Translations under genes and position numbers: made by a program
Part shown: positions 1-64,000 of the stretch, piece by piece
Layout: every line of letters starts with the position of its first letter
Numbering within the stretch: position 1 is the stretch's first letter
NCBI RefSeq assembly: GCF_002159555.1
Contig: NZ_NFIV01000002.1
Location: 1-64,000 of the forward strand
Direction of reading: 5' to 3'
DNA length: 64,000 nucleotides
From: Muribaculum sp. An289
GTDB taxonomy: Bacteria; Bacteroidota; Bacteroidia; Bacteroidales; UBA932
The notes under the pieces: model-generated
Databases searched by the model: none
What the model was told of the DNA's origin: nothing
The model's input: only the letters and a program-made list of their open reading frames with translations

Positions 1-222
1 GATAGTCTGGCAAAGATAAATTCAAATCGGCGCGCTCGTCCCATCCTTGTAATTACCTATACTTCAATATTTTCAAAGAACTTTTGCGATTTTTTACCGG
101 ACACTAATGAAAAAAAGACTTTCATCAGAAAGTCTCTCAATTATTTGCAATTTTTTTACCTCGCCAAAGTGTCAAACTCCCGGCGAATATCTGAAAGGTT
201 TGGTGCTCTATGTAGAATAATT
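1..222. other. left edge, no gene seen
   Basis: No convincing coding sequence is visible. The stretch holds one short perfect hairpin: AGACTTTC at 116-123, loop ATCA, GAAAGTCT at 128-135. An A-run lies just left of it, so read on the minus strand the hairpin is followed by a T-run like an intrinsic terminator; which transcript it would end is unclear. Confidence 0.4.
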
Positions 223-253
223 TTGGAAATATTAAAATTAGTATTAACTTTGC
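223..253 (+). promoter_or_regulatory. promoter of tRNA-Cys
   Basis: TTG at 223-225, a 19-nt spacer and TAACTTTGC at 245-253 match the Bacteroidota primary sigma consensus (TTTG about 19 nt before TAnnTTTG). The tRNA begins 13 nt after the -7 element. Confidence 0.8.
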
Positions 254-265
254 AATCCCATTCAA

Positions 266-336
266 GGTGCTATGGCCGAGTGGTTAGGCAATGGTCTGCA
301 AAACCATGTACAGCAGTTCGATTCTGCTTGGCACCT
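266..336 (+). tRNA. tRNA-Cys (GCA)
   Basis: A 71-nt cloverleaf. The acceptor arm GGTGCTA (266-272) pairs with TGGCACC (329-335), followed by U as discriminator, which is usual for tRNA-Cys. The anticodon stem ATGGT/ACCAT encloses the loop CTGCAAA, giving anticodon GCA. The T-arm carries GTTCGATTC. CCA is not encoded. It has its own promoter just upstream. Confidence 0.95.
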
Positions 337-533
337 CTCTTTTTTCAGATTTACATTTTGGCAATCAGGTCTGAACTTTTGAACCAGCGGATAATTTGCA
401 AAATGTTGATAATCAGTATTTTATTAAAATTACCCTGTCTTTTGAGAAGCGCTCATAAGAAGTTCATACTTAGCAATTTCCGGTTCAATTATCAAATTGC
501 GCAAAACATTGCAAATCAATGAAAAATACTCTA
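337..533. other. gene-free spacer with a repeat fragment
   Basis: Nothing coding is supported between tRNA-Cys and the hairpins before tRNA-Asp. Positions 403-437 closely match one AT-rich arm (TTGATAATCAGTATTTTATT and what follows) of the palindromic repeat family that appears whole at 15.4, 30.6, 57.5 and 61.0 kb. It looks like a degraded or truncated copy without the central hairpin. Confidence 0.5.
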
Positions 534-573
534 AAAAGGAGGACTTTTCAAGTCCTCAAAAAGTCCTCCTTTT
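534..573. terminator. bidirectional intrinsic terminator
   Basis: A perfect 15-bp inverted repeat, AAAAGGAGGACTTTT (534-548) and its complement (559-573), with a 10-nt loop. Each arm ends in a T-run in its own direction, so it can stop transcripts from either side, probably the tRNA-Cys transcript on the plus strand. Confidence 0.7.
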
Positions 574-631
574 AGTCCACCTCCAGACTGCTCCGGAATG
601 CCGTATTTTGCCATACCGGCATATACGAAAA

Positions 632-661
632 AATCCTTGAAGTAGTTGGACTTCAAGGATT
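632..661 (-). terminator. terminator after tRNA-Asp
   Basis: A 12-bp perfect stem (AATCCTTGAAGT at 632-643 with its complement at 650-661) and a 6-nt loop. On the minus strand it is followed by a run of six T. It lies 25 nt downstream of the tRNA-Asp 3' end. Confidence 0.75.
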
Positions 662-686
662 TGCGTTCATTTGCCAAATTGTTTGG

Positions 687-761
687 CGGTGCGGACGGGG
701 CTCGAACCCGCGACCCCCGGCGTGACAGGCCGGTATTCTAACCAAACTGAACTACCGCACC
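687..761 (-). tRNA. tRNA-Asp (GTC)
   Basis: Read on the minus strand, the acceptor arm GGTGCGG pairs with CCGCACC and G is the discriminator. The anticodon stem CCGGC/GCCGG holds the loop CTGTCAC, giving anticodon GTC. The T-loop is GGTTCGAGC. Length 75 nt, no encoded CCA. Confidence 0.95.
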
Positions 762-781
762 GGATTTTCCTGAACGGAGTT

Positions 782-812
782 GCAAAGATAATCATTATTT
801 CGATACTGACAA
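782..812 (-). promoter_or_regulatory. promoter of tRNA-Asp
   Basis: On the minus strand TTG (812-810), 19 nt, then TATCTTTGC (790-782), ending 20 nt before the tRNA. It has the same architecture as the promoters of the other two tRNAs in the window. Confidence 0.8.
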
Positions 813-916
813 GGCGAATTTGATTTTATTTGAAAAAAATATGTGAGAGACAAATTCAAAAATGCATGGCAGTATCAGCGGTCGGAATGGGGGGACTGGC
901 AGCCGGATATACGGTA

Positions 917-1450
917 TCAGTCGCGGCGGCCGAAAAATGAAAAATGTACGTTCCCGTATTTCCTCTCTTTTATGAAACCCGGTTCCGAACTGAAAGAATA
1001 GGTGCCGGGATGTTCCAATATCAGTGTCCCGATTTCGCTTAAAAAACCTATCGCCCTGCCCGGTATGGTGTCAAGACCTTCTATTGCGTATGGGGGGTCG
1101 GCGAAAATGATATCGTATTTTCTTTTGCAGATGTCGAGAAAATCGAAAACATTGTGCCTGATGACGGTTATATTGTCGAACCCGAACTGTTTCGCCGTAT
1201 TGCGGATGAAGGCGGCATTGGCGGGGGACATTTCAATGCAATGGATTTCACCGGCGCCCCGTGAAGCGAATTCAAAGGAAATGCTCCCTGTGCCTCCGAA
1301 AAGATCCAGTACCGAAAGCCCCTCGAATTCGTATTCATTCGAGATGATATTGAAAAGTCCCTCTTTCGCAAAATCCGTGGTCGGACGGGCTTCGTATTTG
1401 GCCGGGAGACTGATTGTCTTTCCCCTGTTTTTCCCTCCTATGATTCTCAT
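917..1450 (-). CDS. rsmD: 16S rRNA m2G966 methyltransferase RsmD
   Basis: Methylates N2 of G966 in 16S rRNA with S-adenosylmethionine during small-subunit assembly in the cytoplasm. The 177-aa protein opens with the RsmD RNA-binding signature RIIGGKNRGK (residues 2-11), followed by the SAM-binding loop DLFGGTGS (49-56) and the catalytic DPPY (118-121). Length fits the family. Its ATG overlaps the stop of the upstream DUF3822 gene by ATGA, so the two are translationally coupled, a pairing common in Bacteroidales. The transcript probably starts before the membrane-anchored protein gene at 2836. Confidence 0.93.
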   Translation of the reverse strand: MRIIGGKNRGKTISLPAKYEARPTTDFAKEGLFNIISNEYEFEGLSVLDLFGGTGSISFEFASRGAGEIHCIEMSPANAAFIRNTAKQFGFDNITVIRHNVFDFLDICKRKYDIIFADPPYAIEGLDTIPGRAIGFLSEIGTLILEHPGTYSFSSEPGFIKERKYGNVHFSFFGRRD

Positions 1451-2154
1451 TTCAATATTTCTACTCCGGAAAAATATCTGTAAAGGAGCATTTCCTGGTC
1501 ATGTCCGAGGTTCTCCCTGAAATAAATCGTGGTTACTTCCGGATTTATCTGGAATTGTTTCAATGCGGAAAATATGAAATACATGGCGGTCGTAAAGTCC
1601 TGTGCATTGAAGGAGTTGCACAGTAGCAGCTTCCCGTCCTCCGCTATGGCCAGGCTCAGCAGGGAGTCCCTGTATGAAGCGATGACCCTGTTGTGGCAGG
1701 GGAGGCCGTACAGCTCTTCCAGCATCCAGTACATTTCAGGAAAAGGCCTGCAATCCGAAGGCAGTGAGGAAAGTATGGCTCTGAGCGGAGACCCTTCGCC
1801 GGGTATGGCATATACGAGCACGGCATCGGCAGGGGTTATCCTCGCGCATTCAACCTTTTCATTTTCTTCCGGCCGATCGTATTCGGCGAGGAGGTTTCGC
1901 AGAACCTTGTCTTTGTCCGCATTTTCCGTGTCCGGCATCAGTCCGGCAGGTATGAGGGTGCATCTGTGTGTCCTGTACGAAATGCGGTACTCCTTGTACG
2001 GATAGGAGAAGATTCGGGATGAGTACAGTTCCTCGATCTCGCAGAAATCCTTTTCCGAAACGGTCCTGCCGTCGGTGTCCGTTATTTTATAAGAATATCC
2101 ATTCAAGAAGACTTGAATGGATATCCTGTATTTTTCCACGTATCCTGTGGTCAT
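1447..2154 (-). CDS. DUF3822 family protein
   Basis: A 235-aa cytoplasmic protein of unknown role that in Bacteroidales typically precedes rsmD, as here. No signal peptide and no cysteine-rich or nucleotide-binding loop is obvious. The family has been suggested to have an actin-like ATPase fold, which I cannot confirm by eye. I chose the ATG at 2154 (MTTGYVEKY) because it lies 1 nt after the upstream stop; a start 21 nt earlier would overlap that gene. Its end overlaps rsmD by 4 nt. Context suggests a ribosome-related or housekeeping role, as inference only. Confidence 0.75.
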   Translation of the reverse strand: MTTGYVEKYRISIQVFLNGYSYKITDTDGRTVSEKDFCEIEELYSSRIFSYPYKEYRISYRTHRCTLIPAGLMPDTENADKDKVLRNLLAEYDRPEENEKVECARITPADAVLVYAIPGEGSPLRAILSSLPSDCRPFPEMYWMLEELYGLPCHNRVIASYRDSLLSLAIAEDGKLLLCNSFNAQDFTTAMYFIFSALKQFQINPEVTTIYFRENLGHDQEMLLYRYFSGVEILK

Positions 2155-2155
2155 G

Positions 2156-2836
2156 TTATTCCCAGTTGCCGGCATTATTGTTAGGCGAAGTGATGCTGCC
2201 CACCATCAGGCCCGGATATTTTCCGGTGTCTTTCCTGTCGGCATCAAGATTGATGCGGAGCTGGTTGTCAAGCCCTTTAAGCAGGCTCTTGTAAGGCATG
2301 CATGCTTCGAACAGAGGCACGTCCACGCCGGAAACCTTGCTGATTACGGCATTCATTATGATTGAATCGCCGCTGAAAGGAATGAAAGCGAGGGAATCTA
2401 TGCTGAAATTGGTCCTGCCTTTAAAAAGGGTATCCCTTACAGGAATCTCGGTCTCGATTCTGAATACGAGATTCTTGTCGCCCTTGTCGTACATGGCTTG
2501 CAGCTGTTCAGGCGTTATCCGAGGATTACGCTTTTTGATGGCTTCGGTGTGGGCTACGGCCGCAGAGTCGTCCATGGAACCGATTTGCTTGATAATCGAA
2601 ATGTTACCGTTGTAATAATAATCCTTGAGAGAATCTATTGAAGAAGCAAAGCGGTCGTAGGTGCTTTTGTATGCTACCTGCAATGTCCTGATGTCTTTGA
2701 GCCTTTCGATGCCGACAGCTTCGCGCTGTTTCTGTTCCTTCTGGAAATTAACTGGTTTCATCACGCTGGCGACAATCAGATAAAGCAATCCCAAAATGAG
2801 GATCGGAAAAATAACGATAGTAAGTACTTTTTTCAT
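2156..2836 (-). CDS. membrane-anchored periplasmic protein, unknown
   Basis: A 226-aa protein with an N-terminal hydrophobic segment (about residues 4-25) and no lipobox, so probably an inner-membrane anchor with a periplasmic body. Residues about 30-60 are charged and helical-looking (QKEQKQREAVGIERLKDIR). The remainder is mixed with no motif I recognise. It heads the three-gene run with DUF3822 and rsmD, separated by 1 nt. The C-terminus is Asn-rich (SPNNNAGNWE). Function unknown; the conserved neighbourhood argues it is a real gene. Confidence 0.65.
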   Translation of the reverse strand: MKKVLTIVIFPILILGLLYLIVASVMKPVNFQKEQKQREAVGIERLKDIRTLQVAYKSTYDRFASSIDSLKDYYYNGNISIIKQIGSMDDSAAVAHTEAIKKRNPRITPEQLQAMYDKGDKNLVFRIETEIPVRDTLFKGRTNFSIDSLAFIPFSGDSIIMNAVISKVSGVDVPLFEACMPYKSLLKGLDNQLRINLDADRKDTGKYPGLMVGSITSPNNNAGNWE

Positions 2837-2915
2837 TATTTATTGTAAATTTAATTTTGTTTCACAAAAGTCCCACAAAAGTATACATTTTATTTAGTTC
2901 CCGCAATATAATTTT

Positions 2916-2924
2916 TAATTTTGC
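2916..2924 (+). promoter_or_regulatory. promoter core of the DHH-to-hydrolase gene run
   Basis: TAATTTTGC matches the TAnnTTTGC -7 element and ends 18 nt before the ATG at 2943. The -33 element is weak (TTAG near 2894). Confidence 0.55.
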
Positions 2925-2942
2925 ACCCAGAAAAATTGTAAT

Positions 2943-3977
2943 ATGTTGAATATTCATGCTGAATCCGTCGCCGAACTGGTGAGAACCGTTGAAAACGGAA
3001 GGAAATTTTGTATCGTCGGCCACACTTCTCCGGACGGGGATGCGGTGGGTGCCTGCGTTGCCATGAGGGAATTCCTGCGAAGCCTCGGCAAGGAGGCCGT
3101 AATCGTATTGCCCAACCGTTTTCCGGCCTTTTTAAGGCATCTGGACCCCGAAGGCACTATCCTTCTGTACGATGCGGACAAGGAAAGGGCCGGCAGGGCG
3201 ATATCCGGTTCCCAGGTCTTGTTTTGCCTCGATTTCAACAGTTTTTCCAGGACTGACGAGATGGCGGATGCCCTTGAAGCCTCTAAGGCAAGGAAAATCC
3301 TCATAGACCACCACATAGGCCCGGATGTCCGAAGTTTCGATCTGACACTTTCCATGACGGACATATCTTCTACGTGCGAACTGCTGTACCATATCCTGAA
3401 AATGTTTCCGAATGTAGGCGGGAACGCATCGCTTTTGCCTCCCCTTACGGCAGAAGCCCTTTTTACGGGCATGACTACGGATACGAACAATTTCGCCAAT
3501 TCGGTATATCCTTCCACCTTTTCGATGGCTTCGGAACTGCTGGCGGCAGGAGTGGACCGCACGGCAATGCTTTGCAGGCTGTACAACCAGTTTTCGGAAG
3601 GCAGGCTGAGGCTGATCGGGGAACTGCTGAGGAACAGGATGAAGATAGTGGACGGGAAGTTTTCCTACATGATGCTCCCTTTCGGATTGCAGCACGAGTA
3701 CGGGTATTCCAAGGGAGATGTTGAAGGGGTGGTGAACAGGCCGTTGGAAATCAAGGATGTGCTGATATCCGTGCTGTTCACTGAGGATAAGGATTTCGTG
3801 AGGGTTTCCATCAGGAGCAAGCCGGATGTGGATGTAAATGCCTTTGCGCGAAAATATTTTAACGGTGGCGGGCACAAGAATGCCGCCGGGGGCAGGCTGG
3901 AAATGGACATGGGAATGATTCCGGAATATTTCGCCGCTTCAGTGAGGGAGTATGCCATGCAGGCACATCTTTTGTAA
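2943..3977 (+). CDS. nrnA: DHH/DHHA1 phosphoesterase, NrnA-like
   Basis: Likely cleaves short oligoribonucleotides and/or 3'-phosphoadenosine 5'-phosphate, finishing RNA decay in the cytoplasm. The 344-aa protein has the DHH motif set: GHTSPDGDAVG (about 26-36), DFN (about 99-101), DHH (about 126-128) and DTNNF (about 183-187), all metal-site motifs, then the C-terminal DHHA1 signature GGGHKNAAGG (about 315-324). Length and order fit the NrnA family. It is the first gene of a plus-strand run reaching about 9.0 kb, with a promoter core ending 18 nt upstream. Some relatives act on cyclic dinucleotide products, so the natural substrate is not certain. Confidence 0.88.
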   Translation: MLNIHAESVAELVRTVENGRKFCIVGHTSPDGDAVGACVAMREFLRSLGKEAVIVLPNRFPAFLRHLDPEGTILLYDADKERAGRAISGSQVLFCLDFNSFSRTDEMADALEASKARKILIDHHIGPDVRSFDLTLSMTDISSTCELLYHILKMFPNVGGNASLLPPLTAEALFTGMTTDTNNFANSVYPSTFSMASELLAAGVDRTAMLCRLYNQFSEGRLRLIGELLRNRMKIVDGKFSYMMLPFGLQHEYGYSKGDVEGVVNRPLEIKDVLISVLFTEDKDFVRVSIRSKPDVDVNAFARKYFNGGGHKNAAGGRLEMDMGMIPEYFAASVREYAMQAHLL

Positions 3978-4002
3978 AACAAATTTTTCTGTGCATTTGA
4001 AA

Positions 4003-4578
4003 ATGAAGAGAGGAACGATAAGTATTTTGACCTTTGCGGCGGCCGTCCTTGCGCTGTCGCAGATTTCTGCATGTACGTCCCAGAGCCTTGAAACCACCTA
4101 TGCCACTCTGGAGGAATCAATCGACAGGTACATAGCATCGCATTTTTCCGATTCCGTAGCATATACGATACACAGGAACGCCGGTTCTAACAGGGTAACG
4201 GTGAATCCTTCGGATTCGGCCGGATTCGAGATTCCCTCGGATACGCTGATGGCAGGAGGTACCGTCGTTTTCGATTACGCCCTGTATCTTTTCGGCAACT
4301 CGTTTCCTCCGCAGGATATGATAGCCGCCACTACGGAGGAACTCGCCGGACAGGGCGGAATATGGGGCGACTCAACTACTTTCGTTCCGGTGACGGTAAA
4401 CCTGTCGGACAAGCATCTGCTTCCGGGCCTGAGGAACGGTCTGCTGGGAGTGTATGCAGGGGAGGAGTGCTACATCCTGTTTTCGGCGAAGTACGGCTTC
4501 GGCAACAAGGAAATCAATGCAATTCCGAAAATGTCGTCGCTGATGTATCATGTCTGGGTCCATAGTATAGAAAATTGA
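4003..4578 (+). CDS. FKBP-like lipoprotein (short)
   Basis: A 191-aa protein with a lipoprotein signal ending ISAC (Cys about 25), so probably anchored in the outer or inner membrane facing the periplasm. The C-terminal half has an FKBP-type peptidyl-prolyl isomerase pattern (LLPGLRNGLLGVYAGEECYI, then YGFGN), but the usual VFDT-type active-site strand is not clear. It may be a divergent or binding-only FKBP. I chose the ATG at 4003 because the signal peptide begins there; an upstream in-frame ATG at 3952 lies inside the preceding gene. A second FKBP-type lipoprotein follows 16 nt later. Confidence 0.7.
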   Translation: MKRGTISILTFAAAVLALSQISACTSQSLETTYATLEESIDRYIASHFSDSVAYTIHRNAGSNRVTVNPSDSAGFEIPSDTLMAGGTVVFDYALYLFGNSFPPQDMIAATTEELAGQGGIWGDSTTFVPVTVNLSDKHLLPGLRNGLLGVYAGEECYILFSAKYGFGNKEINAIPKMSSLMYHVWVHSIEN

Positions 4579-4594
4579 AAAATAGATTAAAATT

Positions 4595-5611
4595 ATGAAT
4601 ATAAGAATCTTATCTCGTTTAGTATTGGCCGCGGCTCCGCTGGTTGCAGCAGTTTCGTGCGCAAAGGAGCCGACGGACAGCACATATTCTTCTTCTAAAA
4701 AAGTGCTTGAAGCGTGGCTCAATATCAATTATCCCGACATATCCCCTTCAGGTAGGGGCATATACGTAATCGATTCGCGGCCAGGTACGGGACAGGCCAT
4801 GGACGATTCGTCGGTATATGTTTTTGTGGATTACAGCATTACGGATCTGGAAGGGAACTATGTCGAGACAACGGACGAAACCATAAACAGGCGCCTTGGC
4901 ACATACGTGGCTTCCAATTATTACGGTGCAAGGGTGATGGTAAGAAAGGACGGACAGCTTTATGCGGGGGTCGAGGACATGCTCGACATGATGAACGTGG
5001 GGGGATACATGAAGGCCGTCATTCCTTCATGGTTCCTTAATTCGGATGTCTACGATGAGGTTGAGGAATATTATGCCAACGACCCGGGAGGAAGCCATTA
5101 TATCTATGAGATATCCATCAAATACGCCACGGACGACATAGAGCAGTGGGAAAAGGATACCCTCGAAAGTTATTCGCGGAAATATTATGACGGGCTGGAT
5201 TCGTTGATGGAAGGTTTCTATTACAAGGTCCTGAATGTCGGGACGGGGGATACGATTCCCAACGACTCCACTATATATATAAGGTATGTGGGAAAATTGC
5301 TGGACGGACATGTTTTCGATACGAATATCAGGGATACTGCGAAAAAATACGGTATTTTCGATGATTCGAAGGATTATGATGTCCCGGCGAAGGTAAAGAT
5401 GTCCTCTTCCGCTTCTGGGATAACGCTGGAAAGCTCCACCGTGGTCACGGGATTCGGCGAAACCCTTTTCAGGATGGACAACAACCAGGAGGTGGTGTCT
5501 TTCTTCTCATCGGACATGGGATACGGTGCAAGCGGAAGCGGGAATGCGATTCCTCCGTACTCGCCCCTTGTTTTCCATGTGACAATAGTAGAATACGACG
5601 AATATGAATAG
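4595..5611 (+). CDS. FKBP-type peptidyl-prolyl isomerase lipoprotein
   Basis: A 338-aa protein with a lipoprotein signal (SCAKEP, Cys about 23). The body seems to hold two FKBP-like modules. The first (about 60-180) contains YVFVDYSITDLEGNYVETT and VGGYMKAVIPSWF. The second (about 210-335) has YIRYVGKLLDGHVFDTN, the classic FKBP strand with VFDT, then FGETLF and MGYGASGSGNAIPPYSPL, the usual last part of the fold. It probably assists folding of exported proteins in the periplasm. Its stop overlaps the start of the MATE gene by 8 nt, so the two are co-translated. Confidence 0.82.
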   Translation: MNIRILSRLVLAAAPLVAAVSCAKEPTDSTYSSSKKVLEAWLNINYPDISPSGRGIYVIDSRPGTGQAMDDSSVYVFVDYSITDLEGNYVETTDETINRRLGTYVASNYYGARVMVRKDGQLYAGVEDMLDMMNVGGYMKAVIPSWFLNSDVYDEVEEYYANDPGGSHYIYEISIKYATDDIEQWEKDTLESYSRKYYDGLDSLMEGFYYKVLNVGTGDTIPNDSTIYIRYVGKLLDGHVFDTNIRDTAKKYGIFDDSKDYDVPAKVKMSSSASGITLESSTVVTGFGETLFRMDNNQEVVSFFSSDMGYGASGSGNAIPPYSPLVFHVTIVEYDEYE

Positions 5612-6998
5612 TCCGGGTGTCTCACCTACGGTTCTGGGGACGGAACCGATAGGAAAATTGTTGAAAACTTACGCCATACCGGCTATCATAGCGATGACGG
5701 CTTCGTCATTGTACAATATGATAGACAGTATATTCATCGGACATGGTGTCGGGGCTTACGCCATTTCGGGCATAGCCGTCACCTTCCCTCTGATGAACCT
5801 TGCGGCAGCCTTCGGCACCCTTGTCGGTGTCGGCGCCTCCACCCTGATTTCCGTCCTTTTGGGGCAAAGGAACTATGAGGCCGCGACGAAGGTATTGAGC
5901 AATACCGTGACCCTTTGTCTGATAGCCGGTATCGCTTTCAGTGCCGTGGCTCTGATATTCCTCGATCCGATATTGCTTTTTTTCGGTGCGAGTGAAAATA
6001 CCATAGGGTATGCGAGGGACTATATGCGGGTGATATTGCTCGGCAACGTCATAACGCATCTTTACCTCGGTCTGAACAATCTCCAGAGGGCAATAGGGGA
6101 GCCCAAGAAGGCGATGGGGGCGACCCTTTTCACTGTCGTGCTCAATGTCGCCCTCGCGCCGATATTCATATTCACATTCAAAATGGGGACGGGAGGGGCC
6201 GCGCTTGCGACTGTGATAGCGCAATTGGTGGCCGCCGTGTGGGTTTTCTTCGAATTTACCAAAAAGACGAAAGCTGTCCATTTCGGGAAAAAGATAATCA
6301 TGCTCGACCGCAGGATAGCCCGTGATTCGCTGTCCATCGGTTTTGCTCCGTTTCTGATGAATGTCGCGGCCTGCCTGATTGTGATTTTCCTCAATAAGCA
6401 GATGATGAAGTACGGAGGGGATTTGGCCATAGGCGCTTACGGCATAGTGAACAGGATAAGTTTCCTTTTCCTTATGATTGTTTTCGGTCTTAACCAGGGT
6501 ATGCAGCCTATAGCCGGTTACAACTATGGGGCGAGACAGTATGCCCGTGTGAAGGAAGTCTTCTGGAAGACTGTCAGATACGCCATCGTGGTAATGAGTG
6601 TCGGCTTCATTCTCGGCCTTGCTTTCCCTAAGGCGGTGGCATCGGTGTTCACTTCGGATGCGGAGCTTATCCGTCTCTCGGCAATGGGCCTCACGATTAC
6701 CGTACTGATGTTCCCGCTCGTGGCCTTCCAGGTCGTGACATCCAATTTTTTCCAGTCGATGGGCATGGTGAACAAGGCCATCTGGCTTTCGCTTTCGCGC
6801 CAGATTCTTTTCCTTCTTCCTTGCATTTTCCTTCTTCCGCACCTGTTTGCGGACAATCCGATACAGGGCGTATGGGCAAGTTTCCCGGTTTCGGACTTCT
6901 TTGCGACCATATTGGCGGCCATATTGTTGAAGGGCCTTATGAATAAATTTGATAAACTAAAGGACGGAGACGACCCGTCAATCCTCGGAGGTATTTGA
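5604..6998 (+). CDS. MATE family efflux transporter
   Basis: A 464-aa integral inner-membrane protein with about twelve hydrophobic segments, the length and pattern of multidrug and toxin extrusion antiporters (NorM/MepA type), which export cationic compounds using sodium or proton gradients. The opening IGKLLKTYAIPAIIAMTAS and the following MIDSIFIGHGVG are typical of the first two helices. The substrate cannot be told from sequence. Translation is coupled to the FKBP gene upstream (8-nt overlap). The next gene starts 2 nt after the stop, preceded by GGAGG. Confidence 0.9.
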   Translation: MNSPGVSPTVLGTEPIGKLLKTYAIPAIIAMTASSLYNMIDSIFIGHGVGAYAISGIAVTFPLMNLAAAFGTLVGVGASTLISVLLGQRNYEAATKVLSNTVTLCLIAGIAFSAVALIFLDPILLFFGASENTIGYARDYMRVILLGNVITHLYLGLNNLQRAIGEPKKAMGATLFTVVLNVALAPIFIFTFKMGTGGAALATVIAQLVAAVWVFFEFTKKTKAVHFGKKIIMLDRRIARDSLSIGFAPFLMNVAACLIVIFLNKQMMKYGGDLAIGAYGIVNRISFLFLMIVFGLNQGMQPIAGYNYGARQYARVKEVFWKTVRYAIVVMSVGFILGLAFPKAVASVFTSDAELIRLSAMGLTITVLMFPLVAFQVVTSNFFQSMGMVNKAIWLSLSRQILFLLPCIFLLPHLFADNPIQGVWASFPVSDFFATILAAILLKGLMNKFDKLKDGDDPSILGGI

Positions 6999-6999
6999 C

Positions 7000-7629
7000 A
7001 TGAGTGATTTTTCATCGGAACATTATGTAATCAATATCGGGCGCCAGTACGGAAGCGGCGGCCGAGAGATAGCTTTCAAGCTGGGTGAGAGGCTCGGCAT
7101 AAAGGCATACGACACGGAAATCATCACTGAGACCGCGAAACGGAGCGGGTTCAGCCCGGAGATTTTCAAGAAAAGCGATGAGAAGGTGAAAAAATTCTCT
7201 TTGTTTTCGGCCTTCAGCCACGGCATCCAGTATGAGAGCACAAACTTCATGGACGGGAACGAGCTGTTCCTTATCCAAAGCGAGACCATACGCTCGATAG
7301 CAAGGTCCGAATCCGCGATTTTTGTCGGAAGATGTGCGGATTACATCCTCAGGGACCATCCGAGGATAGCCAATGTCTTCATCAGTGCCCCTGATGAAGA
7401 AAGGGTGGCCAGGGTGATGAAACGCAGGAATATTTCCGAGGCGGAGGCGAAGTCGCGGATAGAGCAGACCGACAAGAAAAGGGCCGAATATTACAATTAT
7501 TACACTTTCGGAGAATGGGGAGTGGCGCATACCTATCATTTGTGCATAGATTCGTCCGTCCTCGGCATCGACGGGACTGTGGATTTCATATTGGATTTTA
7601 TCGATAAGAAAATAAGTATTCGTCAATAG
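7000..7629 (+). CDS. cytidylate kinase-like family protein
   Basis: A 209-aa cytoplasmic P-loop kinase of the cytidylate-kinase-like family. The phosphate-binding loop is GRQYGSGGREIA (about 14-25), where GSGG replaces the usual GxGKS/T, as is normal in this subfamily. VGRCADYIL and RVARVMKRRN are the later conserved blocks (lid/NMP region). The true phosphate acceptor is unknown; the genuine CMP kinase may lie elsewhere. A strong GGAGG lies about 8 nt before the ATG, inside the end of the MATE gene. It sits in the middle of the run from the DHH gene to the hydrolase. Confidence 0.8.
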   Translation: MSDFSSEHYVINIGRQYGSGGREIAFKLGERLGIKAYDTEIITETAKRSGFSPEIFKKSDEKVKKFSLFSAFSHGIQYESTNFMDGNELFLIQSETIRSIARSESAIFVGRCADYILRDHPRIANVFISAPDEERVARVMKRRNISEAEAKSRIEQTDKKRAEYYNYYTFGEWGVAHTYHLCIDSSVLGIDGTVDFILDFIDKKISIRQ

Positions 7630-7635
7630 CCGGCT

Positions 7636-8961
7636 ATGAAATCGGGAAGGAATTTTCGTGGAATAGCCGTAATCCTGATAACCGCCGCAACCGTTATGGC
7701 TGCTGCGGCGGTTTTCCTTTTCAGGCACGGAGCCGGAGTTGCCAGGGAAGATGCGGACGACCTGCCGGTCCCGATATCCTTGAACGATACTCTGGACAAT
7801 TCGTTTTCCGAACTTCCGGAATTCGAAAAGATGGACAGGAAAATCAATTCCTGGATTAAGTTCTGGGATATAAAGGGAGTGTCTTTGGCCGTGATGAGGA
7901 ATGATTCCCTGCTTTTCGCAAAAGGCTACGGATGGGCAGACAAGGAGCAGTATGTGCGCATGCAGCCCTACCATCTTCTGCGCATAGCTTCCGTCTCCAA
8001 ACTTATTACGGCGACGGCCGTGATGAAGCTGAAAGAACAGGGCCTCATGCCTTTGGATACCCTCGTTTTCGGAGAGAAAGGCATCCTGAGCGATTCCCTG
8101 TATTTGGAAGCCTCCGACCGGCGTTATTACGACATTACCGTGGAGCATCTGCTCCGCCATCAGGGAGGTTTCACTTTGAGCAGGGGGGACCCCTTGTTCT
8201 GTACTTCCGAAATAATCCGCTGGGAGCATCTCGATTCCCCACCTACTACCGAGCGCCTTGTCAAGTATATTTTAAGCAGGAGGCTCGGCTACAAACCGGG
8301 AACGTGGCAGAAATACTCCAATGTTGGCTACATGTTCCTTTCGCTTGCCATAGAGAAGATAACCGGAATGCCTTACGAACAGTATGTCAGGGACAGCATA
8401 CTTGCCCCGGCCGGCTGTTACGATATGTGGCTCGGGAGGAATTATTATGCCCAGCGGCATCCCGGAGAGGCAAAATACTATATGCACAAGGATGCGCAGC
8501 CTGTCGAGGATTTTCACCTTGACGGTACGATGGTGCAGAAGTGCTATGGCGGCAGCGACTTCGAGAAGCTGCTCGGTGCGGGCGCCTGGGTCGCTTCGGC
8601 TTCCGAACTTGCCCGTTTCGTGGCTTCCATTGACGGCTGCGACGTGATTCCGGACATAATTTCCCCTGAGAGTGTGGCCGAAATGACCGAATATATGGGC
8701 TCTTCCGTATTCCCGATAGGGTGGGCGGACATCCGCCGTAACGGAGAGTGGTACCGTTCCGGAACGCTTTCAGGCACGAGCGTCCTTGTAAAATACTATC
8801 CGGACGGTTACTGCTGGATACTCATAACCAATTCAAGTACATGGAAAGGCTCCATGTTCTCCAAAGACATAAGCCGCCTTTTCAACCAATTGTCCCGTAC
8901 CGTTGAAGAATGGCCGGAGAGGAATCTTTTCGAGCTTCAGGAGGGGAGTCTGAACAGATAA
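7636..8961 (+). CDS. serine hydrolase, beta-lactamase/class C fold
   Basis: A 441-aa protein with an N-terminal membrane anchor or uncleaved signal (about 9-29) and a periplasmic domain of the class C beta-lactamase / penicillin-binding-protein superfamily. Catalytic motifs are SVSK (Ser119-Lys122, SxxK) and YSN (about residue 220, YxN), with a later SGTLSG resembling the third box. It may be a D-Ala peptidase, esterase or peptidoglycan-modifying enzyme; resistance is not implied. It starts 6 nt after the kinase-like gene. Its 3' end overlaps the convergent methyltransferase gene by 25 nt, so antisense overlap is expected. Confidence 0.85.
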   Translation: MKSGRNFRGIAVILITAATVMAAAAVFLFRHGAGVAREDADDLPVPISLNDTLDNSFSELPEFEKMDRKINSWIKFWDIKGVSLAVMRNDSLLFAKGYGWADKEQYVRMQPYHLLRIASVSKLITATAVMKLKEQGLMPLDTLVFGEKGILSDSLYLEASDRRYYDITVEHLLRHQGGFTLSRGDPLFCTSEIIRWEHLDSPPTTERLVKYILSRRLGYKPGTWQKYSNVGYMFLSLAIEKITGMPYEQYVRDSILAPAGCYDMWLGRNYYAQRHPGEAKYYMHKDAQPVEDFHLDGTMVQKCYGGSDFEKLLGAGAWVASASELARFVASIDGCDVIPDIISPESVAEMTEYMGSSVFPIGWADIRRNGEWYRSGTLSGTSVLVKYYPDGYCWILITNSSTWKGSMFSKDISRLFNQLSRTVEEWPERNLFELQEGSLNR

Positions 8962-9719
8962 AAACAGGAAGTCGTGAAAAAATTCCTGATCCATGGGAGT
9001 TTTCCCATGAATGCGGGCAGGAGTCTCGGTCGGAGGCCGAATTTTATCTCGTAATGCGGATTTATGAGCCAGAAACGCCTGTCGAGCACGGCCGCCTTGT
9101 GTTTTTCCAGCAGCTTTTCGAACAACTCTATCGGGGTGCGGGTTTGTTTTATCGAGAGCAGTTCCGTTATGCATGCCTTGTCTTCCCCCGCGGCCTTCAG
9201 AAGGGCTGCGTAAACGGTTGCCGGCAGGAGATGTATGAACGGCAGGTGGGACAGAATCCGGTTCCTGCATATCTGCTGATGGCCCCCGAACGGCATCTGC
9301 CATGCAGGGAATGCCATGAAAACAAGCCCTCCGGGCTTCATGTATCTTCCGAGATTCGACATGAAGGTCTCCTTGTCCGGGATATGTTCTATTACATCAT
9401 GGCAGACAATCAGGTCGAAGCCGTTTTCGAATTCGGTTATCTTGAAAATATCGGATGCAATGAACCTTCCTTCTGCCTTTTCCTCCCCGAAAAACCTTAT
9501 CGCATCGGAGATTTTGTTTTCAGCGAGGTCCACCCCGGTCACGGAACATCCCAATTCGGAGAACGGAAGGAGGTTTCCGCCTTCCCCGCAACCTATTTCG
9601 AGGATTTCCATTCCTTTTTCCGGTTTTATGAAAGCCGATATGTAGGGAAGAAAATATTTTTTGCTCGTCGCGGCGAGTTCATTGAAATACAATTTTCTGT
9701 CAGTTTGTCTCCGTTGCAT
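8937..9719 (-). CDS. class I SAM-dependent methyltransferase
   Basis: A 260-aa protein with the methyltransferase core: LEIGCGEGGNLLPF (motif I, about 37-50), VTGVDLAENKI (acidic loop) and FDLIVCHDVIEHIPD (motif IV region). The C-terminus (about 200-260) is basic and aromatic and may contact membrane or a glycolipid; several relatives modify cell-envelope glycans. Substrate unknown. It lies 31 nt downstream of the sulfatase on the same strand and may be co-transcribed with it. It overlaps the convergent hydrolase gene by 25 nt. Confidence 0.82.
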   Translation of the reverse strand: MQRRQTDRKLYFNELAATSKKYFLPYISAFIKPEKGMEILEIGCGEGGNLLPFSELGCSVTGVDLAENKISDAIRFFGEEKAEGRFIASDIFKITEFENGFDLIVCHDVIEHIPDKETFMSNLGRYMKPGGLVFMAFPAWQMPFGGHQQICRNRILSHLPFIHLLPATVYAALLKAAGEDKACITELLSIKQTRTPIELFEKLLEKHKAAVLDRRFWLINPHYEIKFGLRPRLLPAFMGKLPWIRNFFTTSCFYLFRLPS

Positions 9720-9750
9720 CTGTTCTCAGTTTTCAAATTGATTTGTAACT

Positions 9751-11253
9751 TCAAAGATACGCATAATGAAATTCTTCTTCAAGCAGTGGCCATGAAGGGT
9801 CGGGGACGTGTTCCCTTTCCATTACGGCCCTCAGGCGCGTGGCTATGCGGCGGTATTTTCCCGAAATGTTTTCTTCGTCAAGCAGGTTCCTGTTTTCTCC
9901 CGGGTCGTTTTCCAAATCGTACAGTTCCCAAATCGAGCCGTCCGGGGATGAGGCACGTAATCTGATGAGTTTCATGTTTCCCGAGATGACGGCCTGTTTT
10001 CCTCCTTCTTCCTGGAACTCGAAATAGAGCCATTCGTGTTCTTTTTGCCGGCCTTTCCCGGTAAGTTCCGGAAGGATGGAAATGCCGTCCGATGCCGTTT
10101 CCGAATCCGGAGCGCTTCCTCCGCAGTTTTCGAGTATCTCCCTGAAAGTCGGGATAAGATCCCAGAACGCCATTGTATGCCCGCTTTCGCTTCCCTGTCC
10201 GATGATTCCGTTCCATACGGCGATGAAAGGAACCCTTATGCCCCCTTCGTAAAGGTCTCTCTTATAGCCGCGGTAGATTCCGTTGCTGTCGAAAAAGTCC
10301 GGGTCGGCACCTCCTTCTTTATGCGGGCCGTTGTCGCTGGCGAAAATTATGAGAGTATTGCCGAGTATGCCTTTTTCTTCGAGTTTGCCTACTACCTGTC
10401 CTACATACATGTCGAGCCTGTAGACCATTGCGGCGAAGGTTGCCCTCGGCTCAGGCTGCGAGCAGTATCCCCCTTTTCTGAATGCCGGGCCCGAATCGCA
10501 GCCCTTGTAAGGCGTTTCCGGATATCTGCCGCTGAATTTTTCAAGGATTGAATCTTCGGGGACAAGCAGTTCCGCGTGCGGAAGTACGTAAGGGAGGAAC
10601 AGGAAAAACGGATTTCCGGCATTGGTGTCTATGAATTCCAAGGCCTTTTCATGTATCAGGTCCTGGGAATAGGTCCCGAATCCCCCGTCCGCATTGTCTT
10701 CGAGGATGATTTTCCTGTCATTTTCCCAAAGATGGTCGGGATAATAATTGTGTGCGAGCAGCTGGCAGTTGTATCCGAAAAATTCGTCTACTCCTTGTGC
10801 GGAAGGGTCTCCGACGGTCCCCGGGGCTCCGAGCCCCCATTTTCCGAAAACTCCTGTCCTGTAGCCGTTTTCCTTAAAAAGCAGGAAAATATTTTCCATT
10901 TCCGGAAGCGGGAACTGTCCTTCCGGCGGGGTTTCGATGTTTCCCCTGACAGGAGCGTGCCCTGAGTGCAGTCCTGTCAGCAGGCATGCCCGCGACGGAG
11001 CGCTGACCGTTGTTCCGGAATAGCACCTTGTAAAGCGCATCCCCTGTGCGGCAAGGCTGTCGATATTCGGGGTTTCGAAGCGCTTCTGCCCGTAGCAGCC
11101 GATATCGCCGTATCCGAGGTCGTCTGCAAGGATGAAAACCACGTTCGGCCTGTTGTCCTGTCCTTGAATCGGCTCCGCTGTCTGCGCCGTTGCGTTTTCC
11201 GCGATTGCCGGGCAGCCCAGTGCAAGACTTGTTATGACTATTCCTTTTTTCAT
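9751..11253 (-). CDS. arylsulfatase, Ser-type, exported
   Basis: A 500-aa alkaline-phosphatase-superfamily sulfatase with a signal peptide (about 1-24). The N-terminal block NVVFILADDLGYGDIGCYG (37-55) supplies metal-binding aspartates. The modification site is SAPSR (Ser84-Arg88): the first residue is Ser, not Cys, so formylglycine must be made by the radical-SAM anaerobic maturase, which is encoded divergently next door. The later block FASDNGPHKEGG (about 300) supplies further metal ligands. Likely removes sulfate from host or dietary glycans in the periplasm. Unusually, no SusC/SusD pair or glycoside hydrolase is adjacent, so the substrate is unclear. Confidence 0.92.
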   Translation of the reverse strand: MKKGIVITSLALGCPAIAENATAQTAEPIQGQDNRPNVVFILADDLGYGDIGCYGQKRFETPNIDSLAAQGMRFTRCYSGTTVSAPSRACLLTGLHSGHAPVRGNIETPPEGQFPLPEMENIFLLFKENGYRTGVFGKWGLGAPGTVGDPSAQGVDEFFGYNCQLLAHNYYPDHLWENDRKIILEDNADGGFGTYSQDLIHEKALEFIDTNAGNPFFLFLPYVLPHAELLVPEDSILEKFSGRYPETPYKGCDSGPAFRKGGYCSQPEPRATFAAMVYRLDMYVGQVVGKLEEKGILGNTLIIFASDNGPHKEGGADPDFFDSNGIYRGYKRDLYEGGIRVPFIAVWNGIIGQGSESGHTMAFWDLIPTFREILENCGGSAPDSETASDGISILPELTGKGRQKEHEWLYFEFQEEGGKQAVISGNMKLIRLRASSPDGSIWELYDLENDPGENRNLLDEENISGKYRRIATRLRAVMEREHVPDPSWPLLEEEFHYAYL

Positions 11254-11306
11254 GCTCCGTTATTCTGTTTTCAGTTTTCTGCTTTCAGTTTTTCCAATCC
11301 ACGGGA

Positions 11307-11314
11307 CAAAGATA
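11307..11314 (-). promoter_or_regulatory. promoter core of the sulfatase gene
   Basis: On the minus strand TATCTTTG at 11314-11307, giving a leader of roughly 45 nt before the ATG at 11253. No good -33 element is seen at 19 nt. Confidence 0.5.
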
Positions 11315-11367
11315 TGAAAACTTTGACAAGCCCGGATAATTAATCTGTTAATGCATAAGGACGATTC

Positions 11368-11489
11368 GCCCTCGGCTGTACCGGTACGGCCCGACGGTAA
11401 ATCCCTCCCACGCACAAGTGCGCGGGCCCCTCCCGTTCACGAGGCCACGGGCGGCCACGCCGTAAGGTCGTACCGGTACAGCCGAGGGC
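11368..11489. repeat. GC-rich 122-bp palindromic element
   Basis: A perfect 21-bp inverted repeat (11368-11388, starting GCCCTCGGCTGT, and its complement at 11469-11489) encloses 80 bp that contain a smaller perfect hairpin CGCAC-AA-GTGCG and other complementary GC-rich blocks. It is far more GC-rich than the flanks. It lies between the divergent sulfatase and maturase genes. It could be a mobile palindromic repeat or a structured RNA; it does not look like a simple terminator because there is no T-tract. Confidence 0.75.
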
Positions 11490-11528
11490 CTTGAACCCTT
11501 GATGTACTTTTGCCTTGAACCCCTGATG
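11488..11528 (+). repeat. 17-bp direct repeat pair
   Basis: GCCTTGAACCCTTGATG at 11488-11504 and GCCTTGAACCCCTGATG at 11512-11528, one mismatch, 24-bp period. It overlaps the right arm of the GC-rich palindrome and ends 24 bp before the maturase -7 element, so it could be part of the mobile element or an operator. Confidence 0.7.
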
Positions 11529-11552
11529 CGTGGAAATATGGCAATTTTTCCG

Positions 11553-11561
11553 TAGTTTTGC
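11553..11561 (+). promoter_or_regulatory. promoter core of the maturase gene
   Basis: TAGTTTTGC matches TAnnTTTGC. It ends only 4 nt before the ATG at 11566, so transcription would start at or very near the start codon (leaderless or nearly so). The -33 region (GTGG near 11530-11533) is weak. Confidence 0.55.
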
Positions 11562-11565
11562 CGTT

Positions 11566-12711
11566 ATGGGAAAAACTTTCAACCTTGAGTACATTTTCGA
11601 AGACGGGCGTTTTGTGCAGTCCCGTCCGTTCTCGCTGATGCTTAAGCCGGTAGGCGGTGCCTGCAACCTTGATTGTGCCTACTGTTATTATAAGGGAGGG
11701 CATCTCTCGGGGAGAATGGACATGGGCCGGCTGGAAGCGGTTTTCGAGAATTACGGCTCATCCCAGCCTTCCGGAGCGCCCCTGACCTTTATCTGGCATG
11801 GGGGAGAACCACTTCTGGCGGGCGAGGAATATTTGCGTGAGGCAATAAGGTTGCAGAAGACCCTTTTTTCAGGCTTCGGCAGCGGTCCAAGGCAGGTGCT
11901 GAATATCCTTCAGACAAATGCCACGGCCGTTACCGAAAGCCTCGCTTCCTTTCTTGCGGAAAACGGTTTCCTTTGCGGGGTGTCGGTGGACGGACCGGAG
12001 ATCCTGCATGACACTTCCCGGAAAACCTTGTCCGGTGACGGTTCATGGAAGCGGACGATGCGCGGAATAAGGCTGTTGCAGGATGCCGGCGTACAGGTCA
12101 ATGCCATGGTGGCCGTCGGGAAGCACAATGTCGCCTATCCTGCACAGGTTTACGGTTTTCTGAAAGATGCGGGGCTCGGGTACATTCAGTTTCTACCTGT
12201 TGCGGAGGGCCCTTCAGGCTGGCTCGAAGGGGAGGATTGGGGGGATTTCCTGTGCGGAGTCTTTGATTTGTGGAAGATTTCGGACATAGGGAAGGTTTTT
12301 GTGAATTATTTTGATAACACGCTTGCCCTGCATGTCGGCATGGAGCCGGATTTGTGCGTTCTTGCGCGTACCTGCCCTCCGTGTCCTTCTGTCGAAGCCG
12401 ACGGCGCCGTATATGCCTGCGACCATCTGTCCCGTCCTTTGGGTGGAAACATGCTGGAGGGGGCGCGGCTTGCCGAAATCATGTCTTCTTCACAGGAATA
12501 TTCGCATGAAACGGAAAAATATCTTTCGCTTTCGGAAAAATGCCGCTCCTGTCCTTACCGGAGGCTGTGCAACGGGGATTGTCCCGTCCACAGGACTGTC
12601 CTGCTTGAAAACGGTGAGCGGATATCTTCGTTATGTCCCGGATATAGGAAATACTTTGCCTACACCTACGATTTTTTCGCGGAGTGGGCGGCTTCCATCA
12701 GCATCCGTTGA
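11566..12711 (+). CDS. anaerobic sulfatase-maturating enzyme (radical SAM)
   Basis: A 381-aa radical-SAM/SPASM enzyme that oxidises the Ser or Cys of a sulfatase to formylglycine without oxygen. The radical-SAM cluster motif is C33xxxC37xxC40 (CNLDCAYC), preceded by the family block FSLMLKPVGG. The C-terminal SPASM region has the auxiliary-cluster cysteines (CPPCPSVEADGAVYACDH, then CRSCPYRRLCNGDCPVHR). I chose the ATG at 11566; an upstream in-frame ATG at 11530 would add 12 residues but lies before the promoter core. It faces the Ser-type sulfatase divergently, a functional pairing. It may also serve sulfatases elsewhere in the genome. Confidence 0.93.
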   Translation: MGKTFNLEYIFEDGRFVQSRPFSLMLKPVGGACNLDCAYCYYKGGHLSGRMDMGRLEAVFENYGSSQPSGAPLTFIWHGGEPLLAGEEYLREAIRLQKTLFSGFGSGPRQVLNILQTNATAVTESLASFLAENGFLCGVSVDGPEILHDTSRKTLSGDGSWKRTMRGIRLLQDAGVQVNAMVAVGKHNVAYPAQVYGFLKDAGLGYIQFLPVAEGPSGWLEGEDWGDFLCGVFDLWKISDIGKVFVNYFDNTLALHVGMEPDLCVLARTCPPCPSVEADGAVYACDHLSRPLGGNMLEGARLAEIMSSSQEYSHETEKYLSLSEKCRSCPYRRLCNGDCPVHRTVLLENGERISSLCPGYRKYFAYTYDFFAEWAASISIR

Positions 12712-12740
12712 GAAACAGCCTCTTAAAAATTTTTCAATGG

Positions 12741-13301
12741 TTATTTGTGACATTTTCCGGAAAATGTTTCCGAAATGACTTTGTCCATAAGTATGTCGTG
12801 GGGCTCTTTCGGAACCGAGCCGACAAGCTGGTAATCGAAGCAGATGCCTGTTTTCCTGACATTGCTTCCGGCCAGCAACCTGTCGTAAAAACCTTTTCCC
12901 CTGCCCATGCGTCCTCCTTCACGGTCGAAGGCCACTCCCGGGACAATGACAAGGTCTATCTCGCCGATGGCTACTTCGCGTGCCCCTGTTTCAGGCTCGG
13001 GAATCGAGTAGGATTCTCCTTCATGCATTTCTGATATTCCGGTAAACTGTCTGATTATCAAGTCGTCTCCATTGACGACCGGAAGGAAGACGTTTTTCCC
13101 CGAGGCTGCCGCCCTTGTCACGAGGCCGTGGGTGTTGACTTCATCGGGCAAAGACCAGTAGCACAGTATGTTCCGCGCTTCTATGTATTCGGGGCTTTCC
13201 TCCAGGTTGGCTATGACTTTTTCAGACCTTGCGAGCCTTTCTTCCATGGGGCATTGTTTTTTCAGCCCCGATATCAGTTTTCTCAATTCTTTCTTTTCCA
13301 T
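12741..13301 (-). CDS. 5-formyltetrahydrofolate cyclo-ligase
   Basis: Converts 5-formyl-THF to 5,10-methenyl-THF with ATP, recycling a folate storage form in the cytoplasm. The 186-aa length is typical. The signature GRGKGFYDRLLAG (about 135-147) forms the phosphate and substrate site, and the N-terminal KKELRKLISGLKKQ is the usual start helix. DLVIVPGVAFDREGGRMG precedes the signature. Convergent with the maturase gene. It is the last of a minus-strand series with the DUF2752, CD225 and CDF genes, though gaps of 30-87 nt make a single operon only possible. Confidence 0.9.
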   Translation of the reverse strand: MEKKELRKLISGLKKQCPMEERLARSEKVIANLEESPEYIEARNILCYWSLPDEVNTHGLVTRAAASGKNVFLPVVNGDDLIIRQFTGISEMHEGESYSIPEPETGAREVAIGEIDLVIVPGVAFDREGGRMGRGKGFYDRLLAGSNVRKTGICFDYQLVGSVPKEPHDILMDKVISETFSGKCHK

Positions 13302-13331
13302 CGCTGGATTCCTGTGTTTGTTAAACAGCTT

Positions 13332-13715
13332 CTAAATTCCTATGATATTGCGTGTTATCCACCATGCGGCTATGACTGCCAGGATGACGGCAATCGTTTT
13401 CGGACTGTTTACCGCCGCATGGAATTTGGGATGTTTTTTCCTTCCGGCTTCCGCTGCGGCAATCACTCCGATGGCCGGAATCGAAGCCACAAGAAGCCCG
13501 TTGTATCCTATCGCTTTGGCTATCTGTCCGTGCAGCAGTGCATGTATGGCCCTTTGGGAGCCGCATCCCGGACATTGAAGGCCGGTGAGCGCATGAAACG
13601 GGCATTTCGGAAACAGGACACTTTTTTCAGGGTCTGTAGTCGCAAAAATAAAAACCGCCGCTGCAACGAAAACGATGGCAGCAGTCCATAAAATCCCCCG
13701 TTTCGTAATCGTCAT
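13332..13715 (-). CDS. DUF2752 membrane protein
   Basis: A 127-aa small membrane protein with three hydrophobic stretches (about 8-28, 65-82 and 102-122). The core FHALTGLQCPGCGSQRAIHALLHG (about 41-64) with its CPGCG motif defines DUF2752. The paired cysteines could bind metal or form a disulfide; function is unknown. It starts immediately after the CD225-like gene (start 13715, upstream stop 13716), so the two are co-transcribed, a frequent pair in Bacteroidota. Confidence 0.85.
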   Translation of the reverse strand: MTITKRGILWTAAIVFVAAAVFIFATTDPEKSVLFPKCPFHALTGLQCPGCGSQRAIHALLHGQIAKAIGYNGLLVASIPAIGVIAAAEAGRKKHPKFHAAVNSPKTIAVILAVIAAWWITRNIIGI

Positions 13716-14027
13716 TTATACAGTTATGCCGCTCAGGGTAAGCAAGCTTATTCCGAATATATAATAGAGCAGCAGGCAAATCAGATAAAAGCCGCCACCG
13801 AATAAAAATGAAGCTATCGTCCAGTTTCTGGCTATCCGGCTGGCCCTTTCGGCTTCTTCATAACGGCCTGCCTCGTAGTTGGCGCTGACCTGCGCGGCGT
13901 AGACTATGCCTACGATTCCGAAAGGCAGGCAGCAGAAAATCGTGGTAAGGATTGAGGAGGCCAGCCATGTCTTGGGACGGGGTGGGGCGTTGTAATACCT
14001 GTTGTTGTTTTGTTCGTATATTTCCAT
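13716..14027 (-). CDS. CD225/dispanin-like membrane protein
   Basis: A 103-aa protein with a Tyr/Asn/Pro-rich N-terminus (about 1-19) and two hydrophobic helices (about 22-45 and 70-100) joined by a charged segment (NYEAGRYEEAERASRIARNW). This layout, with ILTTIFCCLPFGIVGIVYA in helix 1, is the bacterial CD225/dispanin family, related to interferon-induced transmembrane proteins. Bacterial role unknown. It abuts DUF2752 without a gap. Confidence 0.82.
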   Translation of the reverse strand: MEIYEQNNNRYYNAPPRPKTWLASSILTTIFCCLPFGIVGIVYAAQVSANYEAGRYEEAERASRIARNWTIASFLFGGGFYLICLLLYYIFGISLLTLSGITV

Positions 14028-14114
14028 GATAAGATGTGTTTTTTACCGACTGCTAATTTAGGAAAATTTTTTGAAAAATATGCTTCCCCCGGTTCGGTAC
14101 TGCCGTCCGGCATG

Positions 14115-15008
14115 TCATGAAACCCCGAAAACATCCTCGGGGTGTGTTCCGAATGGCTCTATGTGGACGACTATGTCGTATACTTCCGGAATGCTTTGAC
14201 GGATGTTTTCTTCTATCCGGTTCGCCATGGAATGCGCCTGCGACAGGGTCAGGTTCCCGTCGGCTTCCACATCGAGGGTTATCATGTATTTTCCTCCAAT
14301 GCTCCTGGACCTTATCCTGTGCGGGTGGCTGACACCCTCGACTTTGGCAGTGGCATCGACGATTTTCTGGTAGACCGAGACATCCTTTACCCCGTCCATC
14401 AGTTCTACGTTCGAGTCCATGAAAATCCTTATCGCCGACCAGATTATGAAGCAGGATACGATGATTGCCGTGACCGAATCGAGTACGGGCATCCCGAGTA
14501 TGAACGAGAAGAACAGGCCTGCAAGTACGCTCAGCGAGATAATCATGTCGTTCCGCATGTTTATGCCGTTGGCTATGAGCATCTGCGACCCTGTCTTTTT
14601 CCCGACTTTCGTCTGGTAAAGGGACAGAAGCAGTTTGCAGATTATCGAGGCGGCCGTGACATAGATTGCAATCATCCCGGGCATGGGCCTCTGTCCTTCG
14701 GAAAACAGACTTTTAATGCCGGAGATGAACATTTCCGCGCCGGCGAAGAAAATCACCATCGAAAGTATTTTCGTGGCAATCGATTCGGCCTTTGCATAGC
14801 CGTAGGCGTATTTCCTGTTCGGCTTCTTCCCCATAATCTTGGCTGTGGCAATCATTACTATCGATATTGCCACGTCCGAAGCCGAGTCTATTCCGTCTCC
14901 TATGACGGCAATGCTCCCGCTGACGAAGCCGGTGACGATTTTCGCCGCTGCGAGTACCCCGTTGCCTATTGTGCTGACGTATGATGCCCTGACAATCTGC
15001 TTTTCCAT
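14115..15008 (-). CDS. cation diffusion facilitator transporter
   Basis: A 297-aa inner-membrane divalent cation/proton antiporter, probably exporting zinc, iron or manganese. Six hydrophobic segments are followed by a cytoplasmic C-terminal metal-binding domain (about 205-297, with HPHRIRSRSIGGKYMITLDV). Metal-site pairs are DGIDSASD (about 38-45) in helix 2 and the NGINMRND block (about 147-154) in helix 5, where the usual HHRSD-type pattern reads differently, so metal choice is uncertain. The ATG at 15008 is required to keep the first helix, and it lies 4 nt after a promoter core, suggesting a leaderless mRNA. Confidence 0.9.
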   Translation of the reverse strand: MEKQIVRASYVSTIGNGVLAAAKIVTGFVSGSIAVIGDGIDSASDVAISIVMIATAKIMGKKPNRKYAYGYAKAESIATKILSMVIFFAGAEMFISGIKSLFSEGQRPMPGMIAIYVTAASIICKLLLSLYQTKVGKKTGSQMLIANGINMRNDMIISLSVLAGLFFSFILGMPVLDSVTAIIVSCFIIWSAIRIFMDSNVELMDGVKDVSVYQKIVDATAKVEGVSHPHRIRSRSIGGKYMITLDVEADGNLTLSQAHSMANRIEENIRQSIPEVYDIVVHIEPFGTHPEDVFGVS

Positions 15009-15011
15009 GGT

Positions 15012-15044
15012 GCAAATATAAGAAGTTATTTAAAATTTTTTCAA
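15012..15044 (-). promoter_or_regulatory. promoter of the CDF gene
   Basis: On the minus strand TTG (15044-15042), 21 nt, TATATTTGC (15020-15012), then ACC and the ATG at 15008. Transcription would begin at the start codon. Confidence 0.65.
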
Positions 15045-15220
15045 AAGTTCTTTGTGACCCCATTCCGGCATCTTTCCGCTATTTTTCCGGTATTTTTGCC
15101 GTAAAATAGCGCTGCTATTCTCTTCAAAAAAACGGCAAAAACCTACACGGAAGTCTGTCTCAAATTTTCTGAGAAAAAATTTTAAGCAGCTTCCAAATAG
15201 AAGCCGTGAGCCTCGTATTC

Positions 15221-15359
15221 GGGGAAAGTGGGGGGGGAAGTGCCACTGATTCGCGGAAAAATGGTTCACTTTCCCCGGAAAAACAGCGAAAATGGCGGTA
15301 AAATCAATATTTTCGAGGGGAAAGTGCACCGAAAAAGCGGGAAAATGGTTCACTTTCCC
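15221..15359. repeat. four alternating GGGGAAAGTG repeats
   Basis: GGGGAAAGTG at 15221-15230 (plus), CACTTTCCCC at 15267-15276 (minus), GGGGAAAGTG at 15317-15326 (plus) and CACTTTCCC at 15351-15359 (minus). The two minus copies sit in a longer direct repeat (GGAAAATGGTTCACTTTCCC and near copy) with 84-bp period. The surrounding 15.0-15.7 kb stretch holds no gene I can support. It lies 210-350 bp upstream of the CDF gene. Confidence 0.7.
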
Positions 15360-15403
15360 TCATCAGGCCGAACCATGCCATTGCTTGTTAGTCATATCGT
15401 ATC

Positions 15404-15574
15404 TACACCTCACAGTTAGCTATCATTCTTGTAATATATTGATATTCAATATTTTACCAAAATTACCCCTGCGCTTGGGTGCCTCGTGAAGTACCCAAAA
15501 GCAGCCCGTGTTTTTGCAAGTTATTGAATATCAATCATTTTTAAAAAGCCTGGGTGGACGTGGGGTGGAAAAAT
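15404..15574. repeat. palindromic intergenic repeat, copy A
   Basis: One of four copies of a roughly 175-bp element. Outer ends: CACCTCACAGTTAGCTATC on the left and GGTGGACGTGGGGTGGAAAA on the right, which are near complements. Inner AT-rich arms contain ATTGATATTCAATA-type inverted blocks. Central hairpin: CTGCGCTTGGGT, a 12-nt loop, ACCCAAAAGCAG. Copies B, C and D are at 30594, 57540 and 60984. Confidence 0.8.
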
Positions 15575-15721
15575 ATGTCGATAGAATCCGTGAGTTCCTC
15601 TTCCGGCCATTTTCGGCAGAGATGCTGTTTCTTTGCTCGCTTCAAAAAAGTTCCTTGTTTTACGAAAACTTCTTTCCGCGCTGAAGTTCTTTCCGCACTG
15701 AAGGTCGGCCTGATGCCGAGG

Positions 15722-17446
15722 CTATGGCCGTATTTCGGCTGCACCGCAGACCTCGGTGGATATTTCGCCTATCCAGCCCGCTTTGGCATTCACGCCCGTG
15801 CATATCTTGATGAAGTCGATGTATGCGAGCCTTGCCGGTTGGCCGTCGAAGGTTACAGCATCGCTGATTCTGAAACGGTTGGTACTTGCATTTCCTTCGG
15901 CCGATACCCCGTAGCCGTCGGCAATTCCGTCCCTGTCGACAGGACTGTAATTGTCGGCATATCCCCATTCGTATTCATGGTTTATCCAGTAGTTGGGGGA
16001 GGATTCCTCGGTATTTGGGGCGAGCCTTGTGCCTGTCAGAGTGTATGAGCCGGCCTTTACCCATCCGGGATAATAATAATCCTGCGTGTGTACCCCTGAA
16101 ATATAGTCTATGGTTCCGGTATTCCCGAGATTGTCTTCCCATTGTACCGGCATCTGCGGGGCCGATGGTCTGTAGTAAGTCACTTCATAGTCGTTAAGGG
16201 TTCCAGCTTTTCCGTATTCGCTTCCCTTCAGTTCGTACCAGATGTCATTCGGCAGGCCGTCCCCGTTTTCATCCTGCATCACCCAAACTATTCCGGGTTC
16301 TGAAGAACCCTGGTAGGAGTTTCCGGTAATGCCGAAATCGTAGTCTCCCGAATTTTCTATACTGTGGTCGAATCCTAAGACGATATATCCTCCGAAGCCG
16401 CCGAGCGAAACGTATTTTCCTTCACTCAGCCTGCTTTCGGCGTATGCTGTGGCTTCATCCATGGTTCCGGCATTGAAGTCCTCATTGATGAACTGTCCCG
16501 GTGCAGGCATGTATTCGTAAACTCTGTCCCACAGCAGATTTCCGGTGGCAGGCCTTTTATATGTGCCTTCAGGCGGGCATACTATGACTGCAAGTGTCTT
16601 GCTGACAGTCGTATATGAGTTAGACATCGTAATGACGGCCGTATATGTGTCCTGTTCCGAGGCAGTGTATTCCGGAGCGGTGAAAACATATTGCGGCGCA
16701 TCGGAAGACTGTACTTCCTCGCCATTTATTTTCCAGGTATAGACAGCGTCTTCCGCGTTCTTTATGCCGAAAGGCACAAGCCTGATGCGCCTGCCTGAGG
16801 AAACATAGTACGTATCTTTTTCGAAGTTCCATTCGAAAGGTATGTCGGCCGGGTCAAGCACATTGACTGTGAATGATTCGGAGTCGCTCCCGTCCTCATT
16901 GCCTACCGTGAGCGACATGGAATATGAGCCGATTCTTTCCCCTGTGAAAACATAACTCTTCTCCGAGGATACTTCTTTTCCGTCCAGAATCCATGAAAAT
17001 GCGGCGTTCTCACCGTTTTTCACGACAGGAACGATTTCAAGCGAGCCTCCGACAGGGATATTGTATCCCCCATCGGGAACATTCAGCGATATTACTGGAA
17101 CCTGCCGGCTTGCCACGTCTATGCGTATTTCTTCCGAATCGCTTCCGGAATTGTTCGTTACCGTCAGCATTATATAGACACTTCCTGGCTCTTCGAAGGT
17201 GTGCGAGAAGATTTTATCGGTTGATAGCAGAATCCCATCCGACTCCCATTCGAAAGAGGCGCCCTCGCCGTTTTCCACCGCAGGCTCTATCGTTATCTCC
17301 TTTCCGGCCTTTGCCGTGTAGATGCTTTCGGCAAATTTTATTACCGGAGGAAGGCCTCTCTTTTCGGTGCACGACAGTGACGTAAATACTGGAACGGACA
17401 GGAGCAAGGCCTTTATAATGAATGCTATGTGGTTTGACTGTTTCAT
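15722..17446 (-). CDS. PKD-repeat surface lipoprotein of the B12 locus
   Basis: A 574-aa protein with a lipoprotein signal (SLSC, Cys about 26). Three Ig/PKD-like repeats follow (about 30-115, 116-200 and 205-290), each with a W-centred strand (FEWESDGILLST, FSWILDGKEVSS, YTWKINGEEVQS) and a closing YTMSL/YIMLTV-type strand. The C-terminal 280 residues form a separate domain with an acidic metal-like loop (DENGDGLPNDIWYELKGSEY) and DRDGIADGYG. It is the last gene behind the cobalamin riboswitch, BtuB and the BtuG-like protein. I infer a surface-exposed role in binding cobalamin, a cobamide-bearing complex or a scaffold; no direct evidence. Confidence 0.75.
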   Translation of the reverse strand: MKQSNHIAFIIKALLLSVPVFTSLSCTEKRGLPPVIKFAESIYTAKAGKEITIEPAVENGEGASFEWESDGILLSTDKIFSHTFEEPGSVYIMLTVTNNSGSDSEEIRIDVASRQVPVISLNVPDGGYNIPVGGSLEIVPVVKNGENAAFSWILDGKEVSSEKSYVFTGERIGSYSMSLTVGNEDGSDSESFTVNVLDPADIPFEWNFEKDTYYVSSGRRIRLVPFGIKNAEDAVYTWKINGEEVQSSDAPQYVFTAPEYTASEQDTYTAVITMSNSYTTVSKTLAVIVCPPEGTYKRPATGNLLWDRVYEYMPAPGQFINEDFNAGTMDEATAYAESRLSEGKYVSLGGFGGYIVLGFDHSIENSGDYDFGITGNSYQGSSEPGIVWVMQDENGDGLPNDIWYELKGSEYGKAGTLNDYEVTYYRPSAPQMPVQWEDNLGNTGTIDYISGVHTQDYYYPGWVKAGSYTLTGTRLAPNTEESSPNYWINHEYEWGYADNYSPVDRDGIADGYGVSAEGNASTNRFRISDAVTFDGQPARLAYIDFIKICTGVNAKAGWIGEISTEVCGAAEIRP

Positions 17447-17530
17447 TTTTCTGTAATCGTATATTTTTTCTAAACGTATATTTCTGCTAATCGTATATTC
17501 CGGTAAACGTTTATAAATGTTTAAAAACGG

Positions 17531-18694
17531 TTATTTCAGGGAATGTGTGGTGAAAACGATGTGTGCTGGGATGTCCCCTGTCGTGACGGCCCATTTCCAG
17601 CGGCCGTCGAGGGTGAAGCAGTGGAGGGTTCCCGGGCTTACGTAATCCTTTGCATCCGTCACGAAAAATTCTCCTGAGCTGCGGTTTACGGCTATCCCGT
17701 ATGGAATCCTTATCTGGTTTTCCATGCCGTCTTTAATGAAATTGCGGGTTACGATGCTCTTTGTGGCCGTGTTCCATATCGCGTAAGATATTTCATTCCT
17801 GCCCGTAATGTAATTGTACTCGGAACTGATGACGAAGAGGGAGTCTCCGGCAAGCGCCATTGAGCTGTTGGGCAGGAGGTCGAGCGTATCCGTCACCCTG
17901 TCCGTCCGCGTATCGATTATGAAAGTCTTGGATTGGATGGTATAATGGTCTCCCCGCGAGGATACGTAAAGGTTTCCGTAATTGTCCGGCTCTATCTTGT
18001 CGAGGTTTATGCCGACGTTTATCTTGTACATTTCTTCGAATGTGTCGAGATTTATGACAGAAATAGTGCTGTCGTAATCCGGTGCCCGGTATCCGCCGGA
18101 ATTGGCGACATACAGTTTGTTCCCGACTACCGCCATTTCTTCGGGCTGGTAACCCACTATGCACGAATCGACTATCCGGAGCGAGGCCGTGTCTATCTTT
18201 GCGACGAAGCCTATCCTCGCATCGGTCGCTATTTCGACGGGCCCGGCGTATGCGCTTACGTATGCGTAGCCATCGTTGAACGCGACATAGCGGCAGTTAG
18301 GTATGGCTATTTTGGAAAGATGTTCGGCGGTAGAGGCATCCATGACCTCCACGTAGTTTGAACAGTTTATCACCGCCCACAGTTTCCCACCGTATATTTT
18401 CAGGTCGTTCCCGACATCGCCGAGGTCCTTCACTTCGTTGGGATTGCGTTCTCCGTAAATATTCCTGTGGTAGGTGCCGTCTTCATACCCGTAATAATCC
18501 AGGGAGGCCTTGTTGCTGCCCATATTCCCTTCGTTCAGCAGGAAAAACCCCCTTATGTCTCCGCTTATACTGTCCCACGGGTTTATGACGATTTCTTCGC
18601 CCGGCAGGATATAGTCCGGTTTCCTGCATGAGAAAACTACAAGCATTATCGCCGTGGCGGCGCATATTCTGATGAAACCTGTTTTCCTTCGCAT
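17531..18694 (-). CDS. btuG: BtuG-like surface cobalamin-binding beta-propeller
   Basis: A 387-aa lipoprotein (FSCRKPD, Cys23) with a YncE/DUF5074-type beta-propeller. Repeating blade segments include GKLWAVINCSNYVEVMDASTAEHLSKI, NKLYVANSGG and STISVINLDTFEEMYKI. In gut Bacteroides the family BtuG is a surface lipoprotein that binds vitamin B12 extremely tightly and caps the outer-membrane transporter BtuB. The assignment rests on fold type, lipoprotein signal and position directly after btuB under a cobalamin riboswitch. The gap to btuB is 83 nt and to the PKD gene 84 nt, so all three are probably one transcript repressed when B12 is plentiful. Confidence 0.85.
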   Translation of the reverse strand: MRRKTGFIRICAATAIMLVVFSCRKPDYILPGEEIVINPWDSISGDIRGFFLLNEGNMGSNKASLDYYGYEDGTYHRNIYGERNPNEVKDLGDVGNDLKIYGGKLWAVINCSNYVEVMDASTAEHLSKIAIPNCRYVAFNDGYAYVSAYAGPVEIATDARIGFVAKIDTASLRIVDSCIVGYQPEEMAVVGNKLYVANSGGYRAPDYDSTISVINLDTFEEMYKINVGINLDKIEPDNYGNLYVSSRGDHYTIQSKTFIIDTRTDRVTDTLDLLPNSSMALAGDSLFVISSEYNYITGRNEISYAIWNTATKSIVTRNFIKDGMENQIRIPYGIAVNRSSGEFFVTDAKDYVSPGTLHCFTLDGRWKWAVTTGDIPAHIVFTTHSLK

Positions 18695-18777
18695 TTTATA
18701 GTGTTCCTGTATAATGATTTTAAACTTAAACGTTTTTGCAATATCCGGTAAAATCAGTATGTGTTTTTATTTGAAAA

Positions 18778-20892
18778 TCAGAAACTCAGGCTCAGTGTCA
18801 GCCGGAAATTCGTCCCTGGCATCGGGTACCATTTGACTACTTCGTACTGCTGGTCGAATATGTTGTTCACGTCCAGGGCGGCCCCGAGTTCCATCCCGTG
18901 CGGCAGGGAGAAGGTCTTGGCAAGCGAAAGATCGCTGGTATACCAAGGCTGGATATAATTCACCGGTATGTTCCCTCCCAACATCCATCTTTCTCCGGTA
19001 TAGATGAAACTGTAGTTGAGGCTCCAGGTCCTGTATGTGCAGTTAAGCACCGCCGAACCGCTGTGTACCGGGACGTACGGAATCTGGTCTCCGTAATGGT
19101 CCTCCACTCCGGGCCCGAAGTCCCCGCCTTTCTTCTCTTCGGTAAAATCCTGGGCCTTCTGGAACGTGTACGAGAGCCTTGCCGTAATCCCTACTTCCCC
19201 GAATCTGAACGAAGGCGCCAGGCTTACGTCCACGCCACGTATTTCAACATATCCGAGGTTTACCATGGTCCAAACCAGCTGGTTGGAAGTCGGGGTGGCT
19301 ATGATTTTGTCCTTCACTGTGTTGTAATACCCGTCCGCACTTGCTTCGATGCCGGCGAACACGCCTTTCGCGAAGCCCTTCCTGTATGCGATTCCCAAAT
19401 CGTACTGGTCCGTGTATTCGGGCTTCAGGTTCCTGCTTCCCGCCTGGACGTAATAAAGGTCGTTGAATGTCGGCATCCGAAATATTTTCTTATAGAATGC
19501 CCTGAATGTCAGGTCCGTCTTTTTCCACGGCCTGTATGAAACCACTGCCGCAGGGGCGAAGATGTTCTTGTCTTTTGCCGGTTCTATGTCCTTGCGTTTG
19601 CCCATGTCGTGTACGTACGTGTAGAGCAGGCTTGCCTGCAAATCCAGTCCGCAGTCGAGGTTGAACGATGTCGCGAGCGCGGCAAGCCCGGTAATCCTCC
19701 GCGGCTGTATGAAGTTGGCATTGAACATGTCGCTTCCTTTCGCATCGAGGCTGTTCCATTGCAGGTCCGCTGAAATGTTGATATGCCAGAAGTAGAACGG
19801 GGAAAACAGGTGCGAGGTGGTAAAATACAGTTCCTGCTGCCAGTAGTGGTTGTCCATCGGCTGCACCGTGCTTTCCGGCGGCATTACGTAGTTCATGTAA
19901 TCGTTGGAATACTTGGCCCTGAAGCGGTAGCTGTACGATTTGCTGACCGTCTGTGTCAGGGAAGATTGCAGGAAAATGTTCCTGTCCTTCTGCCTGTCTT
20001 CGTTCAGCAGCGATATTCCGTAGTCCTCCTTTACCGCCGCTCCCGGATAGCCCCTGTCCGAGTTGTAAAAATATATTTTCGCATCCCAGTCGCCTCCCCT
20101 GATTTTTCCGAATACGGCGGCTTCGGCCCTTATCGAGAACACGTCCCCGTTCCGCCGCACTTCGGTGGTGTCGTATCCGCCTCCGTCAGGTCCTGTCTTG
20201 CTGTAACGGAATTTATACCTTCCGGAAGTGTTCATCACTTCGGCGTTTACTGAAGTGCTTATGCTTTCACTGATTTTATGGTCCCAGGTGAACGAACCGT
20301 CTATGAGGTCGAAGGACCCTGTCCTTATCTTAAAATTGAAATTGTAGTTTTTGTCCGTGAAAACAGGCCGTCTGCTCGTCATGTAAAAGGCTGCCGCGGA
20401 AGCAAAATCCTTTGCCGACTGGAAAATGTCGCTCTTCTGTCCGTTATATACCGAAACGGCTTCCATGTTGTCCAAAGAAAATTTTCCGAGGTCTACCGTC
20501 CCGTTCTGTGCGTTCCCTATCTGTATCCCGTCATAGAAGACACCGACATGCTGGCTCCCGAGGCTTCTGACATTGATGGTCTTGAGGCCTCCGATGCCCC
20601 CGTAGTCCTTGATCTGCACTCCCGAAAAATATCTGAGGGCATCGGTGACTGAGTTGCTCCCGAGCCTTTTCAGCTGCTCTCCCCTCAAAGTCTGTGACGG
20701 GATTATTTCTGTTCTCCTGACGGCGGTCAATGTTGCCTGCCCTAAAGTGTCCGTCACGATTGCGAGGCTGTCGGGAAACGGATACTCCTGCATGCCGTCG
20801 TCAAGTGGCGCACGCATCGGGGCGGCTCCGGTGGCGGCCGCTGTCCAGAAAAATATGATTGCCGATAATAATACTGTCTTCTTCATTGCCAT
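18778..20892 (-). CDS. btuB: TonB-dependent cobalamin receptor BtuB
   Basis: A 704-aa outer-membrane receptor: signal peptide (about 1-23), plug domain (about 40-170; GSNSVTDALRYFSGVQIKDYGG, SLGSQHVGVFYDGIQIGNAQNG) and a 22-strand barrel ending in F. A TonB-box-like segment lies after the signal (TLGQATLTAVRRTEI). Imports cobalamin to the periplasm with TonB energy. Start choice: ATG at 20892 (MAMKKT) or 20886 (MKKT); the longer frame to 20952 runs into the riboswitch. The cobalamin riboswitch 59 nt upstream identifies the substrate. No btuCDF genes occur in this window. Confidence 0.92.
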   Translation of the reverse strand: MAMKKTVLLSAIIFFWTAAATGAAPMRAPLDDGMQEYPFPDSLAIVTDTLGQATLTAVRRTEIIPSQTLRGEQLKRLGSNSVTDALRYFSGVQIKDYGGIGGLKTINVRSLGSQHVGVFYDGIQIGNAQNGTVDLGKFSLDNMEAVSVYNGQKSDIFQSAKDFASAAAFYMTSRRPVFTDKNYNFNFKIRTGSFDLIDGSFTWDHKISESISTSVNAEVMNTSGRYKFRYSKTGPDGGGYDTTEVRRNGDVFSIRAEAAVFGKIRGGDWDAKIYFYNSDRGYPGAAVKEDYGISLLNEDRQKDRNIFLQSSLTQTVSKSYSYRFRAKYSNDYMNYVMPPESTVQPMDNHYWQQELYFTTSHLFSPFYFWHINISADLQWNSLDAKGSDMFNANFIQPRRITGLAALATSFNLDCGLDLQASLLYTYVHDMGKRKDIEPAKDKNIFAPAAVVSYRPWKKTDLTFRAFYKKIFRMPTFNDLYYVQAGSRNLKPEYTDQYDLGIAYRKGFAKGVFAGIEASADGYYNTVKDKIIATPTSNQLVWTMVNLGYVEIRGVDVSLAPSFRFGEVGITARLSYTFQKAQDFTEEKKGGDFGPGVEDHYGDQIPYVPVHSGSAVLNCTYRTWSLNYSFIYTGERWMLGGNIPVNYIQPWYTSDLSLAKTFSLPHGMELGAALDVNNIFDQQYEVVKWYPMPGTNFRLTLSLSF

Positions 20893-20950
20893 TATCCTTT
20901 CCCATTCTCCGCAGGAATCACGAAACCGTACATACGGTCTCTGAACAAAC

Positions 20951-21132
20951 ATGCAACGGCAGGTCTCCTGGCTCGTCCCGGCCGCAACGCCTTCCCATCG
21001 TTCTGACAGTGGCTGTCGAGTGTGCGGCCTTGCCCTTTTGCAGGGCGGGACTTACAGTAGCGGGAACTGCATCCGGATTTCACGGATTTCCCTTTTATTC
21101 GGCGACTCCGGCCGGAGCCTCCGAAACCGTTA
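20951..21132 (-). promoter_or_regulatory. cobalamin (AdoCbl) riboswitch
   Basis: Read on the minus strand, the conserved cobalamin aptamer blocks occur in order: GGGAAATCCGTGAAATCCGG, then GCAGTTCCCGCTACTGTAA, then the P-stem CCCGCCCTGCAAAAGGGC, then GCCACTGTC...GGGAAGGC and the B12 box GAGCCAGGAGACCTGCC at about 20977-20961. It sits in the leader of btuB, so B12 binding should shut off btuB and probably the two downstream lipoprotein genes, by hiding the ribosome site or ending transcription. Confidence 0.96.
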
Positions 21133-21138
21133 CGGTGG

Positions 21139-21170
21139 GCAAAGATATGCAAAAATGCAATAATGAACAA
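21139..21170 (-). promoter_or_regulatory. promoter of the cobalamin uptake operon
   Basis: On the minus strand TTG (21170-21168), a 20-nt spacer, TATCTTTGC (21147-21139). The predicted start near 21132 coincides with the first base-paired segment of the riboswitch. Confidence 0.75.
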
Positions 21171-21256
21171 AAATTTCAAACGGCTTCTCAAAAGTCCGGA
21201 ATAATTTCGCATATTTGCATGAATATTCCTTAATCGTGATTATTCCTTTTATTTTT

Positions 21257-22255
21257 ATGATGATGAAGAACGGACATTTTTTGAAATTGCTGGATTTCAC
21301 GCCTGAAGAAATCCTGCATTTGGTGGACCTGGCGGAGGCCTTCAAAAGGGACAAGGCCGCCGGTGTGATGCCTAAACATCTGGAAGGCAAGAATTTTGCC
21401 CTCATTTTCGAGAAAGATTCCACGAGGACCCGCTGTTCATTCGAAGTGGCGGCAAACGACCTCGGAGCACATACGACCTATCTCGGCCCTTCGGGTTCCC
21501 AGATAGGAAAGAAAGAGAGTATCCCGGATACGGCAAGGGTGCTCGGAAGCATGTATGACGGCATAGCTTACAGGGGTTTCGGCCAGGATAGGGTAGAGGC
21601 TCTGGCAAAATATGCCGGAGTGCCTGTCTGGAACGCGCTTACCAACGAATCGCATCCTACGCAGATTCTTGCGGATTTGCTGACGATGCGGGAGGCTTCC
21701 GGCCGGCAGTTCCGCGGGATGAAGTTCTGCTATCTCGGCGATGCCCGCTACAACATGGCCAATTCACTGATGGTCGGCATGGCCAAGATGGGGGTTGATT
21801 TCAGGATAGCGGCGCCGCAAGGTTTCTTCCCGGACAGCCGTCTTGTTGCGGAATGCCGCCGGATAGCTGACACCACCGGAGCGAGGATAACCGTAACGGA
21901 CAATGTGGACGAGGCCGTGAAGGGCTGCGATTTCCTCTATACCGATGTCTGGGTGTCGATGGGAGAGCCGTGGGAGGCCTGGGAAGAGCGCATATCTCTG
22001 ATGCTCCCTTATCAGGTCAATGCGGCCGTAATGTCGAAATGCCAGAATCCGGACGTCAAGTTCATGCACTGTCTTCCTGCATTCCACAATCTGGAAACCG
22101 AGACAGGAAGGAAGGTGTACGAACGCTTCGGCGTATCCGAGCTCGAAGTTACCGAAGAAGTATTCGAGAGTCCTGCCTCGATTGTATTCCAGGAAGCGGG
22201 AAACAGGATGCATACCATAAAGGCGGTGATGGCGGCCTCGATAGCCGGGTTATAG
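21257..22255 (+). CDS. argF: ornithine carbamoyltransferase
   Basis: Forms citrulline from ornithine and carbamoyl phosphate for arginine synthesis (or the reverse in the deiminase pathway), cytoplasmic trimer. A 332-aa protein with the carbamoyl-phosphate motif STRTR (about 54-58), HPTQ (about 133-136), the ornithine-specific SMG loop in [15 protein letters not shown] and the catalytic HCLPAFHN (about 272-279). The SMG loop argues for ornithine rather than N-acetyl- or N-succinylornithine, the substrates of the variant many Bacteroidota use. Three consecutive in-frame ATGs (21257, 21260, 21263) make the exact start uncertain. No other arginine genes are adjacent. A hairpin terminator follows. 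Confidence 0.92.
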
Positions 22256-22288
22256 GAGAGGTCACAGTAATATTTTTACACATAATGA

Positions 22289-22320
22289 GGATGCCCGGTG
22301 TTTCGGGCATCCATTTTGTT
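22289..22320 (+). terminator. terminator after argF
   Basis: GGATGCCCG (22289-22297), loop GTGTTT, CGGGCATCC (22304-22312), then ATTTTGTT. It lies between argF and uvrB, so uvrB probably has its own start or depends on read-through. Confidence 0.7.
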
Positions 22321-22334
22321 CTATCGCACAGTCT

Positions 22335-24338
22335 ATGGATTTCAAGATCAATTCAGCATACAAGCCTGCCGGAGACCAGCCCCAGGCAATCGAGCAGATA
22401 ACAAGGCTCCTTGGGGACGGGGCCGATGCCGTTACCTTGCTCGGCGTTACCGGCTCGGGGAAGACCTTTACCATGGCCAATGTGATAGAGCGCATGAAAA
22501 GGCCGGCCCTCATCCTTAGCCACAACAAGACACTTGCAGCGCAGCTTTACGGCGAATTCAAGTCATTTTTCCCGGATAACGCCGTGGAATATTTTGTTTC
22601 ATATTACGATTATTATCAGCCGGAAGCGTACATACCGACAACCGATACCTATATTGAAAAGGACCTCAGTATAAACGAGGAGATAGAGAAACTCCGCCTT
22701 TCCGCCACGTCCGCCCTGCTTTCCGGCCGCCGGGACGTGATTGTGATTTCGAGCGTGTCGTGCCTTTACGGCATAGGCAACCCGGAGGATTTCCATGCGC
22801 AGATGGTTTCCGTACGCAGGGGCGACAACATTTCACGCAACAAATTGCTGTATTCTTTGGTGGATGCACTTTACAGCCGTACCGAAGGCGAGTTTACGAG
22901 GGGAAGTTTCCGGGTGAAGGGCGATGTCGTGGATATTTTCCCGGCTTACGGCGACTATGCCTACAGGATCGAGTTTTTTGGGGACGAAGTCGAGGAAATC
23001 AGCATGATAGAGCCGGTCACTTCGATGAAAATCGATACCTTGGAGCAGGCCGTAATCTTTCCGGCAAACAATTTCGTGACTACCAAGGAACGTTCCATAA
23101 AGGCCGTATCCCAGATTCAGGATGACTTGCAGAAACGTTACGGATATTTTATGGAAATCGGAAAGTCGCATGAGGCCAACAGGCTGAAACAGAGGGTAGA
23201 ATATGATTTGGAAATGATTAAGGAGATGGGCTATTGCCCGGGGATTGAAAATTATTCCCGCTATTTCGACGGACGTGCCGAAGGAATGCGTCCGTTCTGC
23301 CTCATAGACTATTTTCCCGACGATTTCCTTACATTCATAGATGAATCGCATGTCACCCTTCCGCAGATAAGGGCTATGTTCGGCGGTGACCATTCGCGCA
23401 AGAACATTCTCATCGATTACGGCTTCCGTCTCCCGGCCGCTGCCGATAACAGGCCGTTGAAGTTCGAGGAATTCGAGGAAATCACGGGTCAGACAATCTA
23501 CGTCAGCGCGACTCCGGGGGATTATGAGCTGGAGAAAACCGGCGGTGTCATTGTCGAGCAGGTCGTAAGGCCTACCGGACTTCTCGACCCGCCGATAGAG
23601 GTAAGGCCGATTAAAAACCAGATTGACGACCTGATGGAAGAAATCCAGTTGCGCATGGAGAGGAACGAGCGCGTGCTTGTCACCACTCTGACGAAGAGGA
23701 TGGCTGAAGAACTTGACAAATATCTGAACCGTGCGGGCGTGAGGTCGCGTTACATACACTCGGACGTGGATACTCTGGAAAGGGTGGAAATCATAGAGGA
23801 CTTCAAGGCGGGCAGCTTTGACGTGCTTGTCGGGGTTAATCTCCTGAGGGAAGGCCTCGACATCCCTTCGGTATCGCTTGTGGCCATCCTCGATGCCGAC
23901 AAGGAAGGCTTTCTGAGAAGCGGCCGCTCGCTGACACAGACGGCAGGCCGGGCGGCGAGGAATGTAAACGGCCTTGTAATAATGTATGCCGATACCATAA
24001 CCGGTTCCATGAAGGAGACCATAGACGAGACTAACCGCCGCCGCGAGAAACAGCTGGCCTACAACAAAGAGCACGGCATTACGCCGAAGCAGGTCGAAAC
24101 TAAGATGAATTCCCTTGTAGCCGCATCTTCTTCGAAGTCCCAGAGGGCCTACTGGCAACTTGACGAAGCACCTTCGCTTTTGAATGATCCGGTGCTGTCG
24201 AAAATGAGCCGTGCAGAACTGGAAGAGGCCGTACAGGCGGCAAAACAGAAAATGGAAGAGGCGGCCAAAAACCTCGATTTCGTCAGTGCGGCGAAATTCA
24301 GGGACGAGATGTGGAAAATCAAGGACATGATTAATTGA
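22335..24338 (+). CDS. uvrB: excinuclease ABC subunit B
   Basis: Damage-verification helicase of nucleotide excision repair; it receives DNA from UvrA and recruits UvrC. A 667-aa protein of normal length. Walker A GVTGSGKT is at 37-44, the DNA-opening beta-hairpin region YYDYYQPEAYIPTTDTYIEK at about 93-112, DESH at about 337-340, and helicase motifs VLVTTLTKRMAE and QTAGRAARN later. A C-terminal UVR coiled coil (about 627-662) binds UvrC or UvrA. First gene of uvrB-rel-uvrA; the next gene starts 10 nt after the stop. Confidence 0.97.
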   Translation: MDFKINSAYKPAGDQPQAIEQITRLLGDGADAVTLLGVTGSGKTFTMANVIERMKRPALILSHNKTLAAQLYGEFKSFFPDNAVEYFVSYYDYYQPEAYIPTTDTYIEKDLSINEEIEKLRLSATSALLSGRRDVIVISSVSCLYGIGNPEDFHAQMVSVRRGDNISRNKLLYSLVDALYSRTEGEFTRGSFRVKGDVVDIFPAYGDYAYRIEFFGDEVEEISMIEPVTSMKIDTLEQAVIFPANNFVTTKERSIKAVSQIQDDLQKRYGYFMEIGKSHEANRLKQRVEYDLEMIKEMGYCPGIENYSRYFDGRAEGMRPFCLIDYFPDDFLTFIDESHVTLPQIRAMFGGDHSRKNILIDYGFRLPAAADNRPLKFEEFEEITGQTIYVSATPGDYELEKTGGVIVEQVVRPTGLLDPPIEVRPIKNQIDDLMEEIQLRMERNERVLVTTLTKRMAEELDKYLNRAGVRSRYIHSDVDTLERVEIIEDFKAGSFDVLVGVNLLREGLDIPSVSLVAILDADKEGFLRSGRSLTQTAGRAARNVNGLVIMYADTITGSMKETIDETNRRREKQLAYNKEHGITPKQVETKMNSLVAASSSKSQRAYWQLDEAPSLLNDPVLSKMSRAELEEAVQAAKQKMEEAAKNLDFVSAAKFRDEMWKIKDMIN

Positions 24339-24348
24339 TGCAGGAACG

Positions 24349-26499
24349 ATGGACAGGAACGGTTTGAAACCCGTTTTTACGGAAGATTTTCAGGACGGCG
24401 AATTAGAGCTTGTCCTGAAGGCGTACGGAATGGCGGAAAAGGCCCTCGAAGGAATGAAAAGGGGAAATGACTCCCCTTTCATAGGCCATCCGTTAGGTGT
24501 GGCCGGGATAGTGTGCAACGAAATCGGCATGGGCGCCGACTGCGCTGCCGCCGTTTTCCTCCATGAAGCCACACGTTTTCATCCTGAAATCATCGAAAGT
24601 GATGATTTTCTTTCCTTTCCGCAGGATATACGCAACATAGCGGTGAGCCTGAACAGGATATCTGCCATAAAACCGAAGGATACGAGGCTTGAGGCGGATA
24701 CGTACAGAAGGCTGATAATCAGTTATTCCCGTGACCCGAGGGTGACTTTGATAAAACTGGCGGACCGTCTGGAGGTAATGCGTAATATAAGGTTGCTTCC
24801 TAAGCAGTCCAGGGAACTCAAGGTCGTCGAGACCCAGCTGCTTTATGTCCCGATTGCACACCAGATAGGCCTTTATTCCCTGAAAGGCGAGATGGAAGAC
24901 ATATATCTCAAGTATACGGAACCTGAGGTTTACAACTCCATAACCAACAAGCTCCGCCTTACCGCCCGCGACCGCGAGGAGAGGATGAAAAGGTTCATAG
25001 GGCCTTTGGAAAGGAAACTCTCCGATGCGGGAATCCGTTACCAGCTGAAAGGGCGCACCAAAACCGCTTACTCGATATGGAGAAAGATGGTTACCCAGGA
25101 AGTGCCTTTTGAAAAAGTCTACGACGTATATGCGATACGTTTTATCATAGACTGCCCTCCGGACAGGGAGACGGAACATGCATTGTGCTGGAACGTGTTT
25201 TCTTACGTGACGAGCGAATACAAATACGATACCTCCAGGCTCCGGGACTGGCTGTCCAAACCGAAACCGAACGGTTACGAATCCCTCCATGTCACTATCG
25301 AATTCGATGACGGTGTCCCCCTCGAAGTCCAGATACGCACGCGCCGGATGGACATAGTTGCCGAATCCGGAGGGGCTTCCCACTGGTCGTACAAGGGCGT
25401 GAAGAAGGAAGAGTACATGCAGGAGTGGCTCGCTTCGGTGAAGAACGTGATGTCCCAGCAGGAGAGTTTTTCCTACGACAACATGCCGGACAATATAGGC
25501 AAGGACGTTTTCGTATATACTCCTTCCGGGGAACTCAAACGGCTGCCTTACGGGGCCACGCTTCTTGATTTCGCCTTCGCCATACATACCAACATAGGCT
25601 TGAAATGCAGCGGAGGGCTGGTAAACGGCAAACTTGTGCCTATCCGCGAAAAACTCCGTACGGGAGACATAGTGGAGGCCGTGACTAACAAGAACCAGAA
25701 GCCGAACATGGGGTGGCTCGATGCCGCCGTCACATCCAAGGCACGAACCAAAATCCGGCAGAAACTCGCTGAAGAAGAGTTCAAGAAGGCTTCGGAAGGC
25801 AAGGAACTGGTCGCAAGGAGGCTGAAAAACTGGAAGATGGAGATGTCCGATGAAGACCTCGGCGTACTGGCGAAAAGGTATTCGATGAAAAGCCTGAACG
25901 AGTTCTATTGCGCAGTCGCGGAAAATGCGATAGATGTCCTGGAAATCAAGGATTTCCTTTCGGACAAGGGCAAGGCGCGGGATTTTCAGGGCCAGAAACC
26001 GAAGGAGGAAAATGAGGAACCTCGCCAGGAAGGCAGGGAAACAAGGAACGACGTACTTGTAATCGGCGGAAATATCAATAATATAGGCTACCGTATGGCG
26101 AAATGCTGCAATCCGGTCTTCGGCGACGAGGTTTTCGGTTTCATTTCCGTCAGGGACGGGATAACCATTCACAGGCTTTCGTGCCCCAATGCGGCGCGGC
26201 TGATTGAAAAATACCCTTACAGGATACAGAGGGTGCGTTGGAGCAGCAATTCGTCATCCGCTTCGTTCCAGGTCACCCTGAGGGTGCTCTGCCGGGGCGA
26301 ACGGCGTTTGGGTGCGCCCGTGATGGAGGCGGCTTCGCAGTACAAGGCATCCGTAAGGTCCATGATAATCAATGAACGCAATTCGCGCGACGTGACCCAC
26401 GAAATCGAATTGAAACTGTCCGTGCCCAACAACCTTGAGCTGGACAAAGTGATTTCGGCCATAAGGAAAGTAAAAGATGTTACAAATGTTCTGAGGTAA
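24349..26499 (+). CDS. RelA/SpoT-type (p)ppGpp synthetase with degenerate HD domain
   Basis: A 716-aa protein with RSH order: HD-hydrolase region (about 40-190), synthetase (about 225-345), TGS (about 380-440), a helical/zinc-finger part with CCNP, and ACT (about 640-716). Synthetase motifs look intact: KGRTKTAYSIWRKM, PNGYESLHVTI and EVQIRTRRMD. The hydrolase motif is lost: H47 and D139 remain, but HDxxED reads H72-E-A-T-R-F77. I therefore predict synthesis of (p)ppGpp without degradation, i.e. a RelA-like second RSH enzyme; a SpoT-type hydrolase should exist elsewhere. It lies between uvrB (10 nt) and uvrA (1 nt), so it is co-expressed with excision repair. Confidence 0.9.
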   Translation: MDRNGLKPVFTEDFQDGELELVLKAYGMAEKALEGMKRGNDSPFIGHPLGVAGIVCNEIGMGADCAAAVFLHEATRFHPEIIESDDFLSFPQDIRNIAVSLNRISAIKPKDTRLEADTYRRLIISYSRDPRVTLIKLADRLEVMRNIRLLPKQSRELKVVETQLLYVPIAHQIGLYSLKGEMEDIYLKYTEPEVYNSITNKLRLTARDREERMKRFIGPLERKLSDAGIRYQLKGRTKTAYSIWRKMVTQEVPFEKVYDVYAIRFIIDCPPDRETEHALCWNVFSYVTSEYKYDTSRLRDWLSKPKPNGYESLHVTIEFDDGVPLEVQIRTRRMDIVAESGGASHWSYKGVKKEEYMQEWLASVKNVMSQQESFSYDNMPDNIGKDVFVYTPSGELKRLPYGATLLDFAFAIHTNIGLKCSGGLVNGKLVPIREKLRTGDIVEAVTNKNQKPNMGWLDAAVTSKARTKIRQKLAEEEFKKASEGKELVARRLKNWKMEMSDEDLGVLAKRYSMKSLNEFYCAVAENAIDVLEIKDFLSDKGKARDFQGQKPKEENEEPRQEGRETRNDVLVIGGNINNIGYRMAKCCNPVFGDEVFGFISVRDGITIHRLSCPNAARLIEKYPYRIQRVRWSSNSSSASFQVTLRVLCRGERRLGAPVMEAASQYKASVRSMIINERNSRDVTHEIELKLSVPNNLELDKVISAIRKVKDVTNVLR

Positions 26500-26500
26500 G

Positions 26501-29356
26501 ATGGATAACAGTGACTACATAATCATAAAAGGTGCGAGGGTAAACAACCTGAAGAATGTCGATGTGCGGATTCCCCGGGGAAAACTTACCGTGATAACCG
26601 GCATTTCCGGGTCCGGCAAGTCTTCTCTAGCCTTCGACACCCTCTTCGCCGAAGGCCAGAGGCGGTTTGCGGAGAGCCTTTCATCCTACGCACGCCAGTT
26701 TCTCGGCCGTATGTCAAAACCCGATGTGGATTCCATCGAAGGCATACCTCCGGCGATAGCCATAGAGCAGAAAGTAAACAGCCGCAATCCACGTTCCACG
26801 GTAGGAACGTCTACGGAGATATACGACCTTCTCCGTACCGTATACGCCAAGATAGGGCGTACCTATTCGCCAGTATCCGGAAAAGAGGTGAAGAAGGAAA
26901 ATATTTCGGACATAGCTTCCTACGTATGTTCGGTCCCCGGTACCTATTATATTCTTTCCGATTTCGGCTGGGACAGGGACAGGGACAGGAGGGTGGAAAT
27001 GCTTCTTGCCCTGAAGGAAGAAGGGTTTTCCCGTCTGTTGCGTGACGGGACCCCCGTGAGAATCGATGAAATGCTTTCGGAAGATTCCGTTTCGGAAAAC
27101 AGTGAAACATATCTTTTGGTTGATAGGATGAAGTCCGTAGAGGGCAGCGCTTCCGACGATGAGTTCAGGGACAGGGTATACGATTCGGCGAGAACGGCTT
27201 TCGAAAAGGGAAACGGTCGGGTGAAAGTCGCAAAAGACGATGGAGGGAACATCGTTTATAAGGAATTTTCAAACCGTTTCGAGGCTGACGGAATCGAGTT
27301 CATGGAGCCGTCCGAACTGCTTTTCAGCTTCAACAACCCTATCGGCGCCTGTCCGGAATGCGGAGGCTTTGGGAAAGTCGAAGGCATCGATGAGGATCTG
27401 GTGATTCCCGACAAAAGCCTTTCGATATATGAAGGCGCGGTAGTCTGCTGGCGCGGAGAAGTGATGAAATATTTTTATGACAATTGCATCATGAATGCCG
27501 GAAACTACGGTCTGCCGATACATACGCCGTATTCCGAACTCACCCGCGCACAGCTCCGGGTCTTGTGGAAGGGCGAAGGTGAGCTGATTGGAATCGACGG
27601 ATTTTTCAAATGGGTCGAAAGCAACCGTTACAAGATACAGTACAGATACATGCTGAGCCGTTTTACCGGACGTACCGTCTGCCCCGAATGCGAGGGGAGC
27701 AGGCTCAGGAAAGAGGCGCTTTACGTGCGGGTGGCCGGAAAGAACATCCATGAAATGCTTTCTATGGGCATAGGGGATTTATATGAGTTTCTGGAAAATG
27801 CCAGCTTCACCGATTATGAAAGGAAGGTGGCGGGCAAGGCCGTGGAAGAAATCCTGCACAGGCTTTCATATATAATAAAAGTCGGGCTTTCTTACCTCAC
27901 CCTCGACCGTCTGAGCAATACCCTGTCGGGAGGAGAGAGCCAGCGTATAAACCTTGTCAGCGCGCTCGGAAGTTCGCTTGTGGGCTCCCTTTATGTCCTT
28001 GATGAACCGAGCATAGGCCTCCATCCCCGCGATACAGGAAGGCTCATCTCGGTATTGAAGGACTTGCGCGACCTTGGAAATACCGTCGTCGTCGTGGAGC
28101 ATGACCGTGAAATCATCGAGGCGGCCGATTGTCTGATAGACATGGGCCCTTATGCGGGCGTATTCGGAGGGGAGGTGATGTATTCCGGCCCAATTCCAAG
28201 GAAATTCCCGGAAGACAGCGGGTCTTTGACCCTCGAATTCCTGTCCGGCCGCAGAAAGGTGGCATCGGACAGGGTGAAGCGCAATTGGGTGGAGTCGTTG
28301 AGGCTTACCGGCGTTTCGCACCACAATCTTAAAAACGTATCGGTGGATTTCCCTCTCGGCGTAATGACAGCGGTGACCGGTGTCAGCGGCAGCGGCAAGT
28401 CTTCCCTTGTGGGCGATGTGCTTTATCCCGCCCTGCTCAGGCATTTCAACCGCGTGACCGAAAAACCGGGAACTTTCAAGGAACTGAAGGGAGATTTGGC
28501 GGCCATAACGTCCGTCGAGTATATCGACCAGAACCCTATCGGGAAGAGTTCGCGCTCCAATGCGGTGACCTACCTTAAGATTTATGACGATATAAGAAAA
28601 CTTTACGCTTCCCAGAAGTACGCGCGCCTCAACGGTTTCACCCCTTCGTATTTTTCTTTCAACGGAGGCGACGGGCGCTGTCCGGAGTGCCTCGGGGAGG
28701 GTGTCGTCCGTATCGGAATGCAGTTCATGGCCGATGTCACCATGGTTTGCGAGAGCTGCGGAGGAAAACGTTTCAAGCCGGAGATTTTAGAGGTAAAATA
28801 TAAGGACAAATCCATCAACGAGATTCTCGACATGAGCGTTTCGGAAGCCATCGGCTTTTTTGCGGACAGCAGCGACCCTCTGTCGGTACGGATCGCCAAA
28901 CGCCTTCAGCCTTTGGTAGACGTGGGGCTTTCCTATATCCGCCTCGGCCAGAGCAGCAGCACCCTTTCCGGAGGAGAAAGCCAGAGAGTGAAGCTTGCGG
29001 CCTTCCTTGCAGCCGGCGGATACTCGGAGGATGAAATGATTACGAGGGCGGGGACGAAACAGGAACGTATCCTGTTCATCTTCGACGAACCTACTACCGG
29101 CCTGCATTTTTATGATGTCGGAAAACTCCTCAATTCTTTCGATGCCCTGATGGAACGCGGACATTCGATACTTGTCGTAGAGCACAATCTTGATGTCATT
29201 TCCGCGGCTGACTGGGTCATAGACCTCGGCCCGGACGGCGGTGCGGCCGGAGGCGAGGTCGTCTTCGAGGGGAGGCCCGAGGATTTGCGCGGCAGGACGG
29301 ACCTTTTCACTGGAGCCGCCCTTGCCGGTTATTATGAGGCCGAGCCAAAAGGGTAA
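26501..29356 (+). CDS. uvrA: excinuclease ABC subunit A
   Basis: Damage sensor of nucleotide excision repair, an ABC-type ATPase dimer that loads UvrB. A 951-aa protein with two ATPase modules: Walker A GISGSGKSS (34-42) and GVSGSGKSS (about 627-635), signature LSGGESQR in both halves, Walker B VLDEPSIGLHP and IFDEPTTGLH. Zinc-binding pairs are CPEC (about 283), CPEC (about 394) and CPECLGEG with CESCGG (about 730-760). Length and order are standard. Starts 1 nt after rel (TAA-G-ATG). Convergent with the M28 peptidase gene across a structured spacer. Confidence 0.97.
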   Translation: MDNSDYIIIKGARVNNLKNVDVRIPRGKLTVITGISGSGKSSLAFDTLFAEGQRRFAESLSSYARQFLGRMSKPDVDSIEGIPPAIAIEQKVNSRNPRSTVGTSTEIYDLLRTVYAKIGRTYSPVSGKEVKKENISDIASYVCSVPGTYYILSDFGWDRDRDRRVEMLLALKEEGFSRLLRDGTPVRIDEMLSEDSVSENSETYLLVDRMKSVEGSASDDEFRDRVYDSARTAFEKGNGRVKVAKDDGGNIVYKEFSNRFEADGIEFMEPSELLFSFNNPIGACPECGGFGKVEGIDEDLVIPDKSLSIYEGAVVCWRGEVMKYFYDNCIMNAGNYGLPIHTPYSELTRAQLRVLWKGEGELIGIDGFFKWVESNRYKIQYRYMLSRFTGRTVCPECEGSRLRKEALYVRVAGKNIHEMLSMGIGDLYEFLENASFTDYERKVAGKAVEEILHRLSYIIKVGLSYLTLDRLSNTLSGGESQRINLVSALGSSLVGSLYVLDEPSIGLHPRDTGRLISVLKDLRDLGNTVVVVEHDREIIEAADCLIDMGPYAGVFGGEVMYSGPIPRKFPEDSGSLTLEFLSGRRKVASDRVKRNWVESLRLTGVSHHNLKNVSVDFPLGVMTAVTGVSGSGKSSLVGDVLYPALLRHFNRVTEKPGTFKELKGDLAAITSVEYIDQNPIGKSSRSNAVTYLKIYDDIRKLYASQKYARLNGFTPSYFSFNGGDGRCPECLGEGVVRIGMQFMADVTMVCESCGGKRFKPEILEVKYKDKSINEILDMSVSEAIGFFADSSDPLSVRIAKRLQPLVDVGLSYIRLGQSSSTLSGGESQRVKLAAFLAAGGYSEDEMITRAGTKQERILFIFDEPTTGLHFYDVGKLLNSFDALMERGHSILVVEHNLDVISAADWVIDLGPDGGAAGGEVVFEGRPEDLRGRTDLFTGAALAGYYEAEPKG

Positions 29357-29456
29357 TTTCTGCGTTACGCTTGATTCGAAAATCCTCATGTACGACAGTA
29401 CACTCCGGTTTTCTCATCTGCGCAAGCCTTGAATTTTCTCCTTTTGGTTCAGCCTC
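29336..29456. terminator. nested inverted repeats between convergent uvrA and peptidase genes
   Basis: An outer 17-bp inverted repeat with two mismatches (29336-29352, GAGGCCGAGCCAAAAGG, and 29440-29456) begins inside the uvrA 3' end. An inner hairpin at 29378-29413 has TGTAC-GACA-GTACA at its tip and GAAAA/TTTTC at its base. Probably a shared bidirectional terminator. Confidence 0.5.
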
Positions 29457-29470
29457 AATCTTCGACGGTG

Positions 29471-30517
29471 CTAACGGGTGAGCCTTTCGATGAACAGGTA
29501 GATGTATCTTGCCCGCATTGCAAGGGCTTTAGGGTCTACGATAGACATGTCGTCCGTAACCTTGTAGGTATGGTCGTTTATTCCTGATGTGAATAAAAGG
29601 GCGGCTATGCCTGCATCGGTAAAACTTGCCTGGTCCGACAGCCTCATGAACAGTTCCGTGAATTTTTCGCTTCCGTAATAGTCGTAGCCTATTTTCAGTT
29701 CCGGCATCAGGTATTTTTCCGTAACGGCGAGTATGTTCTGCCCGTATTCATCGAGATTTTCGCTTCCGAGCACCATCAGATATTCCCTGTGGCGGGAGTC
29801 GATGGGTTCGAGGATGGAACCTACCTGGTCTATGTTGGCTGCGAAGGCTATTTCGTCCGGTCTGATTCTTTTTCCGGTCGCCGGGTCAGTTATCCCGTTT
29901 TCGGAAAGCAGGCTGTCTACGAAGGCCCGTGAGCCGGCCATGCTGTATTCTTTCGCATCGAAGGCTATGAATATTACGGAGCGGCTTGCCGTATCCATTA
30001 GGAAGCGGTTCATGGCGAATTGTCTTGCCATGTATCCGAGGGCGGCGATTCCCGAGGCGTTGTCATCGGCTCCTGGATAGACCTTGTCGTAAAGTTTTCC
30101 GAGGTGGTCGTAATGGGCGCATACTATGATGTAAGGCTTTTCGTATTTTCCGTGGTTGTTCCCGGGGATTATGCCGGCCATGTTTCTTCCAGTTATTTCA
30201 CCCGAGGATGTCCGTACCTTGAAGGCCTGCGAGTAACCCTCACTGAACAGTGGCAGCAGGGATGTCCCTTCGAAAATACCTTTTATATATGCTGCCGCCT
30301 CGAATGAGCCTCCCGTCCCGGCTGAGCGGCCCTCGCAGATATCCGAAGAGAGGAATTCCACGGTATTCATGATGTCCCAGTTGTGCGGCGGCCTGGCCGG
30401 TACTTCCCGGTTTTCCGGTTCCGGTTTTTCTCCCTGCATGGCCGGCAGGGGCTGTCCCCATATTGCCATGAGGATTATGATTGAAAGTGCGGCAAAACAA
30501 ATCTTGTATTTATCCAT
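29471..30517 (-). CDS. M28 family metallopeptidase, exported
   Basis: A 348-aa exported aminopeptidase-like protein with a signal peptide (about 1-27). Zinc-ligand motifs are AHYDHLG (His), GADDNASG (bridging Asp), NIDQVG (Asp) and NDHTYKVTDD (His). The catalytic block, normally EE followed by xGLxGS, reads DAKEYSMAGS: the zinc Glu is present but the usual general-base Glu is Lys. A KE variant is, from memory, seen in a Bacteroidota branch of M28, so activity may differ or use another base. Start at 30517: GGAG lies 7 nt upstream and the signal peptide begins here. Confidence 0.85.
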   Translation of the reverse strand: MDKYKICFAALSIIILMAIWGQPLPAMQGEKPEPENREVPARPPHNWDIMNTVEFLSSDICEGRSAGTGGSFEAAAYIKGIFEGTSLLPLFSEGYSQAFKVRTSSGEITGRNMAGIIPGNNHGKYEKPYIIVCAHYDHLGKLYDKVYPGADDNASGIAALGYMARQFAMNRFLMDTASRSVIFIAFDAKEYSMAGSRAFVDSLLSENGITDPATGKRIRPDEIAFAANIDQVGSILEPIDSRHREYLMVLGSENLDEYGQNILAVTEKYLMPELKIGYDYYGSEKFTELFMRLSDQASFTDAGIAALLFTSGINDHTYKVTDDMSIVDPKALAMRARYIYLFIERLTR

Positions 30518-30593
30518 GAGGTAACTCCGCAATAAAAATGCGGACAAAGATAAATAAAAGCGGAAAGCAGAGCAAACAAACTTGGATTCCGCC

Positions 30594-30768
30594 GTTTTTC
30601 ACCCCATAGCCATCTTGCTTGTTTTGGGTGTGTTGATAATCAGTGTGTTATGGAAATGCGGGCTGGCTTTGGGTGCTTTTTGAGATACCCAAGCGCAGGT
30701 GTGATTTTTGTAAAGGGTTGGTTATTAATGTGTTGCAAAAATGATAGATGGCTATGAGGTGAAAAATT
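30594..30768. repeat. palindromic intergenic repeat, copy B
   Basis: Same family as copies A, C and D. Left end TTTTTCACCCCATAGCCATC, right end GATGGCTATGAGGTGAAAAA, nearly perfect complements. Central hairpin CTGGCTTTGGGT, 12-nt loop, ACCCAAGCGCAG. Right-hand flank TGCCGGCAAAATCCGA is shared with copy C, and the left flank has a related GGATTCCGCCG, so the element may extend about 15 bp further. It lies between divergent genes. Confidence 0.82.
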
Positions 30769-30857
30769 TGCCGGCAAAATCCGATTCATACCTACTTCCT
30801 CGGTGTTTCTGGCCTCCCGAAAAAGTGATTTCCAAAGTCTGTTAACGATAAAATCGT

Positions 30858-30866
30858 TATTTTTGC
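30858..30866 (+). promoter_or_regulatory. promoter core of the TPR gene
   Basis: TATTTTTGC, inside the inverted repeat AACGAT-AAA-ATCGTT plus T-run, 49 nt before the ATG. The -33 element is weak. Confidence 0.55.
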
Positions 30867-30915
30867 AGTCCGGCATCATTTATGGTGTACCGGACTGTCA
30901 TGTAAATATGCTGTC

Positions 30916-32946
30916 ATGCCAAGGATAAAGGGATGTTTTTTTGCGGCCTTTGCCGTTTTCATGCTCGTCTGCACCGACGTTTTCGGGCAGTACGACATAG
31001 ACCGTTTTTATATAAGGGGCAGGCAGGCTCTCATCGAAGGAAAATATTCTTCAGCCATAGAAAATTTCAATATTCTGGCACGGTTGGATCCGTCCGGATA
31101 CGAGACTTATTTTTTCAGAGGGATAGCAAAATACAATCTTGGGGATTTCCGCGGTGCTTTGGATGATTTCGACAAGGCGGTGGAAATCAATCCTGTATAT
31201 ACGGACGCCTACCATTATCGCGGGATAACCCTCAGCCGTATAGGAAAATACGACGAGGCCCTCGAAGACATGGACGAGGCCATATCGCTCAGGCCGGATT
31301 TCGTCCCGCTGTATTTCAGCCGCGGGGTGATATATTTCCTTTCGCGCCAGTTCGAAAAGGCGGTAGGGGATTTCGACCGTTTCATCATAAGGGAGCCGGA
31401 GGAATCCACGGCCTATCTGAACAGGGGGGCCACCTATCTTTTCCTCGGGGACACGCTCGATGCGCTGAACGATTACAACAAGGCGATAAAACTGAACAGG
31501 TTCGACCCGGAGGGTTATATAAGGAGGGGACGCCTGTATGCGATGTCAGGAAATCTGACGGACGCGCTGGCCGACATGGACAAGGCGATAGTATTGGATA
31601 CGTCCAACACTTTCGCATATTTCAACAGGGCGATTCTAAGGTATGACAGCAATGATATCGCCGGGGCCATGGCAGATTTGAACCGGGTATTGGAGGATGA
31701 GCCGGGAAATGCCCTTACGCTTTACAACCGGGCTTTGATAAGGGCGCAGATGACCGATTACGAAGGAGCGCTTGAAGATTTCGACAGGGTCATAAACATC
31801 AATCCGCGCAATGTGCTGGCCTATTTCAACAGAGCTTCCATTTTTATCGAGATGGGCAGGTATTGGGATGCCGTATACGATTACGACAAAGCGATAGAAC
31901 TGTATCCCGATTTTGCGAAGGCCTACATGAACCGGTCCTATCTCAAGAACCTCATGGGCTTTCCTGACGAATCCAAGAAGGATTACGAGACGGCCCAGCG
32001 GAAGATACGGGAGTATCAGCAGAAGGTAAGTACGGCGGAAGGGGCTTCGGCCTTTGCCGATACTGCAAAGCAGTTCAGTTCCCTGCTTACTCTCGATGCC
32101 GAATTTGCCCAGAAGGATTTCAATGACGAGCTTTTGCAATACAGGGATGTGGATGTCCGCCTGCGTTCCATGTATAAGGTCGTGGCGGGAAGCAAGGCCC
32201 CATGGTCCCGTCTGGACAAGGGTTATGAGAATCCGACGGTCGATTCCCTCCTTTCATTGCTTGCTTTCGATGCCGTTGTCTCCAATGAGGACCGTTCCGG
32301 CGGCAAGAACAATCCGGAATATTCGGATTTCATAGCGGCCATAAGCAGGGATCTTTCGGACAATCCGGACGAAAGGACATTGGAACTGTTCGCAAAGGGA
32401 ATACTCGAATCGGCTGAAAGCCGTTTCAGCGCGGCTATGGATGACTACGGTTCGGCAATATCCGCTTCAGGGGAGAGCCCTCTGCTGGCACTGATCTATA
32501 TGAACAGGGGAGTCCTTCAGGCCGACATGATAGATTTCATATCGTCCATGCAGCACAATGTACAGGTGCTTACGCTTGACAACAGGGGAAGCACTACGAC
32601 GGCAAGGGTGCAGGAGCAGTCCATGAACCGGTACGACTACAGTGAGGCGATAGGGGATATGATAAAGGCTTCGATGCTCTATCCGGAGTACCCTTATGTC
32701 TACTTCAATCTCGGGAATCTGTTCACGCTTTCTTCCGAGCATACAGAGGCGATAAAGAACTATACGAAGGCCATCGAGCTCTTCCCTTATTTCGGTGACG
32801 CTTATTTCAACAGGGGACTTGTGCTGATATACCTGCGTGACAAGGAAAAAGGATGCATAGACCTCTCCAAGGCAGGCGAACTCGGTGTCGATGATGCCTA
32901 CAGCGTAATCAACCAATACTGCGAAGAGGATAACGGAGGCCTATAG
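30916..32946 (+). CDS. exported tetratricopeptide repeat protein
   Basis: A 676-aa protein with a signal peptide (about 1-24) and no lipobox, so periplasmic or envelope-associated. At least ten TPR units follow: an N-terminal array (about 28-350) with repeated YFNRA, ALEDFDRVININP and AYxxRG patterns, then a linker rich in acidic residues (about 370-470), then a second short array (about 490-660). TPR arrays bind partner proteins; the partner here is unknown. Conserved cysteines near the end (GCIDLSKAGELG, NQYCEED) resemble Sel1-like repeats. Its last 6 nt overlap the convergent nadE gene. Confidence 0.85.
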   Translation: MPRIKGCFFAAFAVFMLVCTDVFGQYDIDRFYIRGRQALIEGKYSSAIENFNILARLDPSGYETYFFRGIAKYNLGDFRGALDDFDKAVEINPVYTDAYHYRGITLSRIGKYDEALEDMDEAISLRPDFVPLYFSRGVIYFLSRQFEKAVGDFDRFIIREPEESTAYLNRGATYLFLGDTLDALNDYNKAIKLNRFDPEGYIRRGRLYAMSGNLTDALADMDKAIVLDTSNTFAYFNRAILRYDSNDIAGAMADLNRVLEDEPGNALTLYNRALIRAQMTDYEGALEDFDRVININPRNVLAYFNRASIFIEMGRYWDAVYDYDKAIELYPDFAKAYMNRSYLKNLMGFPDESKKDYETAQRKIREYQQKVSTAEGASAFADTAKQFSSLLTLDAEFAQKDFNDELLQYRDVDVRLRSMYKVVAGSKAPWSRLDKGYENPTVDSLLSLLAFDAVVSNEDRSGGKNNPEYSDFIAAISRDLSDNPDERTLELFAKGILESAESRFSAAMDDYGSAISASGESPLLALIYMNRGVLQADMIDFISSMQHNVQVLTLDNRGSTTTARVQEQSMNRYDYSEAIGDMIKASMLYPEYPYVYFNLGNLFTLSSEHTEAIKNYTKAIELFPYFGDAYFNRGLVLIYLRDKEKGCIDLSKAGELGVDDAYSVINQYCEEDNGGL

Positions 32947-34887
32947 CCATCCGTCAGGGGAAGCGTCGCTCGGCATCCTCCAGTCTCCGCGCGGAGACAG
33001 TGCCACGGAGCCCACTTTCGGCGAATCCGGAGCGCAGTTCCTCTTGAACTGCTGGGTGAAGAACCTTTTCATGAAAAGGCGGAGCCATTTTCCGATGGCG
33101 GCTTCATCGTATTTTCCCGAAAACGCATGGCTTGCCGTGAAAAGTATCTTTTCCGGCGTTTCGCACAGGCGGATGAAATGGTAGAGGAAGAAATCGTGCA
33201 ATTCGTAAGGACCGATGAGTTCTTCGGTCTTCTGGTTGATTTCCCCATTGCCGTCTGCCGGAAGCAGTTCCGGGCTTATCGGGGTGTCTATGATGTCGTA
33301 AATGATTTCCTTTATGTTTTTTCCGTCACGGAGCGAGGCAGCGGCGGCGCATGCATTGTTGTCGGCAATCCATTTTACGAGATGGATTACCAGCGTTTTA
33401 GGGATGCCTCCGTTCATGTTGTACATGGACATGTGGTCCCCGTTGTATGTACACCATCCCAAGGCTGCTTCGGACAGGTCTCCCGTACCTATGACGATTC
33501 CGCCGGTAAGGTTGGCCGTGTCCATGAGTATCTGTGTCCTTTCACGTGCCTGGGCGTTTTCGTATGCCGCCCCTCTGTAATCGCTATCGAGGCCTATGTC
33601 TGAAAAATGCTGCCTTACTGCCTGTGAAATAGGTATTTCCCTTGAAGTGATGCCTAAGGCTTCCATCAGGTCAGAGGCATTGTTCCTGGTGCGCCCGCTC
33701 GTCCCGAGGCCCGGCATCGTGATGCCTATTATCTCTTTTCTGTCCTTGCCGAGATAGTCGTAGGTGAGGACCGTGGTCAGAAGCGCGAGGGTGCTGTCCA
33801 ATCCTCCGGATATCCCGATTACGGCGGTCTTCGACTTGATTCTTTCGATTCTTGTCGCAAGCCCGGCTATCTGTATGCGGATGATTTCCTCCATCCTTTT
33901 GTCCCTGTCCGGTCCGGACGGTATGAAAGGATGGCGCGGTATGTCTCTTGAAAGTCTTTTCGGGTAGACCGGTTCCCCGAGGTCGATGATGTCTATTTTC
34001 CCTATGGTGTCCTGGGGGAGGGTGTCGCTTCCCGGGAAAGTGCCCGTCTTCCTCCTCATTGCGGACAGCAGACCGAGGTCGATATCGGCGTATGTGATAG
34101 TCCCGTCCTTTTCGAAGCGTTTTCCTTCGGCCAGTATCCTTCCGTTTTCCGCTATTGCCGTATCTCCGGCGAATACGAGGTCCGAGGTCGACTCCCCGAA
34201 GCCAGAGGAGGCGTAAATGTATGATGATATGCATCTGCCCGACTGATGGGAAATCAGCTGCATTCTTTCGTCATGTTTTCCGGCGAGTTCGTCGCTGGCC
34301 GACAGATTGACTATTATGTTGGCCCCTGCCATGCATAATATGGTGGACGGAGGAAGGGCGGTCCAGATGTCTTCACAAATTTCCACTCCTAACACGGCCT
34401 TGCCGAGGCGGAAAAGTTTTTTAGCCCCGAACGGGATGCCCTTCTGTCCGGCGAATGATATGGTGTCGTCTATGCCGCTTCCGCTGCAAAACCATCTGTT
34501 TTCATAGAATTCGGCATAATTGGGTATATGGCTTTTCGGTACGATTCCGGCTATGTTTCCGTTGTGGATTACCGCGGCACAGTTCAGAAGCCTGTCCCCG
34601 TAGGCTACGGGAAGCCCGATTACGGCTACGGTTTTCGTTCCGGCTGTAGCCGCCGCTATGCGCCTTACTGCATTTTCGGCCGATTTCAGGAGCTTTTCCT
34701 GATAAAACAGGTCGCCGCAGGTGTATCCTGTGACTGACAGTTCCGGAAATACCGCGATTGCGGCTTCCGCTTCCGCCGCCTTGCCTATGTATTCTATGAT
34801 ATGGCCGGCATTGCCCATGCAGTCGCCGAGCTCTACCTTGGGTGCGGCAGCGGCCACCCTCAGATAGCCGAAATCCTTAAAGTTCAT
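32941..34887 (-). CDS. nadE: glutamine-dependent NAD+ synthetase
   Basis: Last step of NAD synthesis: amidates deamido-NAD using ammonia taken from glutamine. A 648-aa two-domain enzyme. The N-terminal nitrilase-type glutaminase (about 1-280) has the Glu-Lys-Cys set in FPELSVTGY, KSHIPNYAEFYE and GVEICEDIW. The C-terminal ATP-pyrophosphatase domain has the PP-loop GISGGLDSTLAL (about 355). The ATG at 34887 (MNFKDFG) overlaps the end of the DUF3276 gene by 11 nt, so translation is coupled. It converges on the TPR gene. Confidence 0.95.
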   Translation of the reverse strand: MNFKDFGYLRVAAAAPKVELGDCMGNAGHIIEYIGKAAEAEAAIAVFPELSVTGYTCGDLFYQEKLLKSAENAVRRIAAATAGTKTVAVIGLPVAYGDRLLNCAAVIHNGNIAGIVPKSHIPNYAEFYENRWFCSGSGIDDTISFAGQKGIPFGAKKLFRLGKAVLGVEICEDIWTALPPSTILCMAGANIIVNLSASDELAGKHDERMQLISHQSGRCISSYIYASSGFGESTSDLVFAGDTAIAENGRILAEGKRFEKDGTITYADIDLGLLSAMRRKTGTFPGSDTLPQDTIGKIDIIDLGEPVYPKRLSRDIPRHPFIPSGPDRDKRMEEIIRIQIAGLATRIERIKSKTAVIGISGGLDSTLALLTTVLTYDYLGKDRKEIIGITMPGLGTSGRTRNNASDLMEALGITSREIPISQAVRQHFSDIGLDSDYRGAAYENAQARERTQILMDTANLTGGIVIGTGDLSEAALGWCTYNGDHMSMYNMNGGIPKTLVIHLVKWIADNNACAAAASLRDGKNIKEIIYDIIDTPISPELLPADGNGEINQKTEELIGPYELHDFFLYHFIRLCETPEKILFTASHAFSGKYDEAAIGKWLRLFMKRFFTQQFKRNCAPDSPKVGSVALSPRGDWRMPSDASPDGWL

Positions 34888-35215
34888 CAAAATTCACATC
34901 GGTAAAGTTGTTCTTCCCCTCGTATTCTTCCTGGACCGGACTGATTTTGCGGATATATTCGATGGTTTCCTCGAGTCCCTGGGCGAACTTGTCGAAGTCT
35001 TCCTTGTACAGGAATATTTTGTGCTTGTCGTAGGCTGCCTTGCCGTCGAATTCCTGCCTGCGTTTGCTTTCGGTAATGGTTATATAGTAATCGTTACCCT
35101 TAGTGGCTTTGACATCAAAGAAATAAGTGCGCTTTCCCGCCCTGATCGGCTTTGAGAAAATATCGTCGCTGTTGCGTTCAGCAGTTCCTCTGTTATCGAT
35201 ATCGTCGAAATACAT
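34877..35215 (-). CDS. DUF3276 / PUR-alpha-like nucleic-acid-binding protein
   Basis: A 112-aa cytoplasmic protein of the bacterial PUR-alpha-related family (DUF3276), small beta-beta-beta-beta-alpha whirly folds that bind single-stranded DNA or RNA. Visible blocks: IFSKPIRAGKRTYFFDVKATKGNDYYITITESKRR and KHKIFLYKEDFDKFAQGLEETIEYI, matching a PUR repeat. The acidic tail after 95 is variable. Divergent from nusB; the 86-bp spacer holds the nusB promoter. Overlaps nadE downstream by 11 nt. Regulatory target unknown. Confidence 0.85.
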   Translation of the reverse strand: MYFDDIDNRGTAERNSDDIFSKPIRAGKRTYFFDVKATKGNDYYITITESKRRQEFDGKAAYDKHKIFLYKEDFDKFAQGLEETIEYIRKISPVQEEYEGKNNFTDVNFDEL

Positions 35216-35272
35216 TTTACAAAAAAATTAATCAAATCTTCGCGAAGTTAAATATTTTCTTGATAAGAGTAC

Positions 35273-35281
35273 TATATTTGC
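35273..35281 (+). promoter_or_regulatory. promoter core of nusB operon
   Basis: TATATTTGC ending 20 nt before the nusB ATG at 35302; -33 weak. Confidence 0.55.
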
Positions 35282-35301
35282 AAAAATTTATTTGACAAGA
35301 A

Positions 35302-36264
35302 ATGCTAAACAGACGTATTTTACGCGTTAAAGCGTTCAAAGTGTTATACGGCAATGTGTATTCTGGCGCGGGATCCATCGTGGCGGCCGAGAAGGAATTG
35401 CTTCTTTCATGTGAAAAATGTAGGGATCTATATCTGTTCATGCTCAATCTTGCAAGGGCCCTGAAGGCGGCTGAAGGCGAGTCGATAGCCAAAAGGAAAA
35501 ACAAGTTTTTCCCTACGGAAGAGGACCTGAATCCCAATATGAAATTTTTCGAAAACGCCGTACCGGGGATACTTGCGGCCAATGCGGATTTCGTGAAGCA
35601 GTGCGAAAAGAAGAAATTGCTTTGGAACGAGCATGACGCCTTTGTGCGGCATTTGCTGAAAGCGGTCTATTCCAGAGAATATTTTCAGAAATACATGGAG
35701 AACGGGGAGCGTTCCCTCGCCGACGACTGCGCCCTTTTCGTGAAGATTTATGAAAACGAGCTTGAGGACAACGAGGAGCTGGAGCAGATTATCGATGACA
35801 TGTCCATATACTGGATGGACGATCTCGGCTATGTCCTCAATTATATAGTCAAGACGTTGAAAACCGTGAAAAAAGACGGCGTGTTCACGATTCCGGCTCT
35901 GTTCCAGAGCGATATGGAGGAGAAAGGGGCGGATGTCGAAGACGACAGGAAATATGTGATAAAACTGTTGGATTATGCCATGGCCAATTATGACAGGCTG
36001 TTCAGGCAGATAACCGAAAGTACGAAGAACTGGGATTCCGACAGGCTCGTTTCCACGGATGCCGCCCTCATCGTACTGGGACTGTCCGAGGCCATCGCCT
36101 TTCCGAGCATCCCTGTCAAGGTGACCATAAACGAATATGTGGAGATTTCCAAGTATTACAGCACGGCCAACAGCAGGGTATTCGTGAACGGGCTTTTGGA
36201 CCGGCTGATACAGAAGGGTCTGGAAGACGGGACCATAGTAAAGAGCGGGAAGGGTCTGCTATGA
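35302..36264 (+). CDS. nusB: transcription antitermination factor NusB, long form
   Basis: Binds boxA RNA with NusE (S10) for antitermination in rRNA operons. The 320-aa protein is about twice the length of E. coli NusB. The C-terminal third (about 205-312) carries the NusB pattern: NWDSDRLVSTDAALIVLGLSEAIAF, then VKVTINEYVEISKYYSTANSRVFVNGLLDRL. The N-terminal part begins NRRILRVKAFKVLYG, also NusB-like, with a long charged helical insertion (about 60-200). Long NusB proteins are usual in Bacteroidota. First gene of nusB-yajC-ybbR-coaE. Confidence 0.88.
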   Translation: MLNRRILRVKAFKVLYGNVYSGAGSIVAAEKELLLSCEKCRDLYLFMLNLARALKAAEGESIAKRKNKFFPTEEDLNPNMKFFENAVPGILAANADFVKQCEKKKLLWNEHDAFVRHLLKAVYSREYFQKYMENGERSLADDCALFVKIYENELEDNEELEQIIDDMSIYWMDDLGYVLNYIVKTLKTVKKDGVFTIPALFQSDMEEKGADVEDDRKYVIKLLDYAMANYDRLFRQITESTKNWDSDRLVSTDAALIVLGLSEAIAFPSIPVKVTINEYVEISKYYSTANSRVFVNGLLDRLIQKGLEDGTIVKSGKGLL

Positions 36265-36309
36265 ATTGTAAGAATCAATTATTAATAACATTTTACTAAT
36301 TTTTTTGAT

Positions 36310-36639
36310 ATGAATTTTTTAACATTACTCGATGCATCTGCTGGTCAGGCAGCGAACAGTGCCGGTGGCGGCAGCGGATGGATGTCCATAGCGATGATCG
36401 TCCTGATTTTCGTCGTCATGTATTTTTTCATGATACGTCCGCAGCAGAAAAAGCAGAAAGAACTCAACCAGTTCCGCGCCTCTTTGAAGAAAGGGGACAA
36501 GATTGTCACTGTCGGCGGCATATACGGAGTCGTATGTGAGGTCAAGGACGACAAGCTCGTCGTGGAAATTGACAACAATGTGAAGATTCTTGTTGACAAA
36601 TCGGCAGTCGTAAAGGATATGGCCGATACTCAAAGATAA
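36310..36639 (+). CDS. yajC: preprotein translocase subunit YajC
   Basis: Accessory subunit of the SecDF-YajC complex, which aids protein export. The 109-aa protein has an N-terminal Gly/Ser-rich lead, one membrane helix (about 25-43) and the family signature FMIRPQQKKQKE right after it, then a small cytoplasmic domain (KKGDKIVTVGGIYGVVCEV). Typical size. It lies 45 nt after nusB and 9 nt before ybbR. Confidence 0.93.
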   Translation: MNFLTLLDASAGQAANSAGGGSGWMSIAMIVLIFVVMYFFMIRPQQKKQKELNQFRASLKKGDKIVTVGGIYGVVCEVKDDKLVVEIDNNVKILVDKSAVVKDMADTQR

Positions 36640-36648
36640 TTTTCGCGG

Positions 36649-37617
36649 ATGTTCAGGAATCTCGTCAGAAGATTCAAAAACAGAGCGGGGAGGGATTGGC
36701 AGATTTTGTTGGTATCCCTCCTCTTGGCCTTTTTTGTCTGGCTCATCTATACGCTTTCGGGAGAGTATTCCGCTTTCCTTGAGTATGAGCTTGTGGCGAC
36801 CTCCGAGATAAACGGCCATTCGGACAGGTCGTCGACGTCGGCTACCATGATTATAAGGGGGAAGGCGAACGGTTTCTACATCATCCGCAGGCGGATATAC
36901 AAATCCGTGCCTATGGAGATAAATGTAGCTCCCGAGCTGTGGAAAAAATCCGATACGGATGACGAGCTGTTCTATCTGACGGAGGATGCCATGAGGGAAC
37001 TCATGCCTTCGATAGGCCTACAGAATGTAGGTCTCGAATATTTTGTGACGAGCAGGCTCGAATTCCGTTTTACCAAGGAACAGTACAAGAAGGTCCCTGT
37101 CGTTCCAAATGCCGTAGTCGAATGCCGGCCGCAATACATGCAGATAGGTGATATTACTGTGGAGCCGGATTCGGTCCTCGTTTACGGAACCGTTTCCGAC
37201 CTGTCGAGAATCAATTATGTGCATACCGAGACCGTCTATGCTGAAGACCTTGACGGGGACAAGGACGGGGTGGTTTCGCTTATGACACCTCCGGGGCTCA
37301 GGCTTTCCGAAAAAATGGTGCATTATACCGTCTCGGTGTCCCGTTATGTGGAAATGAAGTCGACCGTGAACTTATCGGTAGTCAATCTGCCGGCAGGGGA
37401 GAGGGCGATCCTTTTGCCTTCACGCGTTACGATCATTTACCGTGTGCCTTTCCCGTACCAGAATGCGGATGAGACGGGTTTTACAGCAGGAATCGACTAT
37501 AACGACATATCGAGGATGAACGGAATGGAGATGCCGGTGCGGCTTTTCTCGTCCCCGCGCGGAATCCTGTCCTACCGTTTCCAGCCTCCTGTCGTAGATT
37601 TTATCGAACATGAATGA
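36649..37617 (+). CDS. YbbR-like domain protein
   Basis: A 322-aa protein with one N-terminal membrane helix (about 19-40) and a periplasmic body of YbbR-like repeats (about 45-310), beta-rich segments such as VPVVPNAVVECRPQYMQIGDITVEPDSVLVYG. In Firmicutes YbbR/CdaR regulates the diadenylate cyclase CdaA encoded beside it; no cyclase gene lies here, so the function in this operon is open. The end overlaps coaE by 8 nt. The gene order yajC-ybbR-coaE is common in Bacteroidota. Confidence 0.82.
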   Translation: MFRNLVRRFKNRAGRDWQILLVSLLLAFFVWLIYTLSGEYSAFLEYELVATSEINGHSDRSSTSATMIIRGKANGFYIIRRRIYKSVPMEINVAPELWKKSDTDDELFYLTEDAMRELMPSIGLQNVGLEYFVTSRLEFRFTKEQYKKVPVVPNAVVECRPQYMQIGDITVEPDSVLVYGTVSDLSRINYVHTETVYAEDLDGDKDGVVSLMTPPGLRLSEKMVHYTVSVSRYVEMKSTVNLSVVNLPAGERAILLPSRVTIIYRVPFPYQNADETGFTAGIDYNDISRMNGMEMPVRLFSSPRGILSYRFQPPVVDFIEHE

Positions 37618-38272
37618 TGATTGTCGTCCCTGTCCAGTCCTTGCCGTCACAGGCGGCATAGGGGCGGGAAAAAGTTACGTCTGCAATATTTTCTCATCTT
37701 TGTACGGAATCCCTGTGTATGATTCCGATTCGCATGCGAAGTCTTTATACGATACCGATTCCATCCTGCTTTCGAGAGTAAGGAAAATCGCCGGCGACGA
37801 TATCGTTTCGTCCGATGGAAAACTGTTGCGCGGGGTTCTTGCCGGCAGGATTTTCAATGACAGGGAGATGCTGGCCGCCGTCGAGGCAGAGGTTTTTCCT
37901 GCCGTCATGCGTGATTTCGCCCGCTGGAAACTCAGGGCCGTCAGTCCTTCGGACGGGGGTGGGGGTGTCCGTCCTCCGTTCGTCATAATCGAGTCCGCCA
38001 TTTTCCTTGCAAAGCCCGTCCTGTACCCTATGGCCGACAGGGTGCTTTACATCGATGCTCCTGTAGAACTGAGGATAGAAAGGGTCATGCGGCGGGACAA
38101 CGCTTCCCGTGATGCCGTGCTTTCGCGGATTTCAAGCCAGCCTCCGGTAGATATGACTCTGGCTTCATGGATTATCGATACCTCTTCGGACCGTCTTTCC
38201 ATTGAAAAGAAAATTGCCGGAATAGTTTCGGAACTATCCGGCAATCAGCTATCTTACAATCTGTTACAATAA
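37610..38272 (+). CDS. coaE: dephospho-CoA kinase
   Basis: Final step of coenzyme A synthesis: phosphorylates the 3'-OH of dephospho-CoA. A 220-aa P-loop kinase with GGIGAGKS (15-22), [12 protein letters not shown] (about 37-48, substrate Asp), FARWK (about 103) and the adenine-side [18 protein letters not shown] (about 157-174). Length standard. Starts 8 nt inside ybbR. Its 3' end overlaps the convergent rho gene by 9 nt, leaving no room for a terminator. Confidence 0.93.
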
Positions 38273-40252
38273 GTCGTCCCTGTTCATGGAATTGAGGAAC
38301 TCTTCGTTGGTCCTTGTCGGCTCCATGTAGCGGATGAGGTTTTCGATGGCCTCTACCGATGTCATGTCCGCAAGGTGGTTTCTCAGAATCCATATCTTGT
38401 TGAGGTATTCCGGACTGTAAAGCAGGTCGTCCCTCCTTGTGCTGCTGAGGGTGACATCGACTGCCGGGAATATCCTCTTGTTGGATATCTTCCTGTCAAG
38501 CTGGAGTTCGAGGTTGCCGGTGCCCTTGAATTCCTCGAATATGACGTCATCCATCTTGGAGCCCGTGTCCGTAAGGGCGGTTGCGAGGATGGTCAGGGAA
38601 CCTCCGTTTTCGATGTTGCGGGCCGCACCGAAGAAACGTTTCGGTTTGTGTAGGGCGTTTGCGTCCACACCTCCCGACAGCACTTTTCCTGAAGCCGGCT
38701 GTACGGTGTTGAATGCGCGTGCGAGCCTTGTTATCGAATCGAGGAAGATAACGACATCGTGTTTGCATTCGACAAGGCGCTTAGCCTTTTCGAGTACCAT
38801 ATTGGCCACCTTGACGTGTTTTTCCGCCGGTTCGTCGAAAGTGGAGGCTATGACTTCCGCCTTTACGCTCCTTGCCATGTCGGTTACTTCTTCAGGCCTT
38901 TCGTCGATAAGGAGCACTATCATGTATACTTCCGGATGATTGTCCGCTATTGCATTGGCTATTGCCTTAAGCAGCATGGTCTTACCCGTTTTCGGCTGTG
39001 CCACTATCAGTCCCCTCTGTCCTTTGCCGATAGGGGTGAAGAGGTCTACGATACGGCATGACATGTTGTTGTGCCCGTTCTTGACTATCTCGAATTTCTC
39101 ATTAGGGAAGAGCGGTGTCAGAAAATCGAACGGAACCCTGTCGCGTATGTATTCAGGCGTGCAGCCGTTTATGGAAATGATTCGTACGAGAGGAAAATAT
39201 TTGTCTCCTTCCTTCGGAGGCCGGATTTCTCCCGTTACGGTATCTCCCGTCTTGAGGGCGAATGATTTTATCTGCGACTGCGATACGTATATGTCGTCGG
39301 GTGAGTTGAGATAATTGTAGTCCGACGAGCGGAGGAAACCGTAGCCGTCAGGCATTATTTCGAGGACTCCGGTGGCTTCCACGATGCCTTCATAATCGAT
39401 TCTTGCCTGTTGCTGTACCGGCTGGGACTGTTGCTGCACCGCCGGCTGTTGTACCGGTTGCTGCGACTGCTGTGGCTGCTGGACGGTCTGCTGTGGCATG
39501 TCCTGCTGTTGTGGCTGGAACGGTTGTGCGGAAGTCCTGTCGTCACCGGTGTTGCGCGGCTGGTATCTGTTAGGGATGACAGGCTCGTATATTACATTGC
39601 TGTTGGGATCCTGCACCCTTCCTACACTGACGTTTATGCGCTGGCGTTTCTTTCTTGGCTGGAACTGGTTTTCGGGCCTGCCGTCCGTTCCAGCGCCGGT
39701 CATCCCGTTTTCCTGGACGGATACGGGCTCCTGTACCGGGCCGGATTCAGCTTCATGCTTTTCCTCCACATTCGTTTCCTGTGCAGGTGCCGGGATGTTC
39801 TCCTGGCTCTTAGGAGGCCTTCCACGTCTCTTCTTGTTCTGTTGTTTCGGGTCGGCAACCGGTTGTTTTACGGAGACTTCCGCGGTTTCGCCGGCCGTCT
39901 CTGCTACGTTGTCCCTTTCCTTTCCCTGCAGCATATTGTCGTTTTCCTGCGCCTGCCGGTTCTGGCTGCCCGGCCTGCGCCCTCTTCTCTTTTTGGCCGT
40001 CTCGGAATTGTCCGTACTTGCAGATGCAGTGTCCTTTTCCGCTCCGGTTTCGACGGCTGCGGTCTTCTTTTTGGCAGGCCGTCCCCTCTTTGCCGGAACT
40101 TCTTTGACTGCATTGTCAAGAGCCATCTGATCCAGAATCTTATAAACCAATTCTTCCTTATCCATCTTCTTCGCCTTGGCGATGTTTAACCCCTCTGCGA
40201 TTCCAATCAGTTCTTCGAGGCTTTTTTCTCTTAATTCAAAAATTTTGTACAT
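38264..40252 (-). CDS. rho: transcription termination factor Rho with disordered insert
   Basis: Hexameric RNA helicase that ends transcription. At 662 aa it is about 240 aa longer than E. coli Rho. Residues 1-47 are the Rho N-terminal helix domain; about 50-283 is a low-complexity insert with three AT-hook-like GRP/GRRP motifs in basic patches (57-59, 91-94, 144-146) and a Gln/Pro-rich tract (247-282). The RNA-binding OSB domain follows (about 289-365, [15 protein letters not shown]), then the ATPase with Walker A QPKTGKT (419-425) and DSITRLARA. Rho inserts of this kind in Bacteroides drive condensate formation (known from the literature). Own promoter upstream. Confidence 0.96.
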
Positions 40253-40345
40253 TTATGAAAAAGCTGTAAGTAATTAATGAAATTCAGGATTGACTAACAT
40301 TGAGAATAATGGCAGAAATCCTTTCCCGTTTTCTAAAACTGTTCT

Positions 40346-40377
40346 GCAAAAATAGCAAATTAGTACATATAAACAAA
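40346..40377 (-). promoter_or_regulatory. promoter of rho
   Basis: On the minus strand TTTG (40377-40374), 19-nt spacer, TATTTTTGC (40354-40346). The leader of about 85 nt before the ATG is long enough for autoregulation, which is common for rho but not demonstrated here. Confidence 0.75.
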
Positions 40378-40417
40378 AAAAATCGGCGTTTTAAGGCCCT
40401 GGAGGGGCAAAATTTTC

Positions 40418-43279
40418 CTAATTGTCCCAATAACTCGTGCTTTTCTTGAATCTGAGCAGGTCGGCGAGTGTTGCGGCATTGGCGGCTATCTTGAAACTCC
40501 ACTGCTCCCATTGGCCGGAAGGAATCCACGATACCTCTATATTAAAGCAGTGCATGTTGAACCTTGCCGTCAGCTGTGTCGTCGTCATCTTCATCGCCAT
40601 CAGGTCGAAACCTGTCGAAATCTGCATCGACAGGGACGGGGTGATATTCACATTGGCATCGATGCTCAGGGCCTGCGTATGACGGTTGTTGGCCATAAGC
40701 TGCTCATTTACGTACTTGTACCCCCTCGTGAATACGTATGAATACCTGAAGGAAACGCTCCACGGGGCATTGGGATTGACATAGTACAGCCATCCTCCCG
40801 GAATGAATTCCCCGGTTACGGGATGCCTGTATGTCCTTCTGTAGGTAGTCATCGAGCCCTGGGCGTTCTTGTCCTGTCCGTCCATTCCGTTGATTTTGCC
40901 CTCTCCGGACAATGTATAGGACAGTGAAACGCTTGCGTTTGTCATCCTTACCGGGCGGTACCAGCCTTCCTTTTTCGCATTGAACACATTCACCCTCTGC
41001 CCCCTTTCGTTCACGGCGTACGGGTCGAGGGTCATGTTGGCGTTGATTCCCAATTTTCCGAATACGTTCGTGCTCATCGTGACCCGGAAATTATCCAGTT
41101 TCATCGAGTCCGCAAGGAAATTGTAGCCTCCGGAAATATTAAGCTGGTCTATGAGCTTGATTTTCTTCGTTCCCGTTCCCGTGGTGTCCTTCAGGTCCCG
41201 CACCTTGGCTTCGAAGTTGTTGTTTATGTTAAAGGTGAGCGAGGCCGTCTTTCCGCGCGAAGGCGGGGCATTCATCTGCCCGCTGTAGACGTTGTAGTCC
41301 AGTATCTGCTCCTTTCCGTTGGCATCTATGTATTTGTAGGTCCTCCATCCGTTGAATGCGGTACCCATCTCCGGCTGGAAATTGACCGAAAGGCTCGGCG
41401 ATATCATGTGCCTGATGGCCTGGAGCCTGTGCTGCGTGCCGAAGTTGAAGAGTCCGTATATCCTTGTGTCGAGACTGATGCTTCCGCTATATCTGTGGGT
41501 GGCCCCGAAGGAGCTGAACACCTTCCCTTCCTTCTCTTCCACACGTCCCGTCTCCGGGTTGTATTCCCTTTCCGTTTTCCTGAAATACCAGTTCATGCCG
41601 TATGAAATGGACGGGTTGATGTTCAAGTATTTGAAAACCGTGAAGGACGGCAGTCCGATGGAGAAGTTGTGGGTCATGCCATTGTTGAGCTTGTCCCAGA
41701 ATCCCGGTTTGCCGACATCGCTGGACTTGAACTGGATTCTGTTCTGGAAAGAGGTGTTGTAGCTGAACGAAATCTGTTCATACAGTTTTTCCTTTCCTAC
41801 CCTTACCTTCCTTTTGAACGGATAGAACGTGCTCACGGACAGGGACAGGTTCGGAAGCGTGATGGAGTAGGAGCTGTCCCTCGCATTCTGATTGTGCAGA
41901 GCGCTCAGCGAGAGTGTCACCTTGTTCCACCGGCGGCTCCAGGATATGGACGAGGAGGTCTGGGTCGTCAGGGCTTCGTGTATGTTGTTGGAGTTGTATT
42001 TGTTGTTGGACGGGCTGGAAAAATTGACCGATGCGCTGAAAGTGGTTCCCGGCCTGGCCTTGGGGTCTTGCGTGTGGGACCATTTTACGGAGAAGTTCTT
42101 CGTCTGGAAGAAGTCCGTACTTCCCTTTTCGCCCGTCTGGTCGTTGGAATATGTCAGCCCGAAGTTTCCGTTGAACTTGTAATTGACCTTGTATCGCGAG
42201 GTCACGTCTACCTGCCATGAACCGAGGGTGTAGACATCTCCCGTCAGGGCTATGTCGAAATAGTCGCCGAGCACAAGATACAGTCCGAGGTCTTTCATAT
42301 AGAACCCCCTGGCTCCCTCGTCTCCGAAGGTCGGTATCAGAATTCCGCTCGCCCTGTCCTGTATGTTAGGAACGAAGCCGAAAGGGATGGCCAGCGGCAG
42401 CGGAACGTCTTCCACCACCATGTACGCCGGGCCGAATACTGTACGCTGGCTCGGTTCCGTCATTACCTTTGCGGAGGTGAGGTTCAGATAAAAATGCGGA
42501 TCCTCGTTGTCGCAGACGGTATAGCGCCCGTTCCGCATGTTTATCGATTTGTCGGGCATCATTTTTATGTCCTTGCCGTAAATGTCCCCTTCCTTGTCCT
42601 GGGTAATCATGTTCTTGACCCTCGACTTGCGGGTCTCGAAATTGTAGATGACCTTTTCCATCGTATAGGACTGTCCGCGGTCGGTCATTGTCGGCTGGCC
42701 GGTCCAGTTACCGAGACTGTCCTTGATTCCGGTGGCGAAGACAGTTTTCGTATCCACATTGTATTCCATGTATTCGGCGGTCATCTTCATGTCGCCGAAT
42801 TCCACGGTGACATCGCCGTAATAGTAGATCATTTTGTATTTTCCGGAAAAATCCTCCACAATCGAATCCCTTGCCGTGGAAAATGCCGGCCGGTCTATGG
42901 CTCCCGGCTTGTCGGTCGTCGTGTCGGCAAGTACGCGGGCAATGGAATCCCTCCTTGCCGTTTCGATGGAGTCCATCCTTGCGAGCGTAGTCGAATCCAG
43001 GCGGGAGCGTACAAGCGAGTCGAGCCTGTCTTCGGAAGGCCTTACCCTCTCGTCCGCCGAAGGGATGTTTTCCTTGTTGCGCCGGCCCCTTCTCTGTCCG
43101 CGGTCCCTTCTGTCACGCCCGTCTTCCTGCCTGTCGTTTTCCTGGACGGAAACCTCTGTCGAATCTTTTACGGGAGTCTGCGCCGATGACACCCCTGGGG
43201 ACAGGAATGACACCAGAATCCCGACAATTGCCGGGACCAGCAGCGACGATATGTATTTTCCAATATATCGATTCGACAT
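40418..43279 (-). CDS. lptD: LptD-like outer-membrane LPS assembly protein
   Basis: Likely the outer-membrane barrel that inserts lipopolysaccharide. A 953-aa protein with a signal peptide (about 1-33), a disordered charged linker (about 40-120; RRDRGQRRGRRNKENIP), an OstA/LptA-like periplasmic domain (about 135-260; YGDVTVEFGDMKMTAEYMEYNVDTKTVFATG) and a long barrel ending in RFKKSTSYWDN. Bacteroidota LptD diverges from the proteobacterial one, so the call rests on domain order. The ATG is at 43279; the codon just before is TTG. It lies 165 nt upstream of rho, which has its own promoter. Confidence 0.85.
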   Translation of the reverse strand: MSNRYIGKYISSLLVPAIVGILVSFLSPGVSSAQTPVKDSTEVSVQENDRQEDGRDRRDRGQRRGRRNKENIPSADERVRPSEDRLDSLVRSRLDSTTLARMDSIETARRDSIARVLADTTTDKPGAIDRPAFSTARDSIVEDFSGKYKMIYYYGDVTVEFGDMKMTAEYMEYNVDTKTVFATGIKDSLGNWTGQPTMTDRGQSYTMEKVIYNFETRKSRVKNMITQDKEGDIYGKDIKMMPDKSINMRNGRYTVCDNEDPHFYLNLTSAKVMTEPSQRTVFGPAYMVVEDVPLPLAIPFGFVPNIQDRASGILIPTFGDEGARGFYMKDLGLYLVLGDYFDIALTGDVYTLGSWQVDVTSRYKVNYKFNGNFGLTYSNDQTGEKGSTDFFQTKNFSVKWSHTQDPKARPGTTFSASVNFSSPSNNKYNSNNIHEALTTQTSSSISWSRRWNKVTLSLSALHNQNARDSSYSITLPNLSLSVSTFYPFKRKVRVGKEKLYEQISFSYNTSFQNRIQFKSSDVGKPGFWDKLNNGMTHNFSIGLPSFTVFKYLNINPSISYGMNWYFRKTEREYNPETGRVEEKEGKVFSSFGATHRYSGSISLDTRIYGLFNFGTQHRLQAIRHMISPSLSVNFQPEMGTAFNGWRTYKYIDANGKEQILDYNVYSGQMNAPPSRGKTASLTFNINNNFEAKVRDLKDTTGTGTKKIKLIDQLNISGGYNFLADSMKLDNFRVTMSTNVFGKLGINANMTLDPYAVNERGQRVNVFNAKKEGWYRPVRMTNASVSLSYTLSGEGKINGMDGQDKNAQGSMTTYRRTYRHPVTGEFIPGGWLYYVNPNAPWSVSFRYSYVFTRGYKYVNEQLMANNRHTQALSIDANVNITPSLSMQISTGFDLMAMKMTTTQLTARFNMHCFNIEVSWIPSGQWEQWSFKIAANAATLADLLRFKKSTSYWDN

Positions 43280-43309
43280 CAATTATTCAAATAATCGAAA
43301 ATAATTTCA

Positions 43310-43318
43310 TAATTTTGC
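43310..43318 (+). promoter_or_regulatory. promoter core of the amidase gene
   Basis: TAATTTTGC, 34 nt before the ATG at 43353, within the spacer divergent to lptD. Confidence 0.6.
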
Positions 43319-43352
43319 AAGATGCAAATGTAGTAAAAATTTTAAAAAAATT

Positions 43353-44486
43353 ATGAAGTACTTGGCTTCGCATTCCATCTTGACGTTTTTATCGGCATTG
43401 CTCGCGGTTACCATGCCATTTTTATGCCATGCGGAACCCGAAAGCAAGGTGCGCCTGAAGACAGTCGTCCTCGACCCGGGGCACGGGGGACATGATGCCG
43501 GCTGTGTGAGCAAGGACGGAAAGACCTACGAGAAGAATCTCACCCTGTCGATTGCAAGGCAGGTCGGGAACAAGATAAAGGCCGCATATCCGGACGTGAA
43601 GGTGATATATACGAGGACTACGGACAAGTTCATCCCTTTGAACGAGCGGGCGGAGATAGCCAACAGGAACAAGGCGGACCTGTTCATATCGATACATATC
43701 AACGCTGTGGATTCTTCCTCGCCGACAGGCACTTCGGCCCATGTGCTCGGCCCTTCCTCGAACAAGAACAGGGACACCTTTTCGGAAAGTATGGAGCTGT
43801 GCCGGAGGGAAAATTCCGTAATCCTGCTCGAAGACGATTATTCCACGGCATACCAGGGTTTCAATCCGAACGATCCCGAATCCTACATCATCTTCAATCT
43901 CCTCCAGAACGCCCATCTCCAGCAGAGCCTGCAACTTGCGACACTGGTGCAGGAGAGGATGGGGGAAGGTCCGATAAAGAAAAACAGGGGGATATCGAGG
44001 GATCCGTTCCTCGTCCTGGTACGCACCGCCATGCCTTCCGTGCTTCTGGAACTCGGCTTCATTTCGAATTCCTCGGATTTGTCGGTGCTGCGGAGCAAAA
44101 GCGGGCAGGACAAGCTGGCCCAGAACGTATTCGATGCATTCAGCGAATATAAGGAATATTATGACGAGAGCGGAATCATCGAAAACACTCCAGCACAGGA
44201 TGGAGTATCTGCCGGCAGCGGAGTCTCTTCCGACAGCGGAGGCGACGACGGTTCCGTAAGGTACGGAGTGCAGGTCTTCGTACTCAGCCGCAAGCTGCCT
44301 GCCGGAGATCCGGCCTTCAAAGGCATAAGCTGCGACAGTTACAAAAGCGGGAAAAATTATAAATATGTGGCCGGGGACTGTTCTTCAATCGCGGAGGCAA
44401 GATCCTTCCTGCGCAAGGTAAGGCAGAAATTCCCGGATGCATACGTAGTGAAAATAGAAAACGGGACGGTAGCCCCGGCAAAATAA
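43353..44486 (+). CDS. N-acetylmuramoyl-L-alanine amidase
   Basis: Cuts the bond between MurNAc and the stem peptide of peptidoglycan, in the periplasm. A 377-aa protein with a signal peptide (about 1-27) and an Amidase_3 zinc domain (about 36-275): DPGHGGHDAGC (zinc His), KNLTLSIAR preceded by the zinc Glu, SIHINA (zinc His) and the catalytic-Glu block LLELGFISN. A Ser/Gly/Asp-rich linker (about 285-305) leads to a C-terminal SPOR-like domain (about 307-372, VRYGVQVFVLSRKL...YVVKIENG), which usually recruits amidases to the division site. The MlaD-like gene follows after 8 nt. Confidence 0.92.
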   Translation: MKYLASHSILTFLSALLAVTMPFLCHAEPESKVRLKTVVLDPGHGGHDAGCVSKDGKTYEKNLTLSIARQVGNKIKAAYPDVKVIYTRTTDKFIPLNERAEIANRNKADLFISIHINAVDSSSPTGTSAHVLGPSSNKNRDTFSESMELCRRENSVILLEDDYSTAYQGFNPNDPESYIIFNLLQNAHLQQSLQLATLVQERMGEGPIKKNRGISRDPFLVLVRTAMPSVLLELGFISNSSDLSVLRSKSGQDKLAQNVFDAFSEYKEYYDESGIIENTPAQDGVSAGSGVSSDSGGDDGSVRYGVQVFVLSRKLPAGDPAFKGISCDSYKSGKNYKYVAGDCSSIAEARSFLRKVRQKFPDAYVVKIENGTVAPAK

Positions 44487-44494
44487 ATAAGGAT

Positions 44495-45406
44495 ATGAAA
44501 AAGCCCGGTAAGGAATTCAGAATAGGCCTGATGGTCGTGGCCACGGTGGTAGCCGCATATTTTGCGATAAATTATCTCAGGGACAAGGATGTCTTCAACC
44601 GAGAACACGAATATGTCGTAACTTACGATGACGTAAACGGTCTGAAGACCTCGGCAGGAGTGTATGTGCGCGGTTTCAAGGCCGGAAACGTGGATCGTGT
44701 CGAGTACTCTCCGGAGTCCGGCGATTTCCATATTTCCTGCTCGGTAGACAAACGCTTCGGGATACCTTCGGATTCCAGATTCGAGATATACAGCAGCGAC
44801 CTCATGGGCGGCAAGTCCGTAAGGGTACTTGAAGGCGTTTCTGGTTCAATGGCTTCTTCGGGCGATACGATGCAGGGAGCCCTTGCTCCCGATATGATGG
44901 GCTCACTGATGGAGAAGCTTCCGGGCATTCTCGACAATGCCGGCTCGGTCCTCGACTCCGTCTCGCTTGCTGTCGGTTCCCTCCGCGGAATCCTCGATGC
45001 CAACAGCGCAGATATCCGGTCGATACTGGCATCGCTCGCTTCCGTCTCGTCCGAAATAGACAGGATTGCTTCGGATGCCGGGGATGTCGTTCCGGACCTG
45101 AAGATATTCTCGGAAAAGATGAAGGAACTTTCGGAGGTTCTTGCCGGAGGGAAAGGCGACATCACGGACATCATTTCCGACCTTTCGGAGGTGTCGTCAC
45201 AGTTGAAGGATGCCGGAATAGGGGAGATAACCTCCTCCCTGTCGCGGATACTTTCATCCCTTGAGCAAGGGGAAGGGAGTGCCGGCCTGTTACTGAAAAA
45301 CGATTCGCTCTATCTCCGTGTGGACTCGCTGGTGTCGGACGTCGATTCGTTGGTACGGGCGATAAAAGACAACCCGAAAAAGTATATCAGGGTATCGATT
45401 TTCTGA
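44495..45406 (+). CDS. MlaD/MCE-domain lipid transport protein
   Basis: A 303-aa protein anchored by one N-terminal helix (about 9-27) with an MCE domain (about 38-118; EYVVTYDDVNGLKTSAGVYVRGFKAGNVDRV, SSDLMGGKSVRVLEG). MCE hexamers carry phospholipids between membranes as in Mla. The rest (about 135-285) is a long amphipathic helical region rich in Ser/Asp/Leu, probably a needle-like coiled coil. The partner permease and ATPase (MlaE, MlaF) are not in the window. Starts 8 nt after the amidase gene with AAGG before the ATG. Confidence 0.88.
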   Translation: MKKPGKEFRIGLMVVATVVAAYFAINYLRDKDVFNREHEYVVTYDDVNGLKTSAGVYVRGFKAGNVDRVEYSPESGDFHISCSVDKRFGIPSDSRFEIYSSDLMGGKSVRVLEGVSGSMASSGDTMQGALAPDMMGSLMEKLPGILDNAGSVLDSVSLAVGSLRGILDANSADIRSILASLASVSSEIDRIASDAGDVVPDLKIFSEKMKELSEVLAGGKGDITDIISDLSEVSSQLKDAGIGEITSSLSRILSSLEQGEGSAGLLLKNDSLYLRVDSLVSDVDSLVRAIKDNPKKYIRVSIF

Positions 45407-45624
45407 TTGTGCATAAGATGTTAATAATCAACAGAATGATGTTTTAAATTTCTCTGTTTTGCGTTGATTTTCAAGATGTTACAAAAATATTTCAAAAAAA
45501 TCCGCGTTTCACGACAGAAGTAAAATTTTAAAATATTCCAATAGGAATTTTCATTTTTATTGAAAAAGTTTTTTTTCACTTTTGTCTTCCGTTAATCGAA
45601 AAAGATACCGAGAAAGGGATACCG
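45407..45624. other. AT-rich dnaA leader
   Basis: A 218-bp AT-rich spacer before dnaA. I looked for DnaA boxes (TTATCCACA and close variants) on both strands and saw only weak resemblances such as TGTTAATAA near 45420, so an origin here is not supported by eye. No clear promoter core is seen; CACTTTTG near 45577 is off-consensus. Confidence 0.4.
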
Positions 45625-47049
45625 ATGTTGGAGGACAAGCATATATTGGTTTGGAACAATTGCCTTAATGTCATTAAGGATATCATCGAGCCGCAGTCGT
45701 TCGCGACGTGGTTCGAAAAGATTGTTCCCGTAAGGTTGGAAGAAGCCACCCTTACCCTCCGTGTCCCTACCGAATTTTTCAGGGAATATCTTGAGGCCAA
45801 TTATCTGGATCTTCTTAAAAAGGTGCTTCACCGCGAGCTCGGCCCGGAGGCCAGGCTTGTGTATGAAGTGAAGATTGTGTCCAACCAGCCTCATATCAGG
45901 TATCCGGGGCAGAACAGCGGCCAGCTGACAAACAAGGAGACTTTCATCCAGCCTTCAGTACAGTCGTCCGTAAATCCTTTCATACTTCCCGGACTCCAGA
46001 AACTGAAAATCGACCCCCAGCTCAATCCTCAGTACTGTTTCGACAATTTTGTAGAGGGGGGATGCAACCGGCTCGGGTTTACCGCCGGGAAGACCATAGC
46101 TGTCAAGCCTGGCGACACGCCTTTCAACCCTATTTTCATCTACGGCGCTTCCGGAATGGGCAAGACCCATCTGGCGCAGGCCATAGGAATAGCGGTCAAG
46201 GAAAGGTTTCCGGATCTGATTGTCCTGTATGTGCCGGCGGCAAGGTTCAAGACCCAGTATATGGATGCGGTCGTGAATCAGAACAAACTGGTGGATTTCC
46301 TGCATTTCTATATGAAGATAGATGTCCTGATTATAGATGATATCCAGGAGTTCGCAGACAAGCAGGGCACCCAGAACGCCTTTTTCCAGATATTCAACCA
46401 TCTGCATCAGAACAGCAAGCAGCTTGTGTTTACTTCCGACAGGGCTCCGGTCGATTTGCAGAAGTTCGAAGACCGCCTTCTGTCGAGGCTCAAATGGGGC
46501 TTGTCCGTGGAACTGATGGCCCCGGACTATGAGACCAGGCTCGAAATGTTGAGGCACAGGAGTTTCCGTGAAGGTGTCGAGATACCCGGCAATGTCCTTG
46601 AATTCCTTGCCGACAAGATTGTCACCAATTTCAGGGAGCTTGAAGGGGCTTTGATTTCACTTATTGCCAATTCTACGCTTGCAAAGAAGGAAATAACCCT
46701 TGAACTGGCTGCTTCCGTAGTGGACAACATCGTCGGGAAAGGCGGGAAGGAAATCACCATCGACAGGGTGAAGGATGTGGTTTGCAGCTATTTCAACATC
46801 ACCGAAAAGGATATGGACGCCAATTCGCGCAAGAGGGAGGTGGCGCAGGCACGGCAGATAGCCATGTACCTTAGCCGCAACCATACGAAAACATCTTTGT
46901 CCACCATAGGTGAAAGGATAGGCGGCCGTCACTATGCCACCGTGCTCCATGCCTGCAAGACGGTTAATGACCTTATGGATACGGACAAGAGCGTAAGGCA
47001 GTATGTCAGCGATATCGAGAAGACCCTGCTTTACGGGAACGGAAGATAG
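45625..47049 (+). CDS. dnaA: chromosomal replication initiator DnaA
   Basis: Binds DnaA boxes and opens the origin. A 474-aa protein with an N-terminal domain (about 1-85), short linker, AAA+ domain (about 135-350; Walker A GASGMGKTHLAQA, Walker B VLIIDDIQEF) and C-terminal DNA-binding domain (about 375-470). The box-recognition signature, usually GGRDHTTVLHA, reads GGRHYATVLHA: the Asp, His and first Thr that contact bases are changed to His, Tyr and Ala. Otherwise typical. The C-terminus is followed by a strong terminator. Confidence 0.96.
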   Translation: MLEDKHILVWNNCLNVIKDIIEPQSFATWFEKIVPVRLEEATLTLRVPTEFFREYLEANYLDLLKKVLHRELGPEARLVYEVKIVSNQPHIRYPGQNSGQLTNKETFIQPSVQSSVNPFILPGLQKLKIDPQLNPQYCFDNFVEGGCNRLGFTAGKTIAVKPGDTPFNPIFIYGASGMGKTHLAQAIGIAVKERFPDLIVLYVPAARFKTQYMDAVVNQNKLVDFLHFYMKIDVLIIDDIQEFADKQGTQNAFFQIFNHLHQNSKQLVFTSDRAPVDLQKFEDRLLSRLKWGLSVELMAPDYETRLEMLRHRSFREGVEIPGNVLEFLADKIVTNFRELEGALISLIANSTLAKKEITLELAASVVDNIVGKGGKEITIDRVKDVVCSYFNITEKDMDANSRKREVAQARQIAMYLSRNHTKTSLSTIGERIGGRHYATVLHACKTVNDLMDTDKSVRQYVSDIEKTLLYGNGR

Positions 47050-47072
47050 TGCGGAACGGACAGACATAAAAT

Positions 47073-47099
47073 AAAAGCGGCCGTGAAAGCCGCTTTTTT
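47073..47099 (+). terminator. terminator after dnaA
   Basis: AAAAGCGGC (47073-47081), loop CGTGAAA, GCCGCTTTTTT (47089-47099). A-run before and T-run after make it usable in both directions, serving also the convergent DUF5723 gene. Confidence 0.85.
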
Positions 47100-47118
47100 C
47101 ATTTTTGCCTTTCCGGAT

Positions 47119-48549
47119 TCAGCCCTTGAGTTTTTCCTTGTGGCTGGCTATCTTGTCGCTACCCCAGGTGATGTTGAAACCGAAGTTTATGTTCATCTTT
47201 ATCTTTCCTACAGGTATCAGCTGCGGGCTGTATTTTCCCAGATAGAAATTGTCGTTGCCTATGAAGAAGTTGAAGCCTTTCGGATGGAAATTGAGCATCC
47301 AGCCGAATGAATGGCCGAGGCTCCCGTAAGCATAGTTGAGACTGAACTCGAACCATTTTGCCGGAGAATACTGGGCTACGAGCCTTGCCTCGCTGTATGT
47401 GTGCGGGCCATTGAAAGTGGTTGCGGAAAGCAGTCCGAATTTTACCTTGTCGTACATCGGCAGCTTGTATTCGGCCGAGATGTACATCTTTGCGCTCAGC
47501 ATCGATATTTTGGACGGAAGTTCTTCGCCTTTCTTCGGCCTGATGAATTTTAACGCGCGCTGTCCGAGGGCATCGAGTTCGGAATCAAGTGAATTGCCCT
47601 GCCCGATATTGTCCATTCCCGTGAATTCGAAGTTGCCGTTCCAGTCGGCCGTCTGGACTCCGGACCAGTTGATGAAACCGAGGTCTGTGACGGAGGCGGA
47701 AATGGCAAGTCCCGGAACAAGGTAGTCCATGTCGAAATATGCTCCTAAGTCTATTGCCGCGCCGTATCCACCTATGCCGATTTCATTCGAATTGAAATCG
47801 AAGCCGTCTATGTAGTTGTCGGCATCGGAAGTCAGCCCGGCCCCTTTCAGCGCAAGGTATCCGCTTCCTGAAATGTCGGCATTCCAGACGTTCTTTGAAA
47901 AATAAAGGTCGAGCCTGTCGATATTGGCATCGAGGCTGGCCACGCCTACGAGGAACTTCAGTTTCGCTCCTACGGAAATCCTGTCTTTCCAGACATAGCG
48001 GCTATGCCCTAAGGAAAACTGAAGGAAATTGTTGCTCGTGACCCCGATGTTCCTGATATGGTAGGATGTCCCTTCGGCTTCCGGCATGAAGTTTTTCAGG
48101 ACCGCGAACAGCTCTTTCGGAAGGTTGACCGAGGTGTTGCTCCTCAATCCGACTTCTATCGTATTGAAGCCTCCAGCTATGCCGAAAAATCCGAGGCTGA
48201 GTATGTCGGTGCTGAGGTCCAATGTCAGTCTGTTTTCGGCGCTGAGCCCTCCGAGGAACTCTTCCGTGCTCACAGAACTGTTCATGAATGTAGTGAGTCC
48301 TCCGTCCTCCATAGGGTAGATGAAATTGCTTAGGCCCATGTTTGAATTGAGTCCGAAGTTGAAATTGCCCAATGCAATGAACGGCAGGTTGATGTATGAG
48401 GATTCATTGAAAAATGCAGGATTCATTTTGTGCCTGTATGCCGCCCCTTCCATGAAATACGAGGATTTCAGTTCCTGTGCCTGGGAAGCGGCTGCTGCCG
48501 ATGGCAGTAAAGCCAAGGTTATGATTGCGGCTTTTATTATATTTTTCAT
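47119..48549 (-). CDS. DUF5723 outer-membrane-type protein
   Basis: A 476-aa protein with a signal peptide (about 1-24, ending near ASQAQ) and beta-rich sequence with alternating aromatic strands and a PorV/FadL-like flavour, matching the DUF5723 family of predicted outer-membrane barrels in Bacteroidota. The strand SGSGYLALKGAGLTSDADNY and the end RLVAQYSPAKWFEFSLNYAYGSLG are typical. Role unknown. The ATG at 48549 is chosen over an upstream TTG. It is 23 nt downstream of a large lipoprotein gene, and the two are probably one operon. Confidence 0.75.
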   Translation of the reverse strand: MKNIIKAAIITLALLPSAAAASQAQELKSSYFMEGAAYRHKMNPAFFNESSYINLPFIALGNFNFGLNSNMGLSNFIYPMEDGGLTTFMNSSVSTEEFLGGLSAENRLTLDLSTDILSLGFFGIAGGFNTIEVGLRSNTSVNLPKELFAVLKNFMPEAEGTSYHIRNIGVTSNNFLQFSLGHSRYVWKDRISVGAKLKFLVGVASLDANIDRLDLYFSKNVWNADISGSGYLALKGAGLTSDADNYIDGFDFNSNEIGIGGYGAAIDLGAYFDMDYLVPGLAISASVTDLGFINWSGVQTADWNGNFEFTGMDNIGQGNSLDSELDALGQRALKFIRPKKGEELPSKISMLSAKMYISAEYKLPMYDKVKFGLLSATTFNGPHTYSEARLVAQYSPAKWFEFSLNYAYGSLGHSFGWMLNFHPKGFNFFIGNDNFYLGKYSPQLIPVGKIKMNINFGFNITWGSDKIASHKEKLKG

Positions 48550-48572
48550 ATCTTGAATTTTCAATTGTCGGA

Positions 48573-50291
48573 TTATTCTACATCTGTGTCTTCTGACAAA
48601 TCTATATTCACCCCGCCCGGGATGATGAGGGTAATGTCTTCGAATACCACTCCGTTGTCGATATTGACGGTTTCCCCCGTGCCTTTATAGAGCCTTGACG
48701 TCAGTATTATGCCGTTCAGCCCGGAAATGGCCCCGTCAATGGTTTCCATTAACGAGATAGATATTTCGGCAGGGTTTCCGGCATCCGGACTGTAAGGGAT
48801 TTCAATGGTGCCCCCGTCGGCGGAAAGTATCTCGATGCCCTCTATCGGGTTGCCGTTGATGTCGACGGCCATCCCGCTCAGTGTGGCGTTTGCCGGAATG
48901 GTGGATACGACTTTTCCTTCGATGATTATGCCGTCAAGGATGTCGGTGTAACCTTCGAGCTTGTTCTGCAAGTCTTCAATGGTATAATCGACCGACATGT
49001 CCAGATCCGGGCCGAAACATACCGGGGTTTCCAGACGGCATGTTCCCGAAATCTCATAATTGCTTCCCGGGATTATGCGGCAGTCGGCCGATGAATTGGC
49101 ATTGAATGTAATCGAAATGTTGTCAGGAATCCGGTAAAACAGGTCGTCGAAATTTTCCACGGTTATGCCCGTGTAATCTCCTTCAGCACTGCCGTTTTGC
49201 GAAATGACGAAATGCGACTCGGAAGATGCGGCTATCTCAGGGGTGTCGAAGGCCACTTCCGCGAGTTTTTCCCCGTTTTTGCCGAAAGTCTCGATTTTCC
49301 CGCTGAATGAGGCGGCAAGAGGGGCTCCGTTGTTCAGGTCGAGGTAGACGGACGAGCCTGTCAGGTCGAGGATGCCTTCCCCGGACATCAGGCCTTCTTC
49401 ATCGTCCAACCCGAGGCCGAAGTTTTCCGTTACCGGATCTGTGGCCACCGAAATCGCCGCTTCGATTGCGGATACATCAATGTCGTCGCTTCCTGAAGGG
49501 GATACGATGTTTACCGTAACGTCTATGAGTATTTCGCCGCCTTCATTGCTTATGTCCCCGCCGAAGAGGGTGATGGCGCAGTTGGTGCGTATCTTGTCCT
49601 TTATCGTAAGCAGGTGGGTTTCAGGATTGAACATTTCCGGATAATCGTGCAAGTCTACTCCGCTGATGTCCATGGTGGAAACAAGAGGGGTGTCCAGTGT
49701 CACTTCGCCGCTGACCTTTGCAGGGTTCTCGCTTTCTACCAGAAGCCATCCCGGATATATTACCGACAGCTCGTCTATCCGCACGCGGCTTACCGCATCG
49801 GTGGCGAGTTCCACTGTAACCACGGCTACCGCATCGAATTCGATTCTGTCTATTCTTTCAATCATTTCGTCCACTTCGATGTCGTCGAAGGTCACATCCA
49901 CTTCATGGGTCTCCGGAAGTTCGTAGTTGAACTCTTCGTCAGGAAGGCCGCTTGTCTGGGGGATGCTGCCGAAGTCCAGATAGAGATAAGCCGGGTCGCC
50001 CCTGAAAGAGTAGTTGTCCACCGGTACCGATTCGGAAAAATCCACGGCCTCCGGGGCGATGATGTAATTCCCGTTTTCATCCGTTTTGAGGTATTCGTTG
50101 TCCTCCAGTTTAAGGATGTCTTTCAGGGTTGTGTTTCCGGTAGAGCCGACAGGCAGTGAGAGACTGTCGCCTCCGAAGCTGATGTTCATGTCGAGCTCGT
50201 TGTTTGCTAAGTCGTATCTCGAATCTATGCACGAGATAAGCCCGAATAGCGCGAGTGTACCCGCTGATGCTTTGATTAATAAATTTTTCAT
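48573..50291 (-). CDS. large lipoprotein, unknown function
   Basis: A 572-aa protein with a lipoprotein signal (FGLISC, Cys about 21). The chain is acidic and beta-rich, with repeated statements of the type VSGEVTLDTPLVST, ISGTCRLETPVCFG and VEGKVVSTIPANATLSG that suggest tandem beta-sandwich modules. No enzyme motif is visible. It begins with an ordered DSRYDLANNELDMNISFGGDSLSLPVGSTGNTTLKDIL block found, as far as I recall, in Bacteroidales-only hypothetical proteins. It precedes DUF5723 by 23 nt; surface anchoring with a partner barrel is an inference. Confidence 0.7.
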   Translation of the reverse strand: MKNLLIKASAGTLALFGLISCIDSRYDLANNELDMNISFGGDSLSLPVGSTGNTTLKDILKLEDNEYLKTDENGNYIIAPEAVDFSESVPVDNYSFRGDPAYLYLDFGSIPQTSGLPDEEFNYELPETHEVDVTFDDIEVDEMIERIDRIEFDAVAVVTVELATDAVSRVRIDELSVIYPGWLLVESENPAKVSGEVTLDTPLVSTMDISGVDLHDYPEMFNPETHLLTIKDKIRTNCAITLFGGDISNEGGEILIDVTVNIVSPSGSDDIDVSAIEAAISVATDPVTENFGLGLDDEEGLMSGEGILDLTGSSVYLDLNNGAPLAASFSGKIETFGKNGEKLAEVAFDTPEIAASSESHFVISQNGSAEGDYTGITVENFDDLFYRIPDNISITFNANSSADCRIIPGSNYEISGTCRLETPVCFGPDLDMSVDYTIEDLQNKLEGYTDILDGIIIEGKVVSTIPANATLSGMAVDINGNPIEGIEILSADGGTIEIPYSPDAGNPAEISISLMETIDGAISGLNGIILTSRLYKGTGETVNIDNGVVFEDITLIIPGGVNIDLSEDTDVE

Positions 50292-50344
50292 GAATAAAAA
50301 AATTATCTCAGAAGCTGTTTTTAAACAACCTCTCAATTCGGGCC

Positions 50345-50353
50345 GCAAAGATA
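50345..50353 (-). promoter_or_regulatory. promoter core of the lipoprotein/DUF5723 pair
   Basis: On the minus strand TATCTTTGC (50353-50345) with a weak TTAG 19 nt upstream; leader about 48 nt. Confidence 0.6.
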
Positions 50354-50391
50354 GTCAAAAGAATGTAATAAGCTAATGTCCGGCAATTATT

Positions 50392-50422
50392 TTTGCCGTA
50401 TTGTAAATAAAATGTAACTTTG
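50392..50422 (+). promoter_or_regulatory. promoter of pepD
   Basis: TTTG (50392-50395), 19-nt spacer, TAACTTTG (50415-50422), 55 nt before the ATG. A full consensus match. Confidence 0.8.
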
Positions 50423-50477
50423 TCGGAATCCGGTCGATGCCAGAATAGAAAATTATTTTTTTAAATATTTTAACGGT

Positions 50478-51908
50478 ATGAATTCCAAACAGGTATTGTC
50501 GATTTTCGACGAAATTACGAAAATTCCCCGCGAATCGGGGCACGAGGAGCTGATTACGGCCTATCTGCTCGATTATGCGGAACGTCTCGGGCTCGAAGCG
50601 AAAAGGGACGAAATAGGAAACGTTGTAATAATAAAGGAGGCCGCTCCGGGGTTCGAGAAGAGGCCGACAATCGTTTTGCAGAGCCATTCGGACATGGTGT
50701 GCGAGAAAAACGAGGGTGTGGAGCATGATTTTTCGAAAGACCCTATAAAATATGAAATCGAGGACGGATGGCTTATCGCCAAGGATACCACCCTCGGGGC
50801 CGATTGCGGCATAGGCGTGGCAGCCCAGCTTGCAGTGCTCGGCAGCGACCTGAAGCTCGGCCGTATCGAAGCCCTGTTTACCGTATCGGAAGAGACCGGC
50901 CTTTACGGGGCCAAGGCATTGAAGCCGGGCTTCATTACGGGGAAGATTCTTATCAACCTCGATTCAGAAGACGAAGGGGAGCTGTTCGTAGGCTGTGCCG
51001 GCGGCATGGATACCACGGCCCGTCTTGCATACACCCCTGTCGGAATCGGCGAGGGTCGGAAAGCCTTTGCCGTAAAGGTAGCCGGAGGCATAGGCGGACA
51101 CAGCGGGGATGACATAGACAAGGGGCGCGCCAATGCCGTGCAGTTGCTTGCGCGTTTCCTGTATACCTGCCTCGGTGAGGACTTCCTGCTCTGCTCTTTC
51201 CTCGGCGGCAACAAGCGCAATGCGATAGCGCGCGAGGCTTCGGCGGTCATTGCCGTTACGGACAGTGCGGTAGAGAGAATGAAGAAGGCATTCGGGGATT
51301 TCGTTTCCGACATACAGGGAGAGTTTTCCGTTACCGATCCTGGACTTTACGGTTCTTTCGAGGAGGTGGAAATGCCTGAAAGCGCAATCGACCCTGAAAG
51401 CGCCGGCAGGCTTCTGCGTTCCCTTGTTTCCGTGGCGCACGGCGTGCTCGGAATGAGTCCGGACATAAAGGGACTGGTGGAGACATCGACCAACCTTGCT
51501 TCGGTAAAACTTGAAAAACCGGGACTGATAAGGATAGGGACGAGCCAGAGAAGTTCGGTCACTTCCGAAAGGGATGCCGCTGCCGCGAAAGTACAGGCGG
51601 CCTTCGAACTTGCAGGTGCCGAGGTTACGCATGAGTCGGAATATCCGGGATGGAAACCGAGGATGGACTCTCCGCTGCTGAAACGTTGCGTTGCCTCCTA
51701 CAAAGGGCTTTTCGGCCATGAACCGGTAGTAAGGGCCATACATGCAGGACTTGAATGCGGGCTGTTCCTGGATATCTATCCCGAGCTGGACATGATTTCC
51801 TTCGGACCTACCCTTCGCGGGGTGCATGCTCCGGGTGAAAGGCTCGAACTTGCGTCGCTCGACAAATTCGTCGCCTTCCTTCAGGATATTCTTGTCAATT
51901 ATGAATGA
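50478..51908 (+). CDS. pepD: aminoacyl-histidine dipeptidase (M20)
   Basis: Zinc dipeptidase (Xaa-His, carnosine-type) in the cytoplasm. A 476-aa protein with M20 metal motifs: LQSHSDMVCEKN (His and Asp, about 72-83), TTLGADCGIGVA (bridging Asp, about 103-114), SEETGLYGAKAL (Glu pair, about 138-149) and the last His in GVHAPGERL. The dimerisation/lid domain (about 190-390) is inserted as expected. The end overlaps a possible rpe start (ATGA). Confidence 0.93.
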   Translation: MNSKQVLSIFDEITKIPRESGHEELITAYLLDYAERLGLEAKRDEIGNVVIIKEAAPGFEKRPTIVLQSHSDMVCEKNEGVEHDFSKDPIKYEIEDGWLIAKDTTLGADCGIGVAAQLAVLGSDLKLGRIEALFTVSEETGLYGAKALKPGFITGKILINLDSEDEGELFVGCAGGMDTTARLAYTPVGIGEGRKAFAVKVAGGIGGHSGDDIDKGRANAVQLLARFLYTCLGEDFLLCSFLGGNKRNAIAREASAVIAVTDSAVERMKKAFGDFVSDIQGEFSVTDPGLYGSFEEVEMPESAIDPESAGRLLRSLVSVAHGVLGMSPDIKGLVETSTNLASVKLEKPGLIRIGTSQRSSVTSERDAAAAKVQAAFELAGAEVTHESEYPGWKPRMDSPLLKRCVASYKGLFGHEPVVRAIHAGLECGLFLDIYPELDMISFGPTLRGVHAPGERLELASLDKFVAFLQDILVNYE

Positions 51909-51928
51909 TTCCGTTAATTCCAAGGCTT

Positions 51929-52582
51929 ATGAGACTGCTTGCACCGTCAATCCTTTCAGGAGATTTCGCCCGGCTTGCCGATGATATCGGATATGTGAAC
52001 GGCTCCGTGGCGGACTGGTTCCATATAGATGTCATGGACGGCATCTTCGTTCCCAACATATCCTTCGGTTTTCCTGTCATGGAGGCCATAGCGAAATATG
52101 CGCGCAAACCTTTGGATACCCATCTGATGATTGTCCGTCCTGAAAATTATTTCGAGAGATGCGCGAAAATAGGGACGGAGTGGCTGAGCTTTCATTATGA
52201 GGCCACCCATAAGCCTCTCGAAGCATTGCGCTCAATAAGGTCCCTTGGCATGAAGGCCGGGGTCGTAATCAAGCCGGCTACGAGGCCAGAAATCCTCGAA
52301 CCGCTGTTGGAGGAGGCCGATTATGTGCTCGTAATGTCGGTGGAACCCGGTTTCGGGGGGCAGAAATTCATGCCGGATTCCCTCCCTAAGGTAAGGCTTC
52401 TGCGCAAGATGATAGACGACAAGGGGCTGGATACCCTTATCCAGGTCGATGGAGGCATATCCTCGTCAAATGCCGACGAGGTTTTCGCCGCCGGTGCGGA
52501 TTGCGTGGTGGCGGGAAGCGCCGTATTCAAGGCTGCCGACAGGGACATGGAATGCAGGGCAATCAAGGGACTCTCCGTATGA
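51929..52582 (+). CDS. rpe: ribulose-phosphate 3-epimerase
   Basis: Interconverts ribulose 5-phosphate and xylulose 5-phosphate in the pentose phosphate pathway. A 217-aa TIM barrel with APSILSGDFARL (5-16), HIDVMDGIFVPNISFG (metal His/Asp, about 32-47), MSVEPGFGGQKFM (about 137-149) and QVDGGIS (about 170-176). The start is ambiguous: ATG 51929 (MRLLAPSIL) fits the family length, while ATG 51905 overlaps the pepD stop as ATGA and would add eight residues. Co-transcribed with pepD. Confidence 0.94.
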   Translation: MRLLAPSILSGDFARLADDIGYVNGSVADWFHIDVMDGIFVPNISFGFPVMEAIAKYARKPLDTHLMIVRPENYFERCAKIGTEWLSFHYEATHKPLEALRSIRSLGMKAGVVIKPATRPEILEPLLEEADYVLVMSVEPGFGGQKFMPDSLPKVRLLRKMIDDKGLDTLIQVDGGISSSNADEVFAAGADCVVAGSAVFKAADRDMECRAIKGLSV

Positions 52583-52588
52583 CGGGCC

Positions 52589-53326
52589 TTAAATGATATA
52601 GCCTATCTCCTTGAAGGCGAATTCTTTTACCGCACCCTCCCTGTCCTGTACGAGGAGGGTGCCTTTTTCCGTGGTCCCGATTATTTTTCCGTAAAATTTT
52701 CCACCATCCTTTTTGTTTTCATATTCATGGAATTCGTCGATGCGATACATTTTCCTCTTGTATCCGGCGCGGATTTCCGCGGTGTCTTTCGATTCGAGCC
52801 GTGAGAAAATGTCGGAAACGAGCGTTTCGAGTTCTTTTTCGGGAAAATATGGGCCTCCGCCCGGACATTCCGCCGCCAACGAGGTCGGATTCGGTGCGGT
52901 CGTGCCCCATTCCGTCTGGTTCAGGTTCAGCCCTATGCCTATTATGCTGCGGGCGAGGCTTCCGGAGCGGACTCCGTTTTCTATGAGGATTCCGCATATT
53001 TTCCTGTCTCCGACATATATGTCATTGGGCCATTTTATTTTTGCCTCCAGCCCGAATCTCCGGAGGTAGTCGCAGATTCCGAGCGAAACGGCCTGAGATA
53101 CGGTGAACTGTTCCGAGGCGGGAAAATCTTCGAATTTGACTATGACCGAAAATGTCAGGTTCATTCCGGCTTCGCTGTACCATCCGTTTCCCCTCTGGCC
53201 CTTGCCCGCGGTCTGCGATTCGGCCGCTATCACTGTCATGCTGTCATAATCGTCGATATTCCTAATGGCTTCATTATTAGTGGAATCTATGCATTTGAAC
53301 CATTTTATGGCAATGTTTCTTTTCAT
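52589..53326 (-). CDS. birA: biotin-[acetyl-CoA-carboxylase] ligase
   Basis: Attaches biotin to carboxylase carrier protein via biotinyl-AMP. The 245-aa protein is the catalytic and C-terminal part only; no N-terminal helix-turn-helix, so it is not the biotin-operon repressor type. Motifs: STNNEAIRN (about 15-23), GKGQRGNGWYSEAGMNL (biotinyl-AMP loop, about 42-58; canonical GRGRxGRxW altered to GKGQRGNGW) and IKWPNDIYVGDRKICGILIE (about 97-116). Divergent from rsfS, converging on rpe. Confidence 0.93.
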   Translation of the reverse strand: MKRNIAIKWFKCIDSTNNEAIRNIDDYDSMTVIAAESQTAGKGQRGNGWYSEAGMNLTFSVIVKFEDFPASEQFTVSQAVSLGICDYLRRFGLEAKIKWPNDIYVGDRKICGILIENGVRSGSLARSIIGIGLNLNQTEWGTTAPNPTSLAAECPGGGPYFPEKELETLVSDIFSRLESKDTAEIRAGYKRKMYRIDEFHEYENKKDGGKFYGKIIGTTEKGTLLVQDREGAVKEFAFKEIGYII

Positions 53327-53343
53327 TGGTGTGAATTTTGTGG

Positions 53344-53352
53344 TATATTTGC
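53344..53352 (+). promoter_or_regulatory. promoter core of rsfS operon
   Basis: TATATTTGC, 22 nt before the ATG at 53375; -33 not convincing. Confidence 0.55.
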
Positions 53353-53374
53353 CCCCAAATTTAGTGTTTTTAAA

Positions 53375-53746
53375 ATGGATATTGCAAAAAAGGAACTCGA
53401 AACCATTGCAATGGCTATGCTCGACAAGCGGGCTAAAAATGTCATCTCTTTGGATTTAAGAAAAATAGGTACGGCGATAGCCGATTATTTCGTAATATGC
53501 AACGCCGATTCGACAACGAATGTCGCGGCAATCTGCGACAATATTGAGAAGGAAATGGAGGAAAAGTGCGGCAGGAGCGTTGTCAGGATGCAGGGAAAGG
53601 AGAATGCGTTCTGGGTGATAATGGACTATGCCGACATCGTGATACATATTTTCCAGACACAGTACAGGGAGTTCTACCGTCTCGAAGACTTGTGGGCAGA
53701 TGCTGTAAAAACCGATTATAAAGACGATGAGCCAGATGGGGAATAA
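53375..53746 (+). CDS. rsfS: ribosome silencing factor RsfS
   Basis: Binds L14 of the large subunit and blocks joining with the small subunit during starvation. A 123-aa protein of normal size. Conserved blocks: KNVISLDLRKIGTAIADYFVICNADS (about 19-44), FWVIMDYADIVIHIFQTQYREFYRLEDLW (about 80-108). First gene of rsfS-ftsH-cdsA-psd. Its last 20 nt overlap the ftsH start. Confidence 0.94.
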   Translation: MDIAKKELETIAMAMLDKRAKNVISLDLRKIGTAIADYFVICNADSTTNVAAICDNIEKEMEEKCGRSVVRMQGKENAFWVIMDYADIVIHIFQTQYREFYRLEDLWADAVKTDYKDDEPDGE

Positions 53747-55763
53747 TGACAACAATACGGGCATGCCGCAGGGCAAAGGTCCGAATTTCCGTAAGATACG
53801 TTTCAATTTTACCTGGATATACATTCTGATAACCGTTGCCGTCCTTGCAATGTTTTTCAACAACAGGGGGGCGAATCCGCAGAAGAAGGAGTGGGCTGAC
53901 GTGAAGGAGTACGCTCTGGCCGGCGATATAGACAAGATAGTATATATAAGGAATGAATACAAAGGCGAGGTCCAGATAAAGAAGGACAGCCTTCAGAAAT
54001 ATTCGGCGCTTTTCGGGGGGCACATACCAAATAAGCCTCCTCACATACTTTTCCTGGTTTCCGATAAGTTCGATCCGGAGACGGCTTTCGAGGAAATCAA
54101 TTCGGTATTGAACGAGGAGGGCAAACCTTCGGTCGAGGTAGTGATGGAGCAGAAGCGCGATATGTGGGGGATACTCAACTGGTTCATTTTCCCGCTGCTC
54201 ATACTGGTGCTGTGGTTCTTCATGTTCCGTGGTTTCAACAAGGGCGCCGGTGCCGGAGGAGGTCCCGGCGGAATCTTCAATGTCGGGAAATCTACGGCCA
54301 AGATTGCGGAAAAGAGCCTGATGAAGGTCACTTTCAACGATGTGGCCGGTCTTGCCGAGGCGAAGGTGGAACTCAACGAGATTGTGGATTTTCTCAAGAA
54401 TCCGAAAAAATATACTGAACTCGGCGGCAAGATTCCTAAGGGAGCTTTGCTGGTAGGGCCTCCGGGTACGGGAAAGACCCTGCTGGCGAAAGCCGTGGCC
54501 GGGGAGGCCGATGTGCCTTTCTTTTCTATGGCCGGTTCCGATTTCGTGGAAATGTTCGTCGGCGTGGGAGCATCCCGCGTGCGTGACCTTTTCAAGCAGG
54601 CCAAGGAGAAAGCCCCGTGCATCGTGTTCATAGACGAAATAGACGCCATCGGACGTGCAAGAAGCAAGAACGGTGGCTTTTCCGGGAATGACGAGAGGGA
54701 AAATACGCTTAACCAGCTGCTTACCGAGATGGACGGTTTCGGTACGAATTCCGGAGTGATAATCCTTGCGGCCACTAACCGCGTGGACATACTGGACAAG
54801 GCCCTGATGAGGGCCGGGCGTTTCGACCGTCAGATTACCGTTGATCTTCCGGAGCTGGCCGACAGGGTGGAACTTTTCAAGGTCCATACTCGGAAACTCA
54901 AGATAGCATCCGATTTCGATCCGGATTTCTTTGCCAAGCAGACTCCGGGATTTTCGGGCGCGGACATAGCCAATATATGTAACGAAGCGGCATTGATTGC
55001 GGCCCGCAAGTCGAGAAAAGCCATAGAAAAACAGGATTTCCTCGATGCGATAGACCGCGTTGTAGGAGGTCTCGAGCGCAAGAGCCTCGTAATGACACCG
55101 GAGCAGAAAAAGGCCACAGCTTACCACGAGGCGGGCCATGCCATGGTGCATTGGATGCTGCCTAAAGCCGATACGGTCCTGAAGGTTACGATAATCCCGC
55201 GCGGCAATTCGCTCGGCGCTACATGGTTCCTTCCTGATGAACGCCATACCCGCTCGAAGGGCGAGCTGCTCGACGAGATGGCCACGCTTGTGGCAGGAAG
55301 GGTAGGCGAGCAGATGTTCACCGGAGAGATTTCGACAGGTGCGGCAAACGACCTCGACAGGGCCACGAGCATGGCTTACAATATGATAATGGTTTACGGC
55401 ATGGGAGAATCCGTTCCGAATCTATCATACTATGGGCTGATATCGAACGGCAACATCGGGACCAAGCCGTTCAGCGACAAGACGGCCGATGAAATAGACA
55501 AGGAGGTGCGTTCCATGGTAGATACTGCCATAAGCAGGGCTTCCTGCATCATTGATAGCGGGAAAGACAATTTCGTGCGCCTGGCCGAACTACTTTATGA
55601 AAAAGAGGTGATTTTCGCAGAAGATATAGAGGCTATCCTCGGCCCTAAGGTAAAACCGCCGGCATCAGAAGCGGCGGATGTGGCTAAGGATTCGCCTGCT
55701 GAAAATTCGCCTGATGAGAATTCGCCTGATGAAGATGCGGCAACGGAGGAGAACAACGGGTAA
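53727..55763 (+). CDS. ftsH: ATP-dependent zinc metalloprotease FtsH
   Basis: Inner-membrane AAA+ protease that removes damaged membrane proteins and regulators. A 678-aa protein with two membrane helices (about 30-46 and 152-170) around a small periplasmic domain, the AAA module (Walker A GPPGTGKT about 248-255, IDEIDAIG, second region of homology [18 protein letters not shown]) and the zinc site HEAGH (about 470-474). A Gly-rich stretch ([10 protein letters not shown]) follows helix 2. The C-terminal tail has near repeats [17 protein letters not shown]. Alternative ATG at 53736. cdsA follows after 21 nt. Confidence 0.97.
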
Positions 55764-55784
55764 CCGAAGAAAAATTTTACAGAG

Positions 55785-56624
55785 ATGAATGCTACATTGA
55801 AAAGGACGATAACGGGTGTAGGGATTGTAGGGGTCACTTTGGCTTCGCTGCTTTTCAGCGAATACGTTTTCGTCCCCGTGATGTTGTTCGCCATGCTTGC
55901 CTGCCTTTCGGAATTTTACAGGATGACGGTCCCGGGAAAGTTCCGGATGGCCAAATGGCTGGCCTACATGGCTGCCGTCCTGTTGTTCCTGTTCACATAC
56001 TTCCACATGTCTTTCCCGTACTATGTCAGCATGAAGCTGATTCTGCTTGCGGTAATACCTTTGGTAGTGATTCTTGTGGCCGGCCTGTTCATACACGATG
56101 CCGATGATTTCGACAGTGTGGCCTATCTGTTTACCTCCCAGGTGTACATAGCCCTTCCTTTCGTGTCGATGAACTTGCTGGTTTTCGATGATTTCGGAAA
56201 CTTCGACGGACTCATACTGATTGGCTTTTTCATAATTCTTTGGGCTTCGGACGTGGGTGCCTATCTTTTCGGGATGTCTTTCGGCCAGAAGCACGGGCAC
56301 AAGCTCTTCCCCTCGATTTCCCCGAAAAAATCGTGGGAAGGTGTCTGGGGCGGCCTCTTCGTGGCTCTCATTTCCGGAGTGCTGCTGAAAAAATACTGGA
56401 TGTTCGGTTTTCTTCCTTGGTGGGCGGTAATTTGCCTGACATTGATTATCTTTGTATTCAGTGTTTTCGGAGATTTGGTTGAATCGAAGCTCAAAAGGCA
56501 TTTCGGGGTCAAGGATTCGGGAAATATCCTGCCCGGACACGGGGGAATGCTCGACCGTTTCGACGGGGCCTTGATTGCCTTTCCTGTCGGCGCCATTTTT
56601 CTGATAATTTTTAATTTCATCTAA
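55785..56624 (+). CDS. cdsA: phosphatidate cytidylyltransferase
   Basis: Makes CDP-diacylglycerol from phosphatidic acid and CTP at the inner membrane, the branch point to phosphatidylserine, phosphatidylethanolamine and others. A 279-aa protein with about eight hydrophobic segments and the CDS signature GDLVESKLKRHFGVKDSGNILPGHGGMLDRFD (about 228-259), plus SPKKSWEG (about 180-187). Paired with psd downstream, the two acting in the same phospholipid pathway; the phosphatidylserine synthase gene is not here. A 16-bp tandem duplication overlaps its stop. Confidence 0.95.
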   Translation: MNATLKRTITGVGIVGVTLASLLFSEYVFVPVMLFAMLACLSEFYRMTVPGKFRMAKWLAYMAAVLLFLFTYFHMSFPYYVSMKLILLAVIPLVVILVAGLFIHDADDFDSVAYLFTSQVYIALPFVSMNLLVFDDFGNFDGLILIGFFIILWASDVGAYLFGMSFGQKHGHKLFPSISPKKSWEGVWGGLFVALISGVLLKKYWMFGFLPWWAVICLTLIIFVFSVFGDLVESKLKRHFGVKDSGNILPGHGGMLDRFDGALIAFPVGAIFLIIFNFI

Positions 56625-56647
56625 TGGTAAGTTCATCTAATGGTAAG
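56616..56647 (+). repeat. 16-bp tandem duplication at the cdsA/psd junction
   Basis: TTCATCTAATGGTAAG occurs twice with no gap (56616-56631, 56632-56647). The first copy contains the cdsA stop. Its period is not a multiple of three and it inserts a frame-shifted copy of the junction, but psd begins downstream at 56660. Confidence 0.85.
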
Positions 56648-56659
56648 CGGAGGTCTATT

Positions 56660-57331
56660 ATGAAGGTACACAGGGATGGTTTAGGAACGATTTTGGTGGC
56701 TTATCTCGGTGTCTTGGCTATCTGCGGAAGCGTGATTTATTTCGTAGATTGCCTTGTAATCAGGATATTCGCCGGTATCGTAGGTGTTGTTCCCGTGGCA
56801 TTCCTTCCGTATTTCTTCCGTGTGCCCAAGAGGGAATGTATTTGCGAGAACGGGCTCGTTACTTCTGCTGCCGATGGAAAAGTGGTGATAATCAAGAAAG
56901 TATACGAGGGAGAACATTTGAGGCGCGAGGCCATTCAGGTTTCTGTTTTCATGGATTTCTTCAATGTACATGTCAATTTTTATCCCCTTTCCGGGATTAT
57001 AACTTATTTCAAATACCATCCGGGAAAATATCTGTTGGCTTTCAAGCCCAAGGCTTCCGAGGAAAACGAGCGTACTTCCATAGGAATGAAGTGCTTCAAC
57101 GGGCAGGAGATACTCTTCCGCCAGATTGCAGGCACATTTGCGCGGCGCATAGTGTCTTATGCGGAAGTCGGTGACGAGGTCGAAGGCGCAACCCAGTGCG
57201 GACTGATTAAGTTCGGCTCGCGTGTGGATATTTTCCTTCCTGTCGATGCGGAAATCTGTGTCCAGCTCGGCGAGGAGGTAAGGGCCTGCGAGACAGTCAT
57301 AGCCAAACTCTCCAGCTGTCCCGAGAACTGA
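56660..57331 (+). CDS. psd: phosphatidylserine decarboxylase
   Basis: Makes phosphatidylethanolamine. A 223-aa pyruvoyl enzyme of the short (archaeal-like) type: two membrane segments near the N-terminus (about 10-45), then the catalytic part with SVFMDFFNVHVNFYPLSG (about 98-115) and the self-cleavage site KFGSRVD near the C-terminal fifth, where the Gly-Ser bond is cut to form the pyruvoyl group. Start chosen at 56660 because GGAGG sits 6 nt before it; an ATG at 56624 would add 12 residues and lies in the duplicated 16-bp repeat. Last gene of the operon. Confidence 0.93.
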   Translation: MKVHRDGLGTILVAYLGVLAICGSVIYFVDCLVIRIFAGIVGVVPVAFLPYFFRVPKRECICENGLVTSAADGKVVIIKKVYEGEHLRREAIQVSVFMDFFNVHVNFYPLSGIITYFKYHPGKYLLAFKPKASEENERTSIGMKCFNGQEILFRQIAGTFARRIVSYAEVGDEVEGATQCGLIKFGSRVDIFLPVDAEICVQLGEEVRACETVIAKLSSCPEN

Positions 57332-57539
57332 CGTTCCCTGCCATCGCGGGGGCTGTTACCCTCATGCGATTCCGAGCGCTGACTTTCATGCCATTACTGG
57401 GTCAAGTTTCCTGCCATCGCGGGGTTATTTCGCATTATGGTGTTACCGTGCTGGCTTGCAACTGTGTTACAGGCTGCTTGAAGGCCTGTTTTTGATTGTG
57501 TCGCTGATTGTGCAGGCCAGTATCTTACAATTTTGTGAA
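57332..57539. other. gene-free spacer with a direct repeat
   Basis: CCTGCCATCGCGGGG occurs at 57337-57351 and 57410-57424 (73-bp period), each followed by related short words (TGTTACC, CATGCGATT / CGCATTATGG). No gene is supported. The stretch continues into repeat copy C. Confidence 0.55.
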
Positions 57540-57715
57540 AAATTTCACCCCATAGCCACTTTGCTTTTTTTAGAAGTAACTAATAATCAATAACTTACGA
57601 AAAATAGGGCTGCTTTTGGGTGCTTTCTGAGGTACCCAAAAGCAGGAGTGGTTTTGATAAAATACTGATTATTAAATACTTACAAAAATTACAGATGGAC
57701 GTGAGGTGAAAAATA
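57540..57715. repeat. palindromic intergenic repeat, copy C
   Basis: Same family as A, B and D. Left end TTTCACCCCATAGCCACTTT, right end AGATGGACGTGAGGTGAAAA. Central hairpin perfect: CTGCTTTTGGGT, loop of 12, ACCCAAAAGCAG. AT-rich arms TAATAATCAATAACTTA and TACTGATTATTAAATACTTA flank it. Followed by TGCCGGCAAAATCCGA as in copy B. Confidence 0.85.
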
Positions 57716-57738
57716 TGCCGGCAAAATCCGAGTTTGGA

Positions 57739-57795
57739 GCGAGTTAAATTTTGCTAAATCATTAAAAATCAGTATTTTACTAAAATTCAACTCGC
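57739..57795. repeat. imperfect palindrome next to copy C
   Basis: GCGAGTTAAATTTT (from 57739) pairs imperfectly with AAAATTCAACTCGC (to 57795) over about 25 bp. The inner part repeats ATCAGTATTTTACTAAAATT of the repeat-family arms, so this may be a second, truncated copy lying against copy C. The broken transposase gene starts 95 bp further on. Confidence 0.6.
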
Positions 57796-57889
57796 TTGTA
57801 AATAGTCATTAAAAAATCCCCCAGAGAAATCATAAAAAAGGGACCATACGATACATTCGGTATAGCTTTGAAAAAAGCGAGAAAAAAGA

Positions 57890-59215
57890 ATGATAAGTAT
57901 GGACAAGAAGCAACAGATTTTACATTACTATCGTGTAGACAGACTTAGTCTACGAGAGATCTCACGGCGTGTATCATTGGACAGGAAGACAGTCCGTCGG
58001 ATAGTCCGGGGCTACGAAGAGGCAGTGGCTCAGGATCCTGAGACCGGCGTAGAAGACTATCTGTCGATGGTTCCTCGTTACAGAGGCTCATCCAGACCGC
58101 CGCGAGTTCTGACGGATGCGGTAATCAAGGAGATAGATCGCTGGTTAAAAGAGAACGATCGCCGAAGTCGCAACGGGATGCGCAAGCAGTGCCTGAAAAA
58201 GAAGGACATCCACAGGGAGCTGGCATCAAAGGGGTTCAAGGTCAGTTATCCTACGATATGCCGTTACATCCGCAGGAAACAGGAGAGCCTGATGATGGCC
58301 GTATTCGCCTTCCCCTTCAGCAAGGGTCGATTTGCCTATCTGTTCCACCGCCAGGATACTTTGGCATTCATGGAGGCGCACCGTAACTTCTTCCGGAACG
58401 TGGAGGGCGTCCCGCGTACCATGGTGTACGACAATATGCGGGTTGCCGTCGTGTTTGACAACAAGGAGAAACGTCCTACGGAAGCCCTGATGCGGCTGAG
58501 CACTTTCTACCGGTTCGGTTTCAGGTATTGCAATGCCCGGGCGGGATGGGAGAAAGGCGATGTCGAGCAGGGTGCCATCGGGAGCAGGGGCATGGAATAT
58601 CAGTGGGGAAGGAAGGATCCGCTGTTGCCGAGCCTGATGTCTTATGAAGATTGTGCCGTTTTGGGCGACTATGATTACGAGACAAATAATTGCAATGTCG
58701 GCGACGGGACGGGAAAATGGGATTATGCCCTTCCTATGGAACATGCCGACAAGGCTCTCGGAAATGCCTGCATGGCGGTGCTGAACCCGATGAGTTTCAT
58801 AATGACGAATTTTTATGTGGAACCTGTCAAGCCTTACGATTGGTTCTGTATGAATCCGGATGCCGGGGCGTTCCTGTGGGGTGATGATATCTCTATGGAC
58901 AAGACCATCTTCGATCCGTGCCCGGCCGGCTACACCGTGCCTTCGGCTTCTGCCTGGACGGCAGGAGAGGCTTTCGAGCCCGGCGATTTCGGCATTACGG
59001 TTTCAGGGATTTTCTGGCCGTTTACAGGTTATAGGATTACCTATTCCGGCAATCACGACGGGACGGACGAATACGGATATTACTGGACACGCAGCATGTG
59101 TCCGGAGGAAGGGTCGGAAGGCCGGAGCCTGTATATGCAGGCGGACGCTTCCGGTATGGAACTTCCTTTCGAAGGCAGGGCCATGCCTATGGCCGTGCGT
59201 TGCGTGAAGATGTAG
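57890..59215 (+). pseudogene. broken IS21 IstA transposase fused to a secreted-protein C-terminus
   Basis: One open frame of 441 codons joins two unrelated parts. Residues 1 to about 228 are an IS21-family IstA: helix-turn-helix (about 8-45, LSLREISRRVSLDRKTVRRIVRG), YDN (Asp181) and KGDVE (Glu226). The segment with the first catalytic Asp (DWG block) is missing between RRKQES and LMMAVFAF, and the C-terminal third is absent. From about 232 the chain is a FISUMP-like C-terminal domain of secreted Bacteroidota proteins: EYQWGRKDPL, DPCPAGYTVP, YYWTRSM and the end MAVRCVKM. Without its signal peptide this part cannot be exported. No istB is adjacent. Probably a deletion scar, not a working gene. 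Confidence 0.8.
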
Positions 59216-59225
59216 ATACTTGTGT

Positions 59226-59259
59226 GTACTGAAACGACTCATGCGTACTAGAACGACTC
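59226..59259 (+). repeat. 15-bp direct repeat pair after the chimera
   Basis: GTACTGAAACGACTC (59226-59240) and GTACTAGAACGACTC (59245-59259), two mismatches, period 19. IS21-type elements carry short repeated binding sites at their ends, so this could be a leftover IS end; not proven. Confidence 0.55.
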
Positions 59260-59260
59260 G

Positions 59261-59345
59261 GAGAGAGGACCCGAAAGGAGGAATTTCAAGGCTTGCAGAT
59301 CAAGCGTAATGCTGAAAGTTCCCCTTTTGGTCCTCTCCCCTTTTT
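59261..59345 (+). terminator. long stem-loop before msrA
   Basis: GGAGAGGACC (from 59261) pairs with GGTCCTCTCC (to 59338), enclosing GAAAGGAGGAA/TTCCCCTTTT and an inner hairpin GCTTG-CAGAT-CAAGC, then CCTTTTT. Ends the chimeric locus and may also serve msrA on the other strand. Confidence 0.5.
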
Positions 59346-59366
59346 CTTCTCACATTTTTTACCCTC

Positions 59367-59879
59367 TCATCCTTTTTTCCTGTATTGCCTTGCCAATATG
59401 AATTTCTGCTGCGGGACGTGGCAGTAGCCGCCGGGATTCTTGTCAAGATAGTCCTGATGGTATTCTTCCGCCCTGTAAAAATTTTTCAGCGGCATGGCTT
59501 CCACGGCTATCGGGGCGGTATAGTCGAGTGAGAGTTTTTCGAGGGCTTCGCGCACGGGCTTCCCGTCTTCGGGGTCGGTGTAGTAAATGCCTGTCCTGTA
59601 CTGTCTTCCGCGGTCTTCTCCCTGTTTGTCGATGCTTGTCGGGTCTATTATTTTGAAAAACAGGCCGAGAAGGTCTTCCAATGGCACTCTTTCAGGGTCG
59701 AATCTTACTTCCACGCATTCCACGGCATCCGGCTCTCCCGTGCAGACCTCCTGGTATGTGGGCGAAACCTGCCGGCTGTTGGCATAGCCGACGACGGTTT
59801 CTTCCACGCCGTCTATCATTTTAAGAAAATGCTCCGCACCCCAGAAGCATCCTCCGGCGAGATAAATCGTCTTGGTCAT
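59367..59879 (-). CDS. msrA: peptide methionine sulfoxide reductase A
   Basis: Repairs the S-form of methionine sulfoxide in proteins. A 170-aa protein with the catalytic GGCFWGAEH (Cys11 nucleophile, 9-17) and the conserved block EVRFDPERVPLEDLL, GRQYRTGIYY and AEEYHQDYL. No signal peptide is present, so cytoplasmic. C-terminal cysteines are few (GGYCHVPQQ), giving a likely resolving Cys about 151. It is 11 nt downstream of the NlpE-like lipoprotein gene on the same strand and probably shares its transcript. Confidence 0.94.
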   Translation of the reverse strand: MTKTIYLAGGCFWGAEHFLKMIDGVEETVVGYANSRQVSPTYQEVCTGEPDAVECVEVRFDPERVPLEDLLGLFFKIIDPTSIDKQGEDRGRQYRTGIYYTDPEDGKPVREALEKLSLDYTAPIAVEAMPLKNFYRAEEYHQDYLDKNPGGYCHVPQQKFILARQYRKKG

Positions 59880-59890
59880 TGTCCCGGGGT

Positions 59891-60595
59891 TTATTCGGTT
59901 TTTCTTGCGTACCTGATTTCCACGCCGTCCCTTATAACGGTCAGGGAGTCGGCCGTGAGGCCTTTTATCAACAGTGTGTCGGTAAAATCAATCGTCTGCC
60001 CGTTTCCTATGCTTTTTCCTTTCAGAAACAGGATGTTGTCTATCCTGTCCCACTGCTCGTATCGGAGAGTGGCCATGTTTATCGATTCGGCGGTACCGTC
60101 TTCCTTCAGTGAGACTCCCTGGGTCTGTCCTGACATTCCCGGTACCGGTTCGACCCAGTCGCCGGTCAGGTAAGCGCCGTCATTCCCGTCAGGCCACAGG
60201 ATTTCTCCCCCAGGTTTTAATGTATAATTGCCGGCAAGGTCTCCGGTGATTTCATTTCCTTGACGGTCAAGCCATTTCAGTAGTCCGTCCACGGCTTTCA
60301 GCAATGTCGTGTCGTTCTCATCCGAGATGAGCGTGAGCCTGTCCCCGGAAACGGTGTATTTTCCTTTCTCCTGATAGGCGCTGTTGCTGCGGTCAATGTA
60401 CACTCTATCAATGATATAAGTGCCGTTAGTGTCAAGTCTCAGGATCGTGTTTATACCCGGGCAGTCGGCTGCCGGCATTATTGCATGGTATGTTCCAGAA
60501 TATCCTGCCTCGCTGTTGCCGTTCTTGCAGGATGCCACCGCTACGATTGCCAGTGCCAGCGCGGTGAATTTGATGAAAGAAAATCCGGTTTTCAT
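59891..60595 (-). CDS. NlpE-like lipoprotein with lipocalin-type C-domain
   Basis: A 234-aa protein with a lipoprotein signal (VASC, Cys23). Residues about 31-110 match the NlpE N-terminal module (YSGTYHAIMPAADCPGINTIL, LDTNGTYIIDRVYI), which in E. coli reports envelope and copper stress. Residues about 145-230 look like a small lipocalin/META-type barrel (LTGDWVEPVPGMSGQTQGVSL, YEQWDRIDNILFLKG). Upstream of msrA by 11 nt, which suggests an envelope oxidative-stress theme; that link is inference. The E. coli NlpE CxxC motif is not seen. Confidence 0.78.
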   Translation of the reverse strand: MKTGFSFIKFTALALAIVAVASCKNGNSEAGYSGTYHAIMPAADCPGINTILRLDTNGTYIIDRVYIDRSNSAYQEKGKYTVSGDRLTLISDENDTTLLKAVDGLLKWLDRQGNEITGDLAGNYTLKPGGEILWPDGNDGAYLTGDWVEPVPGMSGQTQGVSLKEDGTAESINMATLRYEQWDRIDNILFLKGKSIGNGQTIDFTDTLLIKGLTADSLTVIRDGVEIRYARKTE

Positions 60596-60728
60596 AATTT
60601 TTCTGTTTCTGTTTTTCTGTTTCTGTTGTCTGGTTAAAAATCAATGCTTCCCGGCACCGTATCGCAGCCCGGAAATCAATGCCTGGCCGCTAAAATCAAT
60701 GCCGATTTGCAAAAATAAGAAAAATAGT

Positions 60729-60760
60729 TTTGGATTTATGCGCAAACCTTATATCTTTGC
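60729..60760 (+). promoter_or_regulatory. promoter of tRNA-Gly
   Basis: TTTG (60729-60732), 19-nt spacer, TATCTTTGC (60752-60760), 12 nt before the tRNA. Same layout as the other tRNA promoters. Confidence 0.8.
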
Positions 60761-60772
60761 AATCCCAATCAG

Positions 60773-60845
60773 GCGGAAATAGCTCAGTTGGTAGAGCATC
60801 AGCTTCCCAAGCTGAGGGTCGCGGGTTCGATTCCCGTTTTCCGCT
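60773..60845 (+). tRNA. tRNA-Gly (CCC)
   Basis: A 73-nt cloverleaf: acceptor GCGGAAA with TTTCCGC, discriminator U. The anticodon stem TCAGC/GCTGA encloses TTCCCAA, anticodon CCC, which reads GGG codons. The T-loop is GGTTCGATT. CCA is not encoded. Confidence 0.95.
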
Positions 60846-60983
60846 CAAAATTTACAACTTTTTAAGGCTCAATAACTTGCAAATCATAAAAAACGGTTAT
60901 GCGGGCCTTTTTTCATGCCCTCCCGGCCCTTTTTTCCGCCAATTATGTCCAGTTTTGCCAGGTTTTGTCTCATGGATTCGGAT

Positions 60984-61157
60984 TTTTTCCACCTCACGTC
61001 CATCTGCGGTTTTTGTAAGTGTTTAATAATCAGTATTTTATTAAAATTACTCCTGCTTTTGGGTATTTTCTGAGGCACCCAAAAGCAGCCTGCAATTTTG
61101 CAATACGCTGATTATCAATATATTAATAATAGGTAAGATGGCTGTGGGGTGGAAAAT
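60984..61157. repeat. palindromic intergenic repeat, copy D
   Basis: Family member in the opposite orientation: its left end TTTTCCACCTCACGTCCATC matches the complement of the right end of copy C, and its right end is AGATGGCTGTGGGGTGGAAA. Central hairpin perfect: CTGCTTTTGGGT, loop of 12, ACCCAAAAGCAG. The flank GGATTCGGATT to its left is related to the flanks of B and C. The wider 60846-61351 gap holds no gene apart from this element and a promoter core. Confidence 0.85.
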
Positions 61158-61254
61158 GAGCCGTACTCAGGGGCGCCACTTTATGCGTGGGCAGGATGTT
61201 TCCGACCGTGAATCCGAAATATCCGCCAGTCCGTGTTTTTTTGTCCGTAATTGC

Positions 61255-61262
61255 TATCTTTG
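61255..61262 (+). promoter_or_regulatory. promoter core upstream of the small Cys-rich gene
   Basis: TATCTTTG, with only GTG at the expected -33 position. It lies about 90 nt before the chosen start at 61352, so either the leader is long or translation starts earlier. Confidence 0.45.
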
Positions 61263-61351
61263 TGTGTGTTTTTGGTGAAATCTGTCATGCAGAAGCAGAA
61301 AAAAGATGCGGAAAGAAAGAGCTGAAAGAGGTACAGAAAGAAGATGCGAGG

Positions 61352-61654
61352 ATGCTGAAAATACGGAAAATGCAGAAGATACGGAAAGAAAAGGATACGG
61401 TGGAGTTTATGATAAGGCTGTACTGCCGTCGCAGGCATGGGGCGGAAGGGCTTTGTTCCGAATGTGAAGACCTTTTGAGATATTCACAGGCCCGGTTGGA
61501 CAGTTGCCCGTTCGGTGTCAGTAAAAAGTCGTGCCGGAAATGCAGCATACATTGTTATAGTCCTGAAATGAGGGAGAAAATCCGGGAAGTGATGCGTTAC
61601 AGCGGTCCGAGGATGTTCCTTTACTCGCCGTTCGAGGCATTCAGGCATATTTGA
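61352..61654 (+). CDS. nitrous oxide-stimulated promoter family protein
   Basis: A 100-aa basic, cysteine-rich cytoplasmic protein. The core EKDTVEFMIRLYCRRRHG (about 12-29), CSECEDLLRYSQARLDSCPFG and CRKCSIHCYSPEMREKIREVMRYSGPRM fits the family named from a nitrous-oxide-responsive gene (Pfam 11756). Four CxxC-like pairs suggest zinc or iron-sulfur binding. Function unproven. The upstream in-frame region to 61187 gives a chain unlike the family, so I chose ATG 61352; an alternative is 61370. It is 19 nt upstream of ogt and likely in the same transcript. Confidence 0.78.
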   Translation: MLKIRKMQKIRKEKDTVEFMIRLYCRRRHGAEGLCSECEDLLRYSQARLDSCPFGVSKKSCRKCSIHCYSPEMREKIREVMRYSGPRMFLYSPFEAFRHI

Positions 61655-61673
61655 GATTGTAAATGGGAAAAAT

Positions 61674-62195
61674 ATGAAGACAAGCGGGCACATTTTTATT
61701 CAAACATACCATTCTCCTTGCGGGGATTTGACACTCGGTTCTTTCGGCGACAGGCTCTGCCTGTGCAATTGGACAAATGAAAAACATCCCGGCAGGGTAG
61801 ACCATCGCTTGCGGACATATCTGTCGGCTTCATATTCGGAAGTCCCTTCGGACATCACCCGTGAGGCGGCCCGTCAGCTGGATGAATATTTCAGGAAAGA
61901 ACGGACGTCGTTCGATATTCCGTTGCTTTTTGCCGGCTCGGAGTTTCAGAACAGGGTATGGGCAGCTCTGTTGGAAATCCCTTACGGGCGGACTCTTTCA
62001 TACGGCCGGCTGGCCATGGAGCTCGGCATGCCAAAGGCCGTGCGTGCCGTAGCGAATGCAAACGGTGCCAATGCCATTTCCATTTTTGCCCCATGCCACC
62101 GGGTAATAGGTGCCGGAGGTTCGCTTGCAGGCTATGGAGGAGGCCTTGAAGCAAAAAAAATTTTACTTGAACTCGAAGGCTGCCGCTGCCTCTGA
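61674..62195 (+). CDS. ogt: methylated-DNA-protein cysteine methyltransferase
   Basis: Suicide repair of O6-alkylguanine and O4-alkylthymine. A 173-aa protein with the active-site loop PCHRVIGAGGSLAGYGGGL (about 142-160; Cys143) and the DNA-binding helix GRTLSYGRLAMELGMPKAVRAVANANGAN. The residue before Pro is Ala rather than the usual Ile (APCHRV). The N-terminal part (about 1-90) is the ribonuclease-like domain. No Ada-type regulatory domain. Preceded by the small Cys-rich gene. Confidence 0.93.
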   Translation: MKTSGHIFIQTYHSPCGDLTLGSFGDRLCLCNWTNEKHPGRVDHRLRTYLSASYSEVPSDITREAARQLDEYFRKERTSFDIPLLFAGSEFQNRVWAALLEIPYGRTLSYGRLAMELGMPKAVRAVANANGANAISIFAPCHRVIGAGGSLAGYGGGLEAKKILLELEGCRCL

Positions 62196-62275
62196 CTTCC
62201 GCCTGATACCGATATGTGCGTATGCAATGCAATCGCATGCAAAATCCGTTTAGCGGAATCTCGGAAAATTTTCAT

Positions 62276-62283
62276 TAACTTTG
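62276..62283 (+). promoter_or_regulatory. promoter core of the AT-rich gene
   Basis: TAACTTTG, 45 nt before the ATG at 62329; a weak TTAG lies 22 nt upstream. Confidence 0.5.
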
Positions 62284-62328
62284 GTGCGTTCATAAAAATT
62301 TATAAGAAGTTGTTTAAAAATACGTGTC

Positions 62329-62850
62329 ATGAAAAAGTTTTCGATAATCATTTTTACCCTTATTCTCGGTTTTTCCACAGCCGCGGCACAGACTTCCGAC
62401 ATTCAGGATACGTTTTTCGGAGTGCGCTTCGGAACTTCGCAGGAAGCAGCAGGGACGATTTTAATGAGAAAGGGCATAATTGCTATTTCGGATTACAATC
62501 GATTGGGACTTTATGAAGTTACATTGGGTGGATATGAATGGCGTCATGTCACTATGCACTTTAATGATTATGGACTTTATAGAGTGTATTTAGAATGTAA
62601 CTTTAACTCTCGCGATAATGCTTTGTCCATGTTTAACAGATTATTTTCGAACTTGACCAGAATATATGGTTCATATTCTTCTAGTGATTTCAGTTCTTTG
62701 AATGATAAAGCATATATGTTCATGGATGACGAAAGGATGTGTGCGCTAGTTTTTATTTACGGAGAATCCAAAGGAGGAGACATGTTTTATTATGTAACGT
62801 TAGATTATTGTGATATGAACCTTTACAACAAGACTGTTGATGAACTGTAA
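62329..62850 (+). CDS. exported protein of unknown function, AT-rich
   Basis: A 173-aa protein with a cleavable signal peptide (about 1-20, ending AAAQT). The mature part has repeated aromatic-rich beta strands (YEVTLGGYEWRHVTMHFNDYGLYRVYLECNF) and no motif I recognise. From about 62470 on, codons such as TTA, AGA and ATA are much more frequent than in neighbouring genes, suggesting recent acquisition or weak selection. It overlaps the next gene by 11 nt. Confidence 0.7.
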   Translation: MKKFSIIIFTLILGFSTAAAQTSDIQDTFFGVRFGTSQEAAGTILMRKGIIAISDYNRLGLYEVTLGGYEWRHVTMHFNDYGLYRVYLECNFNSRDNALSMFNRLFSNLTRIYGSYSSSDFSSLNDKAYMFMDDERMCALVFIYGESKGGDMFYYVTLDYCDMNLYNKTVDEL

Positions 62851-63622
62851 AAATTTTCTTTCTGCGGCCGTACTGGCTGCCGCTTTCGTACTGTCTTCCT
62901 GCAATGATAGGAACGGCAATGTGGAACTTACCTGGATTAAGGACAATGCGGGGGAAAAACTGATGCCGCTTGAGTTGTTCGGCGATGTGCCTGACAGCCT
63001 TGTGTCCGGATTGTCCATTCAGGAAGGGATACCGTCGTCCGTGAGTGTCTTTCTTGTAAAGACCGGTGAAGGGACGATACTTTTCGATACCGGTCTCGGC
63101 ACCAGGGAGAGCCTGCTTGAAGAAGGACTGGCAGGGGCGGGAGTGACGCCCGAGGATATAGATTTCCTGTACCTGACCCATTTTCACGGTGACCATATAG
63201 GCGGTATGATGAAGGGGGATTCGGTAGCCTTCCCGAATGCCGAGGTCTATGCCTCGCAAGCAGAATATGATGCATGGATGGCTATGCCGGACGGCCAGAA
63301 GGCCCAGGTCGTGAAAACGATGTCGGCCTATTCCGACAGGTTGCATCTGTTCGGTTTCGGCGATGTGCTTCCGGGGAAGGTGCTTGCCATCGGGGCTGTG
63401 GGACATACTCCGGGCCATACTGCTTATCAGGTGGGCACATATCTGATAGCGGGAGACTTCATGCATGGCGCCGCATTGCAGTCGGCTTATCCCGAGTATT
63501 GCGCCGCATACGATATGGATAAGGCCAAGGCGGTCGAGACAAGAAAATATCTCATGGATTATGCTCGTGAGAACAATCTCGTGCTTGCCGGAATGCATCT
63601 GCCTGAAGGCATAATGCGCTGA
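62840..63622 (+). CDS. metallo-beta-lactamase-fold lipoprotein hydrolase
   Basis: A 260-aa protein with a lipoprotein signal (LSSCND, Cys about 21) and an MBL-fold domain: THFHGDHIGG (about 112-121, HxHxDH), GHTPGHT (about 193-199), and a later GDFMHG. The arrangement resembles N-acyl-homoserine lactonase or glyoxalase II-like enzymes, but substrate is unknown; periplasmic or surface location. Start at ATG 62840 lies inside the previous gene (11-nt overlap), so the two are coupled; the codon at 62837 is TTG. Followed by a near-duplicate of its own stop region (about 63602-63655). Confidence 0.85.
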   Translation: MNCKNFLSAAVLAAAFVLSSCNDRNGNVELTWIKDNAGEKLMPLELFGDVPDSLVSGLSIQEGIPSSVSVFLVKTGEGTILFDTGLGTRESLLEEGLAGAGVTPEDIDFLYLTHFHGDHIGGMMKGDSVAFPNAEVYASQAEYDAWMAMPDGQKAQVVKTMSAYSDRLHLFGFGDVLPGKVLAIGAVGHTPGHTAYQVGTYLIAGDFMHGAALQSAYPEYCAAYDMDKAKAVETRKYLMDYARENNLVLAGMHLPEGIMR

Positions 63623-63655
63623 ATGTAAAACGCTGAAGGGTATAATGCGTTAAAA
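63602..63655 (+). repeat. diverged tandem duplication at the MBL gene end
   Basis: CTGAAGGCATAATGCGCTGAATG and CTGAAGGGTATAATGCGTTAAAATG are near copies about 30 bp apart. The first contains the MBL gene stop; the second lies at the Nudix gene stop, so both neighbouring genes end inside the same repeat. Confidence 0.6.
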
Positions 63656-64000
63656 TGCACCCGGCAGCTGGGCCGCGCACAGCCGCATTGCCATTCCAAG
63701 GATTTTTTCGTGATCGAAGGCCAGTTCCGGAATCCCCTCCAGTGGAAACCATCTGGCCTTCGCCGCATCATCCCCTCCCGCGACCTTGCAGATTTCGGTT
63801 ATGGTATAAAATGCTATGCTTACGACCCTTTCGCGCGGATCGCGATGTACGTCGCTGAAGGTATGGAACTGGGTCAGTCCGGAGCATTCCAGCCCGGTTT
63901 CTTCATACAGCTCCCTCCTGGCGCATTCTTCGGCGGTCTCGCCAATCTCCATGAAGCCCCCGGGCAATGCCCATTTTCCTTTGAAAGGTTCGTTCCCACG
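63650..64000 (-). CDS. Nudix hydrolase, 5' end outside window
   Basis: Partial gene: the frame is open to the window end and reads ...RGNEPFKGKWALPGGFMEIGETAEECARRELYEETGLE. The Nudix box GxxxxxExxxxxxxREUxEExGU is complete. These enzymes hydrolyse nucleoside diphosphates linked to another group; the substrate is not clear. The C-terminal part is short (to about 63650). At least 116 residues are present and an N-terminal segment is missing. Confidence 0.85.
   Translation of the reverse strand, partial: RGNEPFKGKWALPGGFMEIGETAEECARRELYEETGLECSGLTQFHTFSDVHRDPRERVVSIAFYTITEICKVAGGDDAAKARWFPLEGIPELAFDHEKILGMAMRLCAAQLPGAF

Follow-up and report, generated by a model that had tools for sequence, protein, structure and literature searches.

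Four near-full copies of a palindromic repeat, here termed family A, lie in the window, the 64,000-nucleotide stretch of Muribaculum sp. An289 that was analyzed as a whole (Table 1). As proposed in a preliminary description of this DNA, all four are intergenic and occur in both orientations, and their bounds have now been refined with a covariance model (CM). A 12-bp inner stem had been ascribed to every copy, but a perfect CTGCTTTTGGGT/ACCCAAAAGCAG stem is found only at 57.5 and 61.0 kb, the other two copies carrying mismatches. Two further fragments had been assigned to the same family. That at 403-437 falls inside a wider half-element match (384-504), though this match is weak at 25 bits, while that at 57739-57795 does not belong to family A and is instead half of an element of a second family, B, with the stem GGAGCGAGTT/AACTCGCT. 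Short hairpin repeats are also present near 15.3 kb.

Table 1. Repeat features in the window (positions from its first nucleotide).
Feature	Position	Strand	Sequence and evidence
Degenerate half-element related to A, beside tRNA-Cys	384..504	+	Weak nhmmer match, 25 bits, E 1e-6
Family-A element	15401..15572	+	CM R1 166 bits; nhmmer 146.8 bits
Asymmetric right tail of the 15401-15572 copy	15573..15592	+	ATATGTCGATAGAATCCGTG; flank listing, conserved right tail
Family-A element	30595..30766	-	CM R1 168 bits
Flank of the 30595-30766 copy	30767..30787	.	TTTGCCGGCAAAATCCGATTC; tail-like motif; most copies have their tail on the other side
Family-A element	57541..57713	-	CM R1 161 bits
Flank of the 57541-57713 copy	57714..57733	.	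ATATGCCGGCAAAATCCGAG; tail-like motif; most copies have their tail on the other side
Half family-B element adjoining an A copy	57734..57795	+	TTGGAGCGAGTT ... AACTCGCTTG; pattern match at 57736, compared with 11 full B copies
Family-A element, perfect inner stem	60985..61156	+	CM R1 171 bits; ssDNA fold z = -5.9
IHF-consensus match, left core of the 60985-61156 copy	61028..61040	+	AATCAGTATTTTA; sequence, family-A enrichment
Inner hairpin of the 60985-61156 copy	61053..61088	+	CTGCTTTTGGGT, 12-nt loop, ACCCAAAAGCAG; sequence and fold
IHF-consensus match, right core of the 60985-61156 copy	61101..61113	-	AATCAGCGTATTG; inverted relative to the left one

The family is not restricted to the window, since BLASTN of one copy against its own genome, a 2,322,252-base assembly in 36 contigs, returned 72 matches with both strands counted. 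Profile searches on fetched stretches, using a profile built from these matches, identified at least 55 distinct copies in the 2.32-Mb genome, a number that is a lower bound, and a covariance-model search in which 90 candidates were scored added further places. Family-A copies score at least 105 bits with nhmmer and the remaining matches at most 32 bits, a gap that excludes chance as the origin of the family. Pairwise identities are mostly about 65-87%, and the family is therefore not young. The copies have no coding capacity and are scattered through intergenic DNA; of the 45 that a crude ORF call could classify, 20 lie between convergent genes, and 12 copies lie between divergent genes.

An alignment of 46 copies shows an imperfect palindrome of ~172 bp, composed of an outer half-stem of the CACCCCATAGCCAGC type, an AT-rich core, a central hairpin with the pattern GGGTRC ... 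GYACCC, the inverted core, and a second outer half-stem, with the central hairpin as strongly conserved as the outer inverted ends. The element has a polarity, its left edge being sharp while a right tail of ~35 bp is conserved beyond the palindrome, and in seven copies longer shared flanks form an F2-A-F1 composite. Single copies fold strongly as single-stranded DNA (z-scores of -5 to -9), and the scored base pairs are intact in 96.6% of alignment cells. Of two readings of the palindrome, as one long hairpin or as two separately folding units, folding favors the former, although complementarity at the level of the units is visible. The end types, AG/CT and GT/AC, are combined at left and right as if independent. 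The central loop likewise exists in two forms, CTTTCTGAGG and its reverse complement CCTCAGAAAG, in copies that otherwise resemble each other, such as L006 and L020, which have opposite loop orientations and are 87% identical outside the loop. A tree of the arms requires at least six loop inversions, so that the loop inverts independently of the arms. The stem offers little length for homologous recombination, and it is reasonable to suppose that the inversions arose through hairpin processing or template switching.

Family A is one among several palindromic families in this genome. Family B, known from 11 full copies, follows the layout of A with different stems (GGAGCGAGTT) and is frequently found next to it, and the plan is also shared by family C, with CGAAATGTGCAC stems, and family D, with outer CACGCCCCGACTTAA and inner CACTGTGGATTT stems. 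The AT-rich cores of A contain WATCARNNNNTTR, the E. coli IHF consensus. Every one of the 55 A copies has this motif, with 106 sites in total, where dinucleotide shuffles give 1.4 copies; among 172-bp segments of the window, 7 of 371 have it. In more than 90% of aligned copies a match lies in each of the two cores, the sites being inverted relative to one another. The motif is also present in 11 of 11 family-B copies, but family D is depleted of it, with 6 of 20 windows. Because copies share descent, these counts amount to one or two independent observations and not 55. Three HU/IHF-family matches are present in the genome, one of them at G000:C1:45531, and the sequence of the A cores raises the hypothesis that they bind IHF.

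The genome has six RAYT-like genes (RAYTs being REP-associated HUH/tyrosine transposases). The RAYT proteins of this system, ~283-326 aa long, match PF01797 and, below its cut-off, NF047646, and show an HUH motif of the form NHVH and a tyrosine motif of the form Y(V/C)(L/I/V)RNP. The gene for one of them, RAYT-A (G000:C31:65184-66059), is flanked on both sides by A copies (64842-65013 and 66029-66196), whose best alignment is in direct orientation (77% over 125 bp). This is the only RAYT locus that ties A itself to a RAYT; two A copies around one of six such genes would be expected by chance ~0.005 times, a rough estimate that spreads 55 copies over ~1,900 intergenic regions, the gene number being assumed. 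The HUH and tyrosine motifs of RAYT-A are intact. Beyond the tyrosine domain, in its C-terminal part, the gene has a frameshift, and the frame that continues contains a stop, so that RAYT-A may be inactive now and family A may be a fossil.

A parallel arrangement is found at RAYT-D (C35, 296 aa), where direct D repeats at C35:71151 and 72294 are 80% identical over 207 bp. The closest relatives of this protein in named genomes are those of Candidatus Merdivivens pullicola (G001) and Candidatus Merdivivens pullistercoris (G002), and the source genome, that of a chicken-gut member of the Bacteroidales, appears to represent a third species of this genus. RAYT-D proteins are ~80% identical among the three species; the M. 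pullicola ortholog (C76:18316-18921, the same locus as record L162) has D elements at 17857 and 19061, and that of M. pullistercoris has D on one side. Further afield, a RAYT of the Bacteroidales MAG SIG154, 34% identical, lies between two palindromic direct repeats of 131 bp that are 87% identical and have a hairpin-core-hairpin layout. As for the other genes, a family-C element is situated close to RAYT-C (C32), a 62-bp palindrome flanks RAYT4 on both sides, and RAYT5 has a short GGGGAAAGTG...CACTTTCCCC hairpin in its vicinity. For family B, the search yielded no cognate RAYT. The AlphaFold model of RAYT-D (pLDDT 81) has as its first PDB match 4er8, TnpA-REP with a REP hairpin, at a weak E of 1.5e-3, and the IS608 and ISDra2 transposases are also near the top, at modest scores and with unrelated ferredoxin-like folds among them.

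Families A and D differ in their distribution. Family D is dispersed in all three Merdivivens, which also all possess RAYT-D, and was not found in G003/G005. Family A is represented elsewhere by one diverged A-like copy in M. pullistercoris, beside which BLAST found no RAYT, and by none in M. pullicola and 28 other relatives searched. No RAYT-A ortholog is present in the congeners (best identity 51%), BLASTN of A in 59 other relatives gave only two short core matches, and plasmid and phage collections gave no match. The TTGATTATCAA core was tried as a marker in relatives and discarded, its matches being single AT-rich words without stems, several of them immediately 5' of start codons. As the intergenic DNA of the congeners cannot be aligned, individual places were compared by the content of their gaps: the gap orthologous to the 30.6-kb copy holds a family-D element in M. 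pullicola, and the 15.4-kb place has 87 bp between alignable flanks in M. pullicola, vs. 712 here, and other palindromic repeats in M. pullistercoris.

The preliminary description had left the repeats between a MITE-like element and a folded-RNA or REP-like family. A non-autonomous mobile family is supported, and conserved outer inverted ends on dispersed, non-coding, intergenic copies are what would be expected of a MITE whose terminal inverted repeats are acted on in trans by a DDE transposase. Target-site duplications, however, do not exceed the null (mean longest junction repeat 2.50, against 2.58 with an sd of 0.29), the central hairpin is conserved as much as the ends, and the search of RAYT families and copy neighborhoods that was made for a transposase did tie one to the copies, but one of the HUH/Y1 RAYT type and not of the DDE type. 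The bracketing by RAYT recurs for family D in a congener, and a DDE-derived origin is improbable. A structured RNA or regulatory element under transcript selection, such as a terminator, mRNA stabilizer or riboswitch-like element, could likewise explain the strong folding of single copies and the share of them between convergent genes, yet covariation in family A is no higher than in shuffled controls, the type of the left end does not predict that of the right, copies also lie between divergent genes, and the corresponding spots in congeners hold a different family or are much shorter. At the gathering scores of Rfam 15, none of the copies is matched, the hits in the window being limited to tRNAs and one cobalamin riboswitch, and this explanation is very hard to sustain.

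The REP-like alternative is the one supported, through the RAYT gene flanked by copies, though the GT[AG]G foot that marks most REPs is found at only 3 of 104 A ends, below the flank control (17 of 104), and family A is therefore not a canonical REP. Copies spread by a RAYT might since have been kept by the host as a chromosomal binding array for IHF/HU, organizing the nucleoid as proposed for some E. coli BIMEs, a suggestion that is compatible with a RAYT origin of the copies and agrees with the paired IHF-consensus sites of A and B elements and with the persistence of copies beside a decayed RAYT-A. The IHF consensus is not kept in family D, however, and the near absence of family A from two congeners implies that it has no genus-wide conserved function, so that present maintenance as an array seems unlikely.

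Family A is thus best explained, with a probability of roughly 0.8, as a REPIN-like family of non-autonomous mobile elements served by a RAYT, an explanation that draws directly on the copies and their architecture, RAYT bracketing, co-distribution in three species, the HUH fold, the lack of target duplications and loop inversion. The palindrome would fold in single-stranded DNA, such as that of the lagging-strand template, and the RAYT, an HUH endonuclease with one catalytic tyrosine, would recognize the hairpin, nick beside it, form a 5'-phosphotyrosine link and transfer the strand to a new intergenic place without target duplication. The paralogs would each act on a separate family, RAYT-A on A, RAYT-D on D and probably RAYT-C on C, and the two inverted cores may bind an IHF/HU-family bending protein that brings the outer ends together. 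More speculatively, and with greater doubt than confidence, these pairs could belong to a distinct Bacteroidales RAYT class, of long proteins with a C-terminal helical domain and directional elements of ~200 bp, in which IHF/HU synapses the ends at two inverted core sites, inversion of the central hairpin loop is a by-product of strand exchange, and paralogous systems within one genome keep separate families, one taking the place of another from one sister species to the next.

Like REPINs, family A is an intergenic, dispersed inverted repeat doublet with a spacer, without coding capacity and linked to a specific RAYT paralog, and an asymmetric single-sided tail has been reported for putative REPIN intermediates as well. 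It differs in its length (~172 bp plus tail, where inter-REP spacing in REPINs is 71 or 110 bp), in lacking the GT[AG]G foot, in placing a central hairpin between two AT-rich inverted cores, and in showing no covariation, whereas compensatory changes are reported for REPINs. The kind of system is already known, because PMC6006769 notes "atypical secondary structures" beside RAYTs of Bacteroidetes (TnpA-REP subclass 2.6/RAYT group 5). As described there, subclass 2.6 shares with the present system its occurrence in Bacteroidota, an HUH Y1 protein with NH[LIV]H, and flanking palindromes that lack GT[AG]G and have copies elsewhere, but has YIH[QN]NP and ~179 aa in place of the tyrosine motif and lengths found here. 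The earlier statement that no named family could be recognized thus holds for family A and its 172-bp architecture, which are absent from the libraries searched, but not for the kind, RAYT with REP doublets/REPINs. No description of the architecture of A, or of its core sites, its tail and its inverting loop, was found in the accessible literature.

Among other systems, the Correia/NEMIS elements of Neisseria (PMC2229807) are similarly palindromic and intergenic, ~155 bp long and possess an IHF-binding site, but belong to another phylum and have one such site reported, IS-type inverted ends and no RAYT link described in that paper. IS200/IS605 elements (IS608, ISDra2) share the HUH/Y1 fold of the linked RAYT and a mechanism via single-stranded hairpins, whereas here the RAYT gene is single-copy and does not travel with the many dispersed non-coding elements. 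BrickBuilt MITEs of Porphyromonas gingivalis are also non-coding repeats in a Bacteroidales genome, but are reported to contain a minisatellite (PMC4596501), and family A has no such array.

Experiments on RAYT-REP systems have so far been made mainly in Proteobacteria, on short hairpins with a GTAG foot. The three sister species contain parallel pairs of RAYT and element that are much longer and lack GTAG, one of them apparently decayed and one common to all three. These Merdivivens pairs allow it to be asked how a RAYT recognizes its own repeat in the absence of GTAG, whether a bending protein is involved, and how families turn over between species.

Two copies of the ~172-bp palindromic family A repeat lie at contig ends (L039:1-110 and L025:1617-1722) and run out into sequence with CTAGTCGACAAAA or CTAGTTGACAAAA; in both, the repeat may be interrupted by an inserted mobile element. 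The sequence comprising CTGAGAAAAAATTTTAAGCAGCTTCC and its adjoining bases (window 15169-15194) resembles a stretch beside the A-like copy of Ca. Merdivivens pullistercoris (L165), and may be where another mobile element ends.

A hairpin at L043:921-964, similar to the short repeat of the window (Table), adjoins RAYT5, one of the REP-associated tyrosine transposase (RAYT) genes, and the orthologous site of M. pullistercoris has similar hairpins. The layout of the RAYT flanked by 62-bp palindromes is more classical.

Table. Coordinates of additional features
Feature	Location	Strand	Score
Short hairpin repeat GGGGGAAGTG...CACTTTCCC, two copies	window 15233-15275 and 15317-15359		
Cobalamin riboswitch	window 20941-21146	(-)	90 bits
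RAYT between two nearly identical 62-bp palindromes, ACCACCGCGCACA...TGTGTGCTCGGTGGT	L045:2168-3163

Follow-up and report, generated by a model that had tools for sequence, protein, structure and literature searches.

A predicted BtuH lipoprotein of the PKD type encoded behind btuB and btuG in a cobalamin-riboswitch operon of Muribaculum sp. An289

In Muribaculum sp. An289, the third gene downstream of a cobalamin riboswitch almost certainly encodes a PKD-type (BtuH2-type) BtuH lipoprotein that is produced alongside BtuB and BtuG to capture vitamin B12. The gene lies in a window of 64,000 nucleotides (contig NZ_NFIV01000002.1, positions 1 to 64,000), which is the whole stretch of DNA analyzed here, and the features of the locus are collected in Table 1. 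In the initial annotation, the gene was placed third after a cobalamin riboswitch, BtuB, and a BtuG-like propeller; the coordinates, the RF00174 score, and the profile and structure matches bear this out. The product was also presented as a possible new member of the B12 capture machinery. It does belong to this machinery, but not as a partner beyond BtuH: it is BtuH itself, an ordinary, well-supported member of an already known family.

Table 1. Features of the btuB-btuG-btuH locus, in window coordinates.
Feature	Coordinates	Strand	Description or basis
btuH ORF	15722..17446	-	574 aa, ATG start; lipoprotein, Cys26, three PKD/Ig modules, C-terminal H-domain
H-domain, residues 297-574, predicted B12-binding domain	15725..16558	-	identity to BtuH2 and TM to 7BIZ
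btuG-like beta-propeller lipoprotein	17531..18694	-	DUF5074, E 3e-17
btuB, TonB-dependent B12 transporter	18778..20952	-	TonB-B12 model, E 4e-32
Cobalamin riboswitch aptamer RF00174	20941..21146	-	90.3 bits, E 5e-21
Promoter match TTTG-N20-TATCTTTG	21140..21171	-	directly upstream of the riboswitch

On the minus strand, the riboswitch is followed by btuB, btuG, and btuH, with intergenic gaps of 83 nt between btuB and btuG and 84 nt between btuG and btuH. As listed, btuB shares its first 12 nt with the riboswitch, which makes an internal ATG (..MAMKK..) the probable start. The best structure match of BtuB is BtuB1 (8blw_A, E 3.5e-120), and the best non-identical structures for the BtuG-like propeller are BtuG-type (8blw_B, E 2e-38). 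The operon encodes neither btuL nor btuJ. Read from the sequence, the btuG and btuH genes of Candidatus Merdivivens pullicola apparently overlap by ATGA.

The pattern TTTG-N20-TATCTTTG, which we take to be a Bacteroidetes-type promoter, has eight matches in the window versus 1.28 expected. No match falls within btuB-btuG-btuH, and the next minus-strand match downstream, at 15045-15013, sits right before a cation-efflux gene. Given a single promoter match before the riboswitch and none inside the three genes, the sequence suggests that btuH most likely shares a transcript with btuB and btuG and is under riboswitch control. The scan gave no sign of separate btuH transcription; such separate transcription was part of what the initial annotation had said would refute its reading. 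Scans for consensus sigma-70 promoters and terminators stayed at chance level, so the case for an operon draws on how the genes are spaced and on the Bacteroidetes-type promoter pattern.

Two further observations concern the flanks of btuH. The cation-efflux (CDF) gene downstream, at 14115-15008(-), has its own promoter match, and a similar CDF gene apparently also follows btuH in M. pullicola (L032). The gap between btuG and btuH carries three copies of AAATATACGWTTA at 17-nt spacing (17454-17500(-); three matches versus 0.15 expected in the window). We weighed whether this repeat could serve as a promoter or regulatory element within the operon and set the idea aside: no promoter match was found there, and the triple repeat could not be seen in those Merdivivens relatives that were inspected.

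A PDB sequence search with the 574-aa protein retrieved 7BIZ (E 1e-110, residues 104-568) and the H-domain of 8BLW chain B (E 2e-55, residues 299-569). The former is BtuH2 (BT_1956) of B. thetaiotaomicron bound to cyanocobalamin, and the latter is BtuG1, which carries a BtuH domain as its C-terminal extension (PMC8941943, PMC10404256). The C-domain is 56% identical to BtuH2 (148/265) and 47% identical to the H-domain of BtuG1 (119/252). The domain plan first described for this protein, three Ig/PKD modules and a C-domain of about 280 residues, holds: PKD_3 (Pfam) matches in three stretches (E 2e-44), corresponding to three PKD-like modules, and the C-domain spans ~275-278 residues. Searched alone against Pfam, the 278-aa C-domain matched no family; likewise, the btuH product had no match to the DUF4465/PF14717 domain, and PADLOC and PHROGs returned no matches. 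NCBIfam matches to polycystin, a LapB repeat, and decaheme cytochrome were discarded as repeat cross-matches far below the cut-off. A fusion of the BtuG propeller to the H-domain is absent here, the two being separate ORFs.

AlphaFold modeled the full protein with a mean pLDDT of 89.7 and a pTM of 0.83. The best PDB matches of this model (Foldseek) were 7BIZ and then 8BLW, with many Ig proteins also found; its rmsd to 7BIZ, about 16-17 Å, probably reflects inter-domain angles. Modeled alone (pLDDT 90.4, pTM 0.91), the C-domain superposes on 7BIZ with a TM of 0.93 and an rmsd of 2.3 Å and on 8BLW with a TM of 0.85; at E <= 0.001, it matched nothing in the PDB besides these BtuH domains. Comparing the predicted C-domain with BtuH, as had been suggested at the outset, thus returned the BtuH2 fold.

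The ligand site is similarly well preserved. BtuH2 makes polar contacts to B12 through Gln333, Asn399, His476, Tyr510, Trp511, and Trp577 and van der Waals contacts to the lower ligand through Phe401 and Leu578 (PMC8941943); its numbering equals the 7BIZ chain position plus 100, as checked at all eight residues. The six polar contacts are all kept here (Q318, N376, H453, Y486, W487, and W558), and the lower-ligand contacts are changed conservatively to Y378 (F to Y) and I559 (L to I). All 37 full-length homologues keep Q318, N376, and H453, followed in conservation by W487 (36/37), W558 (34/37), and Y486 (27/37); invariant positions of the family concentrate in the H-domain. Both acidic loops singled out in the initial annotation are present. 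The first, DENGDGLPND (392-401), aligns with DINGNGLPDD of BtuH2, and its D392, N394, and D401, together with E405, are invariant among the 37 homologues; we infer that this loop is one of the two BtuH2-type calcium sites. In the second, DRDGIADGYG (504-513), only D504 (35/37) and R505 (31/37) are conserved, the following positions vary, and residues 508-518 have a pLDDT below 50 in the model. Mostly variable and bordering a disordered stretch, this loop was dropped as a functional site. Overall, the operon, domain, and acidic-loop features are not a chance similarity. The idea of a partner beyond BtuH is wrong because the domain order of BtuH2, the level of H-domain identity, the six polar ligand residues, and the fold are all those of BtuH.

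The H-domain is present in 43 of 119 related genomes. We collected 80 loci from GTDB genomes of related Bacteroidales: 66 encode PKD modules with the H-domain and 14 the H-domain alone. BtuB and/or BtuG occur in the fetched stretch at 72 of the 80 loci, many of the rest being cut by contig ends, and a DUF4465 gene is found at 54. A cobalamin riboswitch was seen in 18 of 20 neighborhoods inspected in relatives; in the remaining two (L035, L046), the sequence breaks off inside btuB. At five loci (L035, L036, L038, L042, and L045), lipoproteins that join a DUF4988 stalk-like part to a DUF4465 domain are encoded beside BtuH in cobalamin-riboswitch operons. At the second BtuH locus of Candidatus Merdivivens pullistercoris (G002, L034), btuG comes straight after the riboswitch, without an intervening btuB, and is followed by btuH and a gene for a DUF4988-DUF5074 lipoprotein. 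A literature search turned up no paper that treats BtuH together with Alistipes.

The lipobox Cys26 is invariant in the 37 homologues. It is followed here by T-E-K-R, which lacks the acidic pair found in most relatives and in the known surface-export signals, K-(D/E)2 and SDDDD (PMC5080379). Surface exposure of the btuH product is therefore supported by homology, not by motif, and by analogy it is likely. The weak export motif, taken with the lack of BtuJ and BtuL in the operon, could instead be read to mean that BtuH in this genus faces the periplasm from the outer membrane and stores B12 there instead of trapping it at the cell surface, which we regard as very unlikely.

Very unlikely, too, is a BtuH-derived protein that has lost B12 binding and serves BtuB-BtuG as a scaffold or partner. 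Related lipoproteins can indeed be non-binders, as in the case of BtuK2 and BtuL of B. thetaiotaomicron (PMC12751083), but such a role fits poorly with the retention of every polar ligand residue and with an H-domain that concentrates the invariant positions; moreover, neither BtuB2 nor BtuG2 was robustly pulled down with BtuH2 (PMC8941943). Of the two roles first offered for this protein, binder or scaffold, the first is very probable and the second unnecessary. An unrelated PKD surface protein (e.g., a glycan binder or adhesin) behind btuG by chance is barely conceivable: surface proteins often carry PKD/Ig modules, and the full-length model matched many Ig proteins, yet the C-domain matches BtuH structures only and accompanies B12 uptake genes and riboswitches across Bacteroidales.

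For a B12-binding BtuH, B. thetaiotaomicron provides the reference. In SPR, its BtuH2 showed picomolar affinity for B12, and the protein is required both to grow at 0.04-0.1 nM B12 and for fitness in mice (PMC8941943); a later study likewise found binding, the Kd by stopped flow being 23 nM (PMC12751083). By analogy with BtuH2, B12 binding, affinity, and regulation would be similar here. At low intracellular cobamide, btuH would be made together with BtuB and BtuG, the riboswitch presumably acting as an off-switch, as in its family. Lipid-anchored at Cys26, BtuH would use its three PKD/Ig modules to hold the H-domain off the outer membrane; the H-domain would bind B12 at its corrin ring and nucleotide loop, a calcium ion probably being bound near the phosphate site. 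The captured B12 would then be passed on to the BtuB-BtuG transporter. This hand-over from BtuH to BtuB-BtuG has been proposed (PMC10404256), and, as co-immunoprecipitation in B. thetaiotaomicron detected no robust BtuH2-BtuG2 association (PMC8941943), it stands as a proposal only, for which the present locus is no better test case than B. thetaiotaomicron.

Host traits were drawn from single-family searches of the genome, which found one BtuH, one DUF5074 gene, and one FecCD permease adjoining a periplasmic binding protein, and neither CbiC nor a MetH activation domain. A 711-codon frame with a B12-binding domain may, at a guess from its length, be methylmalonyl-CoA mutase. These traits are consistent with a B12 scavenger, a reading based on one absent marker (CbiC), short of a full pathway analysis. 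The same genome has two other cobalamin riboswitches. One (G000 C1:244141-244365(-)) precedes a lone 480-aa lipoprotein (L060:10581-12020(-)) that is DUF4988-like at its N-terminus and ends in a DUF4465 (BtuJ-type) domain (E 3e-39). The other (G000 C7:29252-29449(+)) precedes an apparent nrdD-nrdG pair, identified by eye (L059:5558-8243(+)); an anaerobic ribonucleotide reductase behind a cobalamin riboswitch is a known B12-dependent isozyme switch. A second DUF4465 lipoprotein (L145:4093-4818(+), 242 aa, E 2e-48) had no cobalamin riboswitch found nearby.

The assignment extends an experimentally grounded B12-capture annotation to a poorly known Bacteroidales genus, where a BtuH domain without a Pfam match is still recognizable from its conserved ligand residues. 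Among known systems, BtuJ/DUF4465 lipoproteins are also lipoprotein B12 binders, often encoded beside BtuH in relatives, but they are built on another domain, for which the protein here gave no match. BtuG1/BtuGH (BT_1490, 8BLW chain B) has a homologous H-domain (47% identity); unlike in Muribaculum, where BtuG and BtuH are separate genes, it is fused to the BtuG propeller, and it carries Thr at the Tyr510 position. Compared with BtuH2 (BT_1956, 7BIZ), the Muribaculum protein has 56% identity in the H-domain and lower identity elsewhere, Y378/I559 instead of Phe401/Leu578, a weak export motif, and an operon that lacks btuL and btuJ. In turn, the two lipoproteins share three PKD modules and an H-domain, the six polar B12 contacts, the same predicted fold, and a cobalamin-riboswitch operon with btuB and btuG.
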